The notes under the pieces: model-generated
Database searches by the model: none
Told to the model about the DNA's origin: nothing
The model's input: the letters and a program-made list of their open reading frames with translations, nothing else
Part shown: piece by piece, positions 1-49,694 of the stretch
How the letters are laid out: each line of letters opens with the position of its first letter
Position numbering within the stretch: position 1 is the first letter of the stretch
Position numbers and translations under genes: made by a program
Assembly: GCA_027450185.1 (NCBI GenBank)
Contig: DAIDKF010000010.1
Location: forward strand, 23,297 to 72,990
Origin: Granulicella sp.
GTDB taxonomy: Bacteria > Acidobacteriota > Terriglobia > Terriglobales > Acidobacteriaceae
DNA: 49,694 bases
Direction of reading: 5' to 3'

Positions 1-1434
1 AATTTTCAGCTCGCCGACGGGACGCCAGTGAGCCTGGGCTATGACCAGGTGTCTGCGCCAGTTTGTGGCGGCGCGCCGGCCATTCAGGACAGTACGACGA
101 GTCCACCTACCATCAATCCAACTTGTCCGGCATGGATACAGTTTTCGCGCAGTGCTCCAACGCGGACGCTGATCCCGACGGAAGAGTTTCGGTTTCAGAG
201 TTCGAGTATCCGGAACATTGCGATGAATGGCCGGATTCGTTATACGGGAGCGACTTCCAATGTTCCGAACTTCGACGAGAACTTTCTGGGGCAGGATAAT
301 CAAGGTTTGCGCTCGTGGTTAATCACAGGAACAGCGAAGACCGAACGTGTGAGCGTGTCGGGAGACTATGGGGTGGTCTGGCAGATCTCCAAGAAGTTCA
401 GCCTGTCTGAGCAGTACGACTTCTGGAACTATCGTCAACCTGGAGACAGCAATCTCTCGGAGATCGATCAGTTGGGAACGACGATGGCGCTGCCTCCGGG
501 ACCACCTCAACCACCGTCGATTACGGCGGCTCACACCTTCCTTGGTGACAAGACGGAGACTAACAAGACGACATTGGCCTGGACTGCATCTCCACGCGCT
601 AGCTTCTCGCTCGGCTATCACTATCGCGCAGAGACTATCGGTTGGGAGATGCCTTTGTCTACCGACGCGTTGCCGAACGGAACGGATTACACGCTGGTCA
701 TCCACACGAATGGCGGCATGTTCGGCGTCGTTCTGCGGCCGACGGATCAGTTGAAAGTGGATGGAAGCATCGAGGTCTCGTATGCAGACAACGCTTACGT
801 TCAACTTGATCCGCGCCAGCTTCAGGACTATCAGCTCCACACCGAGTGGACGCCGAAGCCCTGGGCAACCGTAACGGAAGCCTTCGAGGATGTCGAGAGG
901 CATGACAATGCTGCGCTGGTGGATCATCAGGATCACAGTCGCAATCTTGGCCTTGCAGCCCAACTGAATCCGAACGAACACTATGGACTCGAGTTGAACT
1001 ATGGTTACGTGGATGTGTTCAGTCGGACGGGCATCTGCTACGCGTCAACTCCCGCTCCGGCAGGCGCGATCGCGGCTCCGTCCGACTGCGGAACGAATAC
1101 CGTTTTCACCAACGCCTTTGATGACGAACCAACGCAGTTTGGCTCGTTCGGCATCATGATGTCGCCTATTGCGCGACTTCGTTCGGACGTTGGGTATCGC
1201 ATCACGGCTATCGACGGGACAGCAACATTCCTGAATCCACGACAGGTGCCGGGAACACTGCAGTCGCACTATCAGTCTCCCTATGCTGACGCAATCTGGA
1301 CGTTGGGTCCGGGTTGGTCCGTCAGGGGCGACTGGAATTATTACAGCTATGGAGAAGGCGGGGCAGTCGGTCCAACGTTGCCACGCGACTTCCGTGGAAA
1401 CATCGTCACGCTCGGAATCCATTACGAGTTCTGA
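1..1434 (+). CDS. Outer-membrane beta-barrel protein, 5'-truncated
   Basis: The frame is open from base 1, so the start lies outside the window and 477 codons are visible. The protein has many alternating polar/hydrophobic strands, frequent Tyr/Trp/Asn-Tyr girdle patterns, and ends in Tyr-Glu-Phe. A terminal Phe after an amphipathic strand is the BAM recognition signature of outer-membrane barrels. The repeated strand style (for example WNYYSYGEG near the end) resembles large MtrB/PioB-like or GSU2204-type barrels seen in Acidobacteria and Geobacter, but I see no CxxCH haem or CxxC motif in the visible part. It could equally be a general porin-like protein. A perfect inverted repeat follows the stop. 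Substrate unknown. Confidence 0.6.
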   Translation, partial: NFQLADGTPVSLGYDQVSAPVCGGAPAIQDSTTSPPTINPTCPAWIQFSRSAPTRTLIPTEEFRFQSSSIRNIAMNGRIRYTGATSNVPNFDENFLGQDNQGLRSWLITGTAKTERVSVSGDYGVVWQISKKFSLSEQYDFWNYRQPGDSNLSEIDQLGTTMALPPGPPQPPSITAAHTFLGDKTETNKTTLAWTASPRASFSLGYHYRAETIGWEMPLSTDALPNGTDYTLVIHTNGGMFGVVLRPTDQLKVDGSIEVSYADNAYVQLDPRQLQDYQLHTEWTPKPWATVTEAFEDVERHDNAALVDHQDHSRNLGLAAQLNPNEHYGLELNYGYVDVFSRTGICYASTPAPAGAIAAPSDCGTNTVFTNAFDDEPTQFGSFGIMMSPIARLRSDVGYRITAIDGTATFLNPRQVPGTLQSHYQSPYADAIWTLGPGWSVRGDWNYYSYGEGGAVGPTLPRDFRGNIVTLGIHYEF

Positions 1435-1440
1435 GCGTGA

Positions 1441-1477
1441 GGTAGCCGTGGCAGGACGAGGTACTGCCACGGCTACC
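1441..1477. repeat. Perfect 14-bp inverted repeat after the barrel gene
   Basis: GGTAGCCGTGGCAG at 1441-1454 pairs perfectly with CTGCCACGGCTACC at 1464-1477 around a 9-nt loop. It starts 6 bp after the stop of the barrel gene. There is no clear T-run, so it is either a factor-independent terminator variant or a REP-like mRNA-stabilising hairpin. The same core, GCCGTGGC/GCCACGGC, recurs as an inverted repeat at 4148-4181. The rest of 1435-1686 shows nothing recognisable. Confidence 0.6.
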
Positions 1478-1686
1478 CATTTTCAGAGATTCTTGGAAAG
1501 TCCGTCCTGTCCTCCATTGGAACTTACTTCCTGTCCCAGGCTTCAGAGGCGATCCAGCGGAAGCCATCCTATCCGCGCGATCTAGGGAAGCTCTGCAGGA
1601 TGAAGATGAGCGGAGATTGCAGCGGCGAAGAATTTTATTGCGCTTGAGCAGGGCGTGTTGACCCGTGATCTTCTTGTGGCCGCTCG

Positions 1687-2859
1687 TTAGCCAGCGGCGG
1701 GATGGGCAGCAACCGTTGTGCGTTGGGCGACGCGTGTTAGCTTTGCCGTTACGCTCATCACGCCAGGCCAAACCCTGAGGCAGAACGGCAAGACTGCACG
1801 TGCAAGTGAGTTATTCAGGCCGTCGGCTGCGAACTCAGCAAGTCGCATCTGCGGTCGCAGCGCGGTGCATAATTTAGCCTGGAAGATGGGTGCCGGTAAT
1901 GCTTCGAGATAGGCGGCGGAAGCACAGCGGGCAGTATGCAGCGCAATAGATATGCCGTCGCCGGTGAACGATGGGATGACGGCTGCCTGATCGCCGATGC
2001 AGTAGAGTCCATCGTCTGTGGTAGGGCGGATGTATCCATACGGGATGTGGCTGATGGCGATGGGCTTGTCGAGCAATGGCTCCGCGCCTGCAAGCCTCAT
2101 CGCCAGGTGTGGGCAGTCCTGCTGCATCCTTACGAGGAAGCTCTCCCAGTGATGACCTGCGCGCGAGAGATACTTCCTCTGCACTACGCAGCAGAGATTT
2201 GCAACGCCACCTTCTACCGGCTGGATACCCCCATATCCGCCAGGGTAGAGCATCAACTCGGATGCATGAGCAATCTCCGCGGCTTGCGTGGGTGCCAGCC
2301 GAAAATACATCTTGAATGCCACCCATCGCTCCGGATCTTCCGGACGCGCGTGGCCGCGGAGGTCGTGCTTGCCGGTGGCAAGAAAGACGGTTGGTGCTTC
2401 GCGGCAAGTGCCGTCATTGAGCGTCGCCCGCCAGAGATTAGTGCCCGTGCGGCTGAGCGTATGCACGCTGCGGCCGCATTCTACGTGGACCCCTGCAGCG
2501 ATGGCCTCGGCGATAAGCGATGTATCAAGGGTCTTGCGTGTGAGCGAGGCGGCGGGAAAGGGCAATGGAGCCTCTGCGGCCTTGCCGGCGGCGGCGAGGC
2601 GAACGTAATCGATGGGTACAGATCCAAATGAGGCTACGTCAATGCCGAGTGCATGTAGATCCTCAAGGGCCTCGCCACTTAGAAACTCTCCGCAGATCTT
2701 GTGACGTGGTGTGAGTTCACGTTCAATCAGCGTTACTCTTTGTCCCTTTCGCGCGAGCGCGATCGAAGCAGCACAGCCTGCCACCCCTCCACCGAGTATT
2801 AGGACATCGCACTGCGAAGGGTCTAGCGTCAGATGGTCGGCTTGAATGGGAAACTCCAT
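1687..2859 (-). CDS. FAD-dependent oxidoreductase (geranylgeranyl-reductase-like family)
   Basis: A 390-residue protein if it starts at the ATG at 2859; the frame continues upstream to a TTG at 2958, giving a Cys-rich extension (CCSAC) that is probably not translated. Visible motifs are the N-terminal Rossmann dinucleotide site GGGVAG (about residues 23-28) followed by a basic/acidic IERE beta-2 end, the KICGEFLSGEAL motif typical of the geranylgeranyl reductase/CbrA-type flavoproteins, and the second FAD motif YCIGDQAAVIPSFTGDGI. Family members reduce or hydroxylate lipophilic substrates, often in isoprenoid or polyketide tailoring. No partner genes for such a pathway are visible, so the substrate is unknown. 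It is convergent with the barrel gene. Confidence 0.8.
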   Translation of the reverse strand: MEFPIQADHLTLDPSQCDVLILGGGVAGCAASIALARKGQRVTLIERELTPRHKICGEFLSGEALEDLHALGIDVASFGSVPIDYVRLAAAGKAAEAPLPFPAASLTRKTLDTSLIAEAIAAGVHVECGRSVHTLSRTGTNLWRATLNDGTCREAPTVFLATGKHDLRGHARPEDPERWVAFKMYFRLAPTQAAEIAHASELMLYPGGYGGIQPVEGGVANLCCVVQRKYLSRAGHHWESFLVRMQQDCPHLAMRLAGAEPLLDKPIAISHIPYGYIRPTTDDGLYCIGDQAAVIPSFTGDGISIALHTARCASAAYLEALPAPIFQAKLCTALRPQMRLAEFAADGLNNSLARAVLPFCLRVWPGVMSVTAKLTRVAQRTTVAAHPAAG

Positions 2860-3142
2860 TTTCAGATCCAATACCTTGAGGTTATCCGGCTCACGACAAG
2901 CCGAGCAGCACAGTGGCGATTGATCAATCTTGTTGTGAAAGGTTTTTAATTGCCTCAATTCGCAGATCTTAAATCAATTGCCAGCGGGATTCATTTGATG
3001 GGCTCCCTGAAAGCTATTTGAGATGTCATCTATCCAAATCTTCATTATGGTGCTGCGAAGGAATCTCTGAACGGCTGGTGCGGTCCGAACTTTTAGTGTC
3101 TATCGTACATGGAACTTGTTGTCGGAGAGGCGGTAGTGGTTC

Positions 3143-3164
3143 GTCGGCATGAAATCCTGCCGAC
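3143..3164 (-). terminator. Hairpin just downstream of the DUF2306 gene
   Basis: GTCGGCA (3143-3149) pairs with TGCCGAC (3158-3164) around an 8-nt loop, ending 3 bp from the stop of the minus-strand gene at 3167. No U-tract follows, so termination is plausible rather than clear. The rest of the gap 2860-3142 holds the presumed promoter of the flavoprotein gene, with no recognisable element. Confidence 0.35.
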
Positions 3165-3166
3165 AA

Positions 3167-3802
3167 TCAGGCACTGCGGTTGGTGAGTTCGCGCCAGTCG
3201 AGGCCGAGGTCCACGATCAGCAGTGAAGCGAGGGTAAAAGCGATCACGCCAACGGCGGATAAGGAGTCGCCAAGGTGGCTCCAATAGCGAGGCGAGAGAT
3301 TGAGTACGCGACTGGAGACGAAGGTAAACGTAACCGCATAGGACCGGGCCATCCACCGTCGGTGCTGGGTGATCTGGCGGTTACGCGCGGTGATCACGGC
3401 GGCGGTGGTGCAGACGATCCACGCCGCGGCCTGCATGGAGGTGCCGGGCAAACCAGGACGGCCTGAGGCGAGAGCAATCCCAGTGAATGCACCGACGAAT
3501 ACCGAGATGAGGTAGACGTAGCCAAGGATGCGATGGAATGAAATGTACCGCTCGCGGATCCGCGACGAGAAATTGATGGGGCCGATCAATAGAGCGAGTG
3601 TTCCGGCAAGCGTATGCGGGATAAGTAGTCCGCGGTCGGCGATGACCTGCAAACGATAGGCGTGGTACATGGGGTAATCGGCGATGAGGAGAACTTCCGA
3701 TGTAATGAAGACGAACAGAGCGGTGAGTCCGAGGGATATCCAGAGAATGGATTTAAACCTGAAACGGATGGTGCTCGAAGCTTGCAGTGTGGACGTTGGC
3801 AT
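3167..3802 (-). CDS. DUF2306 family multi-pass membrane protein
   Basis: A 211-residue hydrophobic protein. Predicted membrane spans are near residues 20-42, 62-78, 92-112, 126-142, 152-168 and 182-198. The pattern with Arg-Glu-Arg-Tyr, then HRILGYVYL, then a later QHRRWMARSYA block matches the DUF2306 family, whose conserved His residues sit at the membrane interface in a way reminiscent of cytochrome b561-like proteins. Its function is not established in the family. It is a monocistron by spacing: 307 bp from the flavoprotein start downstream and more than 500 bp of noncoding DNA upstream. Confidence 0.75.
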   Translation of the reverse strand: MPTSTLQASSTIRFRFKSILWISLGLTALFVFITSEVLLIADYPMYHAYRLQVIADRGLLIPHTLAGTLALLIGPINFSSRIRERYISFHRILGYVYLISVFVGAFTGIALASGRPGLPGTSMQAAAWIVCTTAAVITARNRQITQHRRWMARSYAVTFTFVSSRVLNLSPRYWSHLGDSLSAVGVIAFTLASLLIVDLGLDWRELTNRSA

Positions 3803-4333
3803 GATCCCTTTCTCAGCTAGTTAGACGTGATGAGGGGTGTCACGGAAGCGGGGACCGCGAAAGGCTTCCTTGCCCTTAGATTTTATCCGTAAATAATATT
3901 TATCTCGATGCTTTCGGTTGAATTAACCGCGGGGCAGACTGAATCCGGGTGAAAATGTTTGTCAAAGACTGCTCGGATCAAGTCTTGGACAGTTTTAGAA
4001 GCGTTGTGCGACAAGATTGAGTCACTGGCACCCAAGCGCAGGAGGCCGATCGGTGGTATCGTTTGCACGCACCCCTGGCCGCGCAGGCGAAAACCCCTGA
4101 ATCTGTGCGCCAATGCTGGATACACAGATGAACCCGCACGGGAAGCGGCCGTGGCGTGGTGTTACTCTCCCTTGCCACGGCTCTGATCTGCTGGAGACAG
4201 ACTATTTCTATTTGCGGATAAGTTCTTAGATCGAAAGCTCGAGGATCGATTTCCCAACCACTTCAGGAAACCTGACTTTGTTGTTTAAAAAGAAAGGGTG
4301 CGTGTTGCGTGCAGTTGTGATTATCGGTAAGGA
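3803..4333. other. 531-bp non-coding stretch
   Basis: No convincing gene. Small open frames on both strands have no ribosome-binding site, no recognisable domain and overlap one another. The stretch should hold the promoter of the DUF2306 gene (3800-3900, AT-richer) and the 3' end of the SBP3-SBP2-SBP1 unit. An 8-bp inverted repeat GCCGTGGC (4148-4155) / GCCACGGC (4174-4181) shares its core with the hairpin at 1441-1477. Confidence 0.5.
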
Positions 4334-5401
4334 TCACTGAAGTTTTTTTAGCTCCTCAGATGCTTCGCCCGGCTGCAGGGGACGGAAGCCGACCTTCCGC
4401 ATCTCGGGTGAGCCAATAATGTCCTGCACATCCTTGGAAAGCAGAAATTCGCAGAAGGCCTTTAACCATGGATCCAATGCCTTGCCGGGCTCCTTATTGA
4501 TGTTGATGCCAATCGCTGAAGCCATTGGATGCAGCGGTCCTTCGACGGTACCGTCGGAAAGAGTTCCCTTGTTGTCGATCACCATGGGGACGAACTTGAT
4601 GCGAGGACCGTAATCCTTGAGGTGAGCCCACGTCGTCACACCATTCATCGGCGCCGTATTATTCCAGTAGTCCATCAGCACCATGCCGAAGGCATCCTGC
4701 GCCACTGCATTGATCGCGTCTTCTTCGCTGGGGACCCACTCAACTTTGCTGGAAAACGGGTATCCACCAAATTTGTCACGCATTTCATCTATCATCGCGA
4801 GAATCGCATGAGTGTCACGGGTGACATAGGGATGAATTGGCAGCGGCGCGATGTCGCCCCCGACACCGAGTTGCGACCAATGCGTGATATCACCCTTGTG
4901 GCCGCCTGTCGTAAAGACGCTAGCCACTTGATCCAACGTAATCTGCTTAATTGGATTGGTTGCATTCACCCAAACCCCAGTAGAAAGTTTATTGTTGGGG
5001 TTCGAGTCGTAACCGATTTTGATATAGGTCGGCTCATAGCCGAAGCGCTCGACAAACTGGTCTACCTCTGGTCGCCGGTTACCGCGTCCGATGGGTCCAA
5101 ACGCCGACTTCTCGCTGACCAAACCCTCCACTGAGAGGGTCGATCCCATCATGATTTTCTTGAACTTAATATTGGGTTCAAGCTCAGCCCATCTCGCATC
5201 AATCTTTTTAAACAGTGGGATCAGCACATCGTTTCCAGCGACGAACACGGTGTCCGGGCCAACGGTGTAAGGCCGGTCTTCCGGCACGGAGAGCGGCCGC
5301 GGCGTGAAGGGCTTCAACGAGGGATCCTGTGCTTGCGCATTGAGCAGCAGCCCCATCGCCGCGGACGAAATGACCAAACAAACTCGGCTTATCTTCTTCA
5401 T
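4334..5401 (-). CDS. SBP1: PstS-like periplasmic solute-binding protein
   Basis: A 355-residue exported protein with a signal peptide ending NAQA|QDP (about residue 24). The remaining sequence follows the PstS/PBP-like fold: FVAGND near the start of lobe 1, GPIGRGNR at the position of the first binding loop, INPIKQITLDQVASVF-type text (NPIKQITLDQ) common to the family, HWSQLGVGG, and a C-terminal FLLSKDVQDIIG helix. It starts 3 nt after the stop of SBP2, so the two are co-transcribed. It is the most divergent of the ten together with SBP2: the LTGEW motif of SBP3/4/6-like members is missing. No transporter subunits are nearby. Ligand unknown; phosphate-like anions are only a family-based guess. 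Confidence 0.85.
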   Translation of the reverse strand: MKKISRVCLVISSAAMGLLLNAQAQDPSLKPFTPRPLSVPEDRPYTVGPDTVFVAGNDVLIPLFKKIDARWAELEPNIKFKKIMMGSTLSVEGLVSEKSAFGPIGRGNRRPEVDQFVERFGYEPTYIKIGYDSNPNNKLSTGVWVNATNPIKQITLDQVASVFTTGGHKGDITHWSQLGVGGDIAPLPIHPYVTRDTHAILAMIDEMRDKFGGYPFSSKVEWVPSEEDAINAVAQDAFGMVLMDYWNNTAPMNGVTTWAHLKDYGPRIKFVPMVIDNKGTLSDGTVEGPLHPMASAIGININKEPGKALDPWLKAFCEFLLSKDVQDIIGSPEMRKVGFRPLQPGEASEELKKLQ

Positions 5402-5404
5402 GTG

Positions 5405-6583
5405 TTACTCGTTTCCAATGGGTTCAGGCGAGGGGAAGGGAAAGTTGAGCTTTGGTCCCTGTTTGGAACGAGGGGCCCAAGTCTTGGCTCGGTCCAGCCG
5501 TTCAAGCTCCTGGTCGACGTCGTGCTTATTGAGCGGGAGGTAGCCTTTGGGATCGGCTGCAATTGCTTCCTGCCCTTGCTTCGAGAGAACCATCTTTACG
5601 TACTCCGCCATCAGCGGATCAATGGGAGTGCCAGGCTCGCGGCGAATGTAGAAATACAGGTCGCGAGGATAGGGATAACGGTCAGCGATGATGTCCTCGG
5701 CGCTTCCCGTTGTCATTCCCTTGCCGTCGGTTGCGGGCATCGGCACAACGCGCAAATCCTTATCCAGGGCGTTGAGCGGGAGGATCCCAATAGCCGCGCG
5801 ATCATGCTCAACCGCCTTTGCAACTTCCTTGTAGGTGAGGTACTGCTCATAGTTCGGGGAAAAGACATGACCGGGAAATGGCCCGAAGTGGCGGTACATC
5901 ATGTACTCACCCATGTATTCATCCTGGGGCCGCTGATAGGCGTCCCAGTAGAGTCCGGTCGGATGAATCGTGAGCTCTCCGCCTGCCGCGTGCGGATGGC
6001 CTAGCTGCTGCCACGAAGTAATGTCGCCTGTGCCTGCCCCTGTTGAGAAAATGCTCGCTACCTGCCCCTCCGTAATAGAAGGCAGCGTGTTCTCGCGGTT
6101 CGTCACGATGCTCAAAGGGCTTATCTTTGCTCCTGGCGTGAGTGAGCCGTGTCCAACACGAATGATCAGAGCCGCGACCGGATCTTTCTTCGAACCATAT
6201 ATTTTTTCGTACGGCAGAAGTTCAAGCAGAGTTGCCCCACCGCCCTCAGGTGCCAGCAGCGTCATGTCATAGGTAATAGCGGGTATCGCCGTTCCATTGC
6301 CCTTAAGAATCGGCGTTAATCGGATCCCGGGGTGCGTTCTCTCGAACAACGCGTTCCAGCGCGATATCATGCCGGACATATCGTCGAAGCCGACAATCCT
6401 GATCGAGCCATCCCGCATCACGTATCCGCGATCCTTCGGCACTTTTACCTGCTGGGGCTTGTACTCCGGAAGGGATTGATCGACGTACTTCATTCGGCTC
6501 TGTGCAGCCATTTGGGTGGTTATGAGCAGACTCACTGCGAAAAGTAGTTCCGCGTATGGTCGGTGGAAAAAAGATTTCATCAT
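5405..6583 (-). CDS. SBP2: PstS-like periplasmic solute-binding protein
   Basis: A 392-residue exported protein with a long n-region, a hydrophobic core and cleavage at MAA|QSR (about residue 28). Two adjacent Met codons (6583 and 6580) follow GGAG; the second has better spacing. Family features are IRIVGFDDM at the first lobe-1 loop, a MTLLAPEGGG loop, SPLSIVTNRENTLPSITEGQVASIFSTG in pieces (for example EGQVASIFSTG), SWQQLG, and a C-terminal VLSKQGQEAIAADP then YLPL, typical of PstS relatives. The segment after the hinge has an unusually long Tyr-rich insertion (GLYWDAYQRPQDEY). It lies between SBP3 (258 bp upstream) and SBP1 (3 nt downstream). Ligand unknown. Confidence 0.85.
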   Translation of the reverse strand: MMKSFFHRPYAELLFAVSLLITTQMAAQSRMKYVDQSLPEYKPQQVKVPKDRGYVMRDGSIRIVGFDDMSGMISRWNALFERTHPGIRLTPILKGNGTAIPAITYDMTLLAPEGGGATLLELLPYEKIYGSKKDPVAALIIRVGHGSLTPGAKISPLSIVTNRENTLPSITEGQVASIFSTGAGTGDITSWQQLGHPHAAGGELTIHPTGLYWDAYQRPQDEYMGEYMMYRHFGPFPGHVFSPNYEQYLTYKEVAKAVEHDRAAIGILPLNALDKDLRVVPMPATDGKGMTTGSAEDIIADRYPYPRDLYFYIRREPGTPIDPLMAEYVKMVLSKQGQEAIAADPKGYLPLNKHDVDQELERLDRAKTWAPRSKQGPKLNFPFPSPEPIGNE

Positions 6584-6841
6584 AGCTCCGCGACTTCAAG
6601 CGTCTACGGGCAACTTACGCCTGTTAGCGAGTTGCACATTTTGTGTCGTCCAACACCTTAGGTCTCATTTATGAATTGAATCTGAGCCCTACGTGAGAAT
6701 CAGTTTATGCAAACGCGATCTGTAGATCACTTCAAACAGTCTGTTAGTCTCGCTTGCGTTGAGGGCAAGTAGAAAAGAGAGTTTGCCACGTGTGTAACTT
6801 ACCAGAGTTCCTGCAATTGGACCGGTGATCGGCGCATTATG

Positions 6842-8044
6842 TTACTTTTCGGCCGCGTCCAGCCTAGCGAGTCCGTCGCGGGCAGCTTTCTCTGTTAGCG
6901 GAAGGTACTTTCCGTCCTGCTCGATCAACTCCTGGCCCTGCCTGCTCAAGATGAAGCGGATGAACTCTGCCACTCTTGGCTCCAGTGGCGTATCTGTGTT
7001 GCTGGTTGCGTATGCATAGATCCTGTCGAACAGCGGGTAAGATCGGTTCTGCAATGTACTGATTGTGTACGGAATAAACGGGCCTGCGTCTGTCCAACCG
7101 ACCTCCAGCAGCTTGCCAGCACCCGCTGCTCCATTCAAAGCCACAGTCGGTGCTGCAACGATTCCGATCCCATATTTATCCTTTGCAATATCAATATTCA
7201 TATTGCGAGAGAGCTTGCCATCTTTGGATACATAATTTGCGTAAGTGTGCATGTTTTCATTCCATTTATCGCTGCCCTGCAATATCCAGTCCGAGATCTC
7301 CGAAGCCTGGTGATAACGGAGATTCAGCCCATAGACATCGATCGTCTGATCGGCCCATTCGCCAGTTAACCCCAGCTGTCCCCACGTGCGGATATTCTTA
7401 TCAGCACCGCGCTTCCATTCGTTGTGCCAACTGGTGCCTTCCCATCCGCCATCGCGTGCGGCTCCGAAGATCCCATCCAACTGCGTCATGGAAATATGTG
7501 TCAGGGGATTGTCCTTGCTCACCAGGACCCCAAAGCCTGGCTGCCAGCCGGGAACATCATATGACCCGGTGGCGATGTCGATCTCCAACGGATCGTGATT
7601 CGTATAGCGCTCATATAGTTGCAGTTCGCTAAACGTTACTTTGCGCCCGATCCCCATATCGCTGACGCCGAACACCAGAGCAGGAACGGCAGCCTCGGTG
7701 GTCTTCATGTGCCATTCGATCTTCACACCGGGTTGATACTTTTGGAATGCTTCTTCCCATAGCTGGCCGATGCGGCCGTCCGTGACGTAGTTCGATCCCC
7801 ACATCCGAATAGTTCCACTTACTTGTTGTTTCGGCTTGTAATCCGGAAGCCCACTGAGGTCGAACTTTTCCGTATAGGCTATGCGTTTGCCTGCAAGCTC
7901 CATCTTGCGCGCGCGAGCCGCCTGCATATCCATTCCATTCGAACTGGTCCCGTCGCCAGACGGAGTGCTATTCTGCGCCACTGTTGTGAAGCACGCCGCC
8001 GCACAAAGTAACGCGGCGCCGATGGCTATATTTCCTCTGAACAT
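6842..8044 (-). CDS. SBP3: PstS-like periplasmic solute-binding protein
   Basis: A 400-residue protein preceded by GAGGAG 8 nt before the ATG. The signal peptide ends TTVA|QNS. After a Ser/Gly-rich linker come IRMWGSNYV, then GVSDMGIGRKV, SKDNPLTHISMTQLDGIF, a Gly/Trp-rich insertion (GGWEGTSW), IRTWGQLGLTGEW, SDKWNEN, AKDKYGIGI, and the C-terminal FILSRQGQELIEQDGKYLPL. It shares the GGW insertion, SDKWNEN and KDKYGI blocks with SBP4 in the other array, so these two are the closest cross-array pair. It is probably the first gene of the minus-strand unit, with a 5' region facing the response regulator gene at 8312. Confidence 0.88.
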   Translation of the reverse strand: MFRGNIAIGAALLCAAACFTTVAQNSTPSGDGTSSNGMDMQAARARKMELAGKRIAYTEKFDLSGLPDYKPKQQVSGTIRMWGSNYVTDGRIGQLWEEAFQKYQPGVKIEWHMKTTEAAVPALVFGVSDMGIGRKVTFSELQLYERYTNHDPLEIDIATGSYDVPGWQPGFGVLVSKDNPLTHISMTQLDGIFGAARDGGWEGTSWHNEWKRGADKNIRTWGQLGLTGEWADQTIDVYGLNLRYHQASEISDWILQGSDKWNENMHTYANYVSKDGKLSRNMNIDIAKDKYGIGIVAAPTVALNGAAGAGKLLEVGWTDAGPFIPYTISTLQNRSYPLFDRIYAYATSNTDTPLEPRVAEFIRFILSRQGQELIEQDGKYLPLTEKAARDGLARLDAAEK

Positions 8045-8169
8045 TCAGCTTGCTCCTCTGCCTGGCCGTTGGCATACAAGCCAACATGGATTCTCGAGGC
8101 GTAAGTATGCTCCGTCACTTAAATGAAATTCGTATAGACGTCTCATAAAATCCCATTTACGAAAAATCC

Positions 8170-8198
8170 TTGCACTTTGTCATATTGATTCGCATAGT
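8170..8198 (+). promoter_or_regulatory. Candidate sigma-70 promoter for the RR1-HK1 operon
   Basis: TTGCAC (8170-8175) is followed, after a 17-bp spacer, by CATAGT (8193-8198). Position and orientation fit transcription of the response regulator gene starting at 8312, leaving a leader of about 105 nt. The intergenic region 8045-8293 is divergent and must also serve SBP3. I see no PhoB-type CTGTCAT direct repeats in it. Confidence 0.35.
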
Positions 8199-8311
8199 GT
8201 AAGCCCAGCAGCTCCTGCGGTTCTTCGCAGAGTTGCCACGGACAGAGTGATTTTGCGTTTTCCCGAGCCAACTTCAGGCACGATTAAGGCATCTTGAGCG
8301 AAAATTGGCCA

Positions 8312-8992
8312 ATGAGAGTTCTGGTCGTTGAAGACGAACTACGGCTTGCCGCCAATATCGTGGCGGGCCTTCGAGAGGCAGGCTTCGCTGTCGACCATGC
8401 TGCCGATGGTCTGGCGGCTTCAGCCTATGCGGAACAGGATCTCTTCGACCTCATCGTTCTCGACCTCATGTTACCGGGCCGGGACGGAAAGAGCGTGCTC
8501 CGGACCTTACGGGCCAGAGGAATTCACAGCCCTGTTCTGATTCTCACCGCTCAGGAAGGCAAAGCCTCTACCATCGAGTTACTGAATGCGGGAGCAGACG
8601 ACTACCTTGCAAAACCGTTCGATCTTGGTGAGCTGATCGCACGCGCGAAGGCACTGATCCGGCGGTCCAAGGGAAAATCTTCTCCAGTTTTGCAGGTAGG
8701 CGAACTGAGTATCGATACGGTTCGGCAGACGGTCACGCGTGACCTCCGCACCTTCGACCTGTCTCCCACCGAGTATCGCATTCTTGAGTATCTCGCCCAT
8801 CGTCCCCGGGCGGTTGTCTCCAAGAAAGAGTTGCTCGAGCACCTCTATGACTACGACTGGGAGCATCATTCGAATGTCATCGAAGCACATATCTCAAACC
8901 TTCGGCGCAAGCTAACCTCGGCTGAGGAAGAGCCCATCATTGAAACCCTAAGGCACCGTGGCTATCGACTCCGGGTGGAAGAAGTGAGATGA
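8312..8992 (+). CDS. OmpR/PhoB-family response regulator (RR1)
   Basis: A 226-residue DNA-binding response regulator starting MRVLVVEDE; an upstream in-frame TTG at 8294 is less likely because family members start at this Met. The receiver domain (about 1-118) has the acidic pair ED, phospho-acceptor Asp51 in VLDLMLPG, Thr in LTAQ and the KPF lysine. The C-terminal winged helix (about 128-225) shows LSPTEYRILEYLA and SNVIEAHISNLRRKL, the OmpR recognition-helix region. Its stop overlaps the kinase start by 4 bp (ATGA), so the pair is translationally coupled. Divergent from SBP3, it is a good candidate regulator of the SBP arrays, but this is inferred from position only. Confidence 0.93.
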   Translation: MRVLVVEDELRLAANIVAGLREAGFAVDHAADGLAASAYAEQDLFDLIVLDLMLPGRDGKSVLRTLRARGIHSPVLILTAQEGKASTIELLNAGADDYLAKPFDLGELIARAKALIRRSKGKSSPVLQVGELSIDTVRQTVTRDLRTFDLSPTEYRILEYLAHRPRAVVSKKELLEHLYDYDWEHHSNVIEAHISNLRRKLTSAEEEPIIETLRHRGYRLRVEEVR

Positions 8993-10392
8993 CATCCAGC
9001 GCATCCATCACTCGCCGTATCACGTCTTCTGTTCTGGCCCTGGAGCTTCTTGCGGCGCTTGTACTCATTGCAACCGTCGCGAACCACGAGCGGGATGTGC
9101 AATTCACCGTCTTCAAGACGAACCTGCGCGCAAGCGCCAATGCACTCTTCGGAACCCTTCAGGAAGCTGAAAACAAGGGTGGTAGCATTGCCCTCGATTC
9201 TAGCGCTCGGTCACTGCCTGCAGCAGCCGTGTACAGGGTGTCCGACGGAAATGGAAACGTTCTGGGCATACAGGGACCGGCGCCCCTCATTGAAGTAGCG
9301 CCTGGAACATTCATCAAACTGATGGTTAATGGTCAACCTTATCTCTTTTACAGTATGAGCGGAGAACGTGCGATCGATCCGGGGAAGCCCTTTGCCGTCT
9401 ACCATCATGTTCGCATCATCTACGGACTTCCAACGAAACGAGTCTGGCATGAGGTCGTCGAAGCTGTTCGCTTCTTCGCGTTTGCCACTCTCTTGCTCCT
9501 TGGCACGACCGCCTTCTTCCTTACCTGGCTTATCCGAAAACTTCTCACGCCGGTACGAGAGTTGGCGCTTGAGGCTGACCGGATCAACACAGATACCTGG
9601 TTCTTCAATGCGCCCCAAAGTAGCAAGCGTTTTATGGAGCTGCGACCTCTTGCGTCAGCCATCGAGAAGTCCATCCATCGTCTCCAGCGCTCCTTTGAGC
9701 AGCAACGGAGATTTACCAGCGATGCGGCACATGAGCTCAAGACCGATCTCGCGGTTATCAAATCTTCTTTACAGGTTCTCAGCATGAAGCGGCGAACAGT
9801 GGAGGAGTATGAGCACGGCATTGCGGGATCACTGGAGGACCTGAAACGGCTTGAATCGACGGTACAAAAGATGTTGGCGTTGGCGCGCCTCGAACAGGCT
9901 CCGACGATCCAGAATCAAAGCTGCGACTTCTCCGAAGTTGTGCTCGAGTCGGTTGCCTTGAACCAGCCCTTCGCAGAGATCAGAGAGCTGACGATCGTCC
10001 CATCCGGTACGGAGCTAGCCGTGCAGGTTCCGGTCGGTAAAAAGGATGCTCTCCTGCTCTGTGCCAACGTCTTTATGAACGCACTACAACATTCGCCTTC
10101 GCACGGCCATATAGATGTCATGATGACGCAAACGCCTGGATCGGTTTGTTTGAAGGTCCGCGACCGTGGGCCGGGCATTGAAGAAGAGGATCGACCAATG
10201 CTCTTCGACGCGTTCTATCGTGGCGATACGTCGCGAAGCCGCGAAACAGGTGGCACGGGCTTGGGCCTTTCCATCTGCAAAGCAATTTGCGATCGCTCCG
10301 GTGGCAGCATCTCCATCAGCAACCATCCGGAGGGCGGAGCACTAGTCGACATCCTATTGCCGGTTCTACCAGATGATCCCCCGGCCGTGTGA
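8989..10392 (+). CDS. Sensor histidine kinase (HK1)
   Basis: A 467-residue inner-membrane kinase. Membrane spans lie near residues 14-31 and 160-182, flanking a periplasmic sensor region of about 125 residues; then come a HAMP-like linker (LLTPVRELALEADRI) and a HisKA dimerisation domain with His248 in AAHELKTDL. The usual Pro of the HELxTP motif is Asp253 here, while the Thr needed for phosphatase action is kept. The ATPase domain has the N box (FMNALQHSP), G1 (DRGPGIEEED) and G2 (GGTGLGLSI). The periplasmic ligand is unknown. It overlaps RR1 by 4 bp. A strong 12-bp inverted repeat follows it. Confidence 0.93.
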   Translation: MTSSASITRRITSSVLALELLAALVLIATVANHERDVQFTVFKTNLRASANALFGTLQEAENKGGSIALDSSARSLPAAAVYRVSDGNGNVLGIQGPAPLIEVAPGTFIKLMVNGQPYLFYSMSGERAIDPGKPFAVYHHVRIIYGLPTKRVWHEVVEAVRFFAFATLLLLGTTAFFLTWLIRKLLTPVRELALEADRINTDTWFFNAPQSSKRFMELRPLASAIEKSIHRLQRSFEQQRRFTSDAAHELKTDLAVIKSSLQVLSMKRRTVEEYEHGIAGSLEDLKRLESTVQKMLALARLEQAPTIQNQSCDFSEVVLESVALNQPFAEIRELTIVPSGTELAVQVPVGKKDALLLCANVFMNALQHSPSHGHIDVMMTQTPGSVCLKVRDRGPGIEEEDRPMLFDAFYRGDTSRSRETGGTGLGLSICKAICDRSGGSISISNHPEGGALVDILLPVLPDDPPAV

Positions 10393-10459
10393 AACCTACA
10401 TGATAGCCAGCACGAGCCAAGCGTTCGACTCTTCGCATCCACTCCAAGGAGCAGTGACG

Positions 10460-10518
10460 AATCATGGCCCAACTCAGAGCGGAGCACCTTAAAGCTGGTC
10501 TGAATATGGGCCATGATT
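10460..10518. terminator. Bidirectional hairpin between convergent HK1 and YVTN genes
   Basis: AATCATGGCCCA (10460-10471) pairs perfectly with TGGGCCATGATT (10507-10518), with 35 nt between that can form further short pairs. TTTT lies at the 3' foot on the plus strand and AATC-rich sequence on the other side. Its position between two convergent genes supports a terminator for both. Confidence 0.5.
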
Positions 10519-10567
10519 TTGGATTGTGTGAGTGATTGGTGCATTCAATATCGAGCGCCCTGCGTGA

Positions 10568-11581
10568 TTATTTACTCGACGGCGCAATGACCAAAAGCGA
10601 AAAAGTATTGGGCAGCACCGGTCCCCGTCGCACTCCTGGAGTCACCGGACCAAATTTCGCGCTCACCACGTAGATTCGATGGGTAAGCATGTTGAGCCCC
10701 ATGTTGCGCGATCCAACTGGCGTGGCGAGACTTTGAATAACATGGTACTGGTCCGGGCTATCCTGGTGAATGACTGTCAGGCTTCCGTCTGCATTCGAAG
10801 CAAATGCATTCAGGGTTCCCGGATCGTAACCAGCCCCATCCACACCCTTGCCGATTGGCACCGTTGCGACCACCTTGCCCGTATCGTAATCCGAGATGGC
10901 CATGACGCCGCTTCGACAACCACTAAACAGCCGATGATGTGCAGTGTCTATCGCCATTGATACTGGCATCTGACAGGGAGCAGTAGGCCAGCGCCGTGTG
11001 ACGGTTGCCGACTTGGTGTCGATCTCAATGACCTCGTTCTTGTCCATCAAGTTCGCGTAGAGTTTTCCGCCGTCCGCCACCGCTGCATACTCCGGCTTTC
11101 CCCCCAAAGCAAGATTCGTGATGAACTCACCTGACTTGGCATCGATAACCGTTGAGGAGTTCGCGTCTCCGTTCAAGCTGAAGACGCGCTCGGATACAGG
11201 GTCAAATACAATTGCATCGGCGTCCTCCGCGGCTGGGATTCGCTTCAGTTCCTTGTACGTCTGCGCATCAAACATCACAACGGATTTGTCTTCGCTGGAT
11301 GTCGCGAAGCCGTGGCCGGTGCCGGTTGCAATAGCTGTCCCATGCGCTCCGTGAATATTATCGACTTCGCCAATCTGCTTAGCCGAGTCTTCATTGATTA
11401 CGAGGACCCGTGTTTCACGAGCGATGAATAGGCGGTGACCCGCAGGATCGGGAACGACATAATCCCAACCGCCGCTCCCACCAAGAAGATGTCGCTGGGT
11501 AATCTCGTAGGTAGGGGACTGTGAATACGCCACTCCTGTGGCGGCTGTCATCATCACTAATAAACATAGTCTTGTGTGCAC
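10568..11581 (-). CDS. Exported YVTN-type beta-propeller protein (propeller 1)
   Basis: A 337-residue protein starting at a GTG (11581) preceded by GGGAGG with 6-nt spacing; upstream in-frame ATGs lack this support. The signal peptide ends AYS|QSP. The rest is repeated blades of the pattern hydrophobic-DP-xx-RLFxx with D-xx-S/T turns (for example VFDPVSERVFSLNG, AIDTAHHRLFSGC, MFDAQTYKEL), the signature of YVTN/Ncl-like seven-bladed propellers in the periplasm. Such proteins usually bind partners or ligands rather than catalyse. It is convergent with HK1. A paralogue-like propeller lies at 14225 beside the second two-component system, suggesting the propellers work with these sensors (inference). 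Confidence 0.85.
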   Translation of the reverse strand: MHTRLCLLVMMTAATGVAYSQSPTYEITQRHLLGGSGGWDYVVPDPAGHRLFIARETRVLVINEDSAKQIGEVDNIHGAHGTAIATGTGHGFATSSEDKSVVMFDAQTYKELKRIPAAEDADAIVFDPVSERVFSLNGDANSSTVIDAKSGEFITNLALGGKPEYAAVADGGKLYANLMDKNEVIEIDTKSATVTRRWPTAPCQMPVSMAIDTAHHRLFSGCRSGVMAISDYDTGKVVATVPIGKGVDGAGYDPGTLNAFASNADGSLTVIHQDSPDQYHVIQSLATPVGSRNMGLNMLTHRIYVVSAKFGPVTPGVRRGPVLPNTFSLLVIAPSSK

Positions 11582-11674
11582 TTCATTCCTCCCAGGCTCT
11601 CTCGCGATCATTCGCGGCGGTCGAGCTTGAACGTACTCAGCCCTCCGCAACCTCGCAGATAAGGTAAGGCAAGT

Positions 11675-11866
11675 CTAGTGTCGGTAAGTTAAGCCAACCT
11701 GAATGGGATACGGATCCATTCGCACTGCAACGGGCGATAGAGCTGCACGCGTGTCGATTCTCTTCGTGGACTCAGGGATGTGCAAGGTTCCAACCAATAC
11801 CCGACGGCCGCGCCGACTGAAATGAATCACTGTGACGGCCAGAAAGAAGATACCGGCGAGCCGCAT
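11675..11866 (-). pseudogene. Possible remnant of an OmpW-like barrel C-terminus
   Basis: A 63-codon frame in the 398-bp gap between propeller 1 and HK2. Its last residues (MDPYPIQVGLTYRH) resemble the final strand of OmpW-type barrels, where a DPW..GVGYRF pattern is usual; the terminal Phe is replaced by His. The N-terminal half does not match and no full barrel is present. It could be a decayed fragment or simply a chance frame. Nothing else is recognised in 11582-11979. Confidence 0.2.
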
Positions 11867-11979
11867 CTCCTCATTAAGTGTTTTTGAGAAGAAACGCGTT
11901 CCGAGGCATAGCGGCGTTGGTCACCCCGATCGAAACGCTGCCCGTGGCCTTGGATATTGTCAATGTGATTCGCTGTAGG

Positions 11980-13371
11980 CTATTCACAAAGGGGGAGAGA
12001 GACTTCGAATACGCTGCCCTGTCCTTCAATACTATGTACCCTGATCTCGGCTTGGTGTGCATTGCAAATTGCTTTCACAATGGCAAGCCCGATGCCGATG
12101 CCACCGGTGGCACGCGTTCGCGCTTTGTCGGCGCGGTAAAACCGATCAAAGATACAAGGAATAGACGCCGCAGGAATCCCAATGCCGTTGTCGGCTATTC
12201 GCAACAGAGCGTTATTGCCTTGCGCGCAGGTTGAAACCGTGACCATGCCACCCGGCTGGTTATATTTCATCGCGTTATCAACTAAGTTCACGATAACCTG
12301 TTTCAGGCGCGTCGGATCTGCTTCGACGATTAGCGGCTCGAGTTGCTCTGTAATGAGCGTAATATTGCGCTCTTCGGCAAGCAGACGCATCTGTTCGATG
12401 GTGCTGCCTGTAAGATGGCCTATATCGATCGGCTTCCTTTCCATCTGCTCGCCACCGGAATCGAGGTAGGCCGTAGCCATGAGACTCTGCACGATCTGCG
12501 ACATGCGATCGATTTCTTCCAGTGCGGAGCCGATGGCGTCTACGACAGTGCTGGACAAGCCAGGCTCCTGGATCGCCTGCTCCAACTCGCCGCGAATGAT
12601 CGTCAGGGGCGTGCGGAGCTCATGCGAAGCATCGGCTGAGAAGCGATGATTGTGGGCTAGCGCATCCTCGAGACGCTCGATCATGCGATTGAGCGCAATA
12701 GCGAGGCGCTGCAATTCATCTCCAGTTTCCGGAACAGGCAGCCGCTCGCCCAAGTGGTCGCGGCCAATGTGCTCTGTTCGCTGCGTAAGCATCAACACGG
12801 GTCGCAAGGGGCCGCGGATCAGAAGGAATTCCGCGACGGCGGCAAATAGAAGCACGATCGGACAGATGGCCACGAGTACCCATGCGAGCGAGCGGAGCAC
12901 CCGCTGCATTGTGGCCTGTGAAGCTCCTGTGATTACCGTGAAATGGCGGCCGTCAGGCGCTTCATATTGATCGGTGAACTGCAGAATGCCCCCGCTAATC
13001 TGCGGCATGCGCGTGATACCAGTGAATCCCGAATTAGGTAATGGGATCGTATCAATGATTACCGGAGGGTTGTGCATATCGTCGGAGCGAAAGATCTCAC
13101 GACCATTATGCAGAATGCGTACATAGCGATCGTCTCCTCCCGAGAACGCTTCGTTGATTTCGCCGACCGCCCACTTTTCACCGCGCTTGCCATACTCTGA
13201 CAGGAAAACAGTCTCGACGTTGCTAGACATATTGCGCAGGTTGCGCTGCATAGATAGCGTGAGGAACTGTTGAACTCCCAGATAGACCGCTATCGAAAAA
13301 ACGCCCAAGGCCAAGGCTAGAAAACTGATCGACCAGGCCGTAATACGGAATCGGAGAGATCTTATATTCAT
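11980..13371 (-). CDS. Sensor histidine kinase, CusS/QseC-like (HK2)
   Basis: A 463-residue inner-membrane kinase starting at the ATG at 13371, which overlaps the RR2 stop by 4 bp. Membrane spans lie near residues 13-34 and 162-185, enclosing a periplasmic sensor of about 125 residues. A HAMP domain (about 186-240) is followed by HisKA with His250 in ASHELRTPL, the N box NLVDNAMKYN, the G1 box DNGIGIP, the F box FDRFYR and the G2 box GGIGIGLAI. The arrangement matches the heavy-metal/envelope-sensing CusS-QseC class, though no metal efflux genes are near. The ligand is unknown. Transcribed together with RR2, it faces a propeller gene across a divergent promoter region. Confidence 0.93.
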   Translation of the reverse strand: MNIRSLRFRITAWSISFLALALGVFSIAVYLGVQQFLTLSMQRNLRNMSSNVETVFLSEYGKRGEKWAVGEINEAFSGGDDRYVRILHNGREIFRSDDMHNPPVIIDTIPLPNSGFTGITRMPQISGGILQFTDQYEAPDGRHFTVITGASQATMQRVLRSLAWVLVAICPIVLLFAAVAEFLLIRGPLRPVLMLTQRTEHIGRDHLGERLPVPETGDELQRLAIALNRMIERLEDALAHNHRFSADASHELRTPLTIIRGELEQAIQEPGLSSTVVDAIGSALEEIDRMSQIVQSLMATAYLDSGGEQMERKPIDIGHLTGSTIEQMRLLAEERNITLITEQLEPLIVEADPTRLKQVIVNLVDNAMKYNQPGGMVTVSTCAQGNNALLRIADNGIGIPAASIPCIFDRFYRADKARTRATGGIGIGLAIVKAICNAHQAEIRVHSIEGQGSVFEVSLPLCE

Positions 13372-14048
13372 GTCTCCGCCCCTGTACGAATCATGTAGCC
13401 GGTTCCCCGGATCGTGCGGATCATCTTCGTAGTACAACCTTCGTCGACCTTAGTGCGCAGGTGCCCGACATAGACATCCACGATGTTGGTAATACCATCG
13501 AAACTCTGGTCCCAGACATGCTCGATAATCATGTTGCGCGAGAGAACGCGGTCTGCATTCTGCATCAGGTACTCGAGCAAGGCATACTCCTTGGCAGTGA
13601 GCTCAATGCGTTTGGTGCCTCGTTTTACTTGCTGCGTAAGACGGTCTAGCTCGAGGTCCCCGACGCGTAGTGTGCTCGATCGGTTGACCGGCCCGCGGCG
13701 GAGTAGCGCCTTCACGCGCACCAGCAACTCGGCAAACGCAAAGGGTTTGGTAAGGTAGTCGTCTGCGCCGAGATCAAATAATTTAACCTTCTCCTGCACA
13801 GCGTCTTTCGCTGTGAGCACCAGAACCGGTACACAGGAGTTGCGGCGCCGGACTCGTTGCAGCAGGTCTTCGCCGCTCATGGCCGGCAGCATCAGGTCCA
13901 TGATGATCAGGTCGTATGGGTAGGTCTCGGCGTATTCGAGGCCGCTCACTCCGTCAGCAAGTGTATCCACGGCATAGCGTTCGGCAGTGAGGCCGCGTTT
14001 TACGAAGGCGGAGAGTTTGGGTTCGTCTTCAACCATCAAGATGCGCAT
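13368..14048 (-). CDS. OmpR-family response regulator (RR2)
   Basis: A 226-residue regulator starting MRILMVEDE at 14048, with AGAGG 8 nt upstream; the frame stays open further upstream but that part lacks homology. The receiver has the ED pair, phospho-acceptor Asp51 in IMDLMLPAMSG, Thr in LTAKD and the lysine in TKPFAF. The C-terminal winged helix has LTAKEYALLEYLM and NIVDVYVGHLRTKVD, as in CusR/QseB. It overlaps HK2 by 4 bp. Its promoter shares the 176-bp divergent region 14049-14224 with propeller 2, so that gene is the simplest predicted target. Confidence 0.93.
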   Translation of the reverse strand: MRILMVEDEPKLSAFVKRGLTAERYAVDTLADGVSGLEYAETYPYDLIIMDLMLPAMSGEDLLQRVRRRNSCVPVLVLTAKDAVQEKVKLFDLGADDYLTKPFAFAELLVRVKALLRRGPVNRSSTLRVGDLELDRLTQQVKRGTKRIELTAKEYALLEYLMQNADRVLSRNMIIEHVWDQSFDGITNIVDVYVGHLRTKVDEGCTTKMIRTIRGTGYMIRTGAET

Positions 14049-14224
14049 GGCAGATCCTCTGAGCAGCGGTGGAAAGGATAAAGCTCTCACCGAGGGTGAA
14101 AATCGGTATAGACGGCATGCTACTCCCAATCGGACGCTCAAGCATGAACGCTTTTTTATTTGCCCTTCAAGGCTGCCTCATCGCATCAACAGACCCTCAT
14201 TCTTGCAGTTGAAAAGGGAGAGTC

Positions 14225-15244
14225 ATGAAGAGTTCACGCGCCGTTCTCGTCACAATCGCTCTGGCAGCGCTCAGCACCGCCGTGTCGGTGGGGCACGCCC
14301 AAACCGTAAAGCTAGTCAAGGAACTTCCGCTACCTGGATACACGGGTGACTTTGATCATCTTGCCGCGGACTTTGACCGCGGACGTTTGTTAGTAGCGGC
14401 TGAGGATCACGCAACCGTCGAGGTCTACAACCTGAAGACTTTCGTCCACGAGCGGACGCTAACTGGTTTCGGAGCGCCGCACTCCTTTCTGATCCGTCCC
14501 GGTATGAAGACCATGATTATCACCGACAGCGGGAAGCAGATGTCGACCATCCGTGATGCCAATACTTACGCGGTTGAGAAAAAGATTATTTTGACCGAAG
14601 GCGCCGACTCCTCCAAGTACGACAAACACGCGAATGTCTACTACATCGTTACGGGTGGCAAGGATGTCGACATGCAAACAGCAAACCTTGATGCCGTAAA
14701 TCCGGACAACGGAGCGAAACTTGGCTCTATTACCTTTCCGGATAATCACGTAGAGGCCCTCACCATCGACCCCACAACGGACAAGCTCTACATCAACCTG
14801 ACGCAAACCAATAAACTCGCTGTCGTCAGCCGTAAGACGATGAAGGTGGTCGCAACGTGGCCGGTGCCCGAAGCGCAGCAGAACGCGATGGTTGCCGTTG
14901 ACCCGGCGCAGCGCCGGCTCTATGTTGTATGCCGCGCTCCAGGTAAAGTCGTTGTTCTCGATGCCGACACAGGTAAACTGATCGATTCGCTTCCGGCGCC
15001 TCTGCGAGCGGACGACGTAATGTATGACGAGGCAGCGAAGAGGCTCTATGTTCCCGGTGGCGAAGGCTGGTTGGGAATATACGATACTTCCGATGCGAAC
15101 CACTTAAAGCTGGCCGAAAAGATTACGACAGCTCCTGGCGCGAAGACCGGTTTGCTGCTGCCAGAGATGCATCGTCTTTTTCTGGCGGCGTCGCCTGGTG
15201 ACACAAAGGCACTCGCAAAGATCATGGTGTACGACGTCAAGTAG
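14225..15244 (+). CDS. Exported YVTN-type beta-propeller protein (propeller 2)
   Basis: A 339-residue periplasmic protein; AGGGAG lies 4 nt before the ATG, and the signal peptide ends GHA|QTV. Blades repeat the pattern LAADFDRGRLLVA, TIDPTTDKLYINL, AVDPAQRRLYVV and MYDEAAKRLYVPGG, about 40-45 residues apart, as in six- or seven-bladed YVTN propellers. There is no catalytic motif and no CxxCH. It is divergent from RR2-HK2 and convergent with the MFS gene. It is similar in size and plan to propeller 1 (10568-11581), though sequence identity looks modest. Possible role: periplasmic ligand or partner binding linked to the sensor kinase (inference). Confidence 0.85.
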   Translation: MKSSRAVLVTIALAALSTAVSVGHAQTVKLVKELPLPGYTGDFDHLAADFDRGRLLVAAEDHATVEVYNLKTFVHERTLTGFGAPHSFLIRPGMKTMIITDSGKQMSTIRDANTYAVEKKIILTEGADSSKYDKHANVYYIVTGGKDVDMQTANLDAVNPDNGAKLGSITFPDNHVEALTIDPTTDKLYINLTQTNKLAVVSRKTMKVVATWPVPEAQQNAMVAVDPAQRRLYVVCRAPGKVVVLDADTGKLIDSLPAPLRADDVMYDEAAKRLYVPGGEGWLGIYDTSDANHLKLAEKITTAPGAKTGLLLPEMHRLFLAASPGDTKALAKIMVYDVK

Positions 15245-15656
15245 CCGCTGGCCAGCTAAACGCTGAGCCATGCAAAGAAACCCCTTCGGCTGGAGTTGCG
15301 TGCAGACCGCGATTACTCGTGGTTGGCCCACTCCAGCCAAAGTTGTATAACCATCCGAAGATACCGCGATCACCATCCGACTCTCGCAAAGATTGACGAT
15401 TCGCATGTCGTTCCCATAAGCCCTGAATGTTCACAGGACACGATCAGGCGCTGATTTGCAGCGGCTCAGTATTTCCCATGAGGCTTGCTCGACATACACC
15501 CCAGACGCACAATGCCACCGTTGGCGTGTGCGAAGATGCCGTCGGGGGGCGCGTGCTATTGACGCGAAAGGGCCGACGAAAGTTCGCCGGCCCTTTGCTG
15601 CATGTATAGATGCTCTTCGGCTATATTCTGCGCATTGTCGGATCGAATGCTCCGAA
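15245..15656. other. 412-bp non-coding stretch between convergent genes
   Basis: No supported gene. Besides the terminator at 15567-15596 there is a 9-bp inverted repeat, GGCTGGAGT (15288-15296) and ACTCCAGCC (15330-15338), with 33 nt between, close behind the propeller 2 stop. The remainder shows no recognisable element. Confidence 0.5.
15567..15596. terminator. Bidirectional rho-independent-type terminator
   Basis: AAAGGGCCG (15567-15575) and CGGCCCTTT (15588-15596) form a 9-bp stem, extended by CGAA/TTCG after one A-C mismatch, with a 2-nt apex. It is A-rich at the 5' foot and T-rich at the 3' foot, so it can serve the propeller 2 gene and the MFS gene, which converge here. Confidence 0.7.
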
Positions 15657-16976
15657 CTATCTGGCGTTCAACGTGTCATAACGGGTGGGGTCAAGCTCGG
15701 GATCGGAAGGGGTGACCATATCGACCACCATCGCTTCTTCTGAAACACTGAAGTCTTTGCTGTGTTTCTCGGGACCCAAACCAAAGATGAGCAGAAGGCC
15801 GACGATGATGCAAAGCTCGAAAGAGGTGAGCGCCCAAGGATAGCCCAGATGTTGTTTCAGTGCGGTTTGGACGTTCAGAATGGGCGATGCAACGAAGACG
15901 CCCAATTGATAGACGAAGCCAGGAAAGAGACCGCGGATGGCGTCGGGGGAAAGCTCATTCAGGTGAGCTGGGATTACGCCGAAGGCCCCCTGAACTCCGG
16001 TTTGCATGACGAATGCGCCAAGCACGATCACGGCCACGGAGCCTCCAAACGCCCAGCCCGGAATGGAGATCAAACACAGTCCAAGGGCGAGCATAATTGC
16101 CTTTCGCCTTCCAATCCATTGCGAGAGTTGCCCCACTGAAATGGCTCCGATGATAGCACCGATGTTGTACAGGACCGGGATTCCAAATGTAGCATTCATG
16201 CCGATCACCGTAGCCCCATGCATGAAGGGAAGGCTCTTCAGAAAATCCGGATAGAGGTCCTGGGTGCCGTGTGAGAGGCAGGTCATGACGGCCATCAGCA
16301 GTAGCAGGTACGAGAATGTTCCCAGGTGCTGAAAGAGCGCTCGGAAGATGTGGCCGAGCGACGGCTGGCGGGTCTTCTTCCAGGCGTCAGACTCCGGGGC
16401 AAAGATGGTCATCACGATGATGACCAAGGCGAGACTCGATCCGACAAAGAACATTGCATGCCAGCCAAAGTTCCTGGGAATAAACTCCATGGCGACTGCG
16501 GCAAGGAGATAGCCGAACGGATACCCGCCCTGCATCATCCCGGACAGGAACCCGCGCTTTTCGCGTGGAGCGGACTCCATCGCATAGGAGGCGCCGATGC
16601 CCCAATAGCCTCCCATGCCGATGCCATAGAGGCAGCGGCAAATCAGGAAGAGCGTGTACGTTGGCGCCAGGCCAGAGCAAATGGTGACAGTGGAGAAATA
16701 AGCAACGCAAGCGATGAGTGGGCCCTTGCGTCCATATTTATCGGCAATGGTACCGAAGAGAAGCGCGCCGGCGGGCCGCATTGCAAGAGTGAGCCCGATG
16801 GTCGCGACGATGGCAGGTTTGCCTACGTTGTATCTGGCCATCAGTTCGTTCAAGAGGAAGACAACGACGAAGAAATCAAAGGCGTCGAGAATCCATCCGA
16901 GAATGCCGGAGGCCACGGCGAATCGCCAGCCGGTCGCCGCTACAGACGGGGGAGCGGAGTCGTTTTCAAAATGCAT
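15657..16976 (-). CDS. MFS transporter, sialate/lactate:H+ symporter-like
   Basis: A 439-residue integral membrane protein with 12 predicted spans in two six-helix halves. The first loop motif DKYGRKGP (MFS motif A, between helices 2 and 3) and its weaker copy QWIGRRKAI after helix 8 are visible. The start GWILDAFDFF and the segment YGIGMGGYWGIGASYAMES match the SHS/aromatic-acid branch of MFS, which moves monocarboxylates or sialate with protons. The substrate here is not known. It is divergent from the SBP4-10 operon across about 207 bp, so it might share regulation with that array. A terminator at 15567-15596 lies downstream. Confidence 0.85.
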   Translation of the reverse strand: MHFENDSAPPSVAATGWRFAVASGILGWILDAFDFFVVVFLLNELMARYNVGKPAIVATIGLTLAMRPAGALLFGTIADKYGRKGPLIACVAYFSTVTICSGLAPTYTLFLICRCLYGIGMGGYWGIGASYAMESAPREKRGFLSGMMQGGYPFGYLLAAVAMEFIPRNFGWHAMFFVGSSLALVIIVMTIFAPESDAWKKTRQPSLGHIFRALFQHLGTFSYLLLLMAVMTCLSHGTQDLYPDFLKSLPFMHGATVIGMNATFGIPVLYNIGAIIGAISVGQLSQWIGRRKAIMLALGLCLISIPGWAFGGSVAVIVLGAFVMQTGVQGAFGVIPAHLNELSPDAIRGLFPGFVYQLGVFVASPILNVQTALKQHLGYPWALTSFELCIIVGLLLIFGLGPEKHSKDFSVSEEAMVVDMVTPSDPELDPTRYDTLNAR

Positions 16977-17183
16977 GCTCAGGAGTTCCTTTTTTTCAGA
17001 ATATCGGGCAGAGATATTACCTGCGAGCTGAGTGAAGCTTGGTTGAATCGAAGATGAAAACGGGTTTATTGCCGAGAAATCCAGGCGCGGGTGGCATGAA
17101 AGAATTTTTACGTGGAGTTTGGTTGAGGTTCATGGAGCGCGCCGAAGTTGGTGGACGGTTCCAAAGCAAGGGAGGGTGAGCGC

Positions 17184-18263
17184 GTGAAAAGGTTGTTAGC
17201 GGCAGTGGTCATTATTGGATGTGCGGCAAGTGTGCTTGCCCAGATGCCGGATATCAACCAGATCCCCAAGTATGCACCGCGGGTAAAAGTTGCGGGGGCC
17301 ATGCGAGTGTACGGCACCGACTTGAAGGGGCAGATGGTCATCTGGGAGCAGGCCTTCCAGAAGTTTCATCCGGACGTGGTATGGGAGAACAGTTTTGCGA
17401 CCTCGAGCGAGGGCGGCATTGCGGGAATGTATATTGGCATCTCCGATATGGCTCCCATGGGCGATGACGCAAAGATTACCGACGTGATGCCGTTCTATAA
17501 CGTATTTCATTACCTGCCGACGGAGTACTCGGTGGCAACTGGAGGGTACGAGAAGCGGGGAACCCTCTGGGCGATTCAGATCGTCGTCAACAAGGATAAT
17601 CCGCTGACGAAGTTGACGATGGAGCAACTGGCAGATATTTTCGGCGCGGAACGGACGGGCGGTTGGGATGGAATTACATATACCGGCAGGTATGCGCGAA
17701 GCGCGAAGTCCAACATTCGAACCTGGGGTCAGTTAGGCTTGACGGGCGAGTGGGCGGACAAGCCGATTCAGACCTACGGTTACTGTGCTCCAGGGTTTGC
17801 GATTGCATTTCAGCGGAGACTGTTTCACTGGAGCGATAAGTGGAATGAAAACTTTAAGGAGTATGTCGAAGAGAGGATGATTCCCCCCGGGGATCCGGAC
17901 GGGCCGGAGGTGCAGAGCGAAAGAATGTACGAGGCATTATCGAAGGACAAATACGGTATTGCGTGGGGGCCTGTCCTGCACAGCAAAGACTATCCGTCCG
18001 TGAAGCAGATCGATCTGGCTGAAACTGCAGCGGGGCCATATCTGGCGCTAACCGAGGCCAATGTACAGAACCGCACGTATCCTTTCATCCGTGATGCTTA
18101 CATTTATCTGAACCAGGCTCCGGATCGGCCGCTCGATCCGAAGGTCGCAGAGTTTATGCGATTTATTTATAGCCGGGAGGGGCAGGAACTGGTGCGAGAT
18201 CACGGCATGTACTACCCGCTTCCGTACAGCATGATCAAGCAACAACTGGCGAAAATCCGATGA
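17184..18263 (+). CDS. SBP4: PstS-like periplasmic solute-binding protein
   Basis: First gene of the plus-strand array. Starts at GTG 17184 with GGAGGG 8 nt upstream; 359 residues; signal peptide ending SVLA|QMP. Family blocks are MRVYGTDLKGQM, GISDMAPMGDD, VNKDNPLTKLTMEQLADIFG, the GGWDG insertion, IRTWGQLGLTGEW, SDKWNEN, SKDKYGI, and C-terminal FIYSREGQELV then YYPLP. It is closest to SBP3 of the minus array by shared insertions. The usual PstS Ser-Gly-Thr phosphate loop is replaced by YGYCAPGFAI. The stop overlaps SBP5 by 4 bp. The 207-bp upstream region shared with the MFS gene should contain the operon promoter. Confidence 0.9.
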   Translation: MKRLLAAVVIIGCAASVLAQMPDINQIPKYAPRVKVAGAMRVYGTDLKGQMVIWEQAFQKFHPDVVWENSFATSSEGGIAGMYIGISDMAPMGDDAKITDVMPFYNVFHYLPTEYSVATGGYEKRGTLWAIQIVVNKDNPLTKLTMEQLADIFGAERTGGWDGITYTGRYARSAKSNIRTWGQLGLTGEWADKPIQTYGYCAPGFAIAFQRRLFHWSDKWNENFKEYVEERMIPPGDPDGPEVQSERMYEALSKDKYGIAWGPVLHSKDYPSVKQIDLAETAAGPYLALTEANVQNRTYPFIRDAYIYLNQAPDRPLDPKVAEFMRFIYSREGQELVRDHGMYYPLPYSMIKQQLAKIR

Positions 18264-19231
18264 ACATAAGTCGAATGGTTGCAGGAGCGTTATTGTGCAT
18301 TGCAGTTGCTGGTCTGAATGCGCAGGATGTCACCGTGCGTGTGTGGTGGCATGGACATCATGGGATCTATCACGGACAGGCGCGTGCAGACCTGGGGCGC
18401 GTTGCGACAGCATGGGAGCACGAGTTTGCAAAGACACATCCGGAGGTGCACTTTGCGAACACAGAGGTTGGCGACGAGGCTGCCTTGGGTGGGTTGTATA
18501 CCGGTGTCGCAGACGTGGCGCTGATGGACCGTCCGCCGCTAGCGATAGAGGTGGACGGCTACCAACAGGGCGCCGGGCAAGATCCGACCGGCGTGACGAT
18601 CGGAACCGGGAGTTTACGAACCGCTCAGGATGCCCCCGCATTGGCGATTGTAGTGGCTCCGGGAAATCCACTAAAGGAGATTTCGCTGGCACAACTCGAC
18701 GCTGTATTCGATGCGGATCATCGCAGGGGACTCGATCGAGTTCATACCTGGGGAGACCTGGGACTAACCGGAGTATGGGCGAACCGGCCAGTGCATCTGT
18801 ATGGGTTTGGTCTCAATGATGAGCAAAGCTTTCTCTTTGAGCGCGACGTGATGAAAGGTAGCCAAAAATGGCGCGAGGGACTGCATGAGTTCCATACGGC
18901 TGCGATGGTGAGTTCTGCGGTGGCGAGAGATGCCGATGGGATCGGAATCGCCTCGATGGACGGCGTCGCCGGCGTTCGCGTCCTGGCGGTGAAAAGTGAC
19001 TCCGGCGATGCTGTGCAGCCGACTGCGGAGACGTTGGGCCTCGGAACCTATTCGTTGGCGCGCACCCTCTCTGCCTATTTCAACTCAGGTGCAGCAGAGC
19101 AGACGCGGAAGGCAGTGCAGGAATTTCTGGAATATGCGTTGAGTCCTGAAGGCCAGGCCGCGGTGCAGGCGAACGGGTACATAGCACTAAGCGAGAATGC
19201 GGCGAAGCGAAGTAAGGAGGCATTGCAGTGA
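18260..19231 (+). CDS. SBP5: PstS-like periplasmic solute-binding protein
   Basis: A 323-residue protein starting inside the SBP4 stop (ATGA overlap). The signal peptide ends GLNA|QDV. The first lobe loop is unusual: VRVWWHGHHGIYHG carries four His in twelve residues where relatives have a WG-x-G/N loop, which could support metal binding (inference). Other family blocks are VGDEAALGGLYTGVADVAL, APGNPLKEISLAQLDAVFD, HTWGDLGLTGVW, ARDADGIGI, and C-terminal YALSPEGQAAVQANGYIAL. The Ser-Gly-Thr loop is replaced by YGFGLNDEQSF. No permease or ATPase nearby. Ligand unknown. Confidence 0.88.
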   Translation: MNISRMVAGALLCIAVAGLNAQDVTVRVWWHGHHGIYHGQARADLGRVATAWEHEFAKTHPEVHFANTEVGDEAALGGLYTGVADVALMDRPPLAIEVDGYQQGAGQDPTGVTIGTGSLRTAQDAPALAIVVAPGNPLKEISLAQLDAVFDADHRRGLDRVHTWGDLGLTGVWANRPVHLYGFGLNDEQSFLFERDVMKGSQKWREGLHEFHTAAMVSSAVARDADGIGIASMDGVAGVRVLAVKSDSGDAVQPTAETLGLGTYSLARTLSAYFNSGAAEQTRKAVQEFLEYALSPEGQAAVQANGYIALSENAAKRSKEALQ

Positions 19232-20235
19232 AGATGCGATGGATGCTGGCAGCTTGTCTGTGCGGAACCGCAGTAGGTCAGGGGGAACATTGGGCGCAGA
19301 AGTTAGCGCCGTATAAGCCCGAGACACAGGTGCACGGTCTGATTCGAACCTACGGCAACAACTACATTCCGCAGCTGGTAAAGCAGTGGGAGGCGGAGTT
19401 TCAAAAATTCGAGCCGGAGGTGACGTTCCAGAATAATCTTCCGGGAACAGAAGCCGCCATGGCAGGTGTTTACAGCGGTGTGGCCGATGTGTCCTTCGTT
19501 GGGCGCGAAGGCTATGCTCCGGAGATCGAAGGCTTCGAAGAGGTCAAGCGCTACCCGCCCCTCGGCGTCGAAATCAGCTCGGGCAGCTTCAATACGCCTC
19601 ACAAGACATTCTCGTTGCAGGTGTTTGTGCATCGTGATTCACCTGTGACCCAACTCACCATGGAGCAGTGCAAGGAAATCTTTGGCGGCGGCGAGAAGAG
19701 GATTCGCACCTGGGGGGAACTTGGAGTGAAAGGACCCCAGGCATCGCACGCCATTCATGTGTATGGGTATAACTTCGACACCGGGATGGCGGGGTACTTC
19801 AACCGTGTAGTGCTGGGCGGCTCCGGAAGATGGAATGAGGACTTGAAGGACTACGACAACGGTCATCAGCCTGACGGAGAGGTGATTAATGCCGGCGTAT
19901 ACATACTTCAGGCGCTCGCGAAAGATGCGGATGGAATTGCGTTTGCGAACGTTCTTTATGAAAACCCGCAGGTCAAGACGGTTGCGCTGGCGATGACGGC
20001 CAAAGGCCCTTATGTTGAGCCGACTCGGGAGACGGTGTGGTCGCGAGCATATCCTATCTCGCGGTTCACGATGGCCTATGCCGACCCGCGACCGGGCAAA
20101 GGACTCGATCCTGCGGTCAAGGAGTTTTTGCGGTTTCTGGTGAGCCGCGAGAGCATGGAACTGGTAGAGGCAGATGGGGCGTACCTGCCGATCAATCCGA
20201 CTGTCCAACGGGAACAGTTGGAGCTCCTGAAGTGA
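19228..20235 (+). CDS. SBP6: PstS-like periplasmic solute-binding protein
   Basis: A 335-residue protein beginning at GTG 19228, overlapping the SBP5 stop (GTGA); an ATG two codons on is an alternative. A short signal peptide ends AVG|QGE; LAAC inside it looks like a lipobox, but the hydrophobic stretch before it is too short. Family blocks are IRTYGNNYIPQL, PGTEAAMAGVYSGVADVSFVGRE, HRDSPVTQLTMEQCKEIFGG, IRTWGELGVKG, AKDADGIAF, then FLVSRESMELVEADGAYLPI. The anion loop is replaced by YGYNFDTGMAGYF. Coupled to SBP5 and SBP7 by 4-bp overlaps. Ligand unknown. Confidence 0.88.
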   Translation: MKMRWMLAACLCGTAVGQGEHWAQKLAPYKPETQVHGLIRTYGNNYIPQLVKQWEAEFQKFEPEVTFQNNLPGTEAAMAGVYSGVADVSFVGREGYAPEIEGFEEVKRYPPLGVEISSGSFNTPHKTFSLQVFVHRDSPVTQLTMEQCKEIFGGGEKRIRTWGELGVKGPQASHAIHVYGYNFDTGMAGYFNRVVLGGSGRWNEDLKDYDNGHQPDGEVINAGVYILQALAKDADGIAFANVLYENPQVKTVALAMTAKGPYVEPTRETVWSRAYPISRFTMAYADPRPGKGLDPAVKEFLRFLVSRESMELVEADGAYLPINPTVQREQLELLK

Positions 20236-21215
20236 AAGCATCGGCGCGCGTGGTGGCTGCTGCCACGCTTTTTCTTGCAGGAGCTGCCGGCTGCATCCGC
20301 GCCCAATCCCCGCAGACGTTGGTCAGAGTCTGGGGATACAAGGGGATGGAGCCGTTGATGCTGCGCTGGGAAGCCGCCTACGAGCGTCAACATCCTTCGG
20401 TGCATTTTGAAAATCATTTTCACGGTGCGGCTGCTGTGGCCGCAGGGCTTTATGACGGCGCAGCAGACGTAGTCGTAATGGGGCGAGAGATGTGGACGGC
20501 AGATTCGATGGCCTTCCACTGGGTGTTTCAATACGCGCCGTTTCGTGTGGAGGTCTTGGCCGCCGGAACGGGTGCTCCTCCGCCAAGTTATTCTCCGGTC
20601 GTGATTGTGAATCGTGAAAATCCACTGCAACAGATCTCGATGGCGCAGTTGGATGCCATCTTCGGAAGCCTCCATAAGGTGGCTCCTGGAAACCTTCGGC
20701 AGTGGAGTGAGCTGGGCGTGGATGGTGCATTGGCTCAACGTGCGATCAAGCCAGTAGGGTTCAGCGAGGATGAGGCTCTGGGAGTGTTCTGGCGGAAGCG
20801 CGTCTTGAGGGAAGACTACAAGCCAAATCCGGCGAGCGGTCTGTTGCGCTCAGAGGCTGACGTAGTTCGAGCGGTCGAAACGAATTCGGCGGCAATCGGC
20901 TATGCGAGCGGAACTGCGGCGAACTCTTCGCAAGGTATTAGGGTGATAGCCGTCGATGGTGTCGCCCCCACCGCACTGACTATTGCGAACTCGACCTACC
21001 CACTAAGCCGCCGCGTTTCCCTGTATATAAACCGGAAACCAGAAGCCCCCATTGAGCCGGCCGTGGAAGGATTTCTTTTTTTCTGTCTGAGCGACGCGGC
21101 ACAGACAGAGATTCATGCCAATGAGGGATATATCTCTTTACCCACTGCAACGAGACAACGAATGGAACAAAGAATTCGTGGTCCGTGGGATGGTAAGGAA
21201 GGGTGGAAGCAATGA
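20232..21215 (+). CDS. SBP7: PstS-like periplasmic solute-binding protein
   Basis: A 327-residue protein starting at GTG 20232, which overlaps the SBP6 stop (GTGA). The frame stays open 65 codons upstream inside SBP6, but only the GTG places a proper signal peptide first: a hydrophobic core, then AAGC and IRA|QSP. AAGC is a weak lipobox, so a lipoprotein is possible. Blocks are VRVWGYKGMEPL, FHGAAAVAAGLYDGAADVVVMGRE, NRENPLQQISMAQLDAIFG, QWSELGVDG, and C-terminal FFCLSDAAQTEIHANEGYISL. It is more divergent: the DGIG block is reduced to AAIGYASG. Ligand unknown. Confidence 0.87.
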   Translation: MKASARVVAAATLFLAGAAGCIRAQSPQTLVRVWGYKGMEPLMLRWEAAYERQHPSVHFENHFHGAAAVAAGLYDGAADVVVMGREMWTADSMAFHWVFQYAPFRVEVLAAGTGAPPPSYSPVVIVNRENPLQQISMAQLDAIFGSLHKVAPGNLRQWSELGVDGALAQRAIKPVGFSEDEALGVFWRKRVLREDYKPNPASGLLRSEADVVRAVETNSAAIGYASGTAANSSQGIRVIAVDGVAPTALTIANSTYPLSRRVSLYINRKPEAPIEPAVEGFLFFCLSDAAQTEIHANEGYISLPTATRQRMEQRIRGPWDGKEGWKQ

Positions 21216-22228
21216 GGGCCGCCGTCTGCCTCCTGGTCTTGTGTAGCGCGGCTGCAAGCGCGCAGAATCCGAAGCTGCCGCCCTATGTCGCGTCCAGGCA
21301 GGTGAGTGGAACGATCCGGGTGTGGGGTCATGGCGCGGCGGGGAAGGACTACATTGAGTCCCTCATGCGCGCGTGGGAGGAAGGCTTCGCTAAGGTCCAG
21401 CCGAACGTTCACTTCGAGAATGAGTTGTATGGAACCGCGAGCGCAGTGGGCGCGCTGTATACAGACAAAGGGGAGTTGGCCGTGATGGGCCGGGAGATAT
21501 GGCCCATGGAGACGGAAGCCTTTACCGATGTCAAAGGATATCCGCCCACAAGTGTAGATATCGTTACTGGAAGCGTTGATATCAGAAACAAGGAGTTCGC
21601 GCTGACCTTCGTGGTCAACGCAAAAAATCCATTGAAGCACCTATCGCTTGAAGACGTGCGCAGGATCTTCAGCGTAACGGCAAAGCCAGTAAAGACGTGG
21701 GGAGATCTGGGGCTAACCGGTGAATGGGCCCATACGCCGGTGCGTGCGTATGGATTCGAGATCGCGCGAGGGTTTGGGTATTACTTGCAGCAGCGAGCCT
21801 TCGGCGGGTCCGAAATATGGAATCCAGATCTGGTGGAAATGGCCGATCAACCGAAAGCCGAAGGAGGGCTGTATGATGCCGGGCAGCGGGTGGTGGATGC
21901 GGTCGCCGGAGACGCCGACGGGATCGGTTTTACCAGTGCCCTCTATCGCGCGGGCGGCGTGAGGGTTGTACCGCTTGGTCGGACCAGGTACGGCCCGTTT
22001 CTGCTGCCAACGCGTGACACTGTTGCCGCCCACTCCTATCCGCTGGTTCAGGTGATTACGGCGTTCTACGATAAGCGCGGCAAGGAGGCCCCCGTTGTTG
22101 AAGAGTTTTTGCGCTACGTTCTAAGCCGGCAGGGCCAGGCCGTGGTGGCAGCGGAAGGTGACTTTACTCCGCTAACCCCCCACCTTGCAGATCTAGAGCG
22201 TGCGAAGCTCCTGCATCCTGCGCCGTGA
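21212..22228 (+). CDS. SBP8: PstS-like periplasmic solute-binding protein
   Basis: A 338-residue protein; ATG at 21212 overlaps the SBP7 stop (ATGA) and follows GGAAGGG. The signal peptide ends ASA|QNP. Blocks are GTIRVWGHGAAGKDYI, LYGTASAVGALYTDKGELAVMGREI, VNAKNPLKHLSLEDVRRIF, KTWGDLGLTGEW, AGDADGIGF, and C-terminal VLSRQGQAVVAAEGDFTPL. The sequence is strikingly similar to SBP9 in the first lobe (WGHGA, WEEGFAK, YGTASA, GALYT, VNAKNPLK), pointing to a tandem duplication now split by the Cache-like gene. The anion loop is replaced by YGFEIARGFGYYL. Ligand unknown. Confidence 0.9.
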   Translation: MRAAVCLLVLCSAAASAQNPKLPPYVASRQVSGTIRVWGHGAAGKDYIESLMRAWEEGFAKVQPNVHFENELYGTASAVGALYTDKGELAVMGREIWPMETEAFTDVKGYPPTSVDIVTGSVDIRNKEFALTFVVNAKNPLKHLSLEDVRRIFSVTAKPVKTWGDLGLTGEWAHTPVRAYGFEIARGFGYYLQQRAFGGSEIWNPDLVEMADQPKAEGGLYDAGQRVVDAVAGDADGIGFTSALYRAGGVRVVPLGRTRYGPFLLPTRDTVAAHSYPLVQVITAFYDKRGKEAPVVEEFLRYVLSRQGQAVVAAEGDFTPLTPHLADLERAKLLHPAP

Positions 22229-22326
22229 AGTTTTCTTTATGTGCGTTTTATGGCGAGTTCATTTGCGGCATGGAGGATAGGTTCGCTTCTGAGATGACGA
22301 TGTTGCATGCATCTGTGAAAGGAAAA

Positions 22327-22863
22327 ATGGAGACGATGAAGAATCGGAGAGTCATGTTTGCTATTACAGCGCTAGTGGCGCTGGGAGTTGCTGGCGTTGT
22401 TCATGGCCAGGAGACCCGCGCTCAAGCGGCGCTCGCGTTGCGTACTCCGGAACAGAAGGAGATGGACCCCACATTTACGACCGCCGCGCCATATGCACAG
22501 AAGTTGGTGGACAGAGCGTTGGCGGAGCATCCCGAGGTGTTACTGCTGGCCATCCATGCGGGTGCGCCCAAGTATGACATCATTGCGTCCAACTTCGGAC
22601 GTATCGGCAAGCTGGGAGATGAGGACGATCTTCGCTGCATTCATACCGGCAATGACAATCTGGAGGTGAACGAAAAGGGCAATCACTACGAAGACCAAAC
22701 GCCATTGCGCGACAAGAGTGGGAAGATTATCGGGGCGATTGGGATTGTGTTCAGCTACAAACCTGGCGATGACAAAATCGCACTACAGAAGATTGCAAAA
22801 GATGTAGCGAAGGAGATGCAGGCGCAGATCTCTAGTTCACACCAGCTGTTTGGTCCTGCATAG
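22327..22863 (+). CDS. Stand-alone exported Cache-like (PDC) sensor-domain protein
   Basis: A 178-residue protein starting at ATG 22327 after AAAGGA (an ATG three codons later is also possible). The signal peptide ends VHG|QET. The mature part, about 150 residues, has a helical start (APYAQKLVDRALAEHPEV), then LLAIHAG, ASNFGRIGKLGDEDDL, and the blade TPLRDKSGKIIGAIGIVF, a pattern typical of PAS/Cache periplasmic sensor domains. There is no transmembrane segment after the signal peptide and no output domain, so it is a free periplasmic ligand-binding module. It sits between SBP8 (98 bp upstream) and SBP9 (80 bp downstream). Probable role: ligand sensing or chaperoning within the array (inference). 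Confidence 0.75.
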   Translation: METMKNRRVMFAITALVALGVAGVVHGQETRAQAALALRTPEQKEMDPTFTTAAPYAQKLVDRALAEHPEVLLLAIHAGAPKYDIIASNFGRIGKLGDEDDLRCIHTGNDNLEVNEKGNHYEDQTPLRDKSGKIIGAIGIVFSYKPGDDKIALQKIAKDVAKEMQAQISSSHQLFGPA

Positions 22864-22892
22864 TCTTTCAAGATCTTTCGACTGCCAAAGTG

Positions 22893-22927
22893 AGGCCGAG
22901 GTGCGATGCGCCGACGGCCTTTGCTTT
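22893..22927 (+). terminator. Attenuator-like hairpin between the Cache gene and SBP9
   Basis: AGGCCG (22893-22898) pairs with CGGCCT (22915-22920), and an inner GGTGC/GCGCC stem with one G-T pair closes on GAT. TTGCTTT follows. It could be a partial terminator or an RNA-processing hairpin that lowers or separates expression of SBP9-SBP10 from the upstream genes. Confidence 0.35.
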
Positions 22928-22943
22928 GCGAGGAGCCAACAGG

Positions 22944-23990
22944 ATGAGACGAGCAATCACGATGCTGCTCTTCATTGCAATGAGCGCAGTGGCGCAGTCA
23001 CCCGAGCAAAGCGCTCTCTCCGCAATTCCGCCTTATCGGCCAGCCCATCAGGTAACAGGAACGATCCGGCTATGGGGTCATGGAGCGCCCGTGCTGGATT
23101 TCATGGGGATGTTGGTGAAGTCCTGGGAGGAAGGGTTTGCAAAGTTTCAGCCTGGGGTGAAGTTCGAGTACCGGATGTATGGAACCGCGAGTGCCATGGG
23201 AGCGCTCTATACGGGCGAAGGCGACATCGCGATCCTCGGACAGGAGATGTATCCGTTTGAAGTGAAGGCGTTTGAACAGGCTAAGGGATATGCGCCGACA
23301 GAGATTGAGATTGCCACGGGCAGCGTGGATGTGCGGAACTTCGATTTTGCGCTGGGACCATTTGTAAATGCGAAGAATCCCCTGAAGCAGATCACCCTCA
23401 ATCAAATGGATAGGGCATTTGCATTTCACGATGGCGGGCCCACTCGGAACATCGTGACGTGGGACAGGCTCGGGCTGACTGGACCGGAGTGGGCAGGAAA
23501 GCCGATTCATCTTTATGGATGGCGCGAATCGGACATCTTTTCGACCTGGATTGAACGGGCAGCGTTGCATGGAAGCCATCGCTGGCGGTGCGGGATGCGC
23601 CAGTACGCGCACATTCATCGCCCTGATGGAACGATCTACGACAGTGGACAGCAGATTCTGGACGATCTGGCAAAGGATCCGTATGGGCTGGCGCTGTCTA
23701 GCGTGCGTTACTTGAAGAGTGATGCTGTCAAACCGTTGCTGGTAGGCAGAACGGCTGACGGTCCGTTCGTTGCGGCCACCAAGGCGACCCTGATTGCGCG
23801 CCAGTATCCGCTGGGGAGAATTATTCCTGCGGAGATTGATCGCGCTCCCGGAAAGCAAGTTGATCCGGCTGTGCGCGAGTTCCTGTTATACATCCTGAGC
23901 CGCGAGGGCCAAGCCGATATTGTGCGCAATGGAAAATATCTGCCGATGGGACCACGCTTCGACGCGCGTGAGCGGGAGAAGCTGCAATGA
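22944..23990 (+). CDS. SBP9: PstS-like periplasmic solute-binding protein
   Basis: A 348-residue protein; ATG at 22944 has AGGAG 8 nt upstream. The frame is open 18 codons further back without a signal peptide. Cleavage is at AVA|QSP. Blocks are GTIRLWGHGAPVLDFM, MYGTASAMGALYTGEGDIAILGQEM, VNAKNPLKQITLNQMDRAF, TWDRLGLTGPEW, AKDPYGLAL, and C-terminal ILSREGQADIVRNGKYLPM. It pairs with SBP8 as the most similar neighbours in the array. The anion loop is replaced by YGWRESDIFSTW. The stop overlaps SBP10 by 4 bp. A hairpin lies 17 bp upstream. Confidence 0.9.
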   Translation: MRRAITMLLFIAMSAVAQSPEQSALSAIPPYRPAHQVTGTIRLWGHGAPVLDFMGMLVKSWEEGFAKFQPGVKFEYRMYGTASAMGALYTGEGDIAILGQEMYPFEVKAFEQAKGYAPTEIEIATGSVDVRNFDFALGPFVNAKNPLKQITLNQMDRAFAFHDGGPTRNIVTWDRLGLTGPEWAGKPIHLYGWRESDIFSTWIERAALHGSHRWRCGMRQYAHIHRPDGTIYDSGQQILDDLAKDPYGLALSSVRYLKSDAVKPLLVGRTADGPFVAATKATLIARQYPLGRIIPAEIDRAPGKQVDPAVREFLLYILSREGQADIVRNGKYLPMGPRFDAREREKLQ

Positions 23991-24919
23991 GGCGGCTGAT
24001 GGTCCTCGCTGCAGTGTTTGCAGGCGTCGTCGCGTCTGCGCAGCAGCCACTTCCGATCCGCAGTATGGGCGACAGCGAGATGCGCGGAACCCTGAAACAG
24101 TGGGAGGTGGCCTATCAGCGCCTGCATCCCACTGTTCACTTTGACGACAAGCTCTGGGGCACTGCCACGGGCATGGCCGGGATCACTACCGGAGCGTCGG
24201 ACATCACGTTGCTGGGGCGGCCTGTCACCGCAAATGAGGTCATCGGATTCGAGTGGGTGCACCGAGTAAAGCCTCTGGGACTCGAAATAGCGAGAGGGCC
24301 GCTTTGGGGCGAGGGGAAGTCACCCGCGTTGGCCGTGATGGTATCGAGGCGCAATCCAATCAAGGCGCTGACCCTCGCGCAGTTGGCCGCCGTACTCGGT
24401 TGTCCCACCGACGCATCCCGGCAGGTCACCTGGGCGATGCTTGGCGCAACAGGTGTGTGGGCTACTCGGCCGGTGCACGCCTACTTGTTTGACGATCAAA
24501 CCGGGACGGGGGTATTTCTGCAGCGAACAGTGCAGGGAAGCAAGGACTGTTGGAATTGGTCCATCGTTCAGGAGTTCAAGGATAAGCCTGGCAATCCGGC
24601 CGCTAACCAGATTGTTGCAGCCTTGCGCAAAGATCGCGATGGGCTGGCAGTGGGGACGATGACCTCTGCGGGGGTGGCAGCACGCGTCGTGTCCGTAGAC
24701 GGTATACAGCCAACAACGCAAACCCTGATCGATGGGAGTTACCCGTTCGGGCGAGGCATCTATGTCTACATCGATCCGGCTACGCTCAAGAGTGACAAGA
24801 TCGTCAACTTTCTACGCTTCTGCTTGAGTCAGGACGGCCAGAAGGTGCTTGCGGCACAGGGAGATTTTCTTCCGCTGGATACTTCGACTGCGGCCCACGA
24901 ACTTACAAAGTTACAGTGA
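23987..24919 (+). CDS. SBP10: PstS-like periplasmic solute-binding protein
   Basis: Last gene of the plus array and the shortest SBP, 310 residues, starting in the SBP9 stop (ATGA). The signal peptide ends ASA|QQP. The mature protein begins almost directly with MGDSEMRGTLKQWEVAYQ, lacking the first strand and WG loop present in other members. Then come LWGTATGMAGITTGASDITLLGRP, SRRNPIKALTLAQLAAVLG, TWAMLGATGVW, RKDRDGLAVG, and C-terminal FCLSQDGQKVLAAQGDFLPL. FDDQTGTGVF at the anion loop has a Gly-Thr-Gly that is the nearest approach to the PstS SGT motif in this array. Ligand unknown. Confidence 0.87.
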   Translation: MRRLMVLAAVFAGVVASAQQPLPIRSMGDSEMRGTLKQWEVAYQRLHPTVHFDDKLWGTATGMAGITTGASDITLLGRPVTANEVIGFEWVHRVKPLGLEIARGPLWGEGKSPALAVMVSRRNPIKALTLAQLAAVLGCPTDASRQVTWAMLGATGVWATRPVHAYLFDDQTGTGVFLQRTVQGSKDCWNWSIVQEFKDKPGNPAANQIVAALRKDRDGLAVGTMTSAGVAARVVSVDGIQPTTQTLIDGSYPFGRGIYVYIDPATLKSDKIVNFLRFCLSQDGQKVLAAQGDFLPLDTSTAAHELTKLQ

Positions 24920-25104
24920 ACCACTTCAGCCTCGCCGGGTCTTCCCGGACGGTGCCCGGATTGGGGGAATGTAGCTGTCATCTTATAAGAGCAGCTCCTG
25001 ACCCCGCCGCGAGTCGATGTAGCCGATGAACTCGCTGATTTTTGAATCGTCGGTTGCCCAGGCTCCAGAATCTTAACATCCATAGGGAAGCTGGGGTGGT
25101 CTTG

Positions 25105-26526
25105 TTATTTGTGGACGTAGGTGATGTGCCAGATGGAGCGGCTGCCATCGTCGGTGACATAGAGGCTGCCGTCGTTGGCGATGGTGAGGCCTGCGGGACG
25201 GCCCCAGACCTGGCCGTTGGAGGTGACGAAGCCGGTGAGGAAGTCAACGTACTCGCCAGCGGCGTGGCCGTCGTGCATGGGCAGGGTGATGACCTCGTAG
25301 CCGACAGCGTGGCCGGCGGTCCAGGTGCCGTGTTCGGCGGCGAAGGCGTTGCCGTCGTACTGCGGTGGAAAGGCGTTGGCCTCATGGGCGGCGATGGGCG
25401 GGTCGGGGTAGAAGGCCATCTGGAAGGAAGCCATGCGGGGCTGGAGGAGGACGTCGGGGGTGTGGACTTTGCTGGCCAGATCTACGTGGCTGCACGTGGC
25501 GGCCTGGGCGGCGGCAAGGGGGTGGGAGAGGCCGGGGTTGGGGCCGGTGCCGTTGGCACACGGGAGGGCGAGGCGAGTGTCCTGATGGCCGCCGACAGAG
25601 TACCAGGGCCAGCCGAAGAAGCTGCCCCATGGGACGCTCGTGATGTAGTCGGGGACGGGCGGGTGGGGAGAGTGATCGAGGGGCGTGGTCGGGTGGTCGA
25701 GAGCCGTGGTGGAGCACCAGAGGGAGCCGGAGGTCGGGTTGATGGCGACGCCGACGCAGTTGTGCAGGCCGGAGGCGTAAACCTGGACGGAGCTGCCGTC
25801 AGGGGTGATCTGGAGGATCGTTGCGCGGCGGAACTCGCGGGGGTGGGTGTCTGGGTTGTGGAGGCTGGCGCCGGAGCCGACGGAGACGAGGAGATACTTG
25901 TCGTCGCGGGTGAAGACAAGGTCGTGGGTCCAACGGTCGGTGCCGCGGAGGTTGTGGCCGCCGGGGATGCTCCGGAGGATGACCTGGGGCGGCGTCGTGG
26001 CATGGAGGTCGCCGGAGTGATAGGGGAAACGGAGGACCGAGGCGGCCGTGGCGACGTAGATCCACTGGGGGTTCGAGCCGGAGGGATAGAAGGCGATGCC
26101 GAAGGGGTGGTCGAGACCGGTGGCGAAGGGGCGGAGGAGGGCGGCCTTGCCGCTGGGCGCAATACCGCGCAGGAGGTAGAGGGTGCCGGCGCCGGTGTCG
26201 GAGAGGAAGAGGTCGCCGTTGGGGGCGGTGAGGATGAAGCGGGGCAGGCGGAAGGTGGTGTCGCCGCCCGCGTAGAGAGTGACGTCGAATCCGGCGGGGG
26301 CGATGGGCCACGCGGTGATGGGCCGTGGGATGACGTGCGTGGCCGCCGTGGGCTGGGGGCCCTGGGGTGTGGCCAGGTCGGCGAGGGTGATCTTGTGGCC
26401 CAGGCCGGGATGCTGGGTGGTGCCGGTGAACGCGGATGGGCCGGTGAGGAGTGGCTGCTGGGCTAGGAGAGGTGTGGCAATCGTCGTCGCGGCAACAAGG
26501 GCGGCGGCGAAGTGGGCGAGGCGCAT
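25105..26526 (-). CDS. PQQ-type sugar/sorbosone dehydrogenase family protein
   Basis: A 473-residue exported beta-propeller; signal peptide ending LLA|QQP. Visible features of the soluble glucose/L-sorbosone dehydrogenase family are PRFILTAPNGDLFLSDTGAGTL in pieces (APNGDLFLSD), GLDHPFGIAFYP, the RGTDRWTHDLVF block, SVGSGAS, GLHNCVGVAINP, a WGSFFGWPWYS segment and FAAEHGTW, ending in TVTDDG-like YVTDDGSRSIW. Family enzymes oxidise aldoses or sorbosone in the periplasm with PQQ and pass electrons to the respiratory chain; the exact substrate here is unknown. No pqq biosynthesis gene is in view. It follows the gene at 26547 by 20 bp, so they may be co-transcribed. Confidence 0.82.
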   Translation of the reverse strand: MRLAHFAAALVAATTIATPLLAQQPLLTGPSAFTGTTQHPGLGHKITLADLATPQGPQPTAATHVIPRPITAWPIAPAGFDVTLYAGGDTTFRLPRFILTAPNGDLFLSDTGAGTLYLLRGIAPSGKAALLRPFATGLDHPFGIAFYPSGSNPQWIYVATAASVLRFPYHSGDLHATTPPQVILRSIPGGHNLRGTDRWTHDLVFTRDDKYLLVSVGSGASLHNPDTHPREFRRATILQITPDGSSVQVYASGLHNCVGVAINPTSGSLWCSTTALDHPTTPLDHSPHPPVPDYITSVPWGSFFGWPWYSVGGHQDTRLALPCANGTGPNPGLSHPLAAAQAATCSHVDLASKVHTPDVLLQPRMASFQMAFYPDPPIAAHEANAFPPQYDGNAFAAEHGTWTAGHAVGYEVITLPMHDGHAAGEYVDFLTGFVTSNGQVWGRPAGLTIANDGSLYVTDDGSRSIWHITYVHK

Positions 26527-26546
26527 TGTTTAAGTGTAGCGGGTGG

Positions 26547-27584
26547 TCAGGGGTGGGGCGGGGTGGCTGTGGTCAGGGCGGCGGGATTGTGGGCGGAGGT
26601 GAGGACTTTGAGTTGGTCCAGGCTGGCGGTGGCGTTGAGTTGGGCACGGCTGTCGTGAGCGGTCAGGGTGATGGAGTTGAGGATGGCGCGGATGGCGGCA
26701 GCGGAGGCTGGCGGGGGCTGCTGGGGCGGGGGTGCGGAGCTGAGCCCGCGAAGGAGGCTGAGGACCGTGGTCAGAGTCTCAACGGTGCGCTGGGCGGCGG
26801 CAGAGTTTGGGGCGATCTCCATGATGCGCAGGTGGACGGCGCCACCGGAGAGTACGCGGGCGGCAGGGGTATAGCGGAGGCTGGCGACCAGGTCGGTATC
26901 GACAGGGAGTGGGAGCTGGAGGCCGAGGACGGAGATGAGGCCGTTGTCGCCGAAGGGGAGGCCGATGTGCCCGACGGCCCATGCCTCGGAGAGTAGCGGA
27001 ACGTCGTGGAAGCGGGCGGCGAGTAGGGAGGAGCCGGAGGTGGGGAGGGCCCCGGCGCGGAAGCGGTCGAGCATGGAGTGGATCTGCTCGGGCGTCGGGG
27101 TGTTGGAGGCGGCGATGACGTCATAGCCGAGCTGGGCGATGCGGAGCTGGCGGCCGTCGATCGGGATGCTGTAGATGGTGCGGCCGATGTAGGTCTCGCG
27201 GGAGGCGGCGATGGAGGAGAGGTAGGCGGCGAGCCGGACGCCGTCGAAGCGGCCGATGAAGACCTCGGAGTAGGCAACCGGGCCGTTGGGACCGAGGGGG
27301 TTGGGCATGTGGTGCAGGGCGAGGGCGACGGCGTCGAGGTCGCGCTCGGGCAGGATGCCGGTGGCATCGATGAAGCGCTGGAAGTCGGGGCTGCGCTCGA
27401 TGGGGGCCTGGTCGAAGTGGGTGGCGGAGCGGATGGACTTGAGATTGATGTAGACAATGGCGTCGGACTCGGGGAGCAGGCGCGCTGCTTCGGGAGGAGC
27501 CTGGGCGCGGAGATAGAACATGACGCCGAGGACGGCGAGAAGGAGGATTGCGACCAGCAGCGGGATCAGCGTGCGTTTGCGCAT
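26547..27584 (-). CDS. Membrane-anchored protein of unknown function
   Basis: A 345-residue protein starting at ATG 27584 (AAGG just upstream); an in-frame upstream start at 27638 adds 18 basic residues before the anchor and is less likely. An N-terminal membrane anchor (about residues 6-25, preceded by MRKR) is followed by one large soluble part containing AARLLPESDAIVYINLK, a style seen in acidobacterial and DUF3352-like proteins that start their domain with P-x-DA-x-x-Y. A Pro-rich stretch (PPPQQPPPA) lies near residue 290. No catalytic motif is recognised. It lies between ric (140 bp) and the PQQ dehydrogenase (20 bp), on the same strand. Confidence 0.65.
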   Translation of the reverse strand: MRKRTLIPLLVAILLLAVLGVMFYLRAQAPPEAARLLPESDAIVYINLKSIRSATHFDQAPIERSPDFQRFIDATGILPERDLDAVALALHHMPNPLGPNGPVAYSEVFIGRFDGVRLAAYLSSIAASRETYIGRTIYSIPIDGRQLRIAQLGYDVIAASNTPTPEQIHSMLDRFRAGALPTSGSSLLAARFHDVPLLSEAWAVGHIGLPFGDNGLISVLGLQLPLPVDTDLVASLRYTPAARVLSGGAVHLRIMEIAPNSAAAQRTVETLTTVLSLLRGLSSAPPPQQPPPASAAAIRAILNSITLTAHDSRAQLNATASLDQLKVLTSAHNPAALTTATPPHP

Positions 27585-27724
27585 GGGCCTTGGGTAGGTG
27601 CGGCGGGATGAGGTGGGGCGCGGGACGGAGGAACGCATGCTCAGAGGACGGCCGTGTCCATGCGACTCATGCTACCACTGCACGAGGGCGTGAGCGATAT
27701 TGAGCGGGGAGGAAGTGAGAGGTT

Positions 27725-28501
27725 TCAGGCGATGGCGCAGGTGGAGGCTTCGAGGAGGACGGCGCGGGGAAAGAGAATCTCTCTTTCGAGAGCGATGTGC
27801 TGGCGGAGGTCTTCGTCGAACTCGCGGAGGCCGTCGTAGAGTGCACGGTAGCTGGGGCAGGCGATGGGGGGAGGGGTGAAGCCCTGGGTGAGTTGGTGGA
27901 GCTGGTCGAGCAGGGCGGTGGTCTCATCGTGGTCGGCGGCGATGATGGCCAGGGGGGTGGCGAGGAAGCCGCAAAAGCTGGCGGGAGCGTCCTCGCCGGC
28001 GTGGTGGGAACGTGCAACGGAGCGTTCGAGGGTGATGATGTAGGGAAAGATGAGGGACTCTTCCTTGGGGAAGTGGTCGTTGAGGTCGAGTTCGAGGAGA
28101 GACAGGACGGCGTCGATGGCGTTGAGCTCGGCGTGAGCACTGCCGTGGTGCGCAGAGACTTTTTCGGAGAGTTGGATGAGGCGGGGTAGCTCGCGGCGGA
28201 CGTAGGCGTGGTGGGCGGTAAGGATGTGGTTGCAGAGCCGTTCGAGAGATGCCTCCGCCCAGTCGGCGGCGGGGAGCGCGTGGAGGTCAAGGGCGGCGTC
28301 GAGGTCGCGGAGAACGGCGTCGAGGTCGAGGTGGGCCTGAGCGCAGGCGTCGGTCAGAGGCTGGTTGCCGCCGCAGCAGTAGTCCAGGCCGAGGCGCTCG
28401 AAGACGCGGATGGAGGTGGGTTGCTGGAGGGCGATCTGGCGGACAGTCTTGCCCGGGAACGCGGAGGTGCTCCGGGTTGTGGGCGTGAGTGCGGACGGCA
28501 T
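27725..28501 (-). CDS. ric: Iron-sulfur cluster repair di-iron protein (RIC/YtfE/ScdA)
   Basis: A 258-residue cytoplasmic protein. The N-terminal ScdA domain has the conserved LDYCCGGN motif (about residues 39-46); the hemerythrin-like C-terminal part carries candidate di-iron ligands in ILTAHHAYVRRELP, FPKEESLIFP, AADHDETT and HIALEREILFP. RIC proteins repair nitric-oxide- or peroxide-damaged Fe-S clusters and can reduce NO. AGGGAG lies about 9 nt before the ATG. It is divergent from hcp across about 196 bp, and a TGAC-N4-GTGA box sits 20-32 bp upstream of its start, consistent with shared control by the Crp/Fnr regulator encoded at 30496. Confidence 0.93.
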   Translation of the reverse strand: MPSALTPTTRSTSAFPGKTVRQIALQQPTSIRVFERLGLDYCCGGNQPLTDACAQAHLDLDAVLRDLDAALDLHALPAADWAEASLERLCNHILTAHHAYVRRELPRLIQLSEKVSAHHGSAHAELNAIDAVLSLLELDLNDHFPKEESLIFPYIITLERSVARSHHAGEDAPASFCGFLATPLAIIAADHDETTALLDQLHQLTQGFTPPPIACPSYRALYDGLREFDEDLRQHIALEREILFPRAVLLEASTCAIA

Positions 28502-28519
28502 AGTGAAGACTCCCTCATC

Positions 28520-28532
28520 TTGACCTTAGTGA
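28520..28532 (-). promoter_or_regulatory. Weak Crp/Fnr-type box upstream of ric
   Basis: TTGAC at 28520-28524, four bases, then GTGA at 28529-28532: TGAC-CTTA-GTGA, one mismatch from the TGAC-N4-GTCA form found upstream of hcp. It is very close to the ric start, so if bound it would either sit at the core promoter or repress. Confidence 0.35.
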
Positions 28533-28619
28533 GTGTGCGTGGCCGGCGCTGCGATTTGAATCACATGAAGAAAGATTTTTTTGTGGGTGGATTGCGAACG
28601 GGGGAGGAAGGCAGGGGGG

Positions 28620-28631
28620 TGACTTAAGTCG
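28620..28631 (+). promoter_or_regulatory. Crp/Fnr (DNR-type) operator upstream of hcp
   Basis: TGACTTAAGTCG contains the perfect palindrome GACTTAAGTC and fits the TGAC-N4-GTCA plan of FNR/DNR-family sites. It is centred about 72 bp before the hcp ATG, suitable for class II activation from a start near 28667. A near-identical box, TGACTTAGGTCA, lies before the polyferredoxin gene. Confidence 0.6.
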
Positions 28632-28697
28632 CTGTGGGTAGGGCGCGGTATGGGTAGGGTGGGAATGAAGGTTGAACTCAGAGAGGAAATTACAACG

Positions 28698-30362
28698 ATG
28701 TTTTGTTATCAGTGCGAACAGACTTCACAGGGTACGGGCTGCCAGACGGTTGGCGTGTGCGGTAAGGATGAGACAACGGCGGCGCTGCAGGATCTGCTGA
28801 TCCACGCGGCCAAGGGGATTGCGGTATATGCGCACCATGCGCGGAAGCTGGGTGCGGCTGATCCGGAGGTCGATGCGCTGACGATCCAGTCGGTGTACAC
28901 GACGCTGACGAATGTGAACTTTGATGCGCAGCGGCTGGCGGAGATGATCTACGAGGCGGTAGCGATGCGGGAGACGGCACGCTGCCTGTACGAGCGGGCT
29001 GCTGCTGCTGCTGGCGTGGAGCCGGAGAGGTTTGGCGGAGTGGCCGCATGGACGCCGGCGGCGACGCTGGAGGGCTTGCTGGCACAGGGGCAACAGGTGC
29101 TGCTGCCAGTGCGCTTTCTGAGCGAGAGCAAGGAGATTGCGGATTTGCAGGAGTTGGTGCTGTATGGCATCAAGGGAGCTTCGGCCTATGCGGCTCATGC
29201 GCTGGCGCTGGGTGCGGGCGATCCGCAGACGTTTGCGAAGATCCACGAGGTGCTGGCGTTTCTGACGCACGAGGCTCCGACGGCGGAGGAGTTGCTCTCG
29301 GCGGCGCTGGGGGTGGGCGAGCTGAACTATCGCGTGATGCAGGTTCTGGATACGGCGCATACGGATACCTTTGGGCATCCGCAGCCGGCCAGGGTAAGGC
29401 TGGGCGCGCGCAAGGGCAAGGCCATCCTCATCTCAGGACATGATCTGCATGACCTGTATGCGCTGCTGGAGCAGACCGAGGGGACGGGTATCCAGGTCTA
29501 TACGCACGGCGAGATGCTGCCTGCACATGGGTATCCGAAGCTGAAGGCGTACAACCACCTGGCGGGGAACTACGGCGGCGCATGGTATGCGCAGGCGGAC
29601 GAGTTTGCGGATTTTCCGGGTGCGATCCTGATGACGTCGAACTGCATTCAGCAGCCGAAGGTATCGTACAAGGAGCGGATCTTTACTTCGGGCGCTGTGG
29701 CGTGGCCGGGGGTGCTGCATATTGCGGACCAGGACTTTGCACCTGTGATTGCAGCGGCGCTCGAGGCTCCCGGGTATGCGGAGGACGGCGCGGACGAGGA
29801 GATTCTGGTCGGCTTTGGGCACAATGCGGTGTTGAGCGTTGCGGACAAGGTTGTTGCAGCAGTGAAGGCGGGCGCGATTCGGCACTTCTTCCTGGTGGGC
29901 GGATGCGATGCGGCACGCGCAGGGAGGAGCTACTACACGGAGCTTGCGGAGTCGGTGCCGAAGGACTGTATGCTGATGACGCTGGGCTGCGGCAAGTTCC
30001 GCTTCAACAAGCTGGAGTTCGGCGAGATTGGCGGGCTGCCACGGCTGCTCGATGTGGGGCAGTGCAACGATTCGTACTCGGCCATACAGATTGCGCTGGC
30101 GCTGGCGAATGCGTTTGATTGCGGGGTGAATGAACTGCCGCTGTCGCTGGTGCTGTCGTGGTATGAGCAGAAGGCTGTGGCGGTGCTGCTGACGCTGTTG
30201 CATCTGGGAGTGCGGAATATCCGTGTGGGGCCCACGCTGCCGGCGTTCTTGTCGCCGGCAGTCCTCGCACTGCTGAAGGAGAAGTACAACCTGATGGCCA
30301 TTACGAATGCGGAGGCGGATCTGGAGGCGATGCTCGGTCCCACGCAGACGGCGACGGCTTGA
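28698..30362 (+). CDS. hcp: Hybrid cluster protein (hydroxylamine reductase), class I type
   Basis: A 554-residue cytoplasmic enzyme starting MFCYQCEQ at 28698, with AGAGG about 11 nt upstream. The N-terminal cysteines are spaced CX2CX8CX5C (Cys3, 6, 15, 21), as in class I proteins that carry a [4Fe-4S] cluster, rather than the CX2CX11CX6C of enterobacterial class II. Hybrid-cluster ligands are visible in GHDLHDLYALLEQTEG, YTHGEMLPAHGYP, TSNC, GGCD, LGCGKFRF, GQCNDSYS and WYEQKA. Hcp reduces NO or hydroxylamine and takes part in S-nitrosylation control. No hcr reductase gene is adjacent; the polyferredoxin at 31300 might supply electrons (inference). A strong terminator follows. Confidence 0.96.
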   Translation: MFCYQCEQTSQGTGCQTVGVCGKDETTAALQDLLIHAAKGIAVYAHHARKLGAADPEVDALTIQSVYTTLTNVNFDAQRLAEMIYEAVAMRETARCLYERAAAAAGVEPERFGGVAAWTPAATLEGLLAQGQQVLLPVRFLSESKEIADLQELVLYGIKGASAYAAHALALGAGDPQTFAKIHEVLAFLTHEAPTAEELLSAALGVGELNYRVMQVLDTAHTDTFGHPQPARVRLGARKGKAILISGHDLHDLYALLEQTEGTGIQVYTHGEMLPAHGYPKLKAYNHLAGNYGGAWYAQADEFADFPGAILMTSNCIQQPKVSYKERIFTSGAVAWPGVLHIADQDFAPVIAAALEAPGYAEDGADEEILVGFGHNAVLSVADKVVAAVKAGAIRHFFLVGGCDAARAGRSYYTELAESVPKDCMLMTLGCGKFRFNKLEFGEIGGLPRLLDVGQCNDSYSAIQIALALANAFDCGVNELPLSLVLSWYEQKAVAVLLTLLHLGVRNIRVGPTLPAFLSPAVLALLKEKYNLMAITNAEADLEAMLGPTQTATA

Positions 30363-30401
30363 GTCCTTCCTGCTGCCGCGCGGCTGGGCAGTGGGCGCGT
30401 G

Positions 30402-30444
30402 CCACCGCCCGGAGAGTGGGGACTCTCCGGGCGGTGGGGCTTTT
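30402..30444 (+). terminator. Strong rho-independent terminator after hcp
   Basis: CCACCGCCCGGAGAGT (30402-30417) pairs perfectly with ACTCTCCGGGCGGTGG (30422-30437) around GGGG, followed by GGC and TTTT. A 16-bp GC-rich stem is well suited to stop hcp transcription before the regulator gene at 30496. Confidence 0.85.
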
Positions 30445-30495
30445 AGCTCCTCGCAAACTCAAAGGGAACCGCTGCCGGACTGCTAGACTTTTGGC

Positions 30496-31200
30496 ATGAG
30501 AGATGGGCGGATGGAGTTGGCGGAGGTATTGGAGCGGACGGCGCTGCTGTCTACATTGACTCCGGCGGAGATTCAGTTGCTGGCTGCGCGGACCGTGAGG
30601 AGAAGATTTGGGGCGGGGGAGTTGCTGTTCTCCGAGGGCGAACCGTGCCACGGCCTGCACATCATCGCCGAAGGAAGGGTGCGGATCTTCAAGACCTCGC
30701 TGGGCGGAAGGGAGCAGGTGCTGGCGATGAATGTACCGGGGGAGTCGGTGGCTGAGCTGCCGGTGTTCGATGGAGGGGCGTATCCGGCATCGGGAGTGGC
30801 CGTCGAGGAGGCCGAGATTGCGTTTATCTCGCGAGAGGATTTTCAGGGGTTTTGTCTGGAGCATCCTGAGGTTGCGATGAAGATGCTGGCTGTGGTGGGC
30901 GGACGGTTGCGGCGCCTGGTCGCGATTATTGAGGAGCTGTCGTTTACCACGATTCGGCAACGCTTAATCTCTGTGCTGTTGCGGCTGGCGGAGACAGAGG
31001 GGCTGCGGACGGAGCGGGGGGTGGAGTTTTTGCTGCCGGGGAGCCACCAGGAGCTGGCCAGCCAACTGGGGACCGTACGGGAGCTGATCTCGCGGAACCT
31101 GATGCGGCTACAGGCTGAGGGGCTGCTGGAGGTGGACGCGCGGGAGATTGTGGTGAAGGATGTGAAGGGGTTGGCGGGGTTGCTGGGGTCGGCGGGGTAG
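30496..31200 (+). CDS. Crp/Fnr-family transcriptional regulator (DNR-like candidate)
   Basis: A 234-residue regulator. Residues about 15-130 form a cyclic-nucleotide-binding-type beta roll (GELLFSEGEPCHGLHIIAEG, then FDGGAYPASG), with a long dimerisation helix after it, and a C-terminal winged helix with SHQELASQLG and recognition helix TVRELISRNLMRL. The ExxSR triad of that helix is the FNR-type specificity, expected to read TTGAC/TTGAT half sites, consistent with the TGAC-N4-GTCA boxes nearby. The N-terminal Cys cluster of true FNR is missing, so it does not sense oxygen by a 4Fe-4S cluster; NO sensing, as in DNR/NnrR, is inferred from its hcp/ric neighbours. An alternative start is the ATG at 30511. 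Confidence 0.88.
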   Translation: MRDGRMELAEVLERTALLSTLTPAEIQLLAARTVRRRFGAGELLFSEGEPCHGLHIIAEGRVRIFKTSLGGREQVLAMNVPGESVAELPVFDGGAYPASGVAVEEAEIAFISREDFQGFCLEHPEVAMKMLAVVGGRLRRLVAIIEELSFTTIRQRLISVLLRLAETEGLRTERGVEFLLPGSHQELASQLGTVRELISRNLMRLQAEGLLEVDAREIVVKDVKGLAGLLGSAG

Positions 31201-31299
31201 CCTGGCCGCTGCCTTCTCGCAAAGACAAATACGTGCAGGGATCTCCACGGCGCTTGGCTTCGGTGGTGAGGGCGGAGTATCTGGCGATGGGTGGGAGGT

Positions 31300-32445
31300 T
31301 TAGTGGTTGTAGTCGTCGGCGTGCGGTACCAGCTGCTGGTAGACGGAGCGGGGCAGGTGGGTCTGCCAGTGGTCGGTGGCGCGGGCCAGGCCGATCAGCG
31401 AGAAAAAGAGGATGGCCAGAACGGCTGCGACCGTGCGCGGCTGTAGGATGCGGTTGCGCCACCGGGCGTTCGATTCGGCGAGAGCCCGCGCGTTGAGGGA
31501 GGCTGAGGGCGGGGCTGGGATTTCGGCCGGCGTGCGGCCGAGGCGGTGCGGCGGTAGAGCGAACTGCAGCGCGTTCTCTGCCGGGCAGACGGAGATGCAG
31601 CTCATGCAGCCCGTGCATTCGACGGAACGGATCGTAACAAGCTGGGCGACGGGGAGGTTCGAGGGGCAGGCCTTGTTGCACTTGTTGCAATCGATGCACG
31701 CGGTGGCGTCGCGACGGACTTTTACGGGGCTGAGGCTGGAGACGATGCCCATGAGCGCTCCGTACGGGCAGAGAAAGCGGCACCAGAAGTTTTTGATCAT
31801 CACGGAGAGCAGGACGATCGTGGCCAGGACGGCGAGGCCGACGAGGCTCATGTTTCGGAAGAAGTTGAGCATCTTTACGTCGGCGATGATTCCGAAGGGG
31901 GCGAGAAGGAATTGCTCAAGGCCATCGGCAGACATGGTGACGACGACGTAGAGGAAGAACGCCAGGAGGATGTACTTGAGGCTGCGCAGTGGGATGTCGA
32001 GCCACCGGGGGAGGGTCAGGTTGCTGCCGAAGATGCGCTGGCCCAGATGCCAGAGATATTCCGACACGGTGCCCACCGGGCAGAGCCAGGAGCAGAAGGC
32101 TTTCTTGAGCAGCAGGCTGGAGAGCAGGAAGGCGACGAGAAGGAACATCGCTGCCGGGTGAATGGCGGAGACGTGACGGGTGACCAGGAAGTACTTCAGG
32201 TTCATGAGGCCGGCGATGGGCAGCCAGCCTTCGACGCCGGCGGGGCGGCTGAAGTAGCGGGATTGGCCGTTGGTCTCGTAATAGCGGACCCAGAGATAAA
32301 ACTGTAGGCCGAGCCAGGCGTTGAGTGCGAGGAAGGTGATCTGCACGCTGTGGCGGATGCGCTGGGAGTGGTCGAGGAGATGACGGCGGATGAAGAGCTT
32401 TTTGGTCGGAGTCGAGGCGGGGAGTGGGGCGATGGTGGTGGGCAT
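31300..32445 (-). CDS. NapH/NosR-like membrane polyferredoxin
   Basis: A 381-residue inner-membrane protein. About five membrane spans are visible (near residues 33-52, 95-113, 160-178, 205-225 and 340-358). Two cytoplasmic-face motifs, CSWLCPVG and CRFLCPYG, match those of NapH/NosR/RdxA, followed by two classic 4Fe-4S ferredoxin motifs, CIDCNKCNKACP and CTGCMSCISVCP. Such proteins take electrons from the quinone pool or pass them to periplasmic or cytoplasmic reductases. A final span and a His-rich tail (HADDYNH) follow. No nap, nos or nor structural genes are visible. A Crp/Fnr box lies about 50 bp upstream of the start. Confidence 0.88.
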   Translation of the reverse strand: MPTTIAPLPASTPTKKLFIRRHLLDHSQRIRHSVQITFLALNAWLGLQFYLWVRYYETNGQSRYFSRPAGVEGWLPIAGLMNLKYFLVTRHVSAIHPAAMFLLVAFLLSSLLLKKAFCSWLCPVGTVSEYLWHLGQRIFGSNLTLPRWLDIPLRSLKYILLAFFLYVVVTMSADGLEQFLLAPFGIIADVKMLNFFRNMSLVGLAVLATIVLLSVMIKNFWCRFLCPYGALMGIVSSLSPVKVRRDATACIDCNKCNKACPSNLPVAQLVTIRSVECTGCMSCISVCPAENALQFALPPHRLGRTPAEIPAPPSASLNARALAESNARWRNRILQPRTVAAVLAILFFSLIGLARATDHWQTHLPRSVYQQLVPHADDYNH

Positions 32446-32493
32446 CGGGCTACCTTCTGTGTTGACTGTAGGTGGAAGGCGCGCAGGGAGATA

Positions 32494-32505
32494 TGACTTA
32501 GGTCA
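32494..32505 (-). promoter_or_regulatory. Crp/Fnr (DNR-type) operator upstream of the polyferredoxin gene
   Basis: TGACTTAGGTCA, a TGAC-N4-GTCA palindrome with 10 of 12 positions symmetric, centred about 54 bp before the start at 32445. It differs from the hcp box (TGACTTAAGTCG) at only two positions. The rest of 32446-32660 shows no other clear element. Confidence 0.6.
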
Positions 32506-32660
32506 CAGTGGGGGATGAGTGACAGTGGTAGTGGGCGGCGAGGCTGGATGCGCAGGGTAGAGCTATGGTAAGGTTGAGACTGCGCTCGGGAAGATTGCGA
32601 GCGCGATTTACTGTTACCACCCAATCAGGCAAAGTGCGCCTGCTCGGGGCCCGGCTCAGG

Positions 32661-32736
32661 GCTGGCGTAGCTCAGCTGGTAGAGCACCTGATTTGTAATC
32701 AGGCGGTCGGGGGTTCAAATCCCTTCGCCAGCTCCA
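32661..32736 (+). tRNA. tRNA-Thr (TGT)
   Basis: A 76-nt cloverleaf including encoded CCA. The acceptor GCTGGCG pairs with CGCCAGC; D arm GCTCAGCTGGTAGAGC; anticodon stem CCTGA/TCAGG with loop TTTGTAA (anticodon TGT); T arm GGGGGTTCAAATCCCTT. First of four tRNA genes before tuf, as thrU is in the E. coli thrU-tyrU-glyT-thrT-tufB locus. Confidence 0.97.
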
Positions 32737-32918
32737 TAACTTTGGGGCAGCAGTGAAGAGTTTGGTTGTAATGGATGTTGGTTGTACCTGCCAGTTGTTC
32801 CAGCCTTGCAGCGTTCACCATCCGCAATTCCGGGCTGAAGGTTTCGCGCGAGTAACGATCGTGCGAAAAGCAGCATGGGCGGTGGTGGGGAGTTGCGGGA
32901 AGGGCGGCCGGGAGTCAG

Positions 32919-33005
32919 GCACAGGTGGCCGAGTGGTTAATGGCAGCAGACTGTAAATCTGCCACTCTTCGAGTTACGGAGGTTCGAATCCTCCCCTGTG
33001 CACCA
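32919..33005 (+). tRNA. tRNA-Tyr (GTA)
   Basis: An 87-nt class II tRNA with encoded CCA. The acceptor GCACAGG pairs with CCTGTGC; anticodon loop CTGTAAA (GTA); a long variable arm lies between the anticodon stem and GGAGGTTCGAATCCTCC. It lies 182 bp after tRNA-Thr(TGT); nothing else is recognised in that gap. Confidence 0.97.
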
Positions 33006-33041
33006 TTTTGGTTGTTGGTTTTGTGATGTGGAGTGAGTGAG

Positions 33042-33324
33042 ATGGATCGGGCACTCAACCCGGCGGCAGATCGAGGGCGGATGTTCGTTGCCCTCGGAGG
33101 TTTGGTAGTCTTAGGCTTGCTGGCGTGGTTCACAATTGATCCCGCGGCAGTGGTTCACGTGCATGGGTACGCTTCCAGGTACGTTGTGTTGGAGGATCGG
33201 GACGTCGAGGTTCGATGGCTGCCGATTCTGTTTCTCGGGTTGTTCGCGTTTCGGGTCGTGATCGCAGGTATGCGGGCGCGGATCGAGCAGCGCAGCGAAG
33301 GGGAGCAAAGAGTGCAGGAAGAAG

Positions 33325-33329
<5 letters not shown>
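33042..33329 (+). CDS. Small two-span membrane protein of unknown function
   Basis: A 95-residue protein starting at ATG 33042 with GGAG about 8 nt upstream (a GTG three codons earlier is in frame). Two hydrophobic spans are predicted (about 14-32 and 62-78), with the charged segment YVVLEDRDVEVRW between them and a Glu/Arg-rich tail. No known family is recognised. Its TGA stop (33327-33329) lies inside the acceptor stem of the tRNA-Thr(GGT) gene starting at 33325, so RNase P processing of a joint transcript would cut off the stop codon. Whether it is expressed is uncertain. Confidence 0.55.
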
Positions 33330-33399
<70 letters not shown>

Positions 33400-33544
33400 G
33401 ATTTTGTATGAGTGGCTGCTGGCTTCTGGTTGCCAGCTTTTAGTTTCCAGCTAAAGGCGAAGACAGCGGGCGGCGAGCGGTAGAGTTTAGAGGCTGAGAG
33501 TTCTTAGCTGAAAGCGAATGGCTGGGAGCTGGAAGCTGTTGTTC

Positions 33545-33619
33545 GCGGGAGTAACTCAGTGGTAGAGTCACAGCCTTCCAAGCTGTTGGTCGCGGGTTCG
33601 ATTCCCGTCTCCCGCTCCA
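33545..33619 (+). tRNA. tRNA-Gly (TCC)
   Basis: A 75-nt cloverleaf with encoded CCA. The acceptor GCGGGAG pairs with CTCCCGC; anticodon stem ACAGC/GCTGT with loop CTTCCAA (TCC); T arm GCGGGTTCGATTCCCGT. It lies 146 bp after tRNA-Thr(GGT); that spacer is full of degenerate AGCT/CTGGAA-type words. The order here is Thr-Tyr-Thr-Gly, with the last two swapped relative to E. coli. Confidence 0.97.
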
Positions 33620-33651
33620 GATTTTGAAGCTTCGAAGGACGGAAGTAGACC

Positions 33652-33999
33652 ATGGCACAGCCGGAGTTCAAGGTAGACCGCACGACTGCTCTGTATGAGC
33701 GTCCGGCGATGGATGTAGTGGACGCTGCTTCGTTTGGCGCGGTGAAGCAGGCGATTGCAAACGCTTTTGCGGTGGGGAATGTGGAGAAGTTTTTGAAGTC
33801 GGTGGGCCGGGCCGGGCTGCGGATTCGTGACTTTGAAGACGTGGCGGGCGCGGGGTTGCTGGGTGCGGGTGCGGCGGCACAGTATGCGAAGTTGCCGAAT
33901 GGCGATCAGGGACAGATTCGGGAGTTTTATCTGGCGTCGCTGGAGCAGGTGGAGCTCGCTCTGCGGGATAAATATTTCAAGATCTACGCGTACTACTAA
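33652..33999 (+). CDS. Small conserved-looking protein of unknown function upstream of tuf
   Basis: A 115-residue soluble protein, ATG 6 nt after GGAAG. It contains a helical segment with [15 protein letters not shown] and an Ala/Gly-rich [17 protein letters not shown], ending [27 protein letters not shown], a Tyr-rich amphipathic helix. No membrane span, signal peptide or known motif. Its codon use matches the core genes around it, and it lies 32 bp after tRNA-Gly and 90 bp before tuf, so it is probably transcribed with them. Function not recognised. Confidence 0.7.
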
Positions 34000-34089
34000 G
34001 CAGAGCGGGTGCGCGTGATGGCCGGGATGATCCGGCGATGAGGGTTGCAGCATAGTCTGGTTTCGATACCGAGAGGAAAGTGAGCAGTC

Positions 34090-35277
34090 ATGGGCAAGGA
34101 AAAATTTGATCGCAGCAAGCCGCACGTAAACATCGGGACGATCGGGCACATCGATCATGGCAAGACGACGCTGACGGCGGCGATTACGAAGGTGCTGTCG
34201 AAGCATAATCCGAAGAACAGTTTCCGGTCGTTCGACACGATCGACAACGCACCGGAAGAGCGGGAGCGCGGCATCACGATTGCGACCTCGCACGTGGAGT
34301 ATGAGACGGCGAACCGGCACTATGCGCACGTGGACTGCCCGGGGCACGCGGATTACATCAAGAACATGATTACGGGTGCGGCGCAGATGGATGGGGCGAT
34401 TCTGGTGGTGGCGGCCACCGACGGCCCGATGCCGCAGACCAAGGAGCATGTGCTGCTGGCGCGGCAGGTGGGCGTTCCGTTCATCGTTGTGTTCCTGAAC
34501 AAGTGCGATGCGGTGGAGGACGAAGAGCTGATCGAGCTGGTGGAGATGGAGGTCCGCGAGCTGCTGAGCAAGTACGATTATCCGGGCGACGATACGCCGA
34601 TCATTCGGGGCTCGGCGCTGGGCGCGCTCAATGGCGAGGCGCAGTGGGAGGCGAAGATCGACGAGCTGATGGCGGCGGTGGACAAGTACATTCCGCAGCC
34701 GGAGCGGGCTGTGGATCTGCCGTTCCTGATGCCGATTGAGGATATCTTCTCGATCTCCGGCCGTGGGACGGTGGTGACCGGACGCATCGAGCGGGGCAAG
34801 ATCAAGGTAGGCGAGCCGTGCTCGATTGTGGGCTTCCGGGAGACGCAGCAGACGGTATGCACGGGCGTGGAGATGTTCAAGAAGCAGTTGGACGAAGGCA
34901 TGGCGGGCGATAATGCGGGGCTGCTGCTGCGCGGCATTGCGAAGGAGGATGTGGAGCGCGGGCAGGTGCTGGCCAAGCCTGGATCGATCACGCCGCACAC
35001 GGACTTCAAGGGCGAGGTGTATGTGCTGAGCAAGGAGGAGGGCGGGCGTCATACGCCGTTCTTCAACGGGTACAGGCCGCAGTTTTACTTCCGGACGACG
35101 GACGTGACGGGCTCGGCGAAGCTGCCCGAGGGCACGGAGATGTGCATGCCGGGAGATAACATCCAGCTCACGATTGCGCTGCATACGCCGGTCGCGATGG
35201 AGAAGGGGCTGCGCTTCGCCATCCGCGAGGGTGGACGCACGGTCGGCGCCGGAACCATCAGCGAGATCATCAAGTAG
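34090..35277 (+). CDS. tuf: Translation elongation factor Tu
   Basis: A 395-residue GTPase that brings aminoacyl-tRNA to the ribosome. The G domain has G1 GHIDHGKT, G2 RGIT, G3 DCPGHADY, G4 NKCD and G5 SAL; domains 2 and 3 follow, with [20 protein letters not shown] and [16 protein letters not shown]. Length is as in E. coli (394). The Shine-Dalgarno-like GAGAGGAAAG lies about 10 nt before the ATG. It follows the tRNA cluster and precedes rpsJ by 161 bp. fusA, rpsG and rpsL, which usually stand upstream of tuf in the str operon, are not here, so this is the tufB-like, tRNA-linked arrangement fused to the S10 operon. Confidence 0.98.
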
Positions 35278-35339
35278 GGCTGCGCGGACGGTGAGAGTTT
35301 TCTTGCCGGACCGCGGGGCAATATTTCAATTTCAACGAG

Positions 35340-35377
35340 GGCTGCCGGTTCGCCAAGAGGTACGACGGCCGGCAGCC
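35340..35377 (+). promoter_or_regulatory. Hairpin in the tuf-rpsJ leader
   Basis: GGCTGCCGG (35340-35348) pairs perfectly with CCGGCAGCC (35369-35377) around a 20-nt loop, 62 bp before rpsJ. There is no U-tract, so a pure terminator is unlikely. It stands where the S10 leader of enterobacteria carries its L4-responsive attenuator, but I see no sequence likeness to that leader. Confidence 0.4.
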
Positions 35378-35438
35378 ACTCCAAACGATCTTTGAGTAAG
35401 GGCTCTTGACGGAGCACTGGAAAGCATAGAGATTCGCC

Positions 35439-35756
35439 ATGGCACAGCAACGCATTCGCATTCGCCTGAAGGCATATGATTACCGCGTCCTCGACGTCTC
35501 CACCAGCGAGATTGTTGAGACCGCTAAGCGCACGGGAGCGCAGGTTGCGGGACCGATTCCGCTGCCGACGATGAAGAACAAGTATTGCGTTCTGCGCTCG
35601 CCGCACGTGGACAAGAAGTCGCGCGAGGCCTTTGAGATCCGGACGCACAAGCGCCTGATCGACATCCTGGAGCCGACGCAGCAGACGGTTGACGCGCTGA
35701 TGAAGCTCGATCTGCCGGCAGGCGTGGACGTAGAGATTAAGACGGTGACGAAGTAA
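35439..35756 (+). CDS. rpsJ: 30S ribosomal protein S10
   Basis: 105 residues (E. coli 103). Begins with [15 protein letters not shown] and contains the family block [24 protein letters not shown] in pieces ([16 protein letters not shown]) and PAGVDVEIK at the end. It binds 16S rRNA in the 30S head and also acts as NusE in antitermination. First gene of the S10 series; 161 bp after tuf, 108 bp before rplC. Only a weak AGAG ribosome-binding site is visible. Confidence 0.98.
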
Positions 35757-35864
35757 GTCGTCGCCGCCCGGAGTGGATTCCCGACTGGAATGGCAGTTAA
35801 GGAATGCAAGCGCAACACCTACAGTGCTCGCCAAGGCTGAGCATGATGAGGAAAGGAAGCAGAA

Positions 35865-36599
35865 ATGAGTGTTACAGGGATTCTCGGCAAGAAGATTGGC
35901 ATGACGCAGCTGTTCGATGACCGCGGCGATATTCACCCGGTTACGGTGCTGAAGGTTGGGCCGTGCGTGATTACGCAGTTGAAGACGCTGGCCAAGGACG
36001 GCTACGATGCCGCGCAGATCGGTCTGGTGGAGTTTGTCAAGGCGTCCAAGGTGAACAAGGCGATGACCGGACACTTTGCGAAGTCGAATGTGCCGCCGGT
36101 GCGTGAGATTCGCGAGGTTCAACTGGAGTCGGTCTCGGGCGAAGAGGATGACCAGACGGCGAAGGCTGGCGACCGCATTACGGTCGAGATCTTCTCCGAG
36201 ACGAAGTTTGTGGATGTGATTGGCAACTCGAAGGGCCGCGGGTTCTCGGGCGTGGTTCGTCGCCATGGTTTTGGTGGTGGTCCCAAGTCGCACGGTCACA
36301 TGTTCCAGATCCAGGGTTCGATTGGAGCGTCTTCGTTTCCCTCGCGCGTGTTTCCGGGGCAGCGCATGCCAGGGCATTTTGGTACCGACCAGGTGACTGT
36401 GCGGAACCTTCGTGTTCGCGGGATTGATGTTGAAGACAATTTGCTGATGGTCGAGGGTGCGGTTCCGGGGGCTCGGGATGGATACGTGCTGGTCTCCAAG
36501 GCAAAGGCGCCACCGAGAGAGCGTCGCGGATTCGCCGGTGCTGAGACGCGCGATGCGTTGAAAGCCTCGAAGAAGGCAGCAGCCGGCAAGAAGAAGTAG
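35865..36599 (+). CDS. rplC: 50S ribosomal protein L3
   Basis: 244 residues, longer than E. coli L3 (209), because of an internal acidic insertion (VSGEEDDQTAKAG) and a basic C-terminal tail (KASKKAAAGKKK). Conserved core: GILGKKIGMTQLF at the N-terminus, GFSGVVRRHGFGGGP, SHGHM, FPGQRMPGHFG and VEGAVPGARDG. It binds near the peptidyl-transferase centre. GGAAG lies 6-10 nt before the ATG. Separated from rplD by 147 bp. Confidence 0.98.
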   Translation: MSVTGILGKKIGMTQLFDDRGDIHPVTVLKVGPCVITQLKTLAKDGYDAAQIGLVEFVKASKVNKAMTGHFAKSNVPPVREIREVQLESVSGEEDDQTAKAGDRITVEIFSETKFVDVIGNSKGRGFSGVVRRHGFGGGPKSHGHMFQIQGSIGASSFPSRVFPGQRMPGHFGTDQVTVRNLRVRGIDVEDNLLMVEGAVPGARDGYVLVSKAKAPPRERRGFAGAETRDALKASKKAAAGKKK

Positions 36600-36746
36600 G
36601 CCCTGTGCGGGCGGCTGGTAGCGCTTGTAGCGCAGAGGCCTGCCGCGAGATCGAGTATCAACCTCTGCTCGGGGAATAGACCGGTAAAAGCAGACGAACA
36701 AGAGATGAGCCTGCGGCAACGATCGCGGGCAAGAAGAGAGAAGACG

Positions 36747-37415
36747 ATGGCAAACATCAAAGTAGTCGATCTCGGCGGGAAGGAAGTCGGGACGTTTGAA
36801 CTCGACGAGATCTTCGCAGGCGAGGTCAACGAGGCGTTGCTCTGGGAGGCGGTGAAGCACTATCGTGCCAGCCTGCGCCAGGGAACGCATGCAACCAAAA
36901 ACCGCAAGGCAGTATCGGGCGCTGGCAAGAAGCTGTGGAAGCAGAAGGGAACCGGGCGCGCTCGCGTTGGCTCGATTCGTACTCCACTGTGGCGCGGCGG
37001 CGGCACGGTCCACGGACCTCAGCCACGCAGCTACGAGTATCAGTTTCCGCGCAAGAAGCTGCTGGGTGCATTGCGTTCGGCGATTGCGTCGAAGATCAAC
37101 GACGGCAAGCTGACGATAGTTGAGAACTTTGATGTGGCCGAGTTGAAGACCAAGGTCTACCGCGAGGCGCTGAACAAGCTCGATGCGAAAAAGACGGCGT
37201 TGCTGGTTGAGAGCTCACAGCAGTTGAGCGAGAAGTTATATCTTGGATCACGCAATCTGCAGGGCGTGGAGCTGGTGCTCTCGTCTGAGGTGCATCCATA
37301 CGATCTGTTGAAGTATGAGAACGCCATCTTCTCGAAGGCCGCCTTCGAGACCCTGACCGAGACGCTGAAGAAGGCAGTCTCCAAGCGGCAGCACGCCGAG
37401 AAGGAGGCCGCATAA
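36747..37415 (+). CDS. rplD: 50S ribosomal protein L4
   Basis: 222 residues from the ATG at 36747 (MANIKVVDLGG), preceded by GAGAGAAGACG; an upstream in-frame Met at 36705 adds only basic leader residues. It has the exit-tunnel loop GTHATKNRKAVSGAGKKLWKQKGTGRAR in pieces (KLWKQKGTGRARVGS) and RGGGTVHGPQPR. L4 lines the exit tunnel and in enterobacteria represses its own operon; whether that applies here is not visible. The stop is directly followed by the rplW ATG, the only zero-gap junction in the series. Confidence 0.98.
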   Translation: MANIKVVDLGGKEVGTFELDEIFAGEVNEALLWEAVKHYRASLRQGTHATKNRKAVSGAGKKLWKQKGTGRARVGSIRTPLWRGGGTVHGPQPRSYEYQFPRKKLLGALRSAIASKINDGKLTIVENFDVAELKTKVYREALNKLDAKKTALLVESSQQLSEKLYLGSRNLQGVELVLSSEVHPYDLLKYENAIFSKAAFETLTETLKKAVSKRQHAEKEAA

Positions 37416-37709
37416 ATGCCTACTCTATATAACGTGATTCGCCGCCCGCTGATTACCGAGAAGGCCCTAACCTCACGCGAGGTCGAGGGATCGCTGGTGT
37501 TCGAAGTGGCTGCCAACGCCACCAAGACCGAGGTCAAGCAGGCTGTTGAGGCGCTGTTCAATGTGAAGGTGGCGAGCATTCGCACCATCAGTGTTGTCGG
37601 CAAAGAGCGGAAGCGCGGAAAGTTCGCAGGGTATCTCCCTGACTGGAAGAAGGCGTATGTGCGCCTGAAGGCCGGCGAGAAGGTACCGGATTTTGCCGCA
37701 GAGGTCTAG
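37416..37709 (+). CDS. rplW: 50S ribosomal protein L23
   Basis: 97 residues. Starts PTLYNVIRRPLITEKAL, then VFEVAANATKTEVKQAVE and the loop region GKERKRGKFAGYLPDWKKA before AYVRLKAGEKV, all standard for bacterial L23. It docks trigger factor and SRP at the exit site. The ribosome-binding site GAAGGAGG lies within the end of rplD, so the two are translationally coupled. A 138-bp spacer separates it from rplB. Confidence 0.98.
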   Translation: MPTLYNVIRRPLITEKALTSREVEGSLVFEVAANATKTEVKQAVEALFNVKVASIRTISVVGKERKRGKFAGYLPDWKKAYVRLKAGEKVPDFAAEV

Positions 37710-37847
37710 AAGTAACAAGCAGGAAACAGGAAGTAGCCAGAGGTGAAGTGCAGTAGTACCGATGGCTGTGTACGTTCAAGTAGCAAGAGTCATGTATCGC
37801 GCTCGATAAGCAGTTGAAGATAGCGCGGCAGGCAAAGGATTAGAACC

Positions 37848-38678
37848 ATGCCGATTAAATCATTCCGTCCGATTACCCCGACCCTGCGCTTCCAGACGAA
37901 GCTGGTCAACGACGACATTACGACCGACAAGCCGCATAAGCCGTTGCTGTCGGTGAAGCCAAGGACCGGCGGCCGCAACAATATGGGCAAGCTGGTGATC
38001 CGCCACCAGGGTGGCGGCCATAAGCAGAAGCTGCGACTGATCGACTTCAAGCGCGACAAGTTTGGAGTTCCGGGCACAGTCGCCACCATTGAATATGATC
38101 CGAATCGCAGCTCGCGCATTGCGCTGGTGCACTATGCAGATGGCGAGAAGCGCTACATCATTCAGCCGGTAGGGCTGAAGGTTGGCCAGAAGGTGATGAG
38201 CGGCCCGGAGGCAGACATTCTGGTGGGCAATGCGCTGCCGCTGAAGAATATTCCGACTGGAACGATCGTGCACAACATCGAACTGCGTCCGGGCAAGGGT
38301 GCGCAGATGGCGCGTTCGGCCGGAGCGCAGGTCAACCTGATCGCCAAGGAAGGCGACTACGCGCTGCTGAAGATGCCTTCGGGTGAGACGCGCAAGGTGC
38401 TCGTCGAGTGCATGGCGACCATCGGCCAGGTGGGGAATACGGACCATGAGAATGTCACCATTGGCAAGGCAGGACGTAATCGGTGGAAGGGCATTCGGCC
38501 TGCCAACCGCGGCGTTTCTATGAACCCGGTTGATCATCCGCATGGCGGTGGTGAAGGCAAGACCTCGGGTGGACGTCACCCAGTGACGCCGTGGGGCCAG
38601 CCGACACGTGGCTACAAAACACGCAATAACAAGCGGACCGATGTGTTTATCGTGACGCGCAGGAACAAGGGCAAGTAA
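37848..38678 (+). CDS. rplB: 50S ribosomal protein L2
   Basis: 276 residues (E. coli 273). Conserved blocks are [30 protein letters not shown] in pieces ([12 protein letters not shown]), [28 protein letters not shown], and the signature [23 protein letters not shown], whose His is needed near the peptidyl-transferase centre. It stabilises subunit joining and tRNA binding. 119 bp before rpsS; the spacer carries degenerate CAGCTAA words like those near the tRNA genes. Confidence 0.98.
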
Positions 38679-38797
38679 GGCGGCTGCCAGCTAAAAGACG
38701 AAGCGCGCAGCTAAGAGTTTCCCGGGAAGTAAAAGCAACACCAAGTCTCGTATCTAAGAGATTCGTCGTATTCAGCACTACAGTATCGGAGTTAGTT

Positions 38798-39082
38798 ATG
38801 TCACGTTCAACGAAGAAGGGCCCGTTCATCGATGCTCACCTAATGGTCAAGATCGAGGCGATGAACACCGCCAATGAGAAGAAGGTCATCCGGACATGGT
38901 CACGCCGCTCCACCATTCATCCGGATATGGTTGGCCACACGATCGCGGTACACAACGGCCGCAAGTTCATCCCGGTGTACTGCACGGAGAACATGGTGGG
39001 CCATAAGCTCGGTGAGTTCTCGGCGACGCGCACGTTCAAGGGTCACTCGGCGAAGGCTGGCGATACGGCGAAGGGCAAGTAA
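38798..39082 (+). CDS. rpsS: 30S ribosomal protein S19
   Basis: 94 residues. [15 protein letters not shown] at the start, then [19 protein letters not shown] in pieces ([15 protein letters not shown]), [11 protein letters not shown] and [10 protein letters not shown], all family signatures. It forms the intersubunit bridge of the 30S head with S13. 119 bp after rplB and 60 bp before the rplV start. Confidence 0.98.
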
Positions 39083-39142
39083 GCCGGCGCGGGAATTGTT
39101 CGATCAAGATTAGACAGAATTGTACGTTTGAAGGACATCGCA

Positions 39143-39655
39143 ATGCATAAAGCAATCGCACCAAAGAATCCCGAGTTCCGCGCTGAGGCCCGATTTCAGC
39201 GCTGCAGCCCGCAGAAGGCCAAGCTCGTGCTGGACCTGATCAAGGGTCTGCGCGTCGAAAAGGCCATCAACACCGTGGCCTTCACCAACAAGCGTATTGC
39301 GCCGGTGGTGGAGAAAGTTCTGCGCTCAGCCGTCCAGAATGCGCAGCATCTCTCCGATGAGCGGGGCCTCGATGTCGACATTGACAACCTGTACGTCAAG
39401 ACTGCAGTCGCAAACGATGGGCCGCGCATGAAGCGCATCCGCCCTGCTCCGATGGGACGGGCGTTCCGCTATCAGCGCCGCATTGCGCACATCATCATCA
39501 CGGTGGCAGAGAAGAAGGCTGCCGCGGTAGAGGTAGAGGCTACTCCTGAGCTGGAGAAGAAGACGGCAGGCAAGCCCGCAGCCAAGAAGAAGACTGTGGC
39601 GAAAAAGGCTGTCGCCAAGAAGACGCCGGCGAAGAAGGCTGCCGCAGCCAAGTAA
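39143..39655 (+). CDS. rplV: 50S ribosomal protein L22 with basic C-terminal extension
   Basis: 170 residues starting at ATG 39143 after AAGGA; E. coli L22 has 110. The family core covers about residues 5-120 (ARFQRCSPQKAKLVLDLI in pieces, AVQNAQHL, GPRMKRIRPAPMGRA and YQRRIAHIIITV). It is followed by about 45 residues rich in Ala and Lys with repeated AKK units (KKTVAKKAVAKKTPAKKA), probably disordered and rRNA- or surface-binding. L22 lines the exit tunnel. 117 bp precede rpsC. Confidence 0.97.
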   Translation: MHKAIAPKNPEFRAEARFQRCSPQKAKLVLDLIKGLRVEKAINTVAFTNKRIAPVVEKVLRSAVQNAQHLSDERGLDVDIDNLYVKTAVANDGPRMKRIRPAPMGRAFRYQRRIAHIIITVAEKKAAAVEVEATPELEKKTAGKPAAKKKTVAKKAVAKKTPAKKAAAAK

Positions 39656-39772
39656 CAAGGAACGGACGCGACAGCAGGAACGAATTTTGCAGTAAGCAGT
39701 TGGCACTAACTAGTACTTTTGTTTTATCAACCGCGCCGGCTCAACCGGCTATGGTTCAGGAATAGGGAAGCT

Positions 39773-40444
39773 ATGGGACAGAAGGTCCATCCGTACGGAT
39801 TTCGCCTCGGCGTCAACAAGCCGTGGAAGTCGCGCTGGTTTGTGGAGCGCGGCTACGATAAGTTGCTGGTCGAGGATGTGAAGCTGAAGGCTGAGCTTCG
39901 CGAGAAGCTCAAGGCTGCCGGTGTGAGCTCGGTCGAAGTGGAGCGTCCGGGCAACAAGCTGCGGCTGATCATCCGCACTGCACGTCCGGGCATCATCATC
40001 GGCCGCAAGGGCGCGGAGATCGACAAGCTGAAGGCCGACATCCAGAAGCGCACCAACCGCGAGGTGTTCATCGATATCCTTGAGGTGAACAAGCCGGAGC
40101 TGGATGCGCAGCTGGTGAGCGAAAATATTGCGCTACAGTTGGAGAAGCGCGTCAGCTTCCGCCGGGCGATGCGCAAGAGCGTGGACTCGGCGCTGCGGTT
40201 CGGGTGCAAGGGCATCAAGGTCCGTGTATCGGGCCGCTTGAATGGCAACGAAATCGCGCGGTCGGAGTGGTATCTGCAGGGACGTCTGCCGCTGCACACA
40301 CTCCGCGCAGACGTCGACTACGGATTCTCCGAGGCGCACACGACCTATGGAATTATCGGCGTGAAGACCTGGGTTTATCGTGGCGATATCTATGAGCAGA
40401 AGAAGCGTCGCGAGCCGGCGGTGATCACCACCGGGGCGTTCTAA
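39773..40444 (+). CDS. rpsC: 30S ribosomal protein S3
   Basis: 223 residues starting [13 protein letters not shown] at 39773, with AGGGAAG 3 nt upstream; the longer frame from 39719 is not supported. It has the KH domain motif [14 protein letters not shown] and the [14 protein letters not shown] and [10 protein letters not shown] blocks. S3 shapes the mRNA entry channel. It is followed by the longest spacer in the series, 213 bp, with a hairpin and a candidate promoter. Confidence 0.98.
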
Positions 40445-40471
40445 AGGGCGGGATTAGGACCATGGATCGGG

Positions 40472-40512
40472 GACTGGAAGGGAAGTCACGCTTCCAATCT
40501 CCAATTCCAGTC
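40472..40512 (+). terminator. Nested hairpin after rpsC
   Basis: GACTGGAA (40472-40479) pairs with TTCCAGTC (40505-40512); inside it GGAAG (40481-40485) pairs with CTTCC (40491-40495). TGTTATTT follows. It may partly terminate or protect the S10-L4-S3 message before the internal promoter at 40522. Confidence 0.4.
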
Positions 40513-40521
40513 TGTTATTTC

Positions 40522-40550
40522 TTGGCATACCCGCTAATCTTTGCTAAACT
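40522..40550 (+). promoter_or_regulatory. Candidate internal promoter before rplP
   Basis: TTGGCA (40522-40527), 17-bp spacer, TAAACT (40545-40550). The -35 hexamer differs from consensus at one position and the -10 at two. It lies about 105 bp before the rplP start in the longest spacer of the ribosomal series, just after a hairpin. Confidence 0.4.
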
Positions 40551-40657
40551 TATAGGGTTGTCCTCGAGTCTGCCCTAAGCTGTACTTCTGGCTACTGCGG
40601 CAGAGACCCCGGTCAGCACCAGCAGTTCTTCAGTAGTTTGTTCAAAGGAAATTCCTC

Positions 40658-41092
40658 ATGCTTCTACCCAAGAAGGTTAAGTATCGCAAGCAGCAGCGCG
40701 GTCGCATGTGCGGCAAGGCGTGGCGCGGCTCCGACATCTCGTTTGGCGACTATGGTCTGAAGGTTCTGGAGTGCGGCTATATTACTGACCGTCAGATCGA
40801 GGCCTCGCGTATCGCGATGACGCGGTTTATCAAGCGCGGCGGCAAGGTGTGGCTGCGTTTGTTCCCGGATAAGCCGATTACAAAGAAGCCAGCCGAGACC
40901 CGTATGGGTAAGGGCAAAGGTGCTCCGGATCACTGGGTTGCAGTGGTTCGCCCTGGCAAGATTTTGTTCGAGATGGAAGGTGTACCGGTGGAGCTGGCCA
41001 AGGAGGCTATGCGTCTGGCGGCTCATAAGCTTCCACTTAAGACCGCGTTTGTTGTCCGCCCCGGCCTGAAGGTCGAAGTGGTTGCTAAGTAA
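40658..41092 (+). CDS. rplP: 50S ribosomal protein L16
   Basis: 144 residues (E. coli 136). Starts [16 protein letters not shown], then [42 protein letters not shown] and [18 protein letters not shown] in pieces, the usual L16 signatures; Arg-rich loops reach the A-site tRNA and the peptidyl-transferase region. The AAAGGAAA ribosome-binding site is about 8 nt upstream. It may be transcribed from the promoter at 40522 as well as from upstream. Confidence 0.98.
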
Positions 41093-41118
41093 AGCCGTTC
41101 AGGCGAGAAGGAAGCTAT

Positions 41119-41331
41119 ATGGAAATCGACAAGATTCGTAATATGAGCGACGACGAGTTGCAGAGCGAAGAGGCCAAGGCGGCTGAGCAGTTGTTCCGCA
41201 TACGCTTCGCCAAGAGCCTTGGCAAGCAGGAGGGTGTTGGTAAGATCAAGTCCCTCAAGACCGATATCGCACGCATTAAGACCATTGCCAGAGAGCGTTC
41301 GATCGCAACTGTCAAGGCAGGAAAGGAATAG
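41119..41331 (+). CDS. rpmC: 50S ribosomal protein L29
   Basis: 70 residues, two helices: [19 protein letters not shown] and [16 protein letters not shown], then [18 protein letters not shown], the standard L29 hairpin. It sits at the exit tunnel rim next to L23. GAAGGAAG precedes the ATG closely. 26 bp after rplP and 2 bp before rpsQ, the tightest stretch of the series. Confidence 0.97.
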
Positions 41332-41333
41332 TC

Positions 41334-41663
41334 ATGGCTGAGACCACTGTTGCTACCCCCGTCGCCGAGCAGGCTGCACCGCGCCGCGCCGAAAAGGTTG
41401 GCCTGGTTGTTTCGACGAAGATGGAGAAGACTATCGTCGTTGAGATCGAGATGCGCAAGGCTCACCCTAAGTACAAGCGGGTTCTGAAATCCAATAAGAA
41501 GTTTTATGCGCATGATGAGCAGAACTCGGCACGTGTGGGTGATATGGTTCGCATTCGCGAGACCCGTCCGCTGTCGAAGTTGAAGCGCTGGTCACTGGAA
41601 GAGATTATCCGCCGGTCGTCGTTGTCGACGCTGCCGGATGAGAAGCCGGTTGTTGTCAAGTAG
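41334..41663 (+). CDS. rpsQ: 30S ribosomal protein S17
   Basis: 109 residues (E. coli 84), with an N-terminal Ala/Thr-rich extension of about 20 residues ([15 protein letters not shown]) before the family core [52 protein letters not shown]. It is an OB-fold primary binder of 16S rRNA. AGGAA of its binding site lies inside the end of rpmC. 143 bp separate it from rplN, the usual S10/spc operon boundary. Confidence 0.97.
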
Positions 41664-41806
41664 TTGTTCCAATGTTTAGCGTCTTGGGCTTGAGTGAGGC
41701 CCGGGTCGCGTGCACGAGATAGTAACGGCCTCCCGCTGTCAGGCTCTCGGGCAAGTTTCCCCTCTCGAGCCCGTACCTGGCGAGAGATTGAACCAGGAGA
41801 ATCATC

Positions 41807-42178
41807 ATGGCAGTTCAAATGCGCACTATCCTTGCCGTTGCCGATAACTCGGGCGCGCGCAAGCTCCAGGTTATCCTGCCGCTCGGCGGCGGACTCGGCA
41901 AGAAGGCCGGTCTGGGCGATGTGGTCACGGCGGCAGTCAAAGAGGCCTCGCCAGATGGAACGGTTAAGAAAGGCAAGGTAGTCAAGGCGGTCATCGTGCG
42001 CACGCATAAGGAGTATCGTCGCCGGGATGGAACGTATATCCGCTTCGACGAAAATGCCGCAGTTGTGGTCAATGATGCGATGGAGCCGGTTGGAACGCGT
42101 GTGTTTGGACCGGTGGCGCGCGAGTTGCGCGACAAGAAGTTTCTCAAGATTGTCTCGCTGGCGCCTGAAGTTATCTAG
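41807..42178 (+). CDS. rplN: 50S ribosomal protein L14
   Basis: 123 residues, the E. coli length. [21 protein letters not shown] is the usual start, then [40 protein letters not shown] and [11 protein letters not shown]. It binds 23S rRNA at the subunit interface. AGGAG lies about 10 nt upstream. First gene of the spc-type part. Confidence 0.98.
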
Positions 42179-42251
42179 CAAGTTCATTCACGCGGATTCC
42201 GGCTCCGTATGCGTTCTGTGGAGCGCGTGATCGCCGAGGAGAGAAGGTACC

Positions 42252-42623
42252 ATGCCGAATAAGTTCAAGCCGTCAAATGGCAGCAAGTCGAAGATCAGGA
42301 TCAAGCGCAACGATATGGTTGTGGTGATTGCTGGCAAGGATAAGGGAGCGAAGGCGCACCGTGTGTTGCGGGTGATCGCCGACAAGCAGCGCGTTCTGGT
42401 TGAGGGTGTCGGCATGATTAAGAAGCACGTGAAGCCGGATCCGCAGAAGAACATTGCTGGAGGCATTCTCGAACAGGAGGCGCCGATCCACATCTCGAAT
42501 GTGATGCTGGTCGACTCTGAAGGCAAGAGGACGCGCCTTGGATTTCAGGTGGAGGGCGATAAGAAGACGCGGATCGCACGCACCAACGGCGGCGTGATCG
42601 CAGACAAGAAGTTTAAAAAGTAG
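42252..42623 (+). CDS. rplX: 50S ribosomal protein L24
   Basis: 123 residues (E. coli 104), with a basic N-terminal extension (PNKFKPSNGSKSKI) before the KOW-motif core IKRNDMVVVIAGKDKGAKAHRVL. Then VEGVGMIKKHVKP, EAPIHISNVMLVD and TRLGFQVEGDKKTRIA, all conserved. It is an assembly initiator at the exit tunnel rim. GGAGAGAAGG precedes the ATG. 73 bp after rplN, 120 bp before rplE. Confidence 0.97.
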   Translation: MPNKFKPSNGSKSKIRIKRNDMVVVIAGKDKGAKAHRVLRVIADKQRVLVEGVGMIKKHVKPDPQKNIAGGILEQEAPIHISNVMLVDSEGKRTRLGFQVEGDKKTRIARTNGGVIADKKFKK

Positions 42624-42743
42624 ATTGATTACGGCTTTAGGTAAGGGTTGAGTTGGAGTTTCAGCTTGAAGCACGTTGAGCATCCCACGAAACGGTATAC
42701 GGCGTAAGCTACTCCGGAGCCGTGGAGAAAGAGAAGTGAGATC

Positions 42744-43292
42744 ATGGCAGCACGTTTGAAAGAGAAGTATTACGGCGAGATCAAGCAGTCGCTTCAGAGG
42801 GATCTTGGCCTTGATAATGCGATGGCGGTTCCCAAGCTGGAGAAGATTGTGATCAACATGGGTCTGGGTGAAGCCACTCAGAATGTGAAGATCATGGATC
42901 CTCTGCTTGCGGACCTGGCCTCGATCGCCGGCCAGAAGCCCGTGATCACGAAGGCCAAGAAGTCGATTGCAGCGTTCAAGCTGCGTGAAGGCATGCCGAT
43001 CGGTGCGATGGTTACGCTGCGCGGCGACAAGATGTACGAGTTCCTCGATCGCCTGATTGCGGTGGCGCTGCCTCGTGTGCGTGACTTCCGAGGGGTGAGT
43101 TCGAAGAGTTTCGATGGGCGTGGCAACTACACGCTCGGCCTGCGCGATCAGTTGATCTTCCCGGAGATCGATTACGCGAAGGTGGACAAGGTCAAGGGAA
43201 TGAACGTCACGATCGTCACCACGGCGAAGGATGATAACGGAGCCCGCGCGTTGCTCAGGAGCTTTGGTATGCCCTTCCGCCAGGGAGCGTAA
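42744..43292 (+). CDS. rplE: 50S ribosomal protein L5
   Basis: 182 residues. [32 protein letters not shown] in pieces, [37 protein letters not shown] and [16 protein letters not shown] are standard L5 signatures, with the C-terminal [20 protein letters not shown]. It binds 5S rRNA and contacts P-site tRNA. 120 bp after rplX and 74 bp before rpsN. Confidence 0.98.
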
Positions 43293-43366
43293 AAACAGCC
43301 GTTGGCAAGTGCTGGCTATAGATTTCGCAACAGGTATTCGCTGCAAGATTGAGAGAGTAAAGAGTT

Positions 43367-43552
43367 ATGGCAACCACCGCAAAACGCGTTAAAGACGCAC
43401 ATAAGCCGAAGTTCAAGTCCCGTCAGCACAACCGCTGCCAGCTCTGCGGTCGCCCACGTGCGTTTCTGCGCAAGTTTGGTGTCTGCCGTCTGTGCTTCCG
43501 TAATTTGGCGCTGAAGGGCGAGATTCCGGGCGTCGTCAAGTCCAGCTGGTAG
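43367..43552 (+). CDS. rpsN: 30S ribosomal protein S14, zinc-binding short form
   Basis: 61 residues. A zinc ribbon is visible as Cys24-X2-Cys27 and Cys40-X2-Cys43 ([14 protein letters not shown]), followed by the conserved [18 protein letters not shown]. This is the C+ type, the ancestral zinc-dependent form, unlike the longer cysteine-free E. coli S14. Some bacteria keep a second, zinc-free copy elsewhere; that cannot be judged here. 148 bp precede rpsH. Confidence 0.98.
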
Positions 43553-43700
43553 TCGCGGCTGTACCCCCACGTTGCAGGCCGCTGGATGGCGGCACTTGCG
43601 CGTAGTCAAGATCGGCGCTCCGGCGCCACAACCATTCCCGCAGGTTCTCCAGGCCGGTTCATGTAACTAGCCGGAGCGAACGGGGGATGAAAGGAAAACG

Positions 43701-44099
43701 ATGAACCTCACCGATCCTGTAGCAGATTTTCTTACTCGTATTCGCAACGCACACCGCTCTCGCCATCAGAAGCTGGATGCTCCGGCTTCCAAGCTAAAGA
43801 CCGAGATTGCCCGTATCCTGAAGGAAGAGGGCTACATTGCCAACTACAAGGCCGCCGAAGAGGATGGCCAGAAGGTTCTGCGCGTGTACCTGAAGTATGG
43901 CCCGAACAACGAGGCGGTGATCCGCGACCTGAAGCGCGTCTCGCGTCCGGGCTGCCGGGTGTATATCGGCAAGGATGAGATCAAGCGTGTCCAGGGCGGA
44001 CTGGGAATCTCGATTATGACCACGCCCAAGGGTGTGATGACGGGTCGTCAGGCCCGCCGTGAAGGCGTTGGCGGTGAGATTCTCTGCGAAGTCTGGTAG
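43701..44099 (+). CDS. rpsH: 30S ribosomal protein S8
   Basis: 132 residues (E. coli 130). MNLTDPVADFLTRIRNAH at the start, APASKLKTEIARILKEEGYI in pieces, and the C-terminal GISIMTTPKGVMTGRQARREGVGGEILCEVW, in which GVGGEILC is the family hallmark. It binds helix 21 of 16S rRNA; in E. coli it represses the spc operon. AAAGGAAA lies before the ATG. 105 bp to rplF. Confidence 0.98.
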   Translation: MNLTDPVADFLTRIRNAHRSRHQKLDAPASKLKTEIARILKEEGYIANYKAAEEDGQKVLRVYLKYGPNNEAVIRDLKRVSRPGCRVYIGKDEIKRVQGGLGISIMTTPKGVMTGRQARREGVGGEILCEVW

Positions 44100-44204
44100 T
44101 CGCGGCGGAGAATGAGAGTTGAGGGTTAGACCAAGCGGGAGACCGCCGGCTGCAGTGGAACTCATATAGTATGAGGGACTCGCAAGCCATGAAGGATTGA
44201 AGTT

Positions 44205-44744
44205 ATGTCACGTATCGGCAAGAAGCCTATCACACTGCCTAAGGGTGTGAAGTACACCGTGCAGAGCAACGTCGTTGTTGTTGAAGGTCCCAAGGGCAAG
44301 GTGAGCGCTCTGATTCCTGCGGGCATCACCTTCTCTGAGAAAGACGGCGTGCTGACGGTAGAGCGGCCGGATCAGGCGCATGCGGCAGTGCATGGTTTGG
44401 CTCGCGCACTTCTGTTCAACGCCGTTGAGGGTGTGACGAATGGCTGGAAGAAGGAGTTGGACGTGGTGGGTATCGGATACCGCGTGGAGTTGAAGGGTAA
44501 GGATATGGTTGTTTTCACTCTCGGCTACTCCCACCCGATTGAGTTCCCGCTGCCGAGCGGTATTGAGGTTACGGTGGATCCGAAGCAGACGCATGTGACA
44601 GTCTCCGGTATCGATCGGCAGAAGGTCGGTCAGGTAGCTGCGGATATGCGTTCGCTGCGCAGGCCTGATCCGTACAAGAACAAGGGTGTTCGTTACTCCG
44701 ACGAGAAGCTCAAGAAGAAGGTCGGAAAGACGGGCGCCAAGTAA
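44205..44744 (+). CDS. rplF: 50S ribosomal protein L6
   Basis: 179 residues. [79 protein letters not shown], and the end signature [16 protein letters not shown]. Two related alpha/beta domains near the sarcin-ricin loop. GAAG of a weak binding site lies upstream. 157 bp separate it from rplR. Confidence 0.98.
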
Positions 44745-44901
44745 AGGGCTCAGCATATCGATTTGACCGGCTGTAGCTGTCAAGCCGAAATCAGGTAAGC
44801 CTGGATGGATCTGCAAGGAAGCATCGCAGCTCCATTCAGGACACGAGATTCAACCGAACGTCGTCAAGTGATGGCGACGCCTTTAGGAAGGAAGAACTAC
44901 G

Positions 44902-45267
44902 ATGATCAATCTTCGCCAACGCAATGACATTCGCAAGCGTGTGCATGCACGCATACGCGCCAAGATGTCCGGAACGACCGAGCGCCCGCGCCTCAATGTC
45001 TACCGTTCGCTCAACCACATCTACACACAGCTGATCGACGACGCGAACGGAGTAACGATCGCCTCGGCCTCCACGATAAGCCCCAAGGGGGCCGAGCGTA
45101 AGGCGGGTGGCAACGTAGAGGCGGCCAAGGCTGTGGGCAAGTTGATTGCCGAACGGGCCGCAGAGAAGGGCATCAAGAAGGTGGTCTTCGATCGCGGCGG
45201 CTATCTATATCACGGCCGGATTAAGGCCCTGGCTGATGCTGCTCGTGAAGCAGGCCTGGATTTCTAG
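44902..45267 (+). CDS. rplR: 50S ribosomal protein L18
   Basis: 121 residues (E. coli 117). It has [44 protein letters not shown], and the end signature [28 protein letters not shown] (given in pieces: [20 protein letters not shown]). It brings 5S rRNA into the 50S subunit with L5. AGGAAGG lies about 8 nt upstream. 124 bp to rpsE. Confidence 0.98.
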
Positions 45268-45391
45268 GCAAGAGATTTTCAGGAACGCATAAGGCGTTCG
45301 GTAGAAGTGCGGCGAGTGATTTCAATCGCAAGGCAGCATAGACTGCAACCCCCGGACCGGTGTGCCGGGGAGAAATAAAAGAGGAAACGCA

Positions 45392-45898
45392 ATGGCAACG
45401 AAGAAGAGACTCGATGGAAACCGGATGAACCTGAAGGATGAGGTTGTGTCCATTAACCGCGTCACCAAGGTTGTCAAGGGTGGCAAGAACATGTCATTTG
45501 CGGCACTGGTTATCGTCGGTGATCCTGCTGAGGGCGTGGTTGGTTACGGCTCCGGTAAAGCCAAGGAGGTTCCGCAGGCGATCCGCAAGGGCATCGAGGC
45601 GGCGAAGAAGAATCTGCTCAAGGTGAATCTGACAGACTACACGATTCCGCACGTGGTGCTGGGTCACTACGGTGCTGGTGAAGTGCTGCTGAAGCCGGCT
45701 CCTGAGGGTACCGGAATTATCGCGGGCAAGACGGTCCGCGCTGTGATGACCGCCGCGGGCGTGCAGAACGTGCTGACCAAGAGCCTTGGTTCGGCCAACC
45801 CGCACAACGTGATCAAGGCGACGTTCGAAGCGTTGTCGCAATTGCGTGACAAGACAGAGGTCGCCACGCTGCGCGGCAAGTCGGTCGACGAGCTGTAG
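45392..45898 (+). CDS. rpsE: 30S ribosomal protein S5
   Basis: 168 residues from the ATG at 45392, with AGAGGAAACGCA upstream; an in-frame start at 45362 would add ten residues. It has the dsRBD-like S5 N-terminal domain ([43 protein letters not shown]) and C-terminal [15 protein letters not shown] and [18 protein letters not shown]. It affects decoding accuracy. 99 bp to rpmD. Confidence 0.98.
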
Positions 45899-45997
45899 CG
45901 TCAACAAGTTTTAGAACGGGGATCAGGGATCAGGGGCGAGGATGAACGAACGACCACTTCCTCTCAACGATCTTCGGCCTCTAAACGGAGAAGAACA

Positions 45998-46183
45998 ATG
46001 GCAAGCGAAAACAAGATCAAGCTTCAATACTTCCGCTCCAAGATCTGCACCCCAGTGAAGCACAAGCTCGTAGTCAAGGGTCTTGGGTTCACCCGGCTCA
46101 ATCAGATCGTCGAGCGCGAAGACACACCGTCGATTCGCGGCATGGTGAAGAAGGTTCCTCACCTTGTGCGAATTCTCGACTAG
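45998..46183 (+). CDS. rpmD: 50S ribosomal protein L30
   Basis: 61 residues. IKLQYFRSKICTPVKHKLVV, GLGFTRLNQIVEREDTPSIRG (in pieces) and MVKKVPHLVRIL are the usual short bacterial L30. GGAGAAGAAC lies upstream. It is small and lies between rpsE and rplO as in E. coli. 78 bp to rplO. Confidence 0.97.
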   Translation: MASENKIKLQYFRSKICTPVKHKLVVKGLGFTRLNQIVEREDTPSIRGMVKKVPHLVRILD

Positions 46184-46261
46184 TTTTATTCGCCTCAATG
46201 TTGAGGCCACACATGCGAGTCGGGCGGCGTCTTTCGAGACAAGGCCGGCGTTAGCGAGGGA

Positions 46262-46732
46262 ATGATGGCACTGAATCTTAGCAATCTGAAGGCGCCGAAG
46301 AAGGCGAATGAAAACAAGAAGCGCGTTGGCCGCGGTATGGGCTCGGGTATGGGAAAGACCTCGACACGTGGCCACAAGGGTCAGGGATCGCGTTCAGGGT
46401 CGAGCCTGATGCGTGGCTTTGAGGGCGGCCAGATGCCGCTGCATCGGCGTCTGCCCAAGCGTGGGTTCACGAACATCTTCCGCGTAGAGTATGCAGTTCT
46501 TGGCCTGGGCACGATCGCCGAGCTGAACGAGAGCGAACTGACGCTGGAGAAGCTCACCGAGCACGGCATCCTGAAGGGGCGCAATGGCCTGGTCAAGGTA
46601 CTCGCGAATGGCGAACTCAAGTCAGCAGTGACGGTGCATGCGCACAAGTTCTCGAAGGCTGCTCAGAAGGCAATCGAAGCCGCGGGCGGTAAGGCTATCG
46701 TCGTCGGCAGCGAAGTCGCTCCCGCAGCGTAG
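46262..46732 (+). CDS. rplO: 50S ribosomal protein L15
   Basis: 156 residues; two adjacent ATG codons (46262 and 46265), the second giving MALNLSNLKAPK. The Gly/Arg-rich core KKRVGRGMGSGMGKTSTRGHKGQGSRSG (in pieces) and GFEGGQMPLHRRLPKRGF are L15 hallmarks; the C-terminal domain has GLVKVLANGEL and AHKFSKAAQKAIEAAGG. It is a late assembly protein of the 50S core. 147 bp precede the secY start. Confidence 0.97.
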   Translation: MMALNLSNLKAPKKANENKKRVGRGMGSGMGKTSTRGHKGQGSRSGSSLMRGFEGGQMPLHRRLPKRGFTNIFRVEYAVLGLGTIAELNESELTLEKLTEHGILKGRNGLVKVLANGELKSAVTVHAHKFSKAAQKAIEAAGGKAIVVGSEVAPAA

Positions 46733-46879
46733 AGGATCAGGCCGGGGCCAAGCCTCGGCCAATTTGTTTCTCCGCATACGCGTAGAATGTTGTTCAAGAA
46801 CTCCAGCAGAGCTTTCGCGCGGCAGGAATGGCTGTTTGGAGCTCCGCTACAAATCTTTGGTTCAAGGCCTCACACATCG

Positions 46880-48292
46880 ATGCTCGAGAAATTCCTCAAC
46901 ATCTTTCGCATTTCGGACTTGCGCAAGCGCATCGGGTTCACCCTCGGGCTGCTTGCGGTCTATCGTCTGGGCGCTCACATCCCTACGCCCGGAATCGACG
47001 CTGCAAAGCTTGCGCAATACTTCAACCAGAATGCGGGCGGAGCGCTGGGTCTGCTCGACTTGTTCAATGGCGGCAACCTACGCAAGCTGACGGTCTTCGC
47101 TCTCGGCATCATGCCGTACATTACTGCTTCCATCATCTTCCAGTTGCTCACGGTAATCTATGAGCCGCTGGCCAAGCTGCAGAAAGAAGGCGAGCTTGGG
47201 CGCCGCAAGATTACGCAGTGGACCCGCTACGTCACGGTGCTTCTTGCTGTGGTGCAGAGCTTCTTCATCGGCCTCACGCTGACCAGCACTCAGACTGGAG
47301 AATCGATGGTGACGCTGAGCAAGGGAGAGTTCCTCCCGCTGTGCGTGATCACTCTCACGGCTGGTACTGCTTTCATCATGTGGCTGGGCGAGCAGATTAC
47401 GGAGCGCGGCATCGGGAACGGGATGTCGCTGCTGATCTTCACCGGCATTGTCGTTGGACTTCCGCGCGGCATCGCGGATCTGTATCAGAAGGCGGCGACG
47501 CAGGCATGGGGAGGCTTTACGCCCATCGCGATTGTGCTGCTGATCGGCATGATGGTCGCAGTGGTTGCGTTCATTGTGTTTGTCGAGCGCTCCGAGCGGC
47601 GGATTCCGATCCAGTCGGCGAAGCGCATGGTGGGACGACGCATGACGCAGGCGTCAAGCAGCTTTCTTCCCCTGAAGGTGAACTCTGGCGGTGTGATGCC
47701 GGTCATCTTTGCGGCATCGATTCTCTCCGCGCCAATGCTGTTGCAGAATGTGAGTCTGTTTGGTTCCGGGCCGCTGCGTGACAACAGATTCCTCGGTCCC
47801 ATCTTTCGTGCGCTGGGTCCGGCGGAGCCCTGGTATGTGGTGCTGTACATGGCGTCGATTATCTTCTTCGCCTACTTTTATATCTCGATCATCTTCCGTC
47901 CCGACGACATCGCGGACAACATGCGGAAGTACGGCAGCTTCATTCCAGGTATTCGTCCCGGCAAGCGTACCTCCGACTTCATCAACGATGTGTTGACGCG
48001 GATCACACTGGTGGGTGCGATTTACCTGGTTGCGATTTCGATCATTCCGATGTTTCTGATCTCGGGTATTCACTTCAATCATCTGTGGCTGGTTGGCGGC
48101 TTCTTCGACCGCATGCCGACGTGGGTGACCAACGGCCTAGGACTCAACTTCTACTTCGGCGGAACGTCGCTGCTGATCGTTGTCGGCGTCGCGATGGACA
48201 CCGTGCAACAGGTGGAAGCGCAGTTGATCATGCGGCACTATGATGGATTTTCACCCAAGTCTGGCCGCATCCGTGGCCGCCGCAGTTGGTAG
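46880..48292 (+). CDS. secY: Protein translocase subunit SecY
   Basis: 470 residues starting MLEKFLNIFR at 46880; the frame is open 31 codons upstream but that part lacks homology. Ten membrane spans; IPTPGID near the start, the plug region with GGALGLLDLFNGGNL, FALGIMPYITASIIFQLL, the loop with RRKITQWTRY, RGIGNGMSLLIF, and the cytosolic loop with RRIPIQSAKRM, ending KSGRIRGRRSW. It forms the Sec channel, which the many exported proteins in this window would use. 82 bp to adk. Confidence 0.97.
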   Translation: MLEKFLNIFRISDLRKRIGFTLGLLAVYRLGAHIPTPGIDAAKLAQYFNQNAGGALGLLDLFNGGNLRKLTVFALGIMPYITASIIFQLLTVIYEPLAKLQKEGELGRRKITQWTRYVTVLLAVVQSFFIGLTLTSTQTGESMVTLSKGEFLPLCVITLTAGTAFIMWLGEQITERGIGNGMSLLIFTGIVVGLPRGIADLYQKAATQAWGGFTPIAIVLLIGMMVAVVAFIVFVERSERRIPIQSAKRMVGRRMTQASSSFLPLKVNSGGVMPVIFAASILSAPMLLQNVSLFGSGPLRDNRFLGPIFRALGPAEPWYVVLYMASIIFFAYFYISIIFRPDDIADNMRKYGSFIPGIRPGKRTSDFINDVLTRITLVGAIYLVAISIIPMFLISGIHFNHLWLVGGFFDRMPTWVTNGLGLNFYFGGTSLLIVVGVAMDTVQQVEAQLIMRHYDGFSPKSGRIRGRRSW

Positions 48293-48374
48293 TTGCTCTC
48301 AGCCTCTTGCCCGATGCAGGTACCCAGGTCTGGAGTTTCGGGCCTGGGTTTTTACTGAGAGCGTAGATTCAGAG

Positions 48375-49109
48375 ATGAAGCAAGAACGGTTTTCGATTGT
48401 TGGCATGACCCATCCTGTTACGAACTCGAACGAATTTTTGCCTGGCCCGGTACTGCTGCTGGGTGCACCGGGTGTGGGCAAAGGGACGCAGGCCAAAAGG
48501 CTGATGGACGCGTTTGGCATCCCGCAGATTTCAACCGGTGATCTGCTTCGCGAACACCGCAAGAACCACACGCCGCTGGGCATGATGGCCGACGATCTGA
48601 TGGCGAAGGGGCAGCTTGTACCCGACGATCTGGTCAACGAGATGGTCGCGAAGAGGCTTACGGAGCCTGATACGCAGCGCGGATACATCCTCGATGGCTT
48701 TCCGCGCACGCTGAATCAGGCGGAGTGGCTTGATCAGCAACTGGCGGATTCTCCATTACCCGTTGTCGCCGTGAATATAGTGGTGCCGGAGCGCGAACTT
48801 CTGGAGCGCATCACCGGACGTCTGAGTTGCCCGGTATGCGGTACGATCTACAACGTTTACTCTGAGCCGCCCAGGCATGCGAGAGTGTGTGATCGCGAGG
48901 GAGCAAAACTCATCCAACGCGTGGACGACACGGAACCCGTCTTTTACGAGCGCATGAAGGCGTTTCAGTCCAAGACTGCAGCGGTCATTGCGTATTATCG
49001 AGCACACGGCGGGCGTTTCGCCGAGGTAGATGGCAGTGTTTCGGTAGATGCAGTCATGGAGTCCATTCGCGCGACGCTATTTCGGTTGCGCCAATACAGT
49101 GGGACTTAG
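48375..49109 (+). CDS. adk: Adenylate kinase
   Basis: 244 residues from ATG 48375 (E. coli 214); an ATG at 48405 would remove 10 residues. P-loop GAPGVGKGTQA, then STGDLLREH, DGFPRTLNQAEWLD and TGRLSCPVCG. It has the long LID form of zinc-type kinases, with Cys-X2-Cys-X16-Cys; the fourth ligand position (CDREG) is Glu instead of Cys or Asp, so metal binding may be altered. It interconverts ATP+AMP and ADP. It follows secY as in the standard spc order and precedes map by 19 bp. Confidence 0.96.
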   Translation: MKQERFSIVGMTHPVTNSNEFLPGPVLLLGAPGVGKGTQAKRLMDAFGIPQISTGDLLREHRKNHTPLGMMADDLMAKGQLVPDDLVNEMVAKRLTEPDTQRGYILDGFPRTLNQAEWLDQQLADSPLPVVAVNIVVPERELLERITGRLSCPVCGTIYNVYSEPPRHARVCDREGAKLIQRVDDTEPVFYERMKAFQSKTAAVIAYYRAHGGRFAEVDGSVSVDAVMESIRATLFRLRQYSGT

Positions 49110-49128
49110 GGAACGAGTGAGTTGAGCG

Positions 49129-49694
49129 ATGGCTATTCTGATTAAATCCGATGCTGAGATAGAGAAGATGCGCATCTCGGGTATTGCGCTTCGCAAAGTA
49201 CATGAAGCCGTCCGGGATGTTGTGCGCGTGGGCGCTACGACGATGGATCTGGAGCGAGCGGCGGTTGCGAAGGTGGAAGAACTGGGCGTGAAAGCAGCCT
49301 TTCTTGGATACCACGGCTATCCGGCTGTGCTTTGCACCTCGGTGAACAACGAGGTGATCCACGGTATTCCGAACGACAAACATGTGCTACATGAAGGCGA
49401 TATTGTTTCTGTGGACTGCGGTGTCATTGTGGATGGCTACTATTCGGACTCGGCGATTACGCATCCGGTAGGGAAGGTTTCGCCGGTGGTTGAGAAGCTG
49501 CTGCGCGTGACCGAGGCGTCACTGTATGCCGGGATCGATAAGGCAGTCGTGGGAGGGCGTCTATTCGATATATCGAGTGCAGTGCAGACGATGTGCGAGG
49601 CCGAGGGTTATGGCGTGGTGCGCGAGTTTGTGGGCCACGGCATTGGCAAGAACATGCATGAGGATCCGCAGGTTCCAAACTACGGAAACCCAGG
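49129..49694 (+). CDS. map: Type I methionine aminopeptidase, 3'-truncated by window end
   Basis: 188 codons are visible from ATG 49129 before the window ends. Starts MAILIKSDAEIEKMR and contains LGYHGYPAVLCTSVNNEV in pieces, HGIPNDKHVLHEGDIVSVDCG (in pieces), the two metal-binding Asp in DCGVIVDGYYSDSA, and GHGIGKNMHEDP with a metal-binding His. It removes the initiator Met in the cytosol. The remaining C-terminal part with the last Glu ligands lies outside. Same strand and order as secY-adk-map elsewhere. Confidence 0.97.
   Translation, partial: MAILIKSDAEIEKMRISGIALRKVHEAVRDVVRVGATTMDLERAAVAKVEELGVKAAFLGYHGYPAVLCTSVNNEVIHGIPNDKHVLHEGDIVSVDCGVIVDGYYSDSAITHPVGKVSPVVEKLLRVTEASLYAGIDKAVVGGRLFDISSAVQTMCEAEGYGVVREFVGHGIGKNMHEDPQVPNYGNP

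Follow-up and report, generated by a model that had tools for sequence, protein, structure and literature searches.

A recurrent gene module of PstS-derived binding proteins, TonB receptors and secondary carriers, and its two facing binding-protein arrays in Granulicella

Expansions of solute-binding proteins (SBPs) with few or no membrane partners are described, in the sections of PMC5994714 and PMC5812351 that deal with them, for the orphan Bug/TctC proteins (TTT family) of Bordetella, Cupriavidus and Rhodoplanes. These sections report a tandem nine-gene array in Rhodoplanes, carboxylate ligands, and links to two-component systems. The part of PMC5812351 that concerns BctDE-BctCBA and TctDE-TctCBA describes systems in which a two-component pair is found with a carboxylate SBP and a secondary, non-ABC transporter. 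The Bug/TctC expansions are the closest precedent for the gene module that we describe here from a window of 49,694 nucleotides of a Granulicella sp. metagenome-assembled genome (MAG), which is 54% complete. Here too, many SBPs are encoded beside two-component genes without ABC or TctAB partners, TctAB being judged from the larger ORFs submitted to Pfam. Unlike Bug/TctC proteins, however, the window SBPs are PstS-derived members of PF12849 with no TctC match at E 0.1 in Pfam, and a secondary carrier is encoded close to them. The module is, moreover, tied to a TonB receptor, a Cache-like protein, propellers and a common DNA box, and its SBP subfamilies are kept in two genera. The similarity to BctDE and TctDE is one of outline, since the carrier here is not TctAB, the kinases best match CzcS-type models, and an outer-membrane receptor is added.

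The Pst system shares its domain family and fold with the window SBPs, but these have lost the phosphate site, PstCAB and PhoU were not found nearby, and there are ten divergent paralogues. In E. coli, YncD and YncE are a TonB receptor and a propeller, and the module likewise combines a YncE-type propeller with a TonB receptor; we know of no SBP array, Cache-like protein or carrier in the YncD-YncE system. The periplasmic PAS domains of DcuS and CitA may resemble the Cache-like protein in being small and exported with a PAS/Cache-like fold, as judged by a weak profile match; in the loci examined, the protein described here stands alone or is joined to either a TonB receptor or a propeller, and never to a kinase. 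We found no description of the module's gene set in the open-access literature.

Facing arrays of binding proteins

The SBP genes form two facing arrays, of three genes on the minus strand (4334-8044) and seven on the plus strand (17148-24919). A first-pass annotation had described ten exported PstS/PBP-fold proteins with this division between strands, and all ten indeed reached the Pfam gathering score for PBP_like_2 (PF12849), with 27.4-57.1 bits against a cut-off of 27 (Table 1). A signal-peptide-like N-terminus was seen by eye in each. Overlaps of 4 bp link five consecutive plus-strand genes (S4-S8) and also the last two (S9 and S10), as in a translationally coupled operon. Two response regulator/kinase pairs are located between the arrays (8294-10392, plus; 11980-14141, minus), and the two sensor kinases, propellers and free Cache protein of the first-pass annotation were all present. 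A second cluster in the same genome, on contig C11, encodes three more SBPs of the same kind and adjoins malonate decarboxylase genes. Decaheme and MtrB genes upstream were provisionally left out of the system; among the annotated loci, the only other decaheme match (30%) was in L050.

Table 1. Features of the window. Bit scores of S1-S10 are for PBP_like_2; partners and support values are from the SBP tree, which was made by a quick method without bootstrap.
Feature	Position	Strand	Remarks
S1, PstS-derived binding protein	4334..5401	-	30.5 bits; partner L083 13439-14551 of G342, support 100
S2, PstS-derived binding protein	5405..6583	-	33.6 bits; partner L083 14554-15783, support 100
S3, PstS-derived binding protein	6842..8044	-	34.5 bits; trio, the other members from C11 and G342, support 92
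RR1, OmpR-type response regulator	8294..8992	+	Response_reg and Trans_reg_C
HK1, sensor histidine kinase	8989..10392	+	HisKA and HATPase_c
YncE/YVTN-type propeller 1	10568..11650	-	TIGR03866 54 bits (under cut-off); YVTN repeat TIGR02276 37.5 bits (above cut-off)
HK2, sensor kinase	11980..13437	-	HAMP, HisKA, HATPase_c
RR2, OmpR-type regulator	13368..14141	-	conserved next to module in many genomes
Degenerate box copy, RR2/propeller 2 gap	14151..14172	+	PWM score 10.0, within shuffled-sequence range: weak
YncE-type propeller 2	14225..15244	+	copies 39-65% identical adjoin RR2 in relatives
MFS secondary carrier	15657..16976	-	Sugar_tr/MFS_1; divergent from seven-gene array
Triple box TTCA-N7-TTCA-N7-TTCA	17033..17058 (C10:40329-40354)	-	promoter region common to MFS and S4; genome-wide pattern search and intergenic scan
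S4, PstS-derived binding protein	17148..18263	+	38.9 bits; partner L155 9811-10911, support 100
S5, PstS-derived binding protein	18260..19231	+	57.1 bits; trio with L155 8803 and L082 4342, support 97
S6, PstS-derived binding protein	19228..20235	+	45.4 bits; partner L155 7742, support 97
S7, PstS-derived binding protein	20232..21215	+	48 bits; long branch without clear partner; listed and scored as ORF 20037-21215, start 20232 preferred as giving a 4-bp overlap with the preceding stop
S8, PstS-derived binding protein	21212..22228	+	36.5 bits (scored as ORF 21203-22228)
Small exported PAS/Cache-like protein	22336..22863 (about)	+	inside plus array; start codon inferred
S9, PstS-derived binding protein	22890..23990	+	27.4 bits; partner L155 14634, 68% identity, support 100
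S10, PstS-derived binding protein	23987..24919	+	40.7 bits; partner L155 13675, support 100

We compared the SBPs with PstS at residues that we take to contact phosphate. The first-loop Ser and Thr, the third-loop Arg and the Ser-Gly-Thr were kept in none of the ten window SBPs, S10 coming closest to the last of these with Thr-Gly-Thr; the Arg of the second region was kept in seven. All of these residues were present in three reference PstS proteins encoded beside pst genes (PstC, PstA, PstB and PhoU), and a fourth reference was without the Arg. Four of the ten SBPs were scored against the NCBIfam PstS model TIGR02136 and gave 42-78 bits, below its cut-off of 206.6 bits. The best solved relatives of the SBPs were the phosphate-binding proteins 4omb and 4pqj, and 4omb was also the fold nearest to an AlphaFold2 model of S8 (pLDDT 92). 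The SBPs descend from PstS with loss of the phosphate site, as judged from these residues, and do not look like phosphate binders. We rejected standard phosphate binding by the window SBPs on the residue comparison, and the first-pass annotation's alternative of standard binders serving a distant pst operon does not agree with the loss of site residues in all ten.

In the tree, separate proteins of G342, a genome that carries ten PBP_like_2-type SBP genes, paired with six of the window SBPs and grouped with a seventh, and subfamilies were kept in two genera, partly in the same order. Recent tandem duplication of the ten SBPs was rejected, as ten label changes were needed on the tree for the window SBPs. 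Two rows of this tree (L014 18863 and L082 1) are clipped by the ends of fetched stretches; the tree excludes the short first domains of four double SBPs (one already through the length filter), and the same filter removed the cut-off SBP L164 19391. The analysis supports a real, non-redundant family expansion. Its deep divergence fits the earlier suggestion of many modules that would be ligand-specific.

The small Cache-like protein of the plus array had no match in Pfam or NCBIfam. A profile of it (A3) detected relatives in its own phylum and in Burkholderiaceae; Cache matches were present in 11 genomes (one marginal, E 4e-4), and five were fetched with context. In a scan with the single protein, 155 of 156 pattern matches were dismissed as encoding no relative and the remaining one was in Pandoraea terrae, and a profile scan of named genomes gave no conserved stretch. 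The best solved match of the profile was the C4-dicarboxylate sensor DcuS, at a weak E of 0.04 and confined to the domain's second half, and a search of solved structures with the protein alone returned nothing useful. Its structural model had a pLDDT of 85, three of five models being below 70, and the best folds found with it were varied PAS/GAF-like and other domains, with CitA at rank 43. In Pandoraea terrae and in three further genomes of Burkholderiaceae, TonB receptors carry the Cache domain at their N-terminus; in G404, G147 and G318 it is fused to propellers.

Recurrence of the module and its transporters

PstS-derived SBPs, a TonB receptor (mostly Oar-type), a PAS/Cache-like protein and YncE-type propellers form a recurrent module, and many module genomes also carry one OmpR/HisKA pair. 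Across 11 SBP loci outside Burkholderiaceae, a TonB receptor was present in ten, a propeller in nine and a Cache protein in eight; genes in fetched loci were called mechanically as ORFs, with overlaps settled by length and profile matches. In 11 of 20 family genomes the SBP matches had scores typical of ordinary PstS proteins (E between about 1e-19 and 1e-25), and these genomes were excluded from the membership. The window cluster itself is without a TonB receptor, and the C11 cluster of the same genome has one. SBP loci without ABC parts recur with the same neighbours, a check that the first-pass annotation had proposed: neither an ABC ATPase nor a Pst permease was found in any of the 11 loci, by BLAST with a small set of probes and a scan for a single motif pair, an approach that odd permeases may escape. 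Of the earlier proposal, the link of the family expansion to a kinase pair, propellers and a Cache-like protein is supported; carriers and TonB receptors would add uptake to it.

No gene for an ABC ATPase, a permease or PhoU turned up in the window or the 20 kb upstream of it, as judged by BLAST with components of Pst and other ABC systems and a scan for Walker A and LSGG, which agrees with the earlier reading of the window. The search ran from 3.3 kb into the contig to 6 kb before its end. None was present among the larger window ORFs submitted to Pfam, and we rejected, for the 20 kb upstream, the idea of an ABC transporter lying concealed next to the window. The earlier claim that the arrays have no transporter is nevertheless probably wrong, since an MFS carrier in the cluster shares its promoter region and box with the seven-gene array. 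In several relatives, carboxylate-type secondary carriers occupy the same place, and ten of the 11 SBP loci have a TonB receptor.

The MFS carrier is only a distant member of its best NCBIfam model, TIGR00891 (302 bits, cut-off 553). The SBP array of G342 contains DctA (615 bits, cut-off 513), and G075 has TcuC (730 bits, cut-off 445). A survey of 300 family genomes showed SCFA_trans in 36, nine copies with at least 365 bits forming one subclass. Eight of these nine adjoin module genes (one of them a propeller only), as in G848, where TBDT-Cache-SCFA-Cache-propeller lie on a single strand. The ninth, at a contig edge in G902, has just a distantly similar TonB receptor nearby, which alone means nothing because control genome G017 has one too. 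All four lower-scoring copies viewed in context were without Cache, propeller, SBP or RR2. A carboxylate carrier was recognised in none of G899, G918 and G949. The ABC-free rule is not universal, because an NMT1-type (NitT/TauT-like) SBP, ATPase and permease adjoin the module in four of five fetched Burkholderiaceae loci; the fifth, from G703, spans 13 kb up to the end of a contig and shows only a 40% identical ATPase.

Two-component regulators and a direct-repeat box

Identity to RR2 was 72-82% in ten genomes fetched from four other genera, and just 34-49% in G048, G075 and G918. Both RR2 (CzcR-type model TIGR01387, 248 bits, cut-off 279) and HK2 (CzcS-type model TIGR01386, 238 bits, cut-off 293) scored below cut-off. 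An 11-bp direct-repeat box precedes receptor, carrier, binding-protein, Cache, propeller and regulator genes. We picked the motif after inspecting the regions upstream of propeller 2 and RR2. Its intergenic enrichment across 14 loci, with 37 matches where about 0.56 would be expected, is therefore partly circular and not independent, because the motif was first noticed upstream of genes of the same module. A further 23 matches lie inside called ORFs, for which no expectation was computed. The triple box offers a more independent test: 13 of its 28 sites fall in the module, which accounts for 0.74% of the sequence in the nine module genomes. The exceptions were G259 and G326, whose three sites all lie away from the module; as controls, this search used six genomes chosen for having no strong SBP match. 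The gene set seems to be jointly regulated, and we infer that RR2 binds the 11-bp box.

A proposed role in uptake and sensing

The reading that we prefer, and hold with roughly even confidence, is that the module serves TonB-linked, two-component-controlled uptake and sensing of ligands that would be small carboxylates or carboxylate-metal complexes. It builds on what was computed here, namely the gene set and its recurrence, the loss of the phosphate site, the distinct conserved subfamilies, the Cache fusions, the module-tied carriers and the common box. The Oar-type TonB receptor, encoded in the C11 cluster here and beside the array in relatives, would bring the ligand across the outer membrane, and the SBPs, devoid of the phosphate site and each with its own pocket, would capture it in the periplasm. 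They could then hand it over to secondary carriers (the MFS protein here; DctA, TcuC and the SCFA_trans subclass in relatives) for passage across the inner membrane, and may also present it to a kinase. The PAS/Cache-like protein and YncE-type propellers would be periplasmic accessories of the receptor, and RR2/HK2 would turn the set on through the 11-bp box. We counted the DctA, TcuC and SCFA_trans carriers, the malonate decarboxylase genes beside C11 and the weak DcuS match for carboxylates; against them, the carrier type varies between loci, the window MFS is distant from TIGR00891, and the window cluster is without a TonB receptor. More tentatively, and with more doubt than belief, the module may define a hitherto undescribed non-ABC class of envelope-spanning import, leading from a TonB receptor through a rack of up to ten specialised PstS-derived SBPs to secondary carriers under one two-component switch and the repeat box, the rack being a periplasmic ligand-sorting array and not a set of redundant copies.

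It is unlikely, though worth weighing, that the system only senses, with the SBPs as ligand-specific co-receptors for HK1/HK2 or as signal sequesterers and the carriers as mere targets of regulation. Two kinases lie between the arrays, in G342 the orthologues of S1 and S2 are accompanied by a kinase 34% identical to HK1, and the relevant part of PMC5812351 provides a precedent in citrate-loaded BctC, which presents its ligand to BctE. Carrier genes, however, have promoter regions and boxes in common with SBP or Cache genes, ten receptors are many for two kinases, and TonB receptors would imply uptake. We also think it rather improbable that the system handles metal ions or chelates (iron, copper, lanthanides) and not an organic acid as such. 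The CzcR/CzcS-type models that score highest for RR2/HK2 point to metals, as do PepSY_TM genes beside the TBDT in L158, L161 and L162 (genomes G918, G949 and G602; in the last two loci also beside an SBP). A Pandoraea receptor exceeds the TonB-siderophore cut-off (229 against 223.5 bits), and the neighbourhood of the G342 module encodes both a multicopper oxidase and an efflux permease of the RND type. Yet the regulator and kinase scores are under the curated cut-offs, the permease scores higher with drug-type models (602 bits) than with CusA/CzcA (485 bits), a non-systematic look at neighbours submitted to Pfam or NCBIfam named no metal importer, and the recurring carriers belong to carboxylate families.

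Service of the SBPs by an ABC permease elsewhere in the genome, such as the NMT1-type transporter found beside the module in Burkholderiaceae, seems very unlikely. An NMT1-type SBP occurs without an ATPase in G075, and the MAG is little more than half complete, but the NMT1-type transporter has its own binding protein, and no ABC ATPase was found in any of the 11 other SBP loci. We give hardly any credence to ordinary phosphate binders serving a distant pst operon. PstS is the nearest family and fold, the second-region Arg persists in most of the SBPs, and an ordinary pstB occurs outside the module in seven of nine genomes (its absence from our MAG means little at this completeness); the loss of the remaining site residues from all ten, the low TIGR02136 scores of the four SBPs scored, and the failure to find PhoU or Pst neighbours in the window and 20 kb upstream argue against it.

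The domain family alone would file the ten SBPs as phosphate-binding relatives of PstS, which the evidence here contradicts. If the preferred reading of carboxylate uptake and sensing is true, phosphate binders would many times have been turned into receptors for a different class of ligand that work together with TonB receptors and secondary carriers. Through the predicted box and the conserved SBP subfamilies, the ligand of each receptor, and the carrier or kinase that it serves, can be tested directly.

The window array as an old set of receptors

All ten binding proteins (SBPs) that the first-pass annotation had described as PstS-like passed the Pfam cut-off for PBP_like_2, and the two facing arrays were confirmed (source assembly of 2.17 Mb in 145 contigs, 54% complete; window at C10:23297-72990). 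Three SBPs (S1-S3) lie on the minus strand and seven (S4-S10) on the plus strand, where 4-bp overlaps join S4-S5-S6-S7-S8 and S9-S10 and a small Cache-like gene interrupts the series. The stretch between the arrays encodes an MFS carrier, a pair of YncE-type propellers and two response regulators, each with its kinase. The first-pass annotation had seen no ABC or PhoU-like gene among the SBPs; a search of the whole window plus 20 kb upstream likewise detected neither an ABC ATPase or permease nor PhoU. The wording 'no transporter' was too strong, given the MFS carrier and the carboxylate-family secondary carriers that recur in relatives.

The ten SBPs required ten label changes on a tree of 55 SBP domains. 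S1, S2, S4, S6, S9 and S10 were each paired with a separate protein of genome G342 (support 97-100), S5 grouped with one G342 and one G427 protein (support 97), and S3 formed a group of three with proteins of G342 and of C11, the contig of the source genome with a second SBP cluster (support 92). S7 and S8 had no clear partner among the 55 domains. The ten SBP genes of G342 encode eleven domains, and the order of S4-S5-S6 and S9-S10 along transcription is identical in the two genomes. Judged from the label changes, separate partners and kept order, the window SBPs are distinct receptors that have long stayed together as a set, not a burst of redundant copies. Two double binding proteins were also seen, one of 805 aa in G342 with two full SBP domains and one in Burkholderiaceae with one shortened and one full domain.

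Just upstream of the array is a DmsE-family decaheme cytochrome (259 bits against a cut-off of 192), followed by a barrel gene with weak family matches only, which we take to resemble MtrB/PioB; the two may form a porin-cytochrome pair that passes electrons through the outer membrane. The window also encodes a ScdA_N/hemerythrin protein, a prismane (hybrid cluster) protein, a CRP-type regulator and an Fe-S membrane protein (Fer4_5), presumably a nitrosative-stress-like cluster. Just ahead of the ribosomal protein L2 gene, two long ORFs that overlap on the minus strand (538 and 642 aa, no Pfam match) oppose shorter plus-strand ORFs and are probably spurious.

Coordinates of features in the window and at related loci
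Feature	Location	Context	Source of assignment
Ten SBPs	window 4334-24919		PBP_like_2
Triple box	window 17033-17058	between MFS and S4	whole-genome pattern search
Triple box	C11:41684-41709	upstream of TonB receptor	whole-genome pattern search
Double binding protein	L155:16476-18893	G342	
Double binding protein	L057:2609-4195	Burkholderiaceae	
Decaheme cytochrome	L013:18153-19097		
Barrel gene	window 1-1434	after decaheme cytochrome	
Nitrosative-stress-like cluster (presumed)	window 27725-32445		
Long ORFs, probably spurious	window 33568-37013		
Compact three-gene units	L161:6277-10971; L162:9501-14223	two g32 genomes	
Cache-propeller fusions	L084:9820-11403; L087:8727-10208; L088:9904-11370; L092:8590-10056		
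NMT1-type binding protein	L048:14347-15480	G075	

A recurring module and its carriers

The source genome has 13 SBPs, ten in the window and three on C11, where an Oar-type TonB receptor (CarboxypepD_reg, OMP_b-brl_4), a second Cache-like protein (59% identical) and a propeller accompany them; malonate decarboxylase genes lie ~1 kb from this cluster. A first search of 101 genomes gave matches at E < 1e-60 beyond the source genome in four only (G048, G075, G056 and G014), and 9 of 300 genomes in a family sample, the source counted, had SBP members at this threshold. Among 11 SBP-bearing loci (source C10 and C11, G342, G427, G056, G014, G048, G075, G899, G918 and G949), a TonB receptor was present in ten, a propeller in nine and a Cache-like protein in eight. 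An ABC ATPase or Pst permease was found in none of the 11 by BLAST and motif, a test which detected pst genes at three reference PstS loci. The recurrence in relatives of SBP loci without recognised pst genes, raised by the first-pass annotation, is seen. The SBP-adjacent receptors of G918 and G949 are of a type other than Oar-like. The window array belongs to a larger module that shows signs of joint regulation and of which we found no description in the literature. A compact unit of PepSY_TM, TonB receptor and SBP genes, seen in two genomes, is a minimal form and could hint at metal chelates as ligands.

Where ABC components would be expected, module loci repeatedly carry secondary carriers of carboxylate families. 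A subclass of SCFA_trans (65-78% identity to the G014 copy) lies within the module of G056, G014, G342 and G427, as the single SCFA_trans gene of each genome; SCFA_trans is present in 36 of 300 family genomes. Eight of nine copies scoring at least 365 bits adjoin module genes, among them those of G785 and G885; G848 contributes two, one with a propeller as the sole module gene beside it. The ninth (G902) is at a contig edge; on the available side it has no Cache, propeller, SBP or RR2 (the module's OmpR-type regulator), and the one TonB receptor there is only distantly similar (31% over 342 aa). Cache, propeller, SBP and RR2 were also absent around all four lower-scoring copies examined; for one of these, in G017, the 20-kb surroundings likewise include a receptor of distant similarity (26% over 342 aa). 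TBDT-Cache-SCFA-Cache-propeller lie in this order on one strand in G848, in what looks like an operon. DctA is found inside the SBP array of G342 and TcuC in G075. The module of G326, which lacks an SBP, has DctA as well as a bicupin oxalate decarboxylase no more than 10 kb from its Cache gene; G419 has a DctA 99% identical to that of G326. An MFS carrier and a PrpD-like protein, both under NCBIfam cut-offs, are nearby in G048, and the MFS gene holds the carrier place in the window, its best NCBIfam match being far under cut-off. No carboxylate carrier was recognised at the loci of G899, G918 and G949. Next to a kinase, G075 encodes an NMT1-type binding protein that shares 33% identity with the NMT1-type SBP adjoining the Pandoraea module; no ABC ATPase was found in this 20-kb locus.

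Profile A3 detected the Cache-like protein in 16 of 396 genomes from the phylum; in Burkholderiaceae, the family of Pandoraea terrae, it matched 11 of 299, one of them marginally. Two Pandoraea TonB receptors (L057) have N-terminal Cache-like domains, one of them in two copies; Cache-receptor fusions also occur in G602, G589 and G649, and Cache-like domain and propeller share one protein in G404, G147 and G318. These fusions suggest that Cache, receptor and propeller form one functional unit. The predicted fold is PAS/GAF-like (best model pLDDT 85, three of five below 70), and a weak match to DcuS (E 0.04), together with CitA at rank 43 in the fold search, gives no more than a hint of kinship to the carboxylate sensors DcuS and CitA. 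Four loci with Cache-YncE-type propeller fusions, adjoined by distant Oar-type TonB receptors, with a two-component pair in three and SBPs absent from the 20 kb, are a sister form of the module.

A shared upstream box

TTCA repeated at 11-bp steps was first sighted upstream of RR2 and of propeller 2, the neighbouring YncE-type gene. Between genes of 14 module loci, TTCA-N7-TTCA occurred 37 times, overlapping matches of a triple being counted separately, against ~0.56 expected from block shuffles. The boxes precede TonB receptors, SBPs, Cache, SCFA_trans, propellers and RR2. Intergenic copies were absent from four loci (L014, L178, L048 and L047); the first three have high-scoring copies in apparently over-called ORF ends before module genes, and no copy was found in L047. 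A more independent search of 15 whole genomes for the triple box TTCA-N7-TTCA-N7-TTCA gave 34 sites versus 4 for the pattern read backwards. Thirteen of the 28 sites in nine module genomes fall inside the fetched module loci, which make up 0.74% of those genomes. None of the three sites in G259 and G326 is at the module, and six genomes without strong SBP matches hold six. Two of three sites in the source genome are at its two clusters. Identical triple repeats, TTCACTGCAATTTCACTGTTAATTCA, on contigs C14, C36, C70 and C114 of G848 are probably a repeated element unrelated to the module.

RR2 beside the module is 72-82% identical in ten fetched genomes (four other genera), and the nearest regulator in G048, G075 and G918 is only 34-49% identical. 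We infer that RR2 is likely the box binder. In the window, the stretch separating RR2 from propeller 2 has a degenerate box copy that scores no higher than expected by chance.

Ligand and proposed function

The closest solved relatives of the SBPs are the phosphate-binding 4omb and 4pqj (E 4e-74 by sequence). Fold comparison gave TM-scores of 0.57-0.61 and an rmsd of 6.5 Å across both lobes, perhaps reflecting different lobe closure. The first-loop Ser+Thr pair, the third-loop Arg and the Ser-Gly-Thr of the phosphate loops were each kept in none of the ten window SBPs, and all of them in three of four reference PstS proteins; the Arg of the second region is kept in seven of ten, and S10 carries Thr-Gly-Thr. 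PstB was detected in seven of nine genomes, including all six high-quality ones; it never fell within the fetched module loci and lies 1.36 Mb away in G342. Judged from these residues, the window SBPs are predicted not to bind phosphate.

A carboxylate ligand would fit the recurring carriers. However, RR2 and its kinase HK2 match CzcR/CzcS-type models best, though under cut-off, PepSY_TM genes adjoin the TonB receptor in G918, G949 and G602, the Pandoraea receptor exceeds a siderophore-receptor cut-off, and four of five fetched Burkholderiaceae loci have, next to the module, an NMT1-type (NitT/TauT-like) ABC transporter that brings its own SBP. The nearest known phenomenon is that of orphan Bug/TctC proteins, of which Rhodoplanes has 434 genes and an array of nine, and for which a sensing role has been suggested (PMC5994714); citrate-loaded BctC is reported to be required for transport and signalling alike (PMC5812351). 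Although the window SBPs belong to another protein family, the array may, by analogy, work like such a system without being a member.

We give roughly even odds to a system in which a TonB receptor would serve the outer membrane step, a rack of PstS-derived receptors, which may feed carriers, kinases or both, would occupy the periplasm, secondary carriers would provide the inner membrane step and RR2/HK2 would act as the switch, the ligands being related small carboxylates or metal complexes of these.
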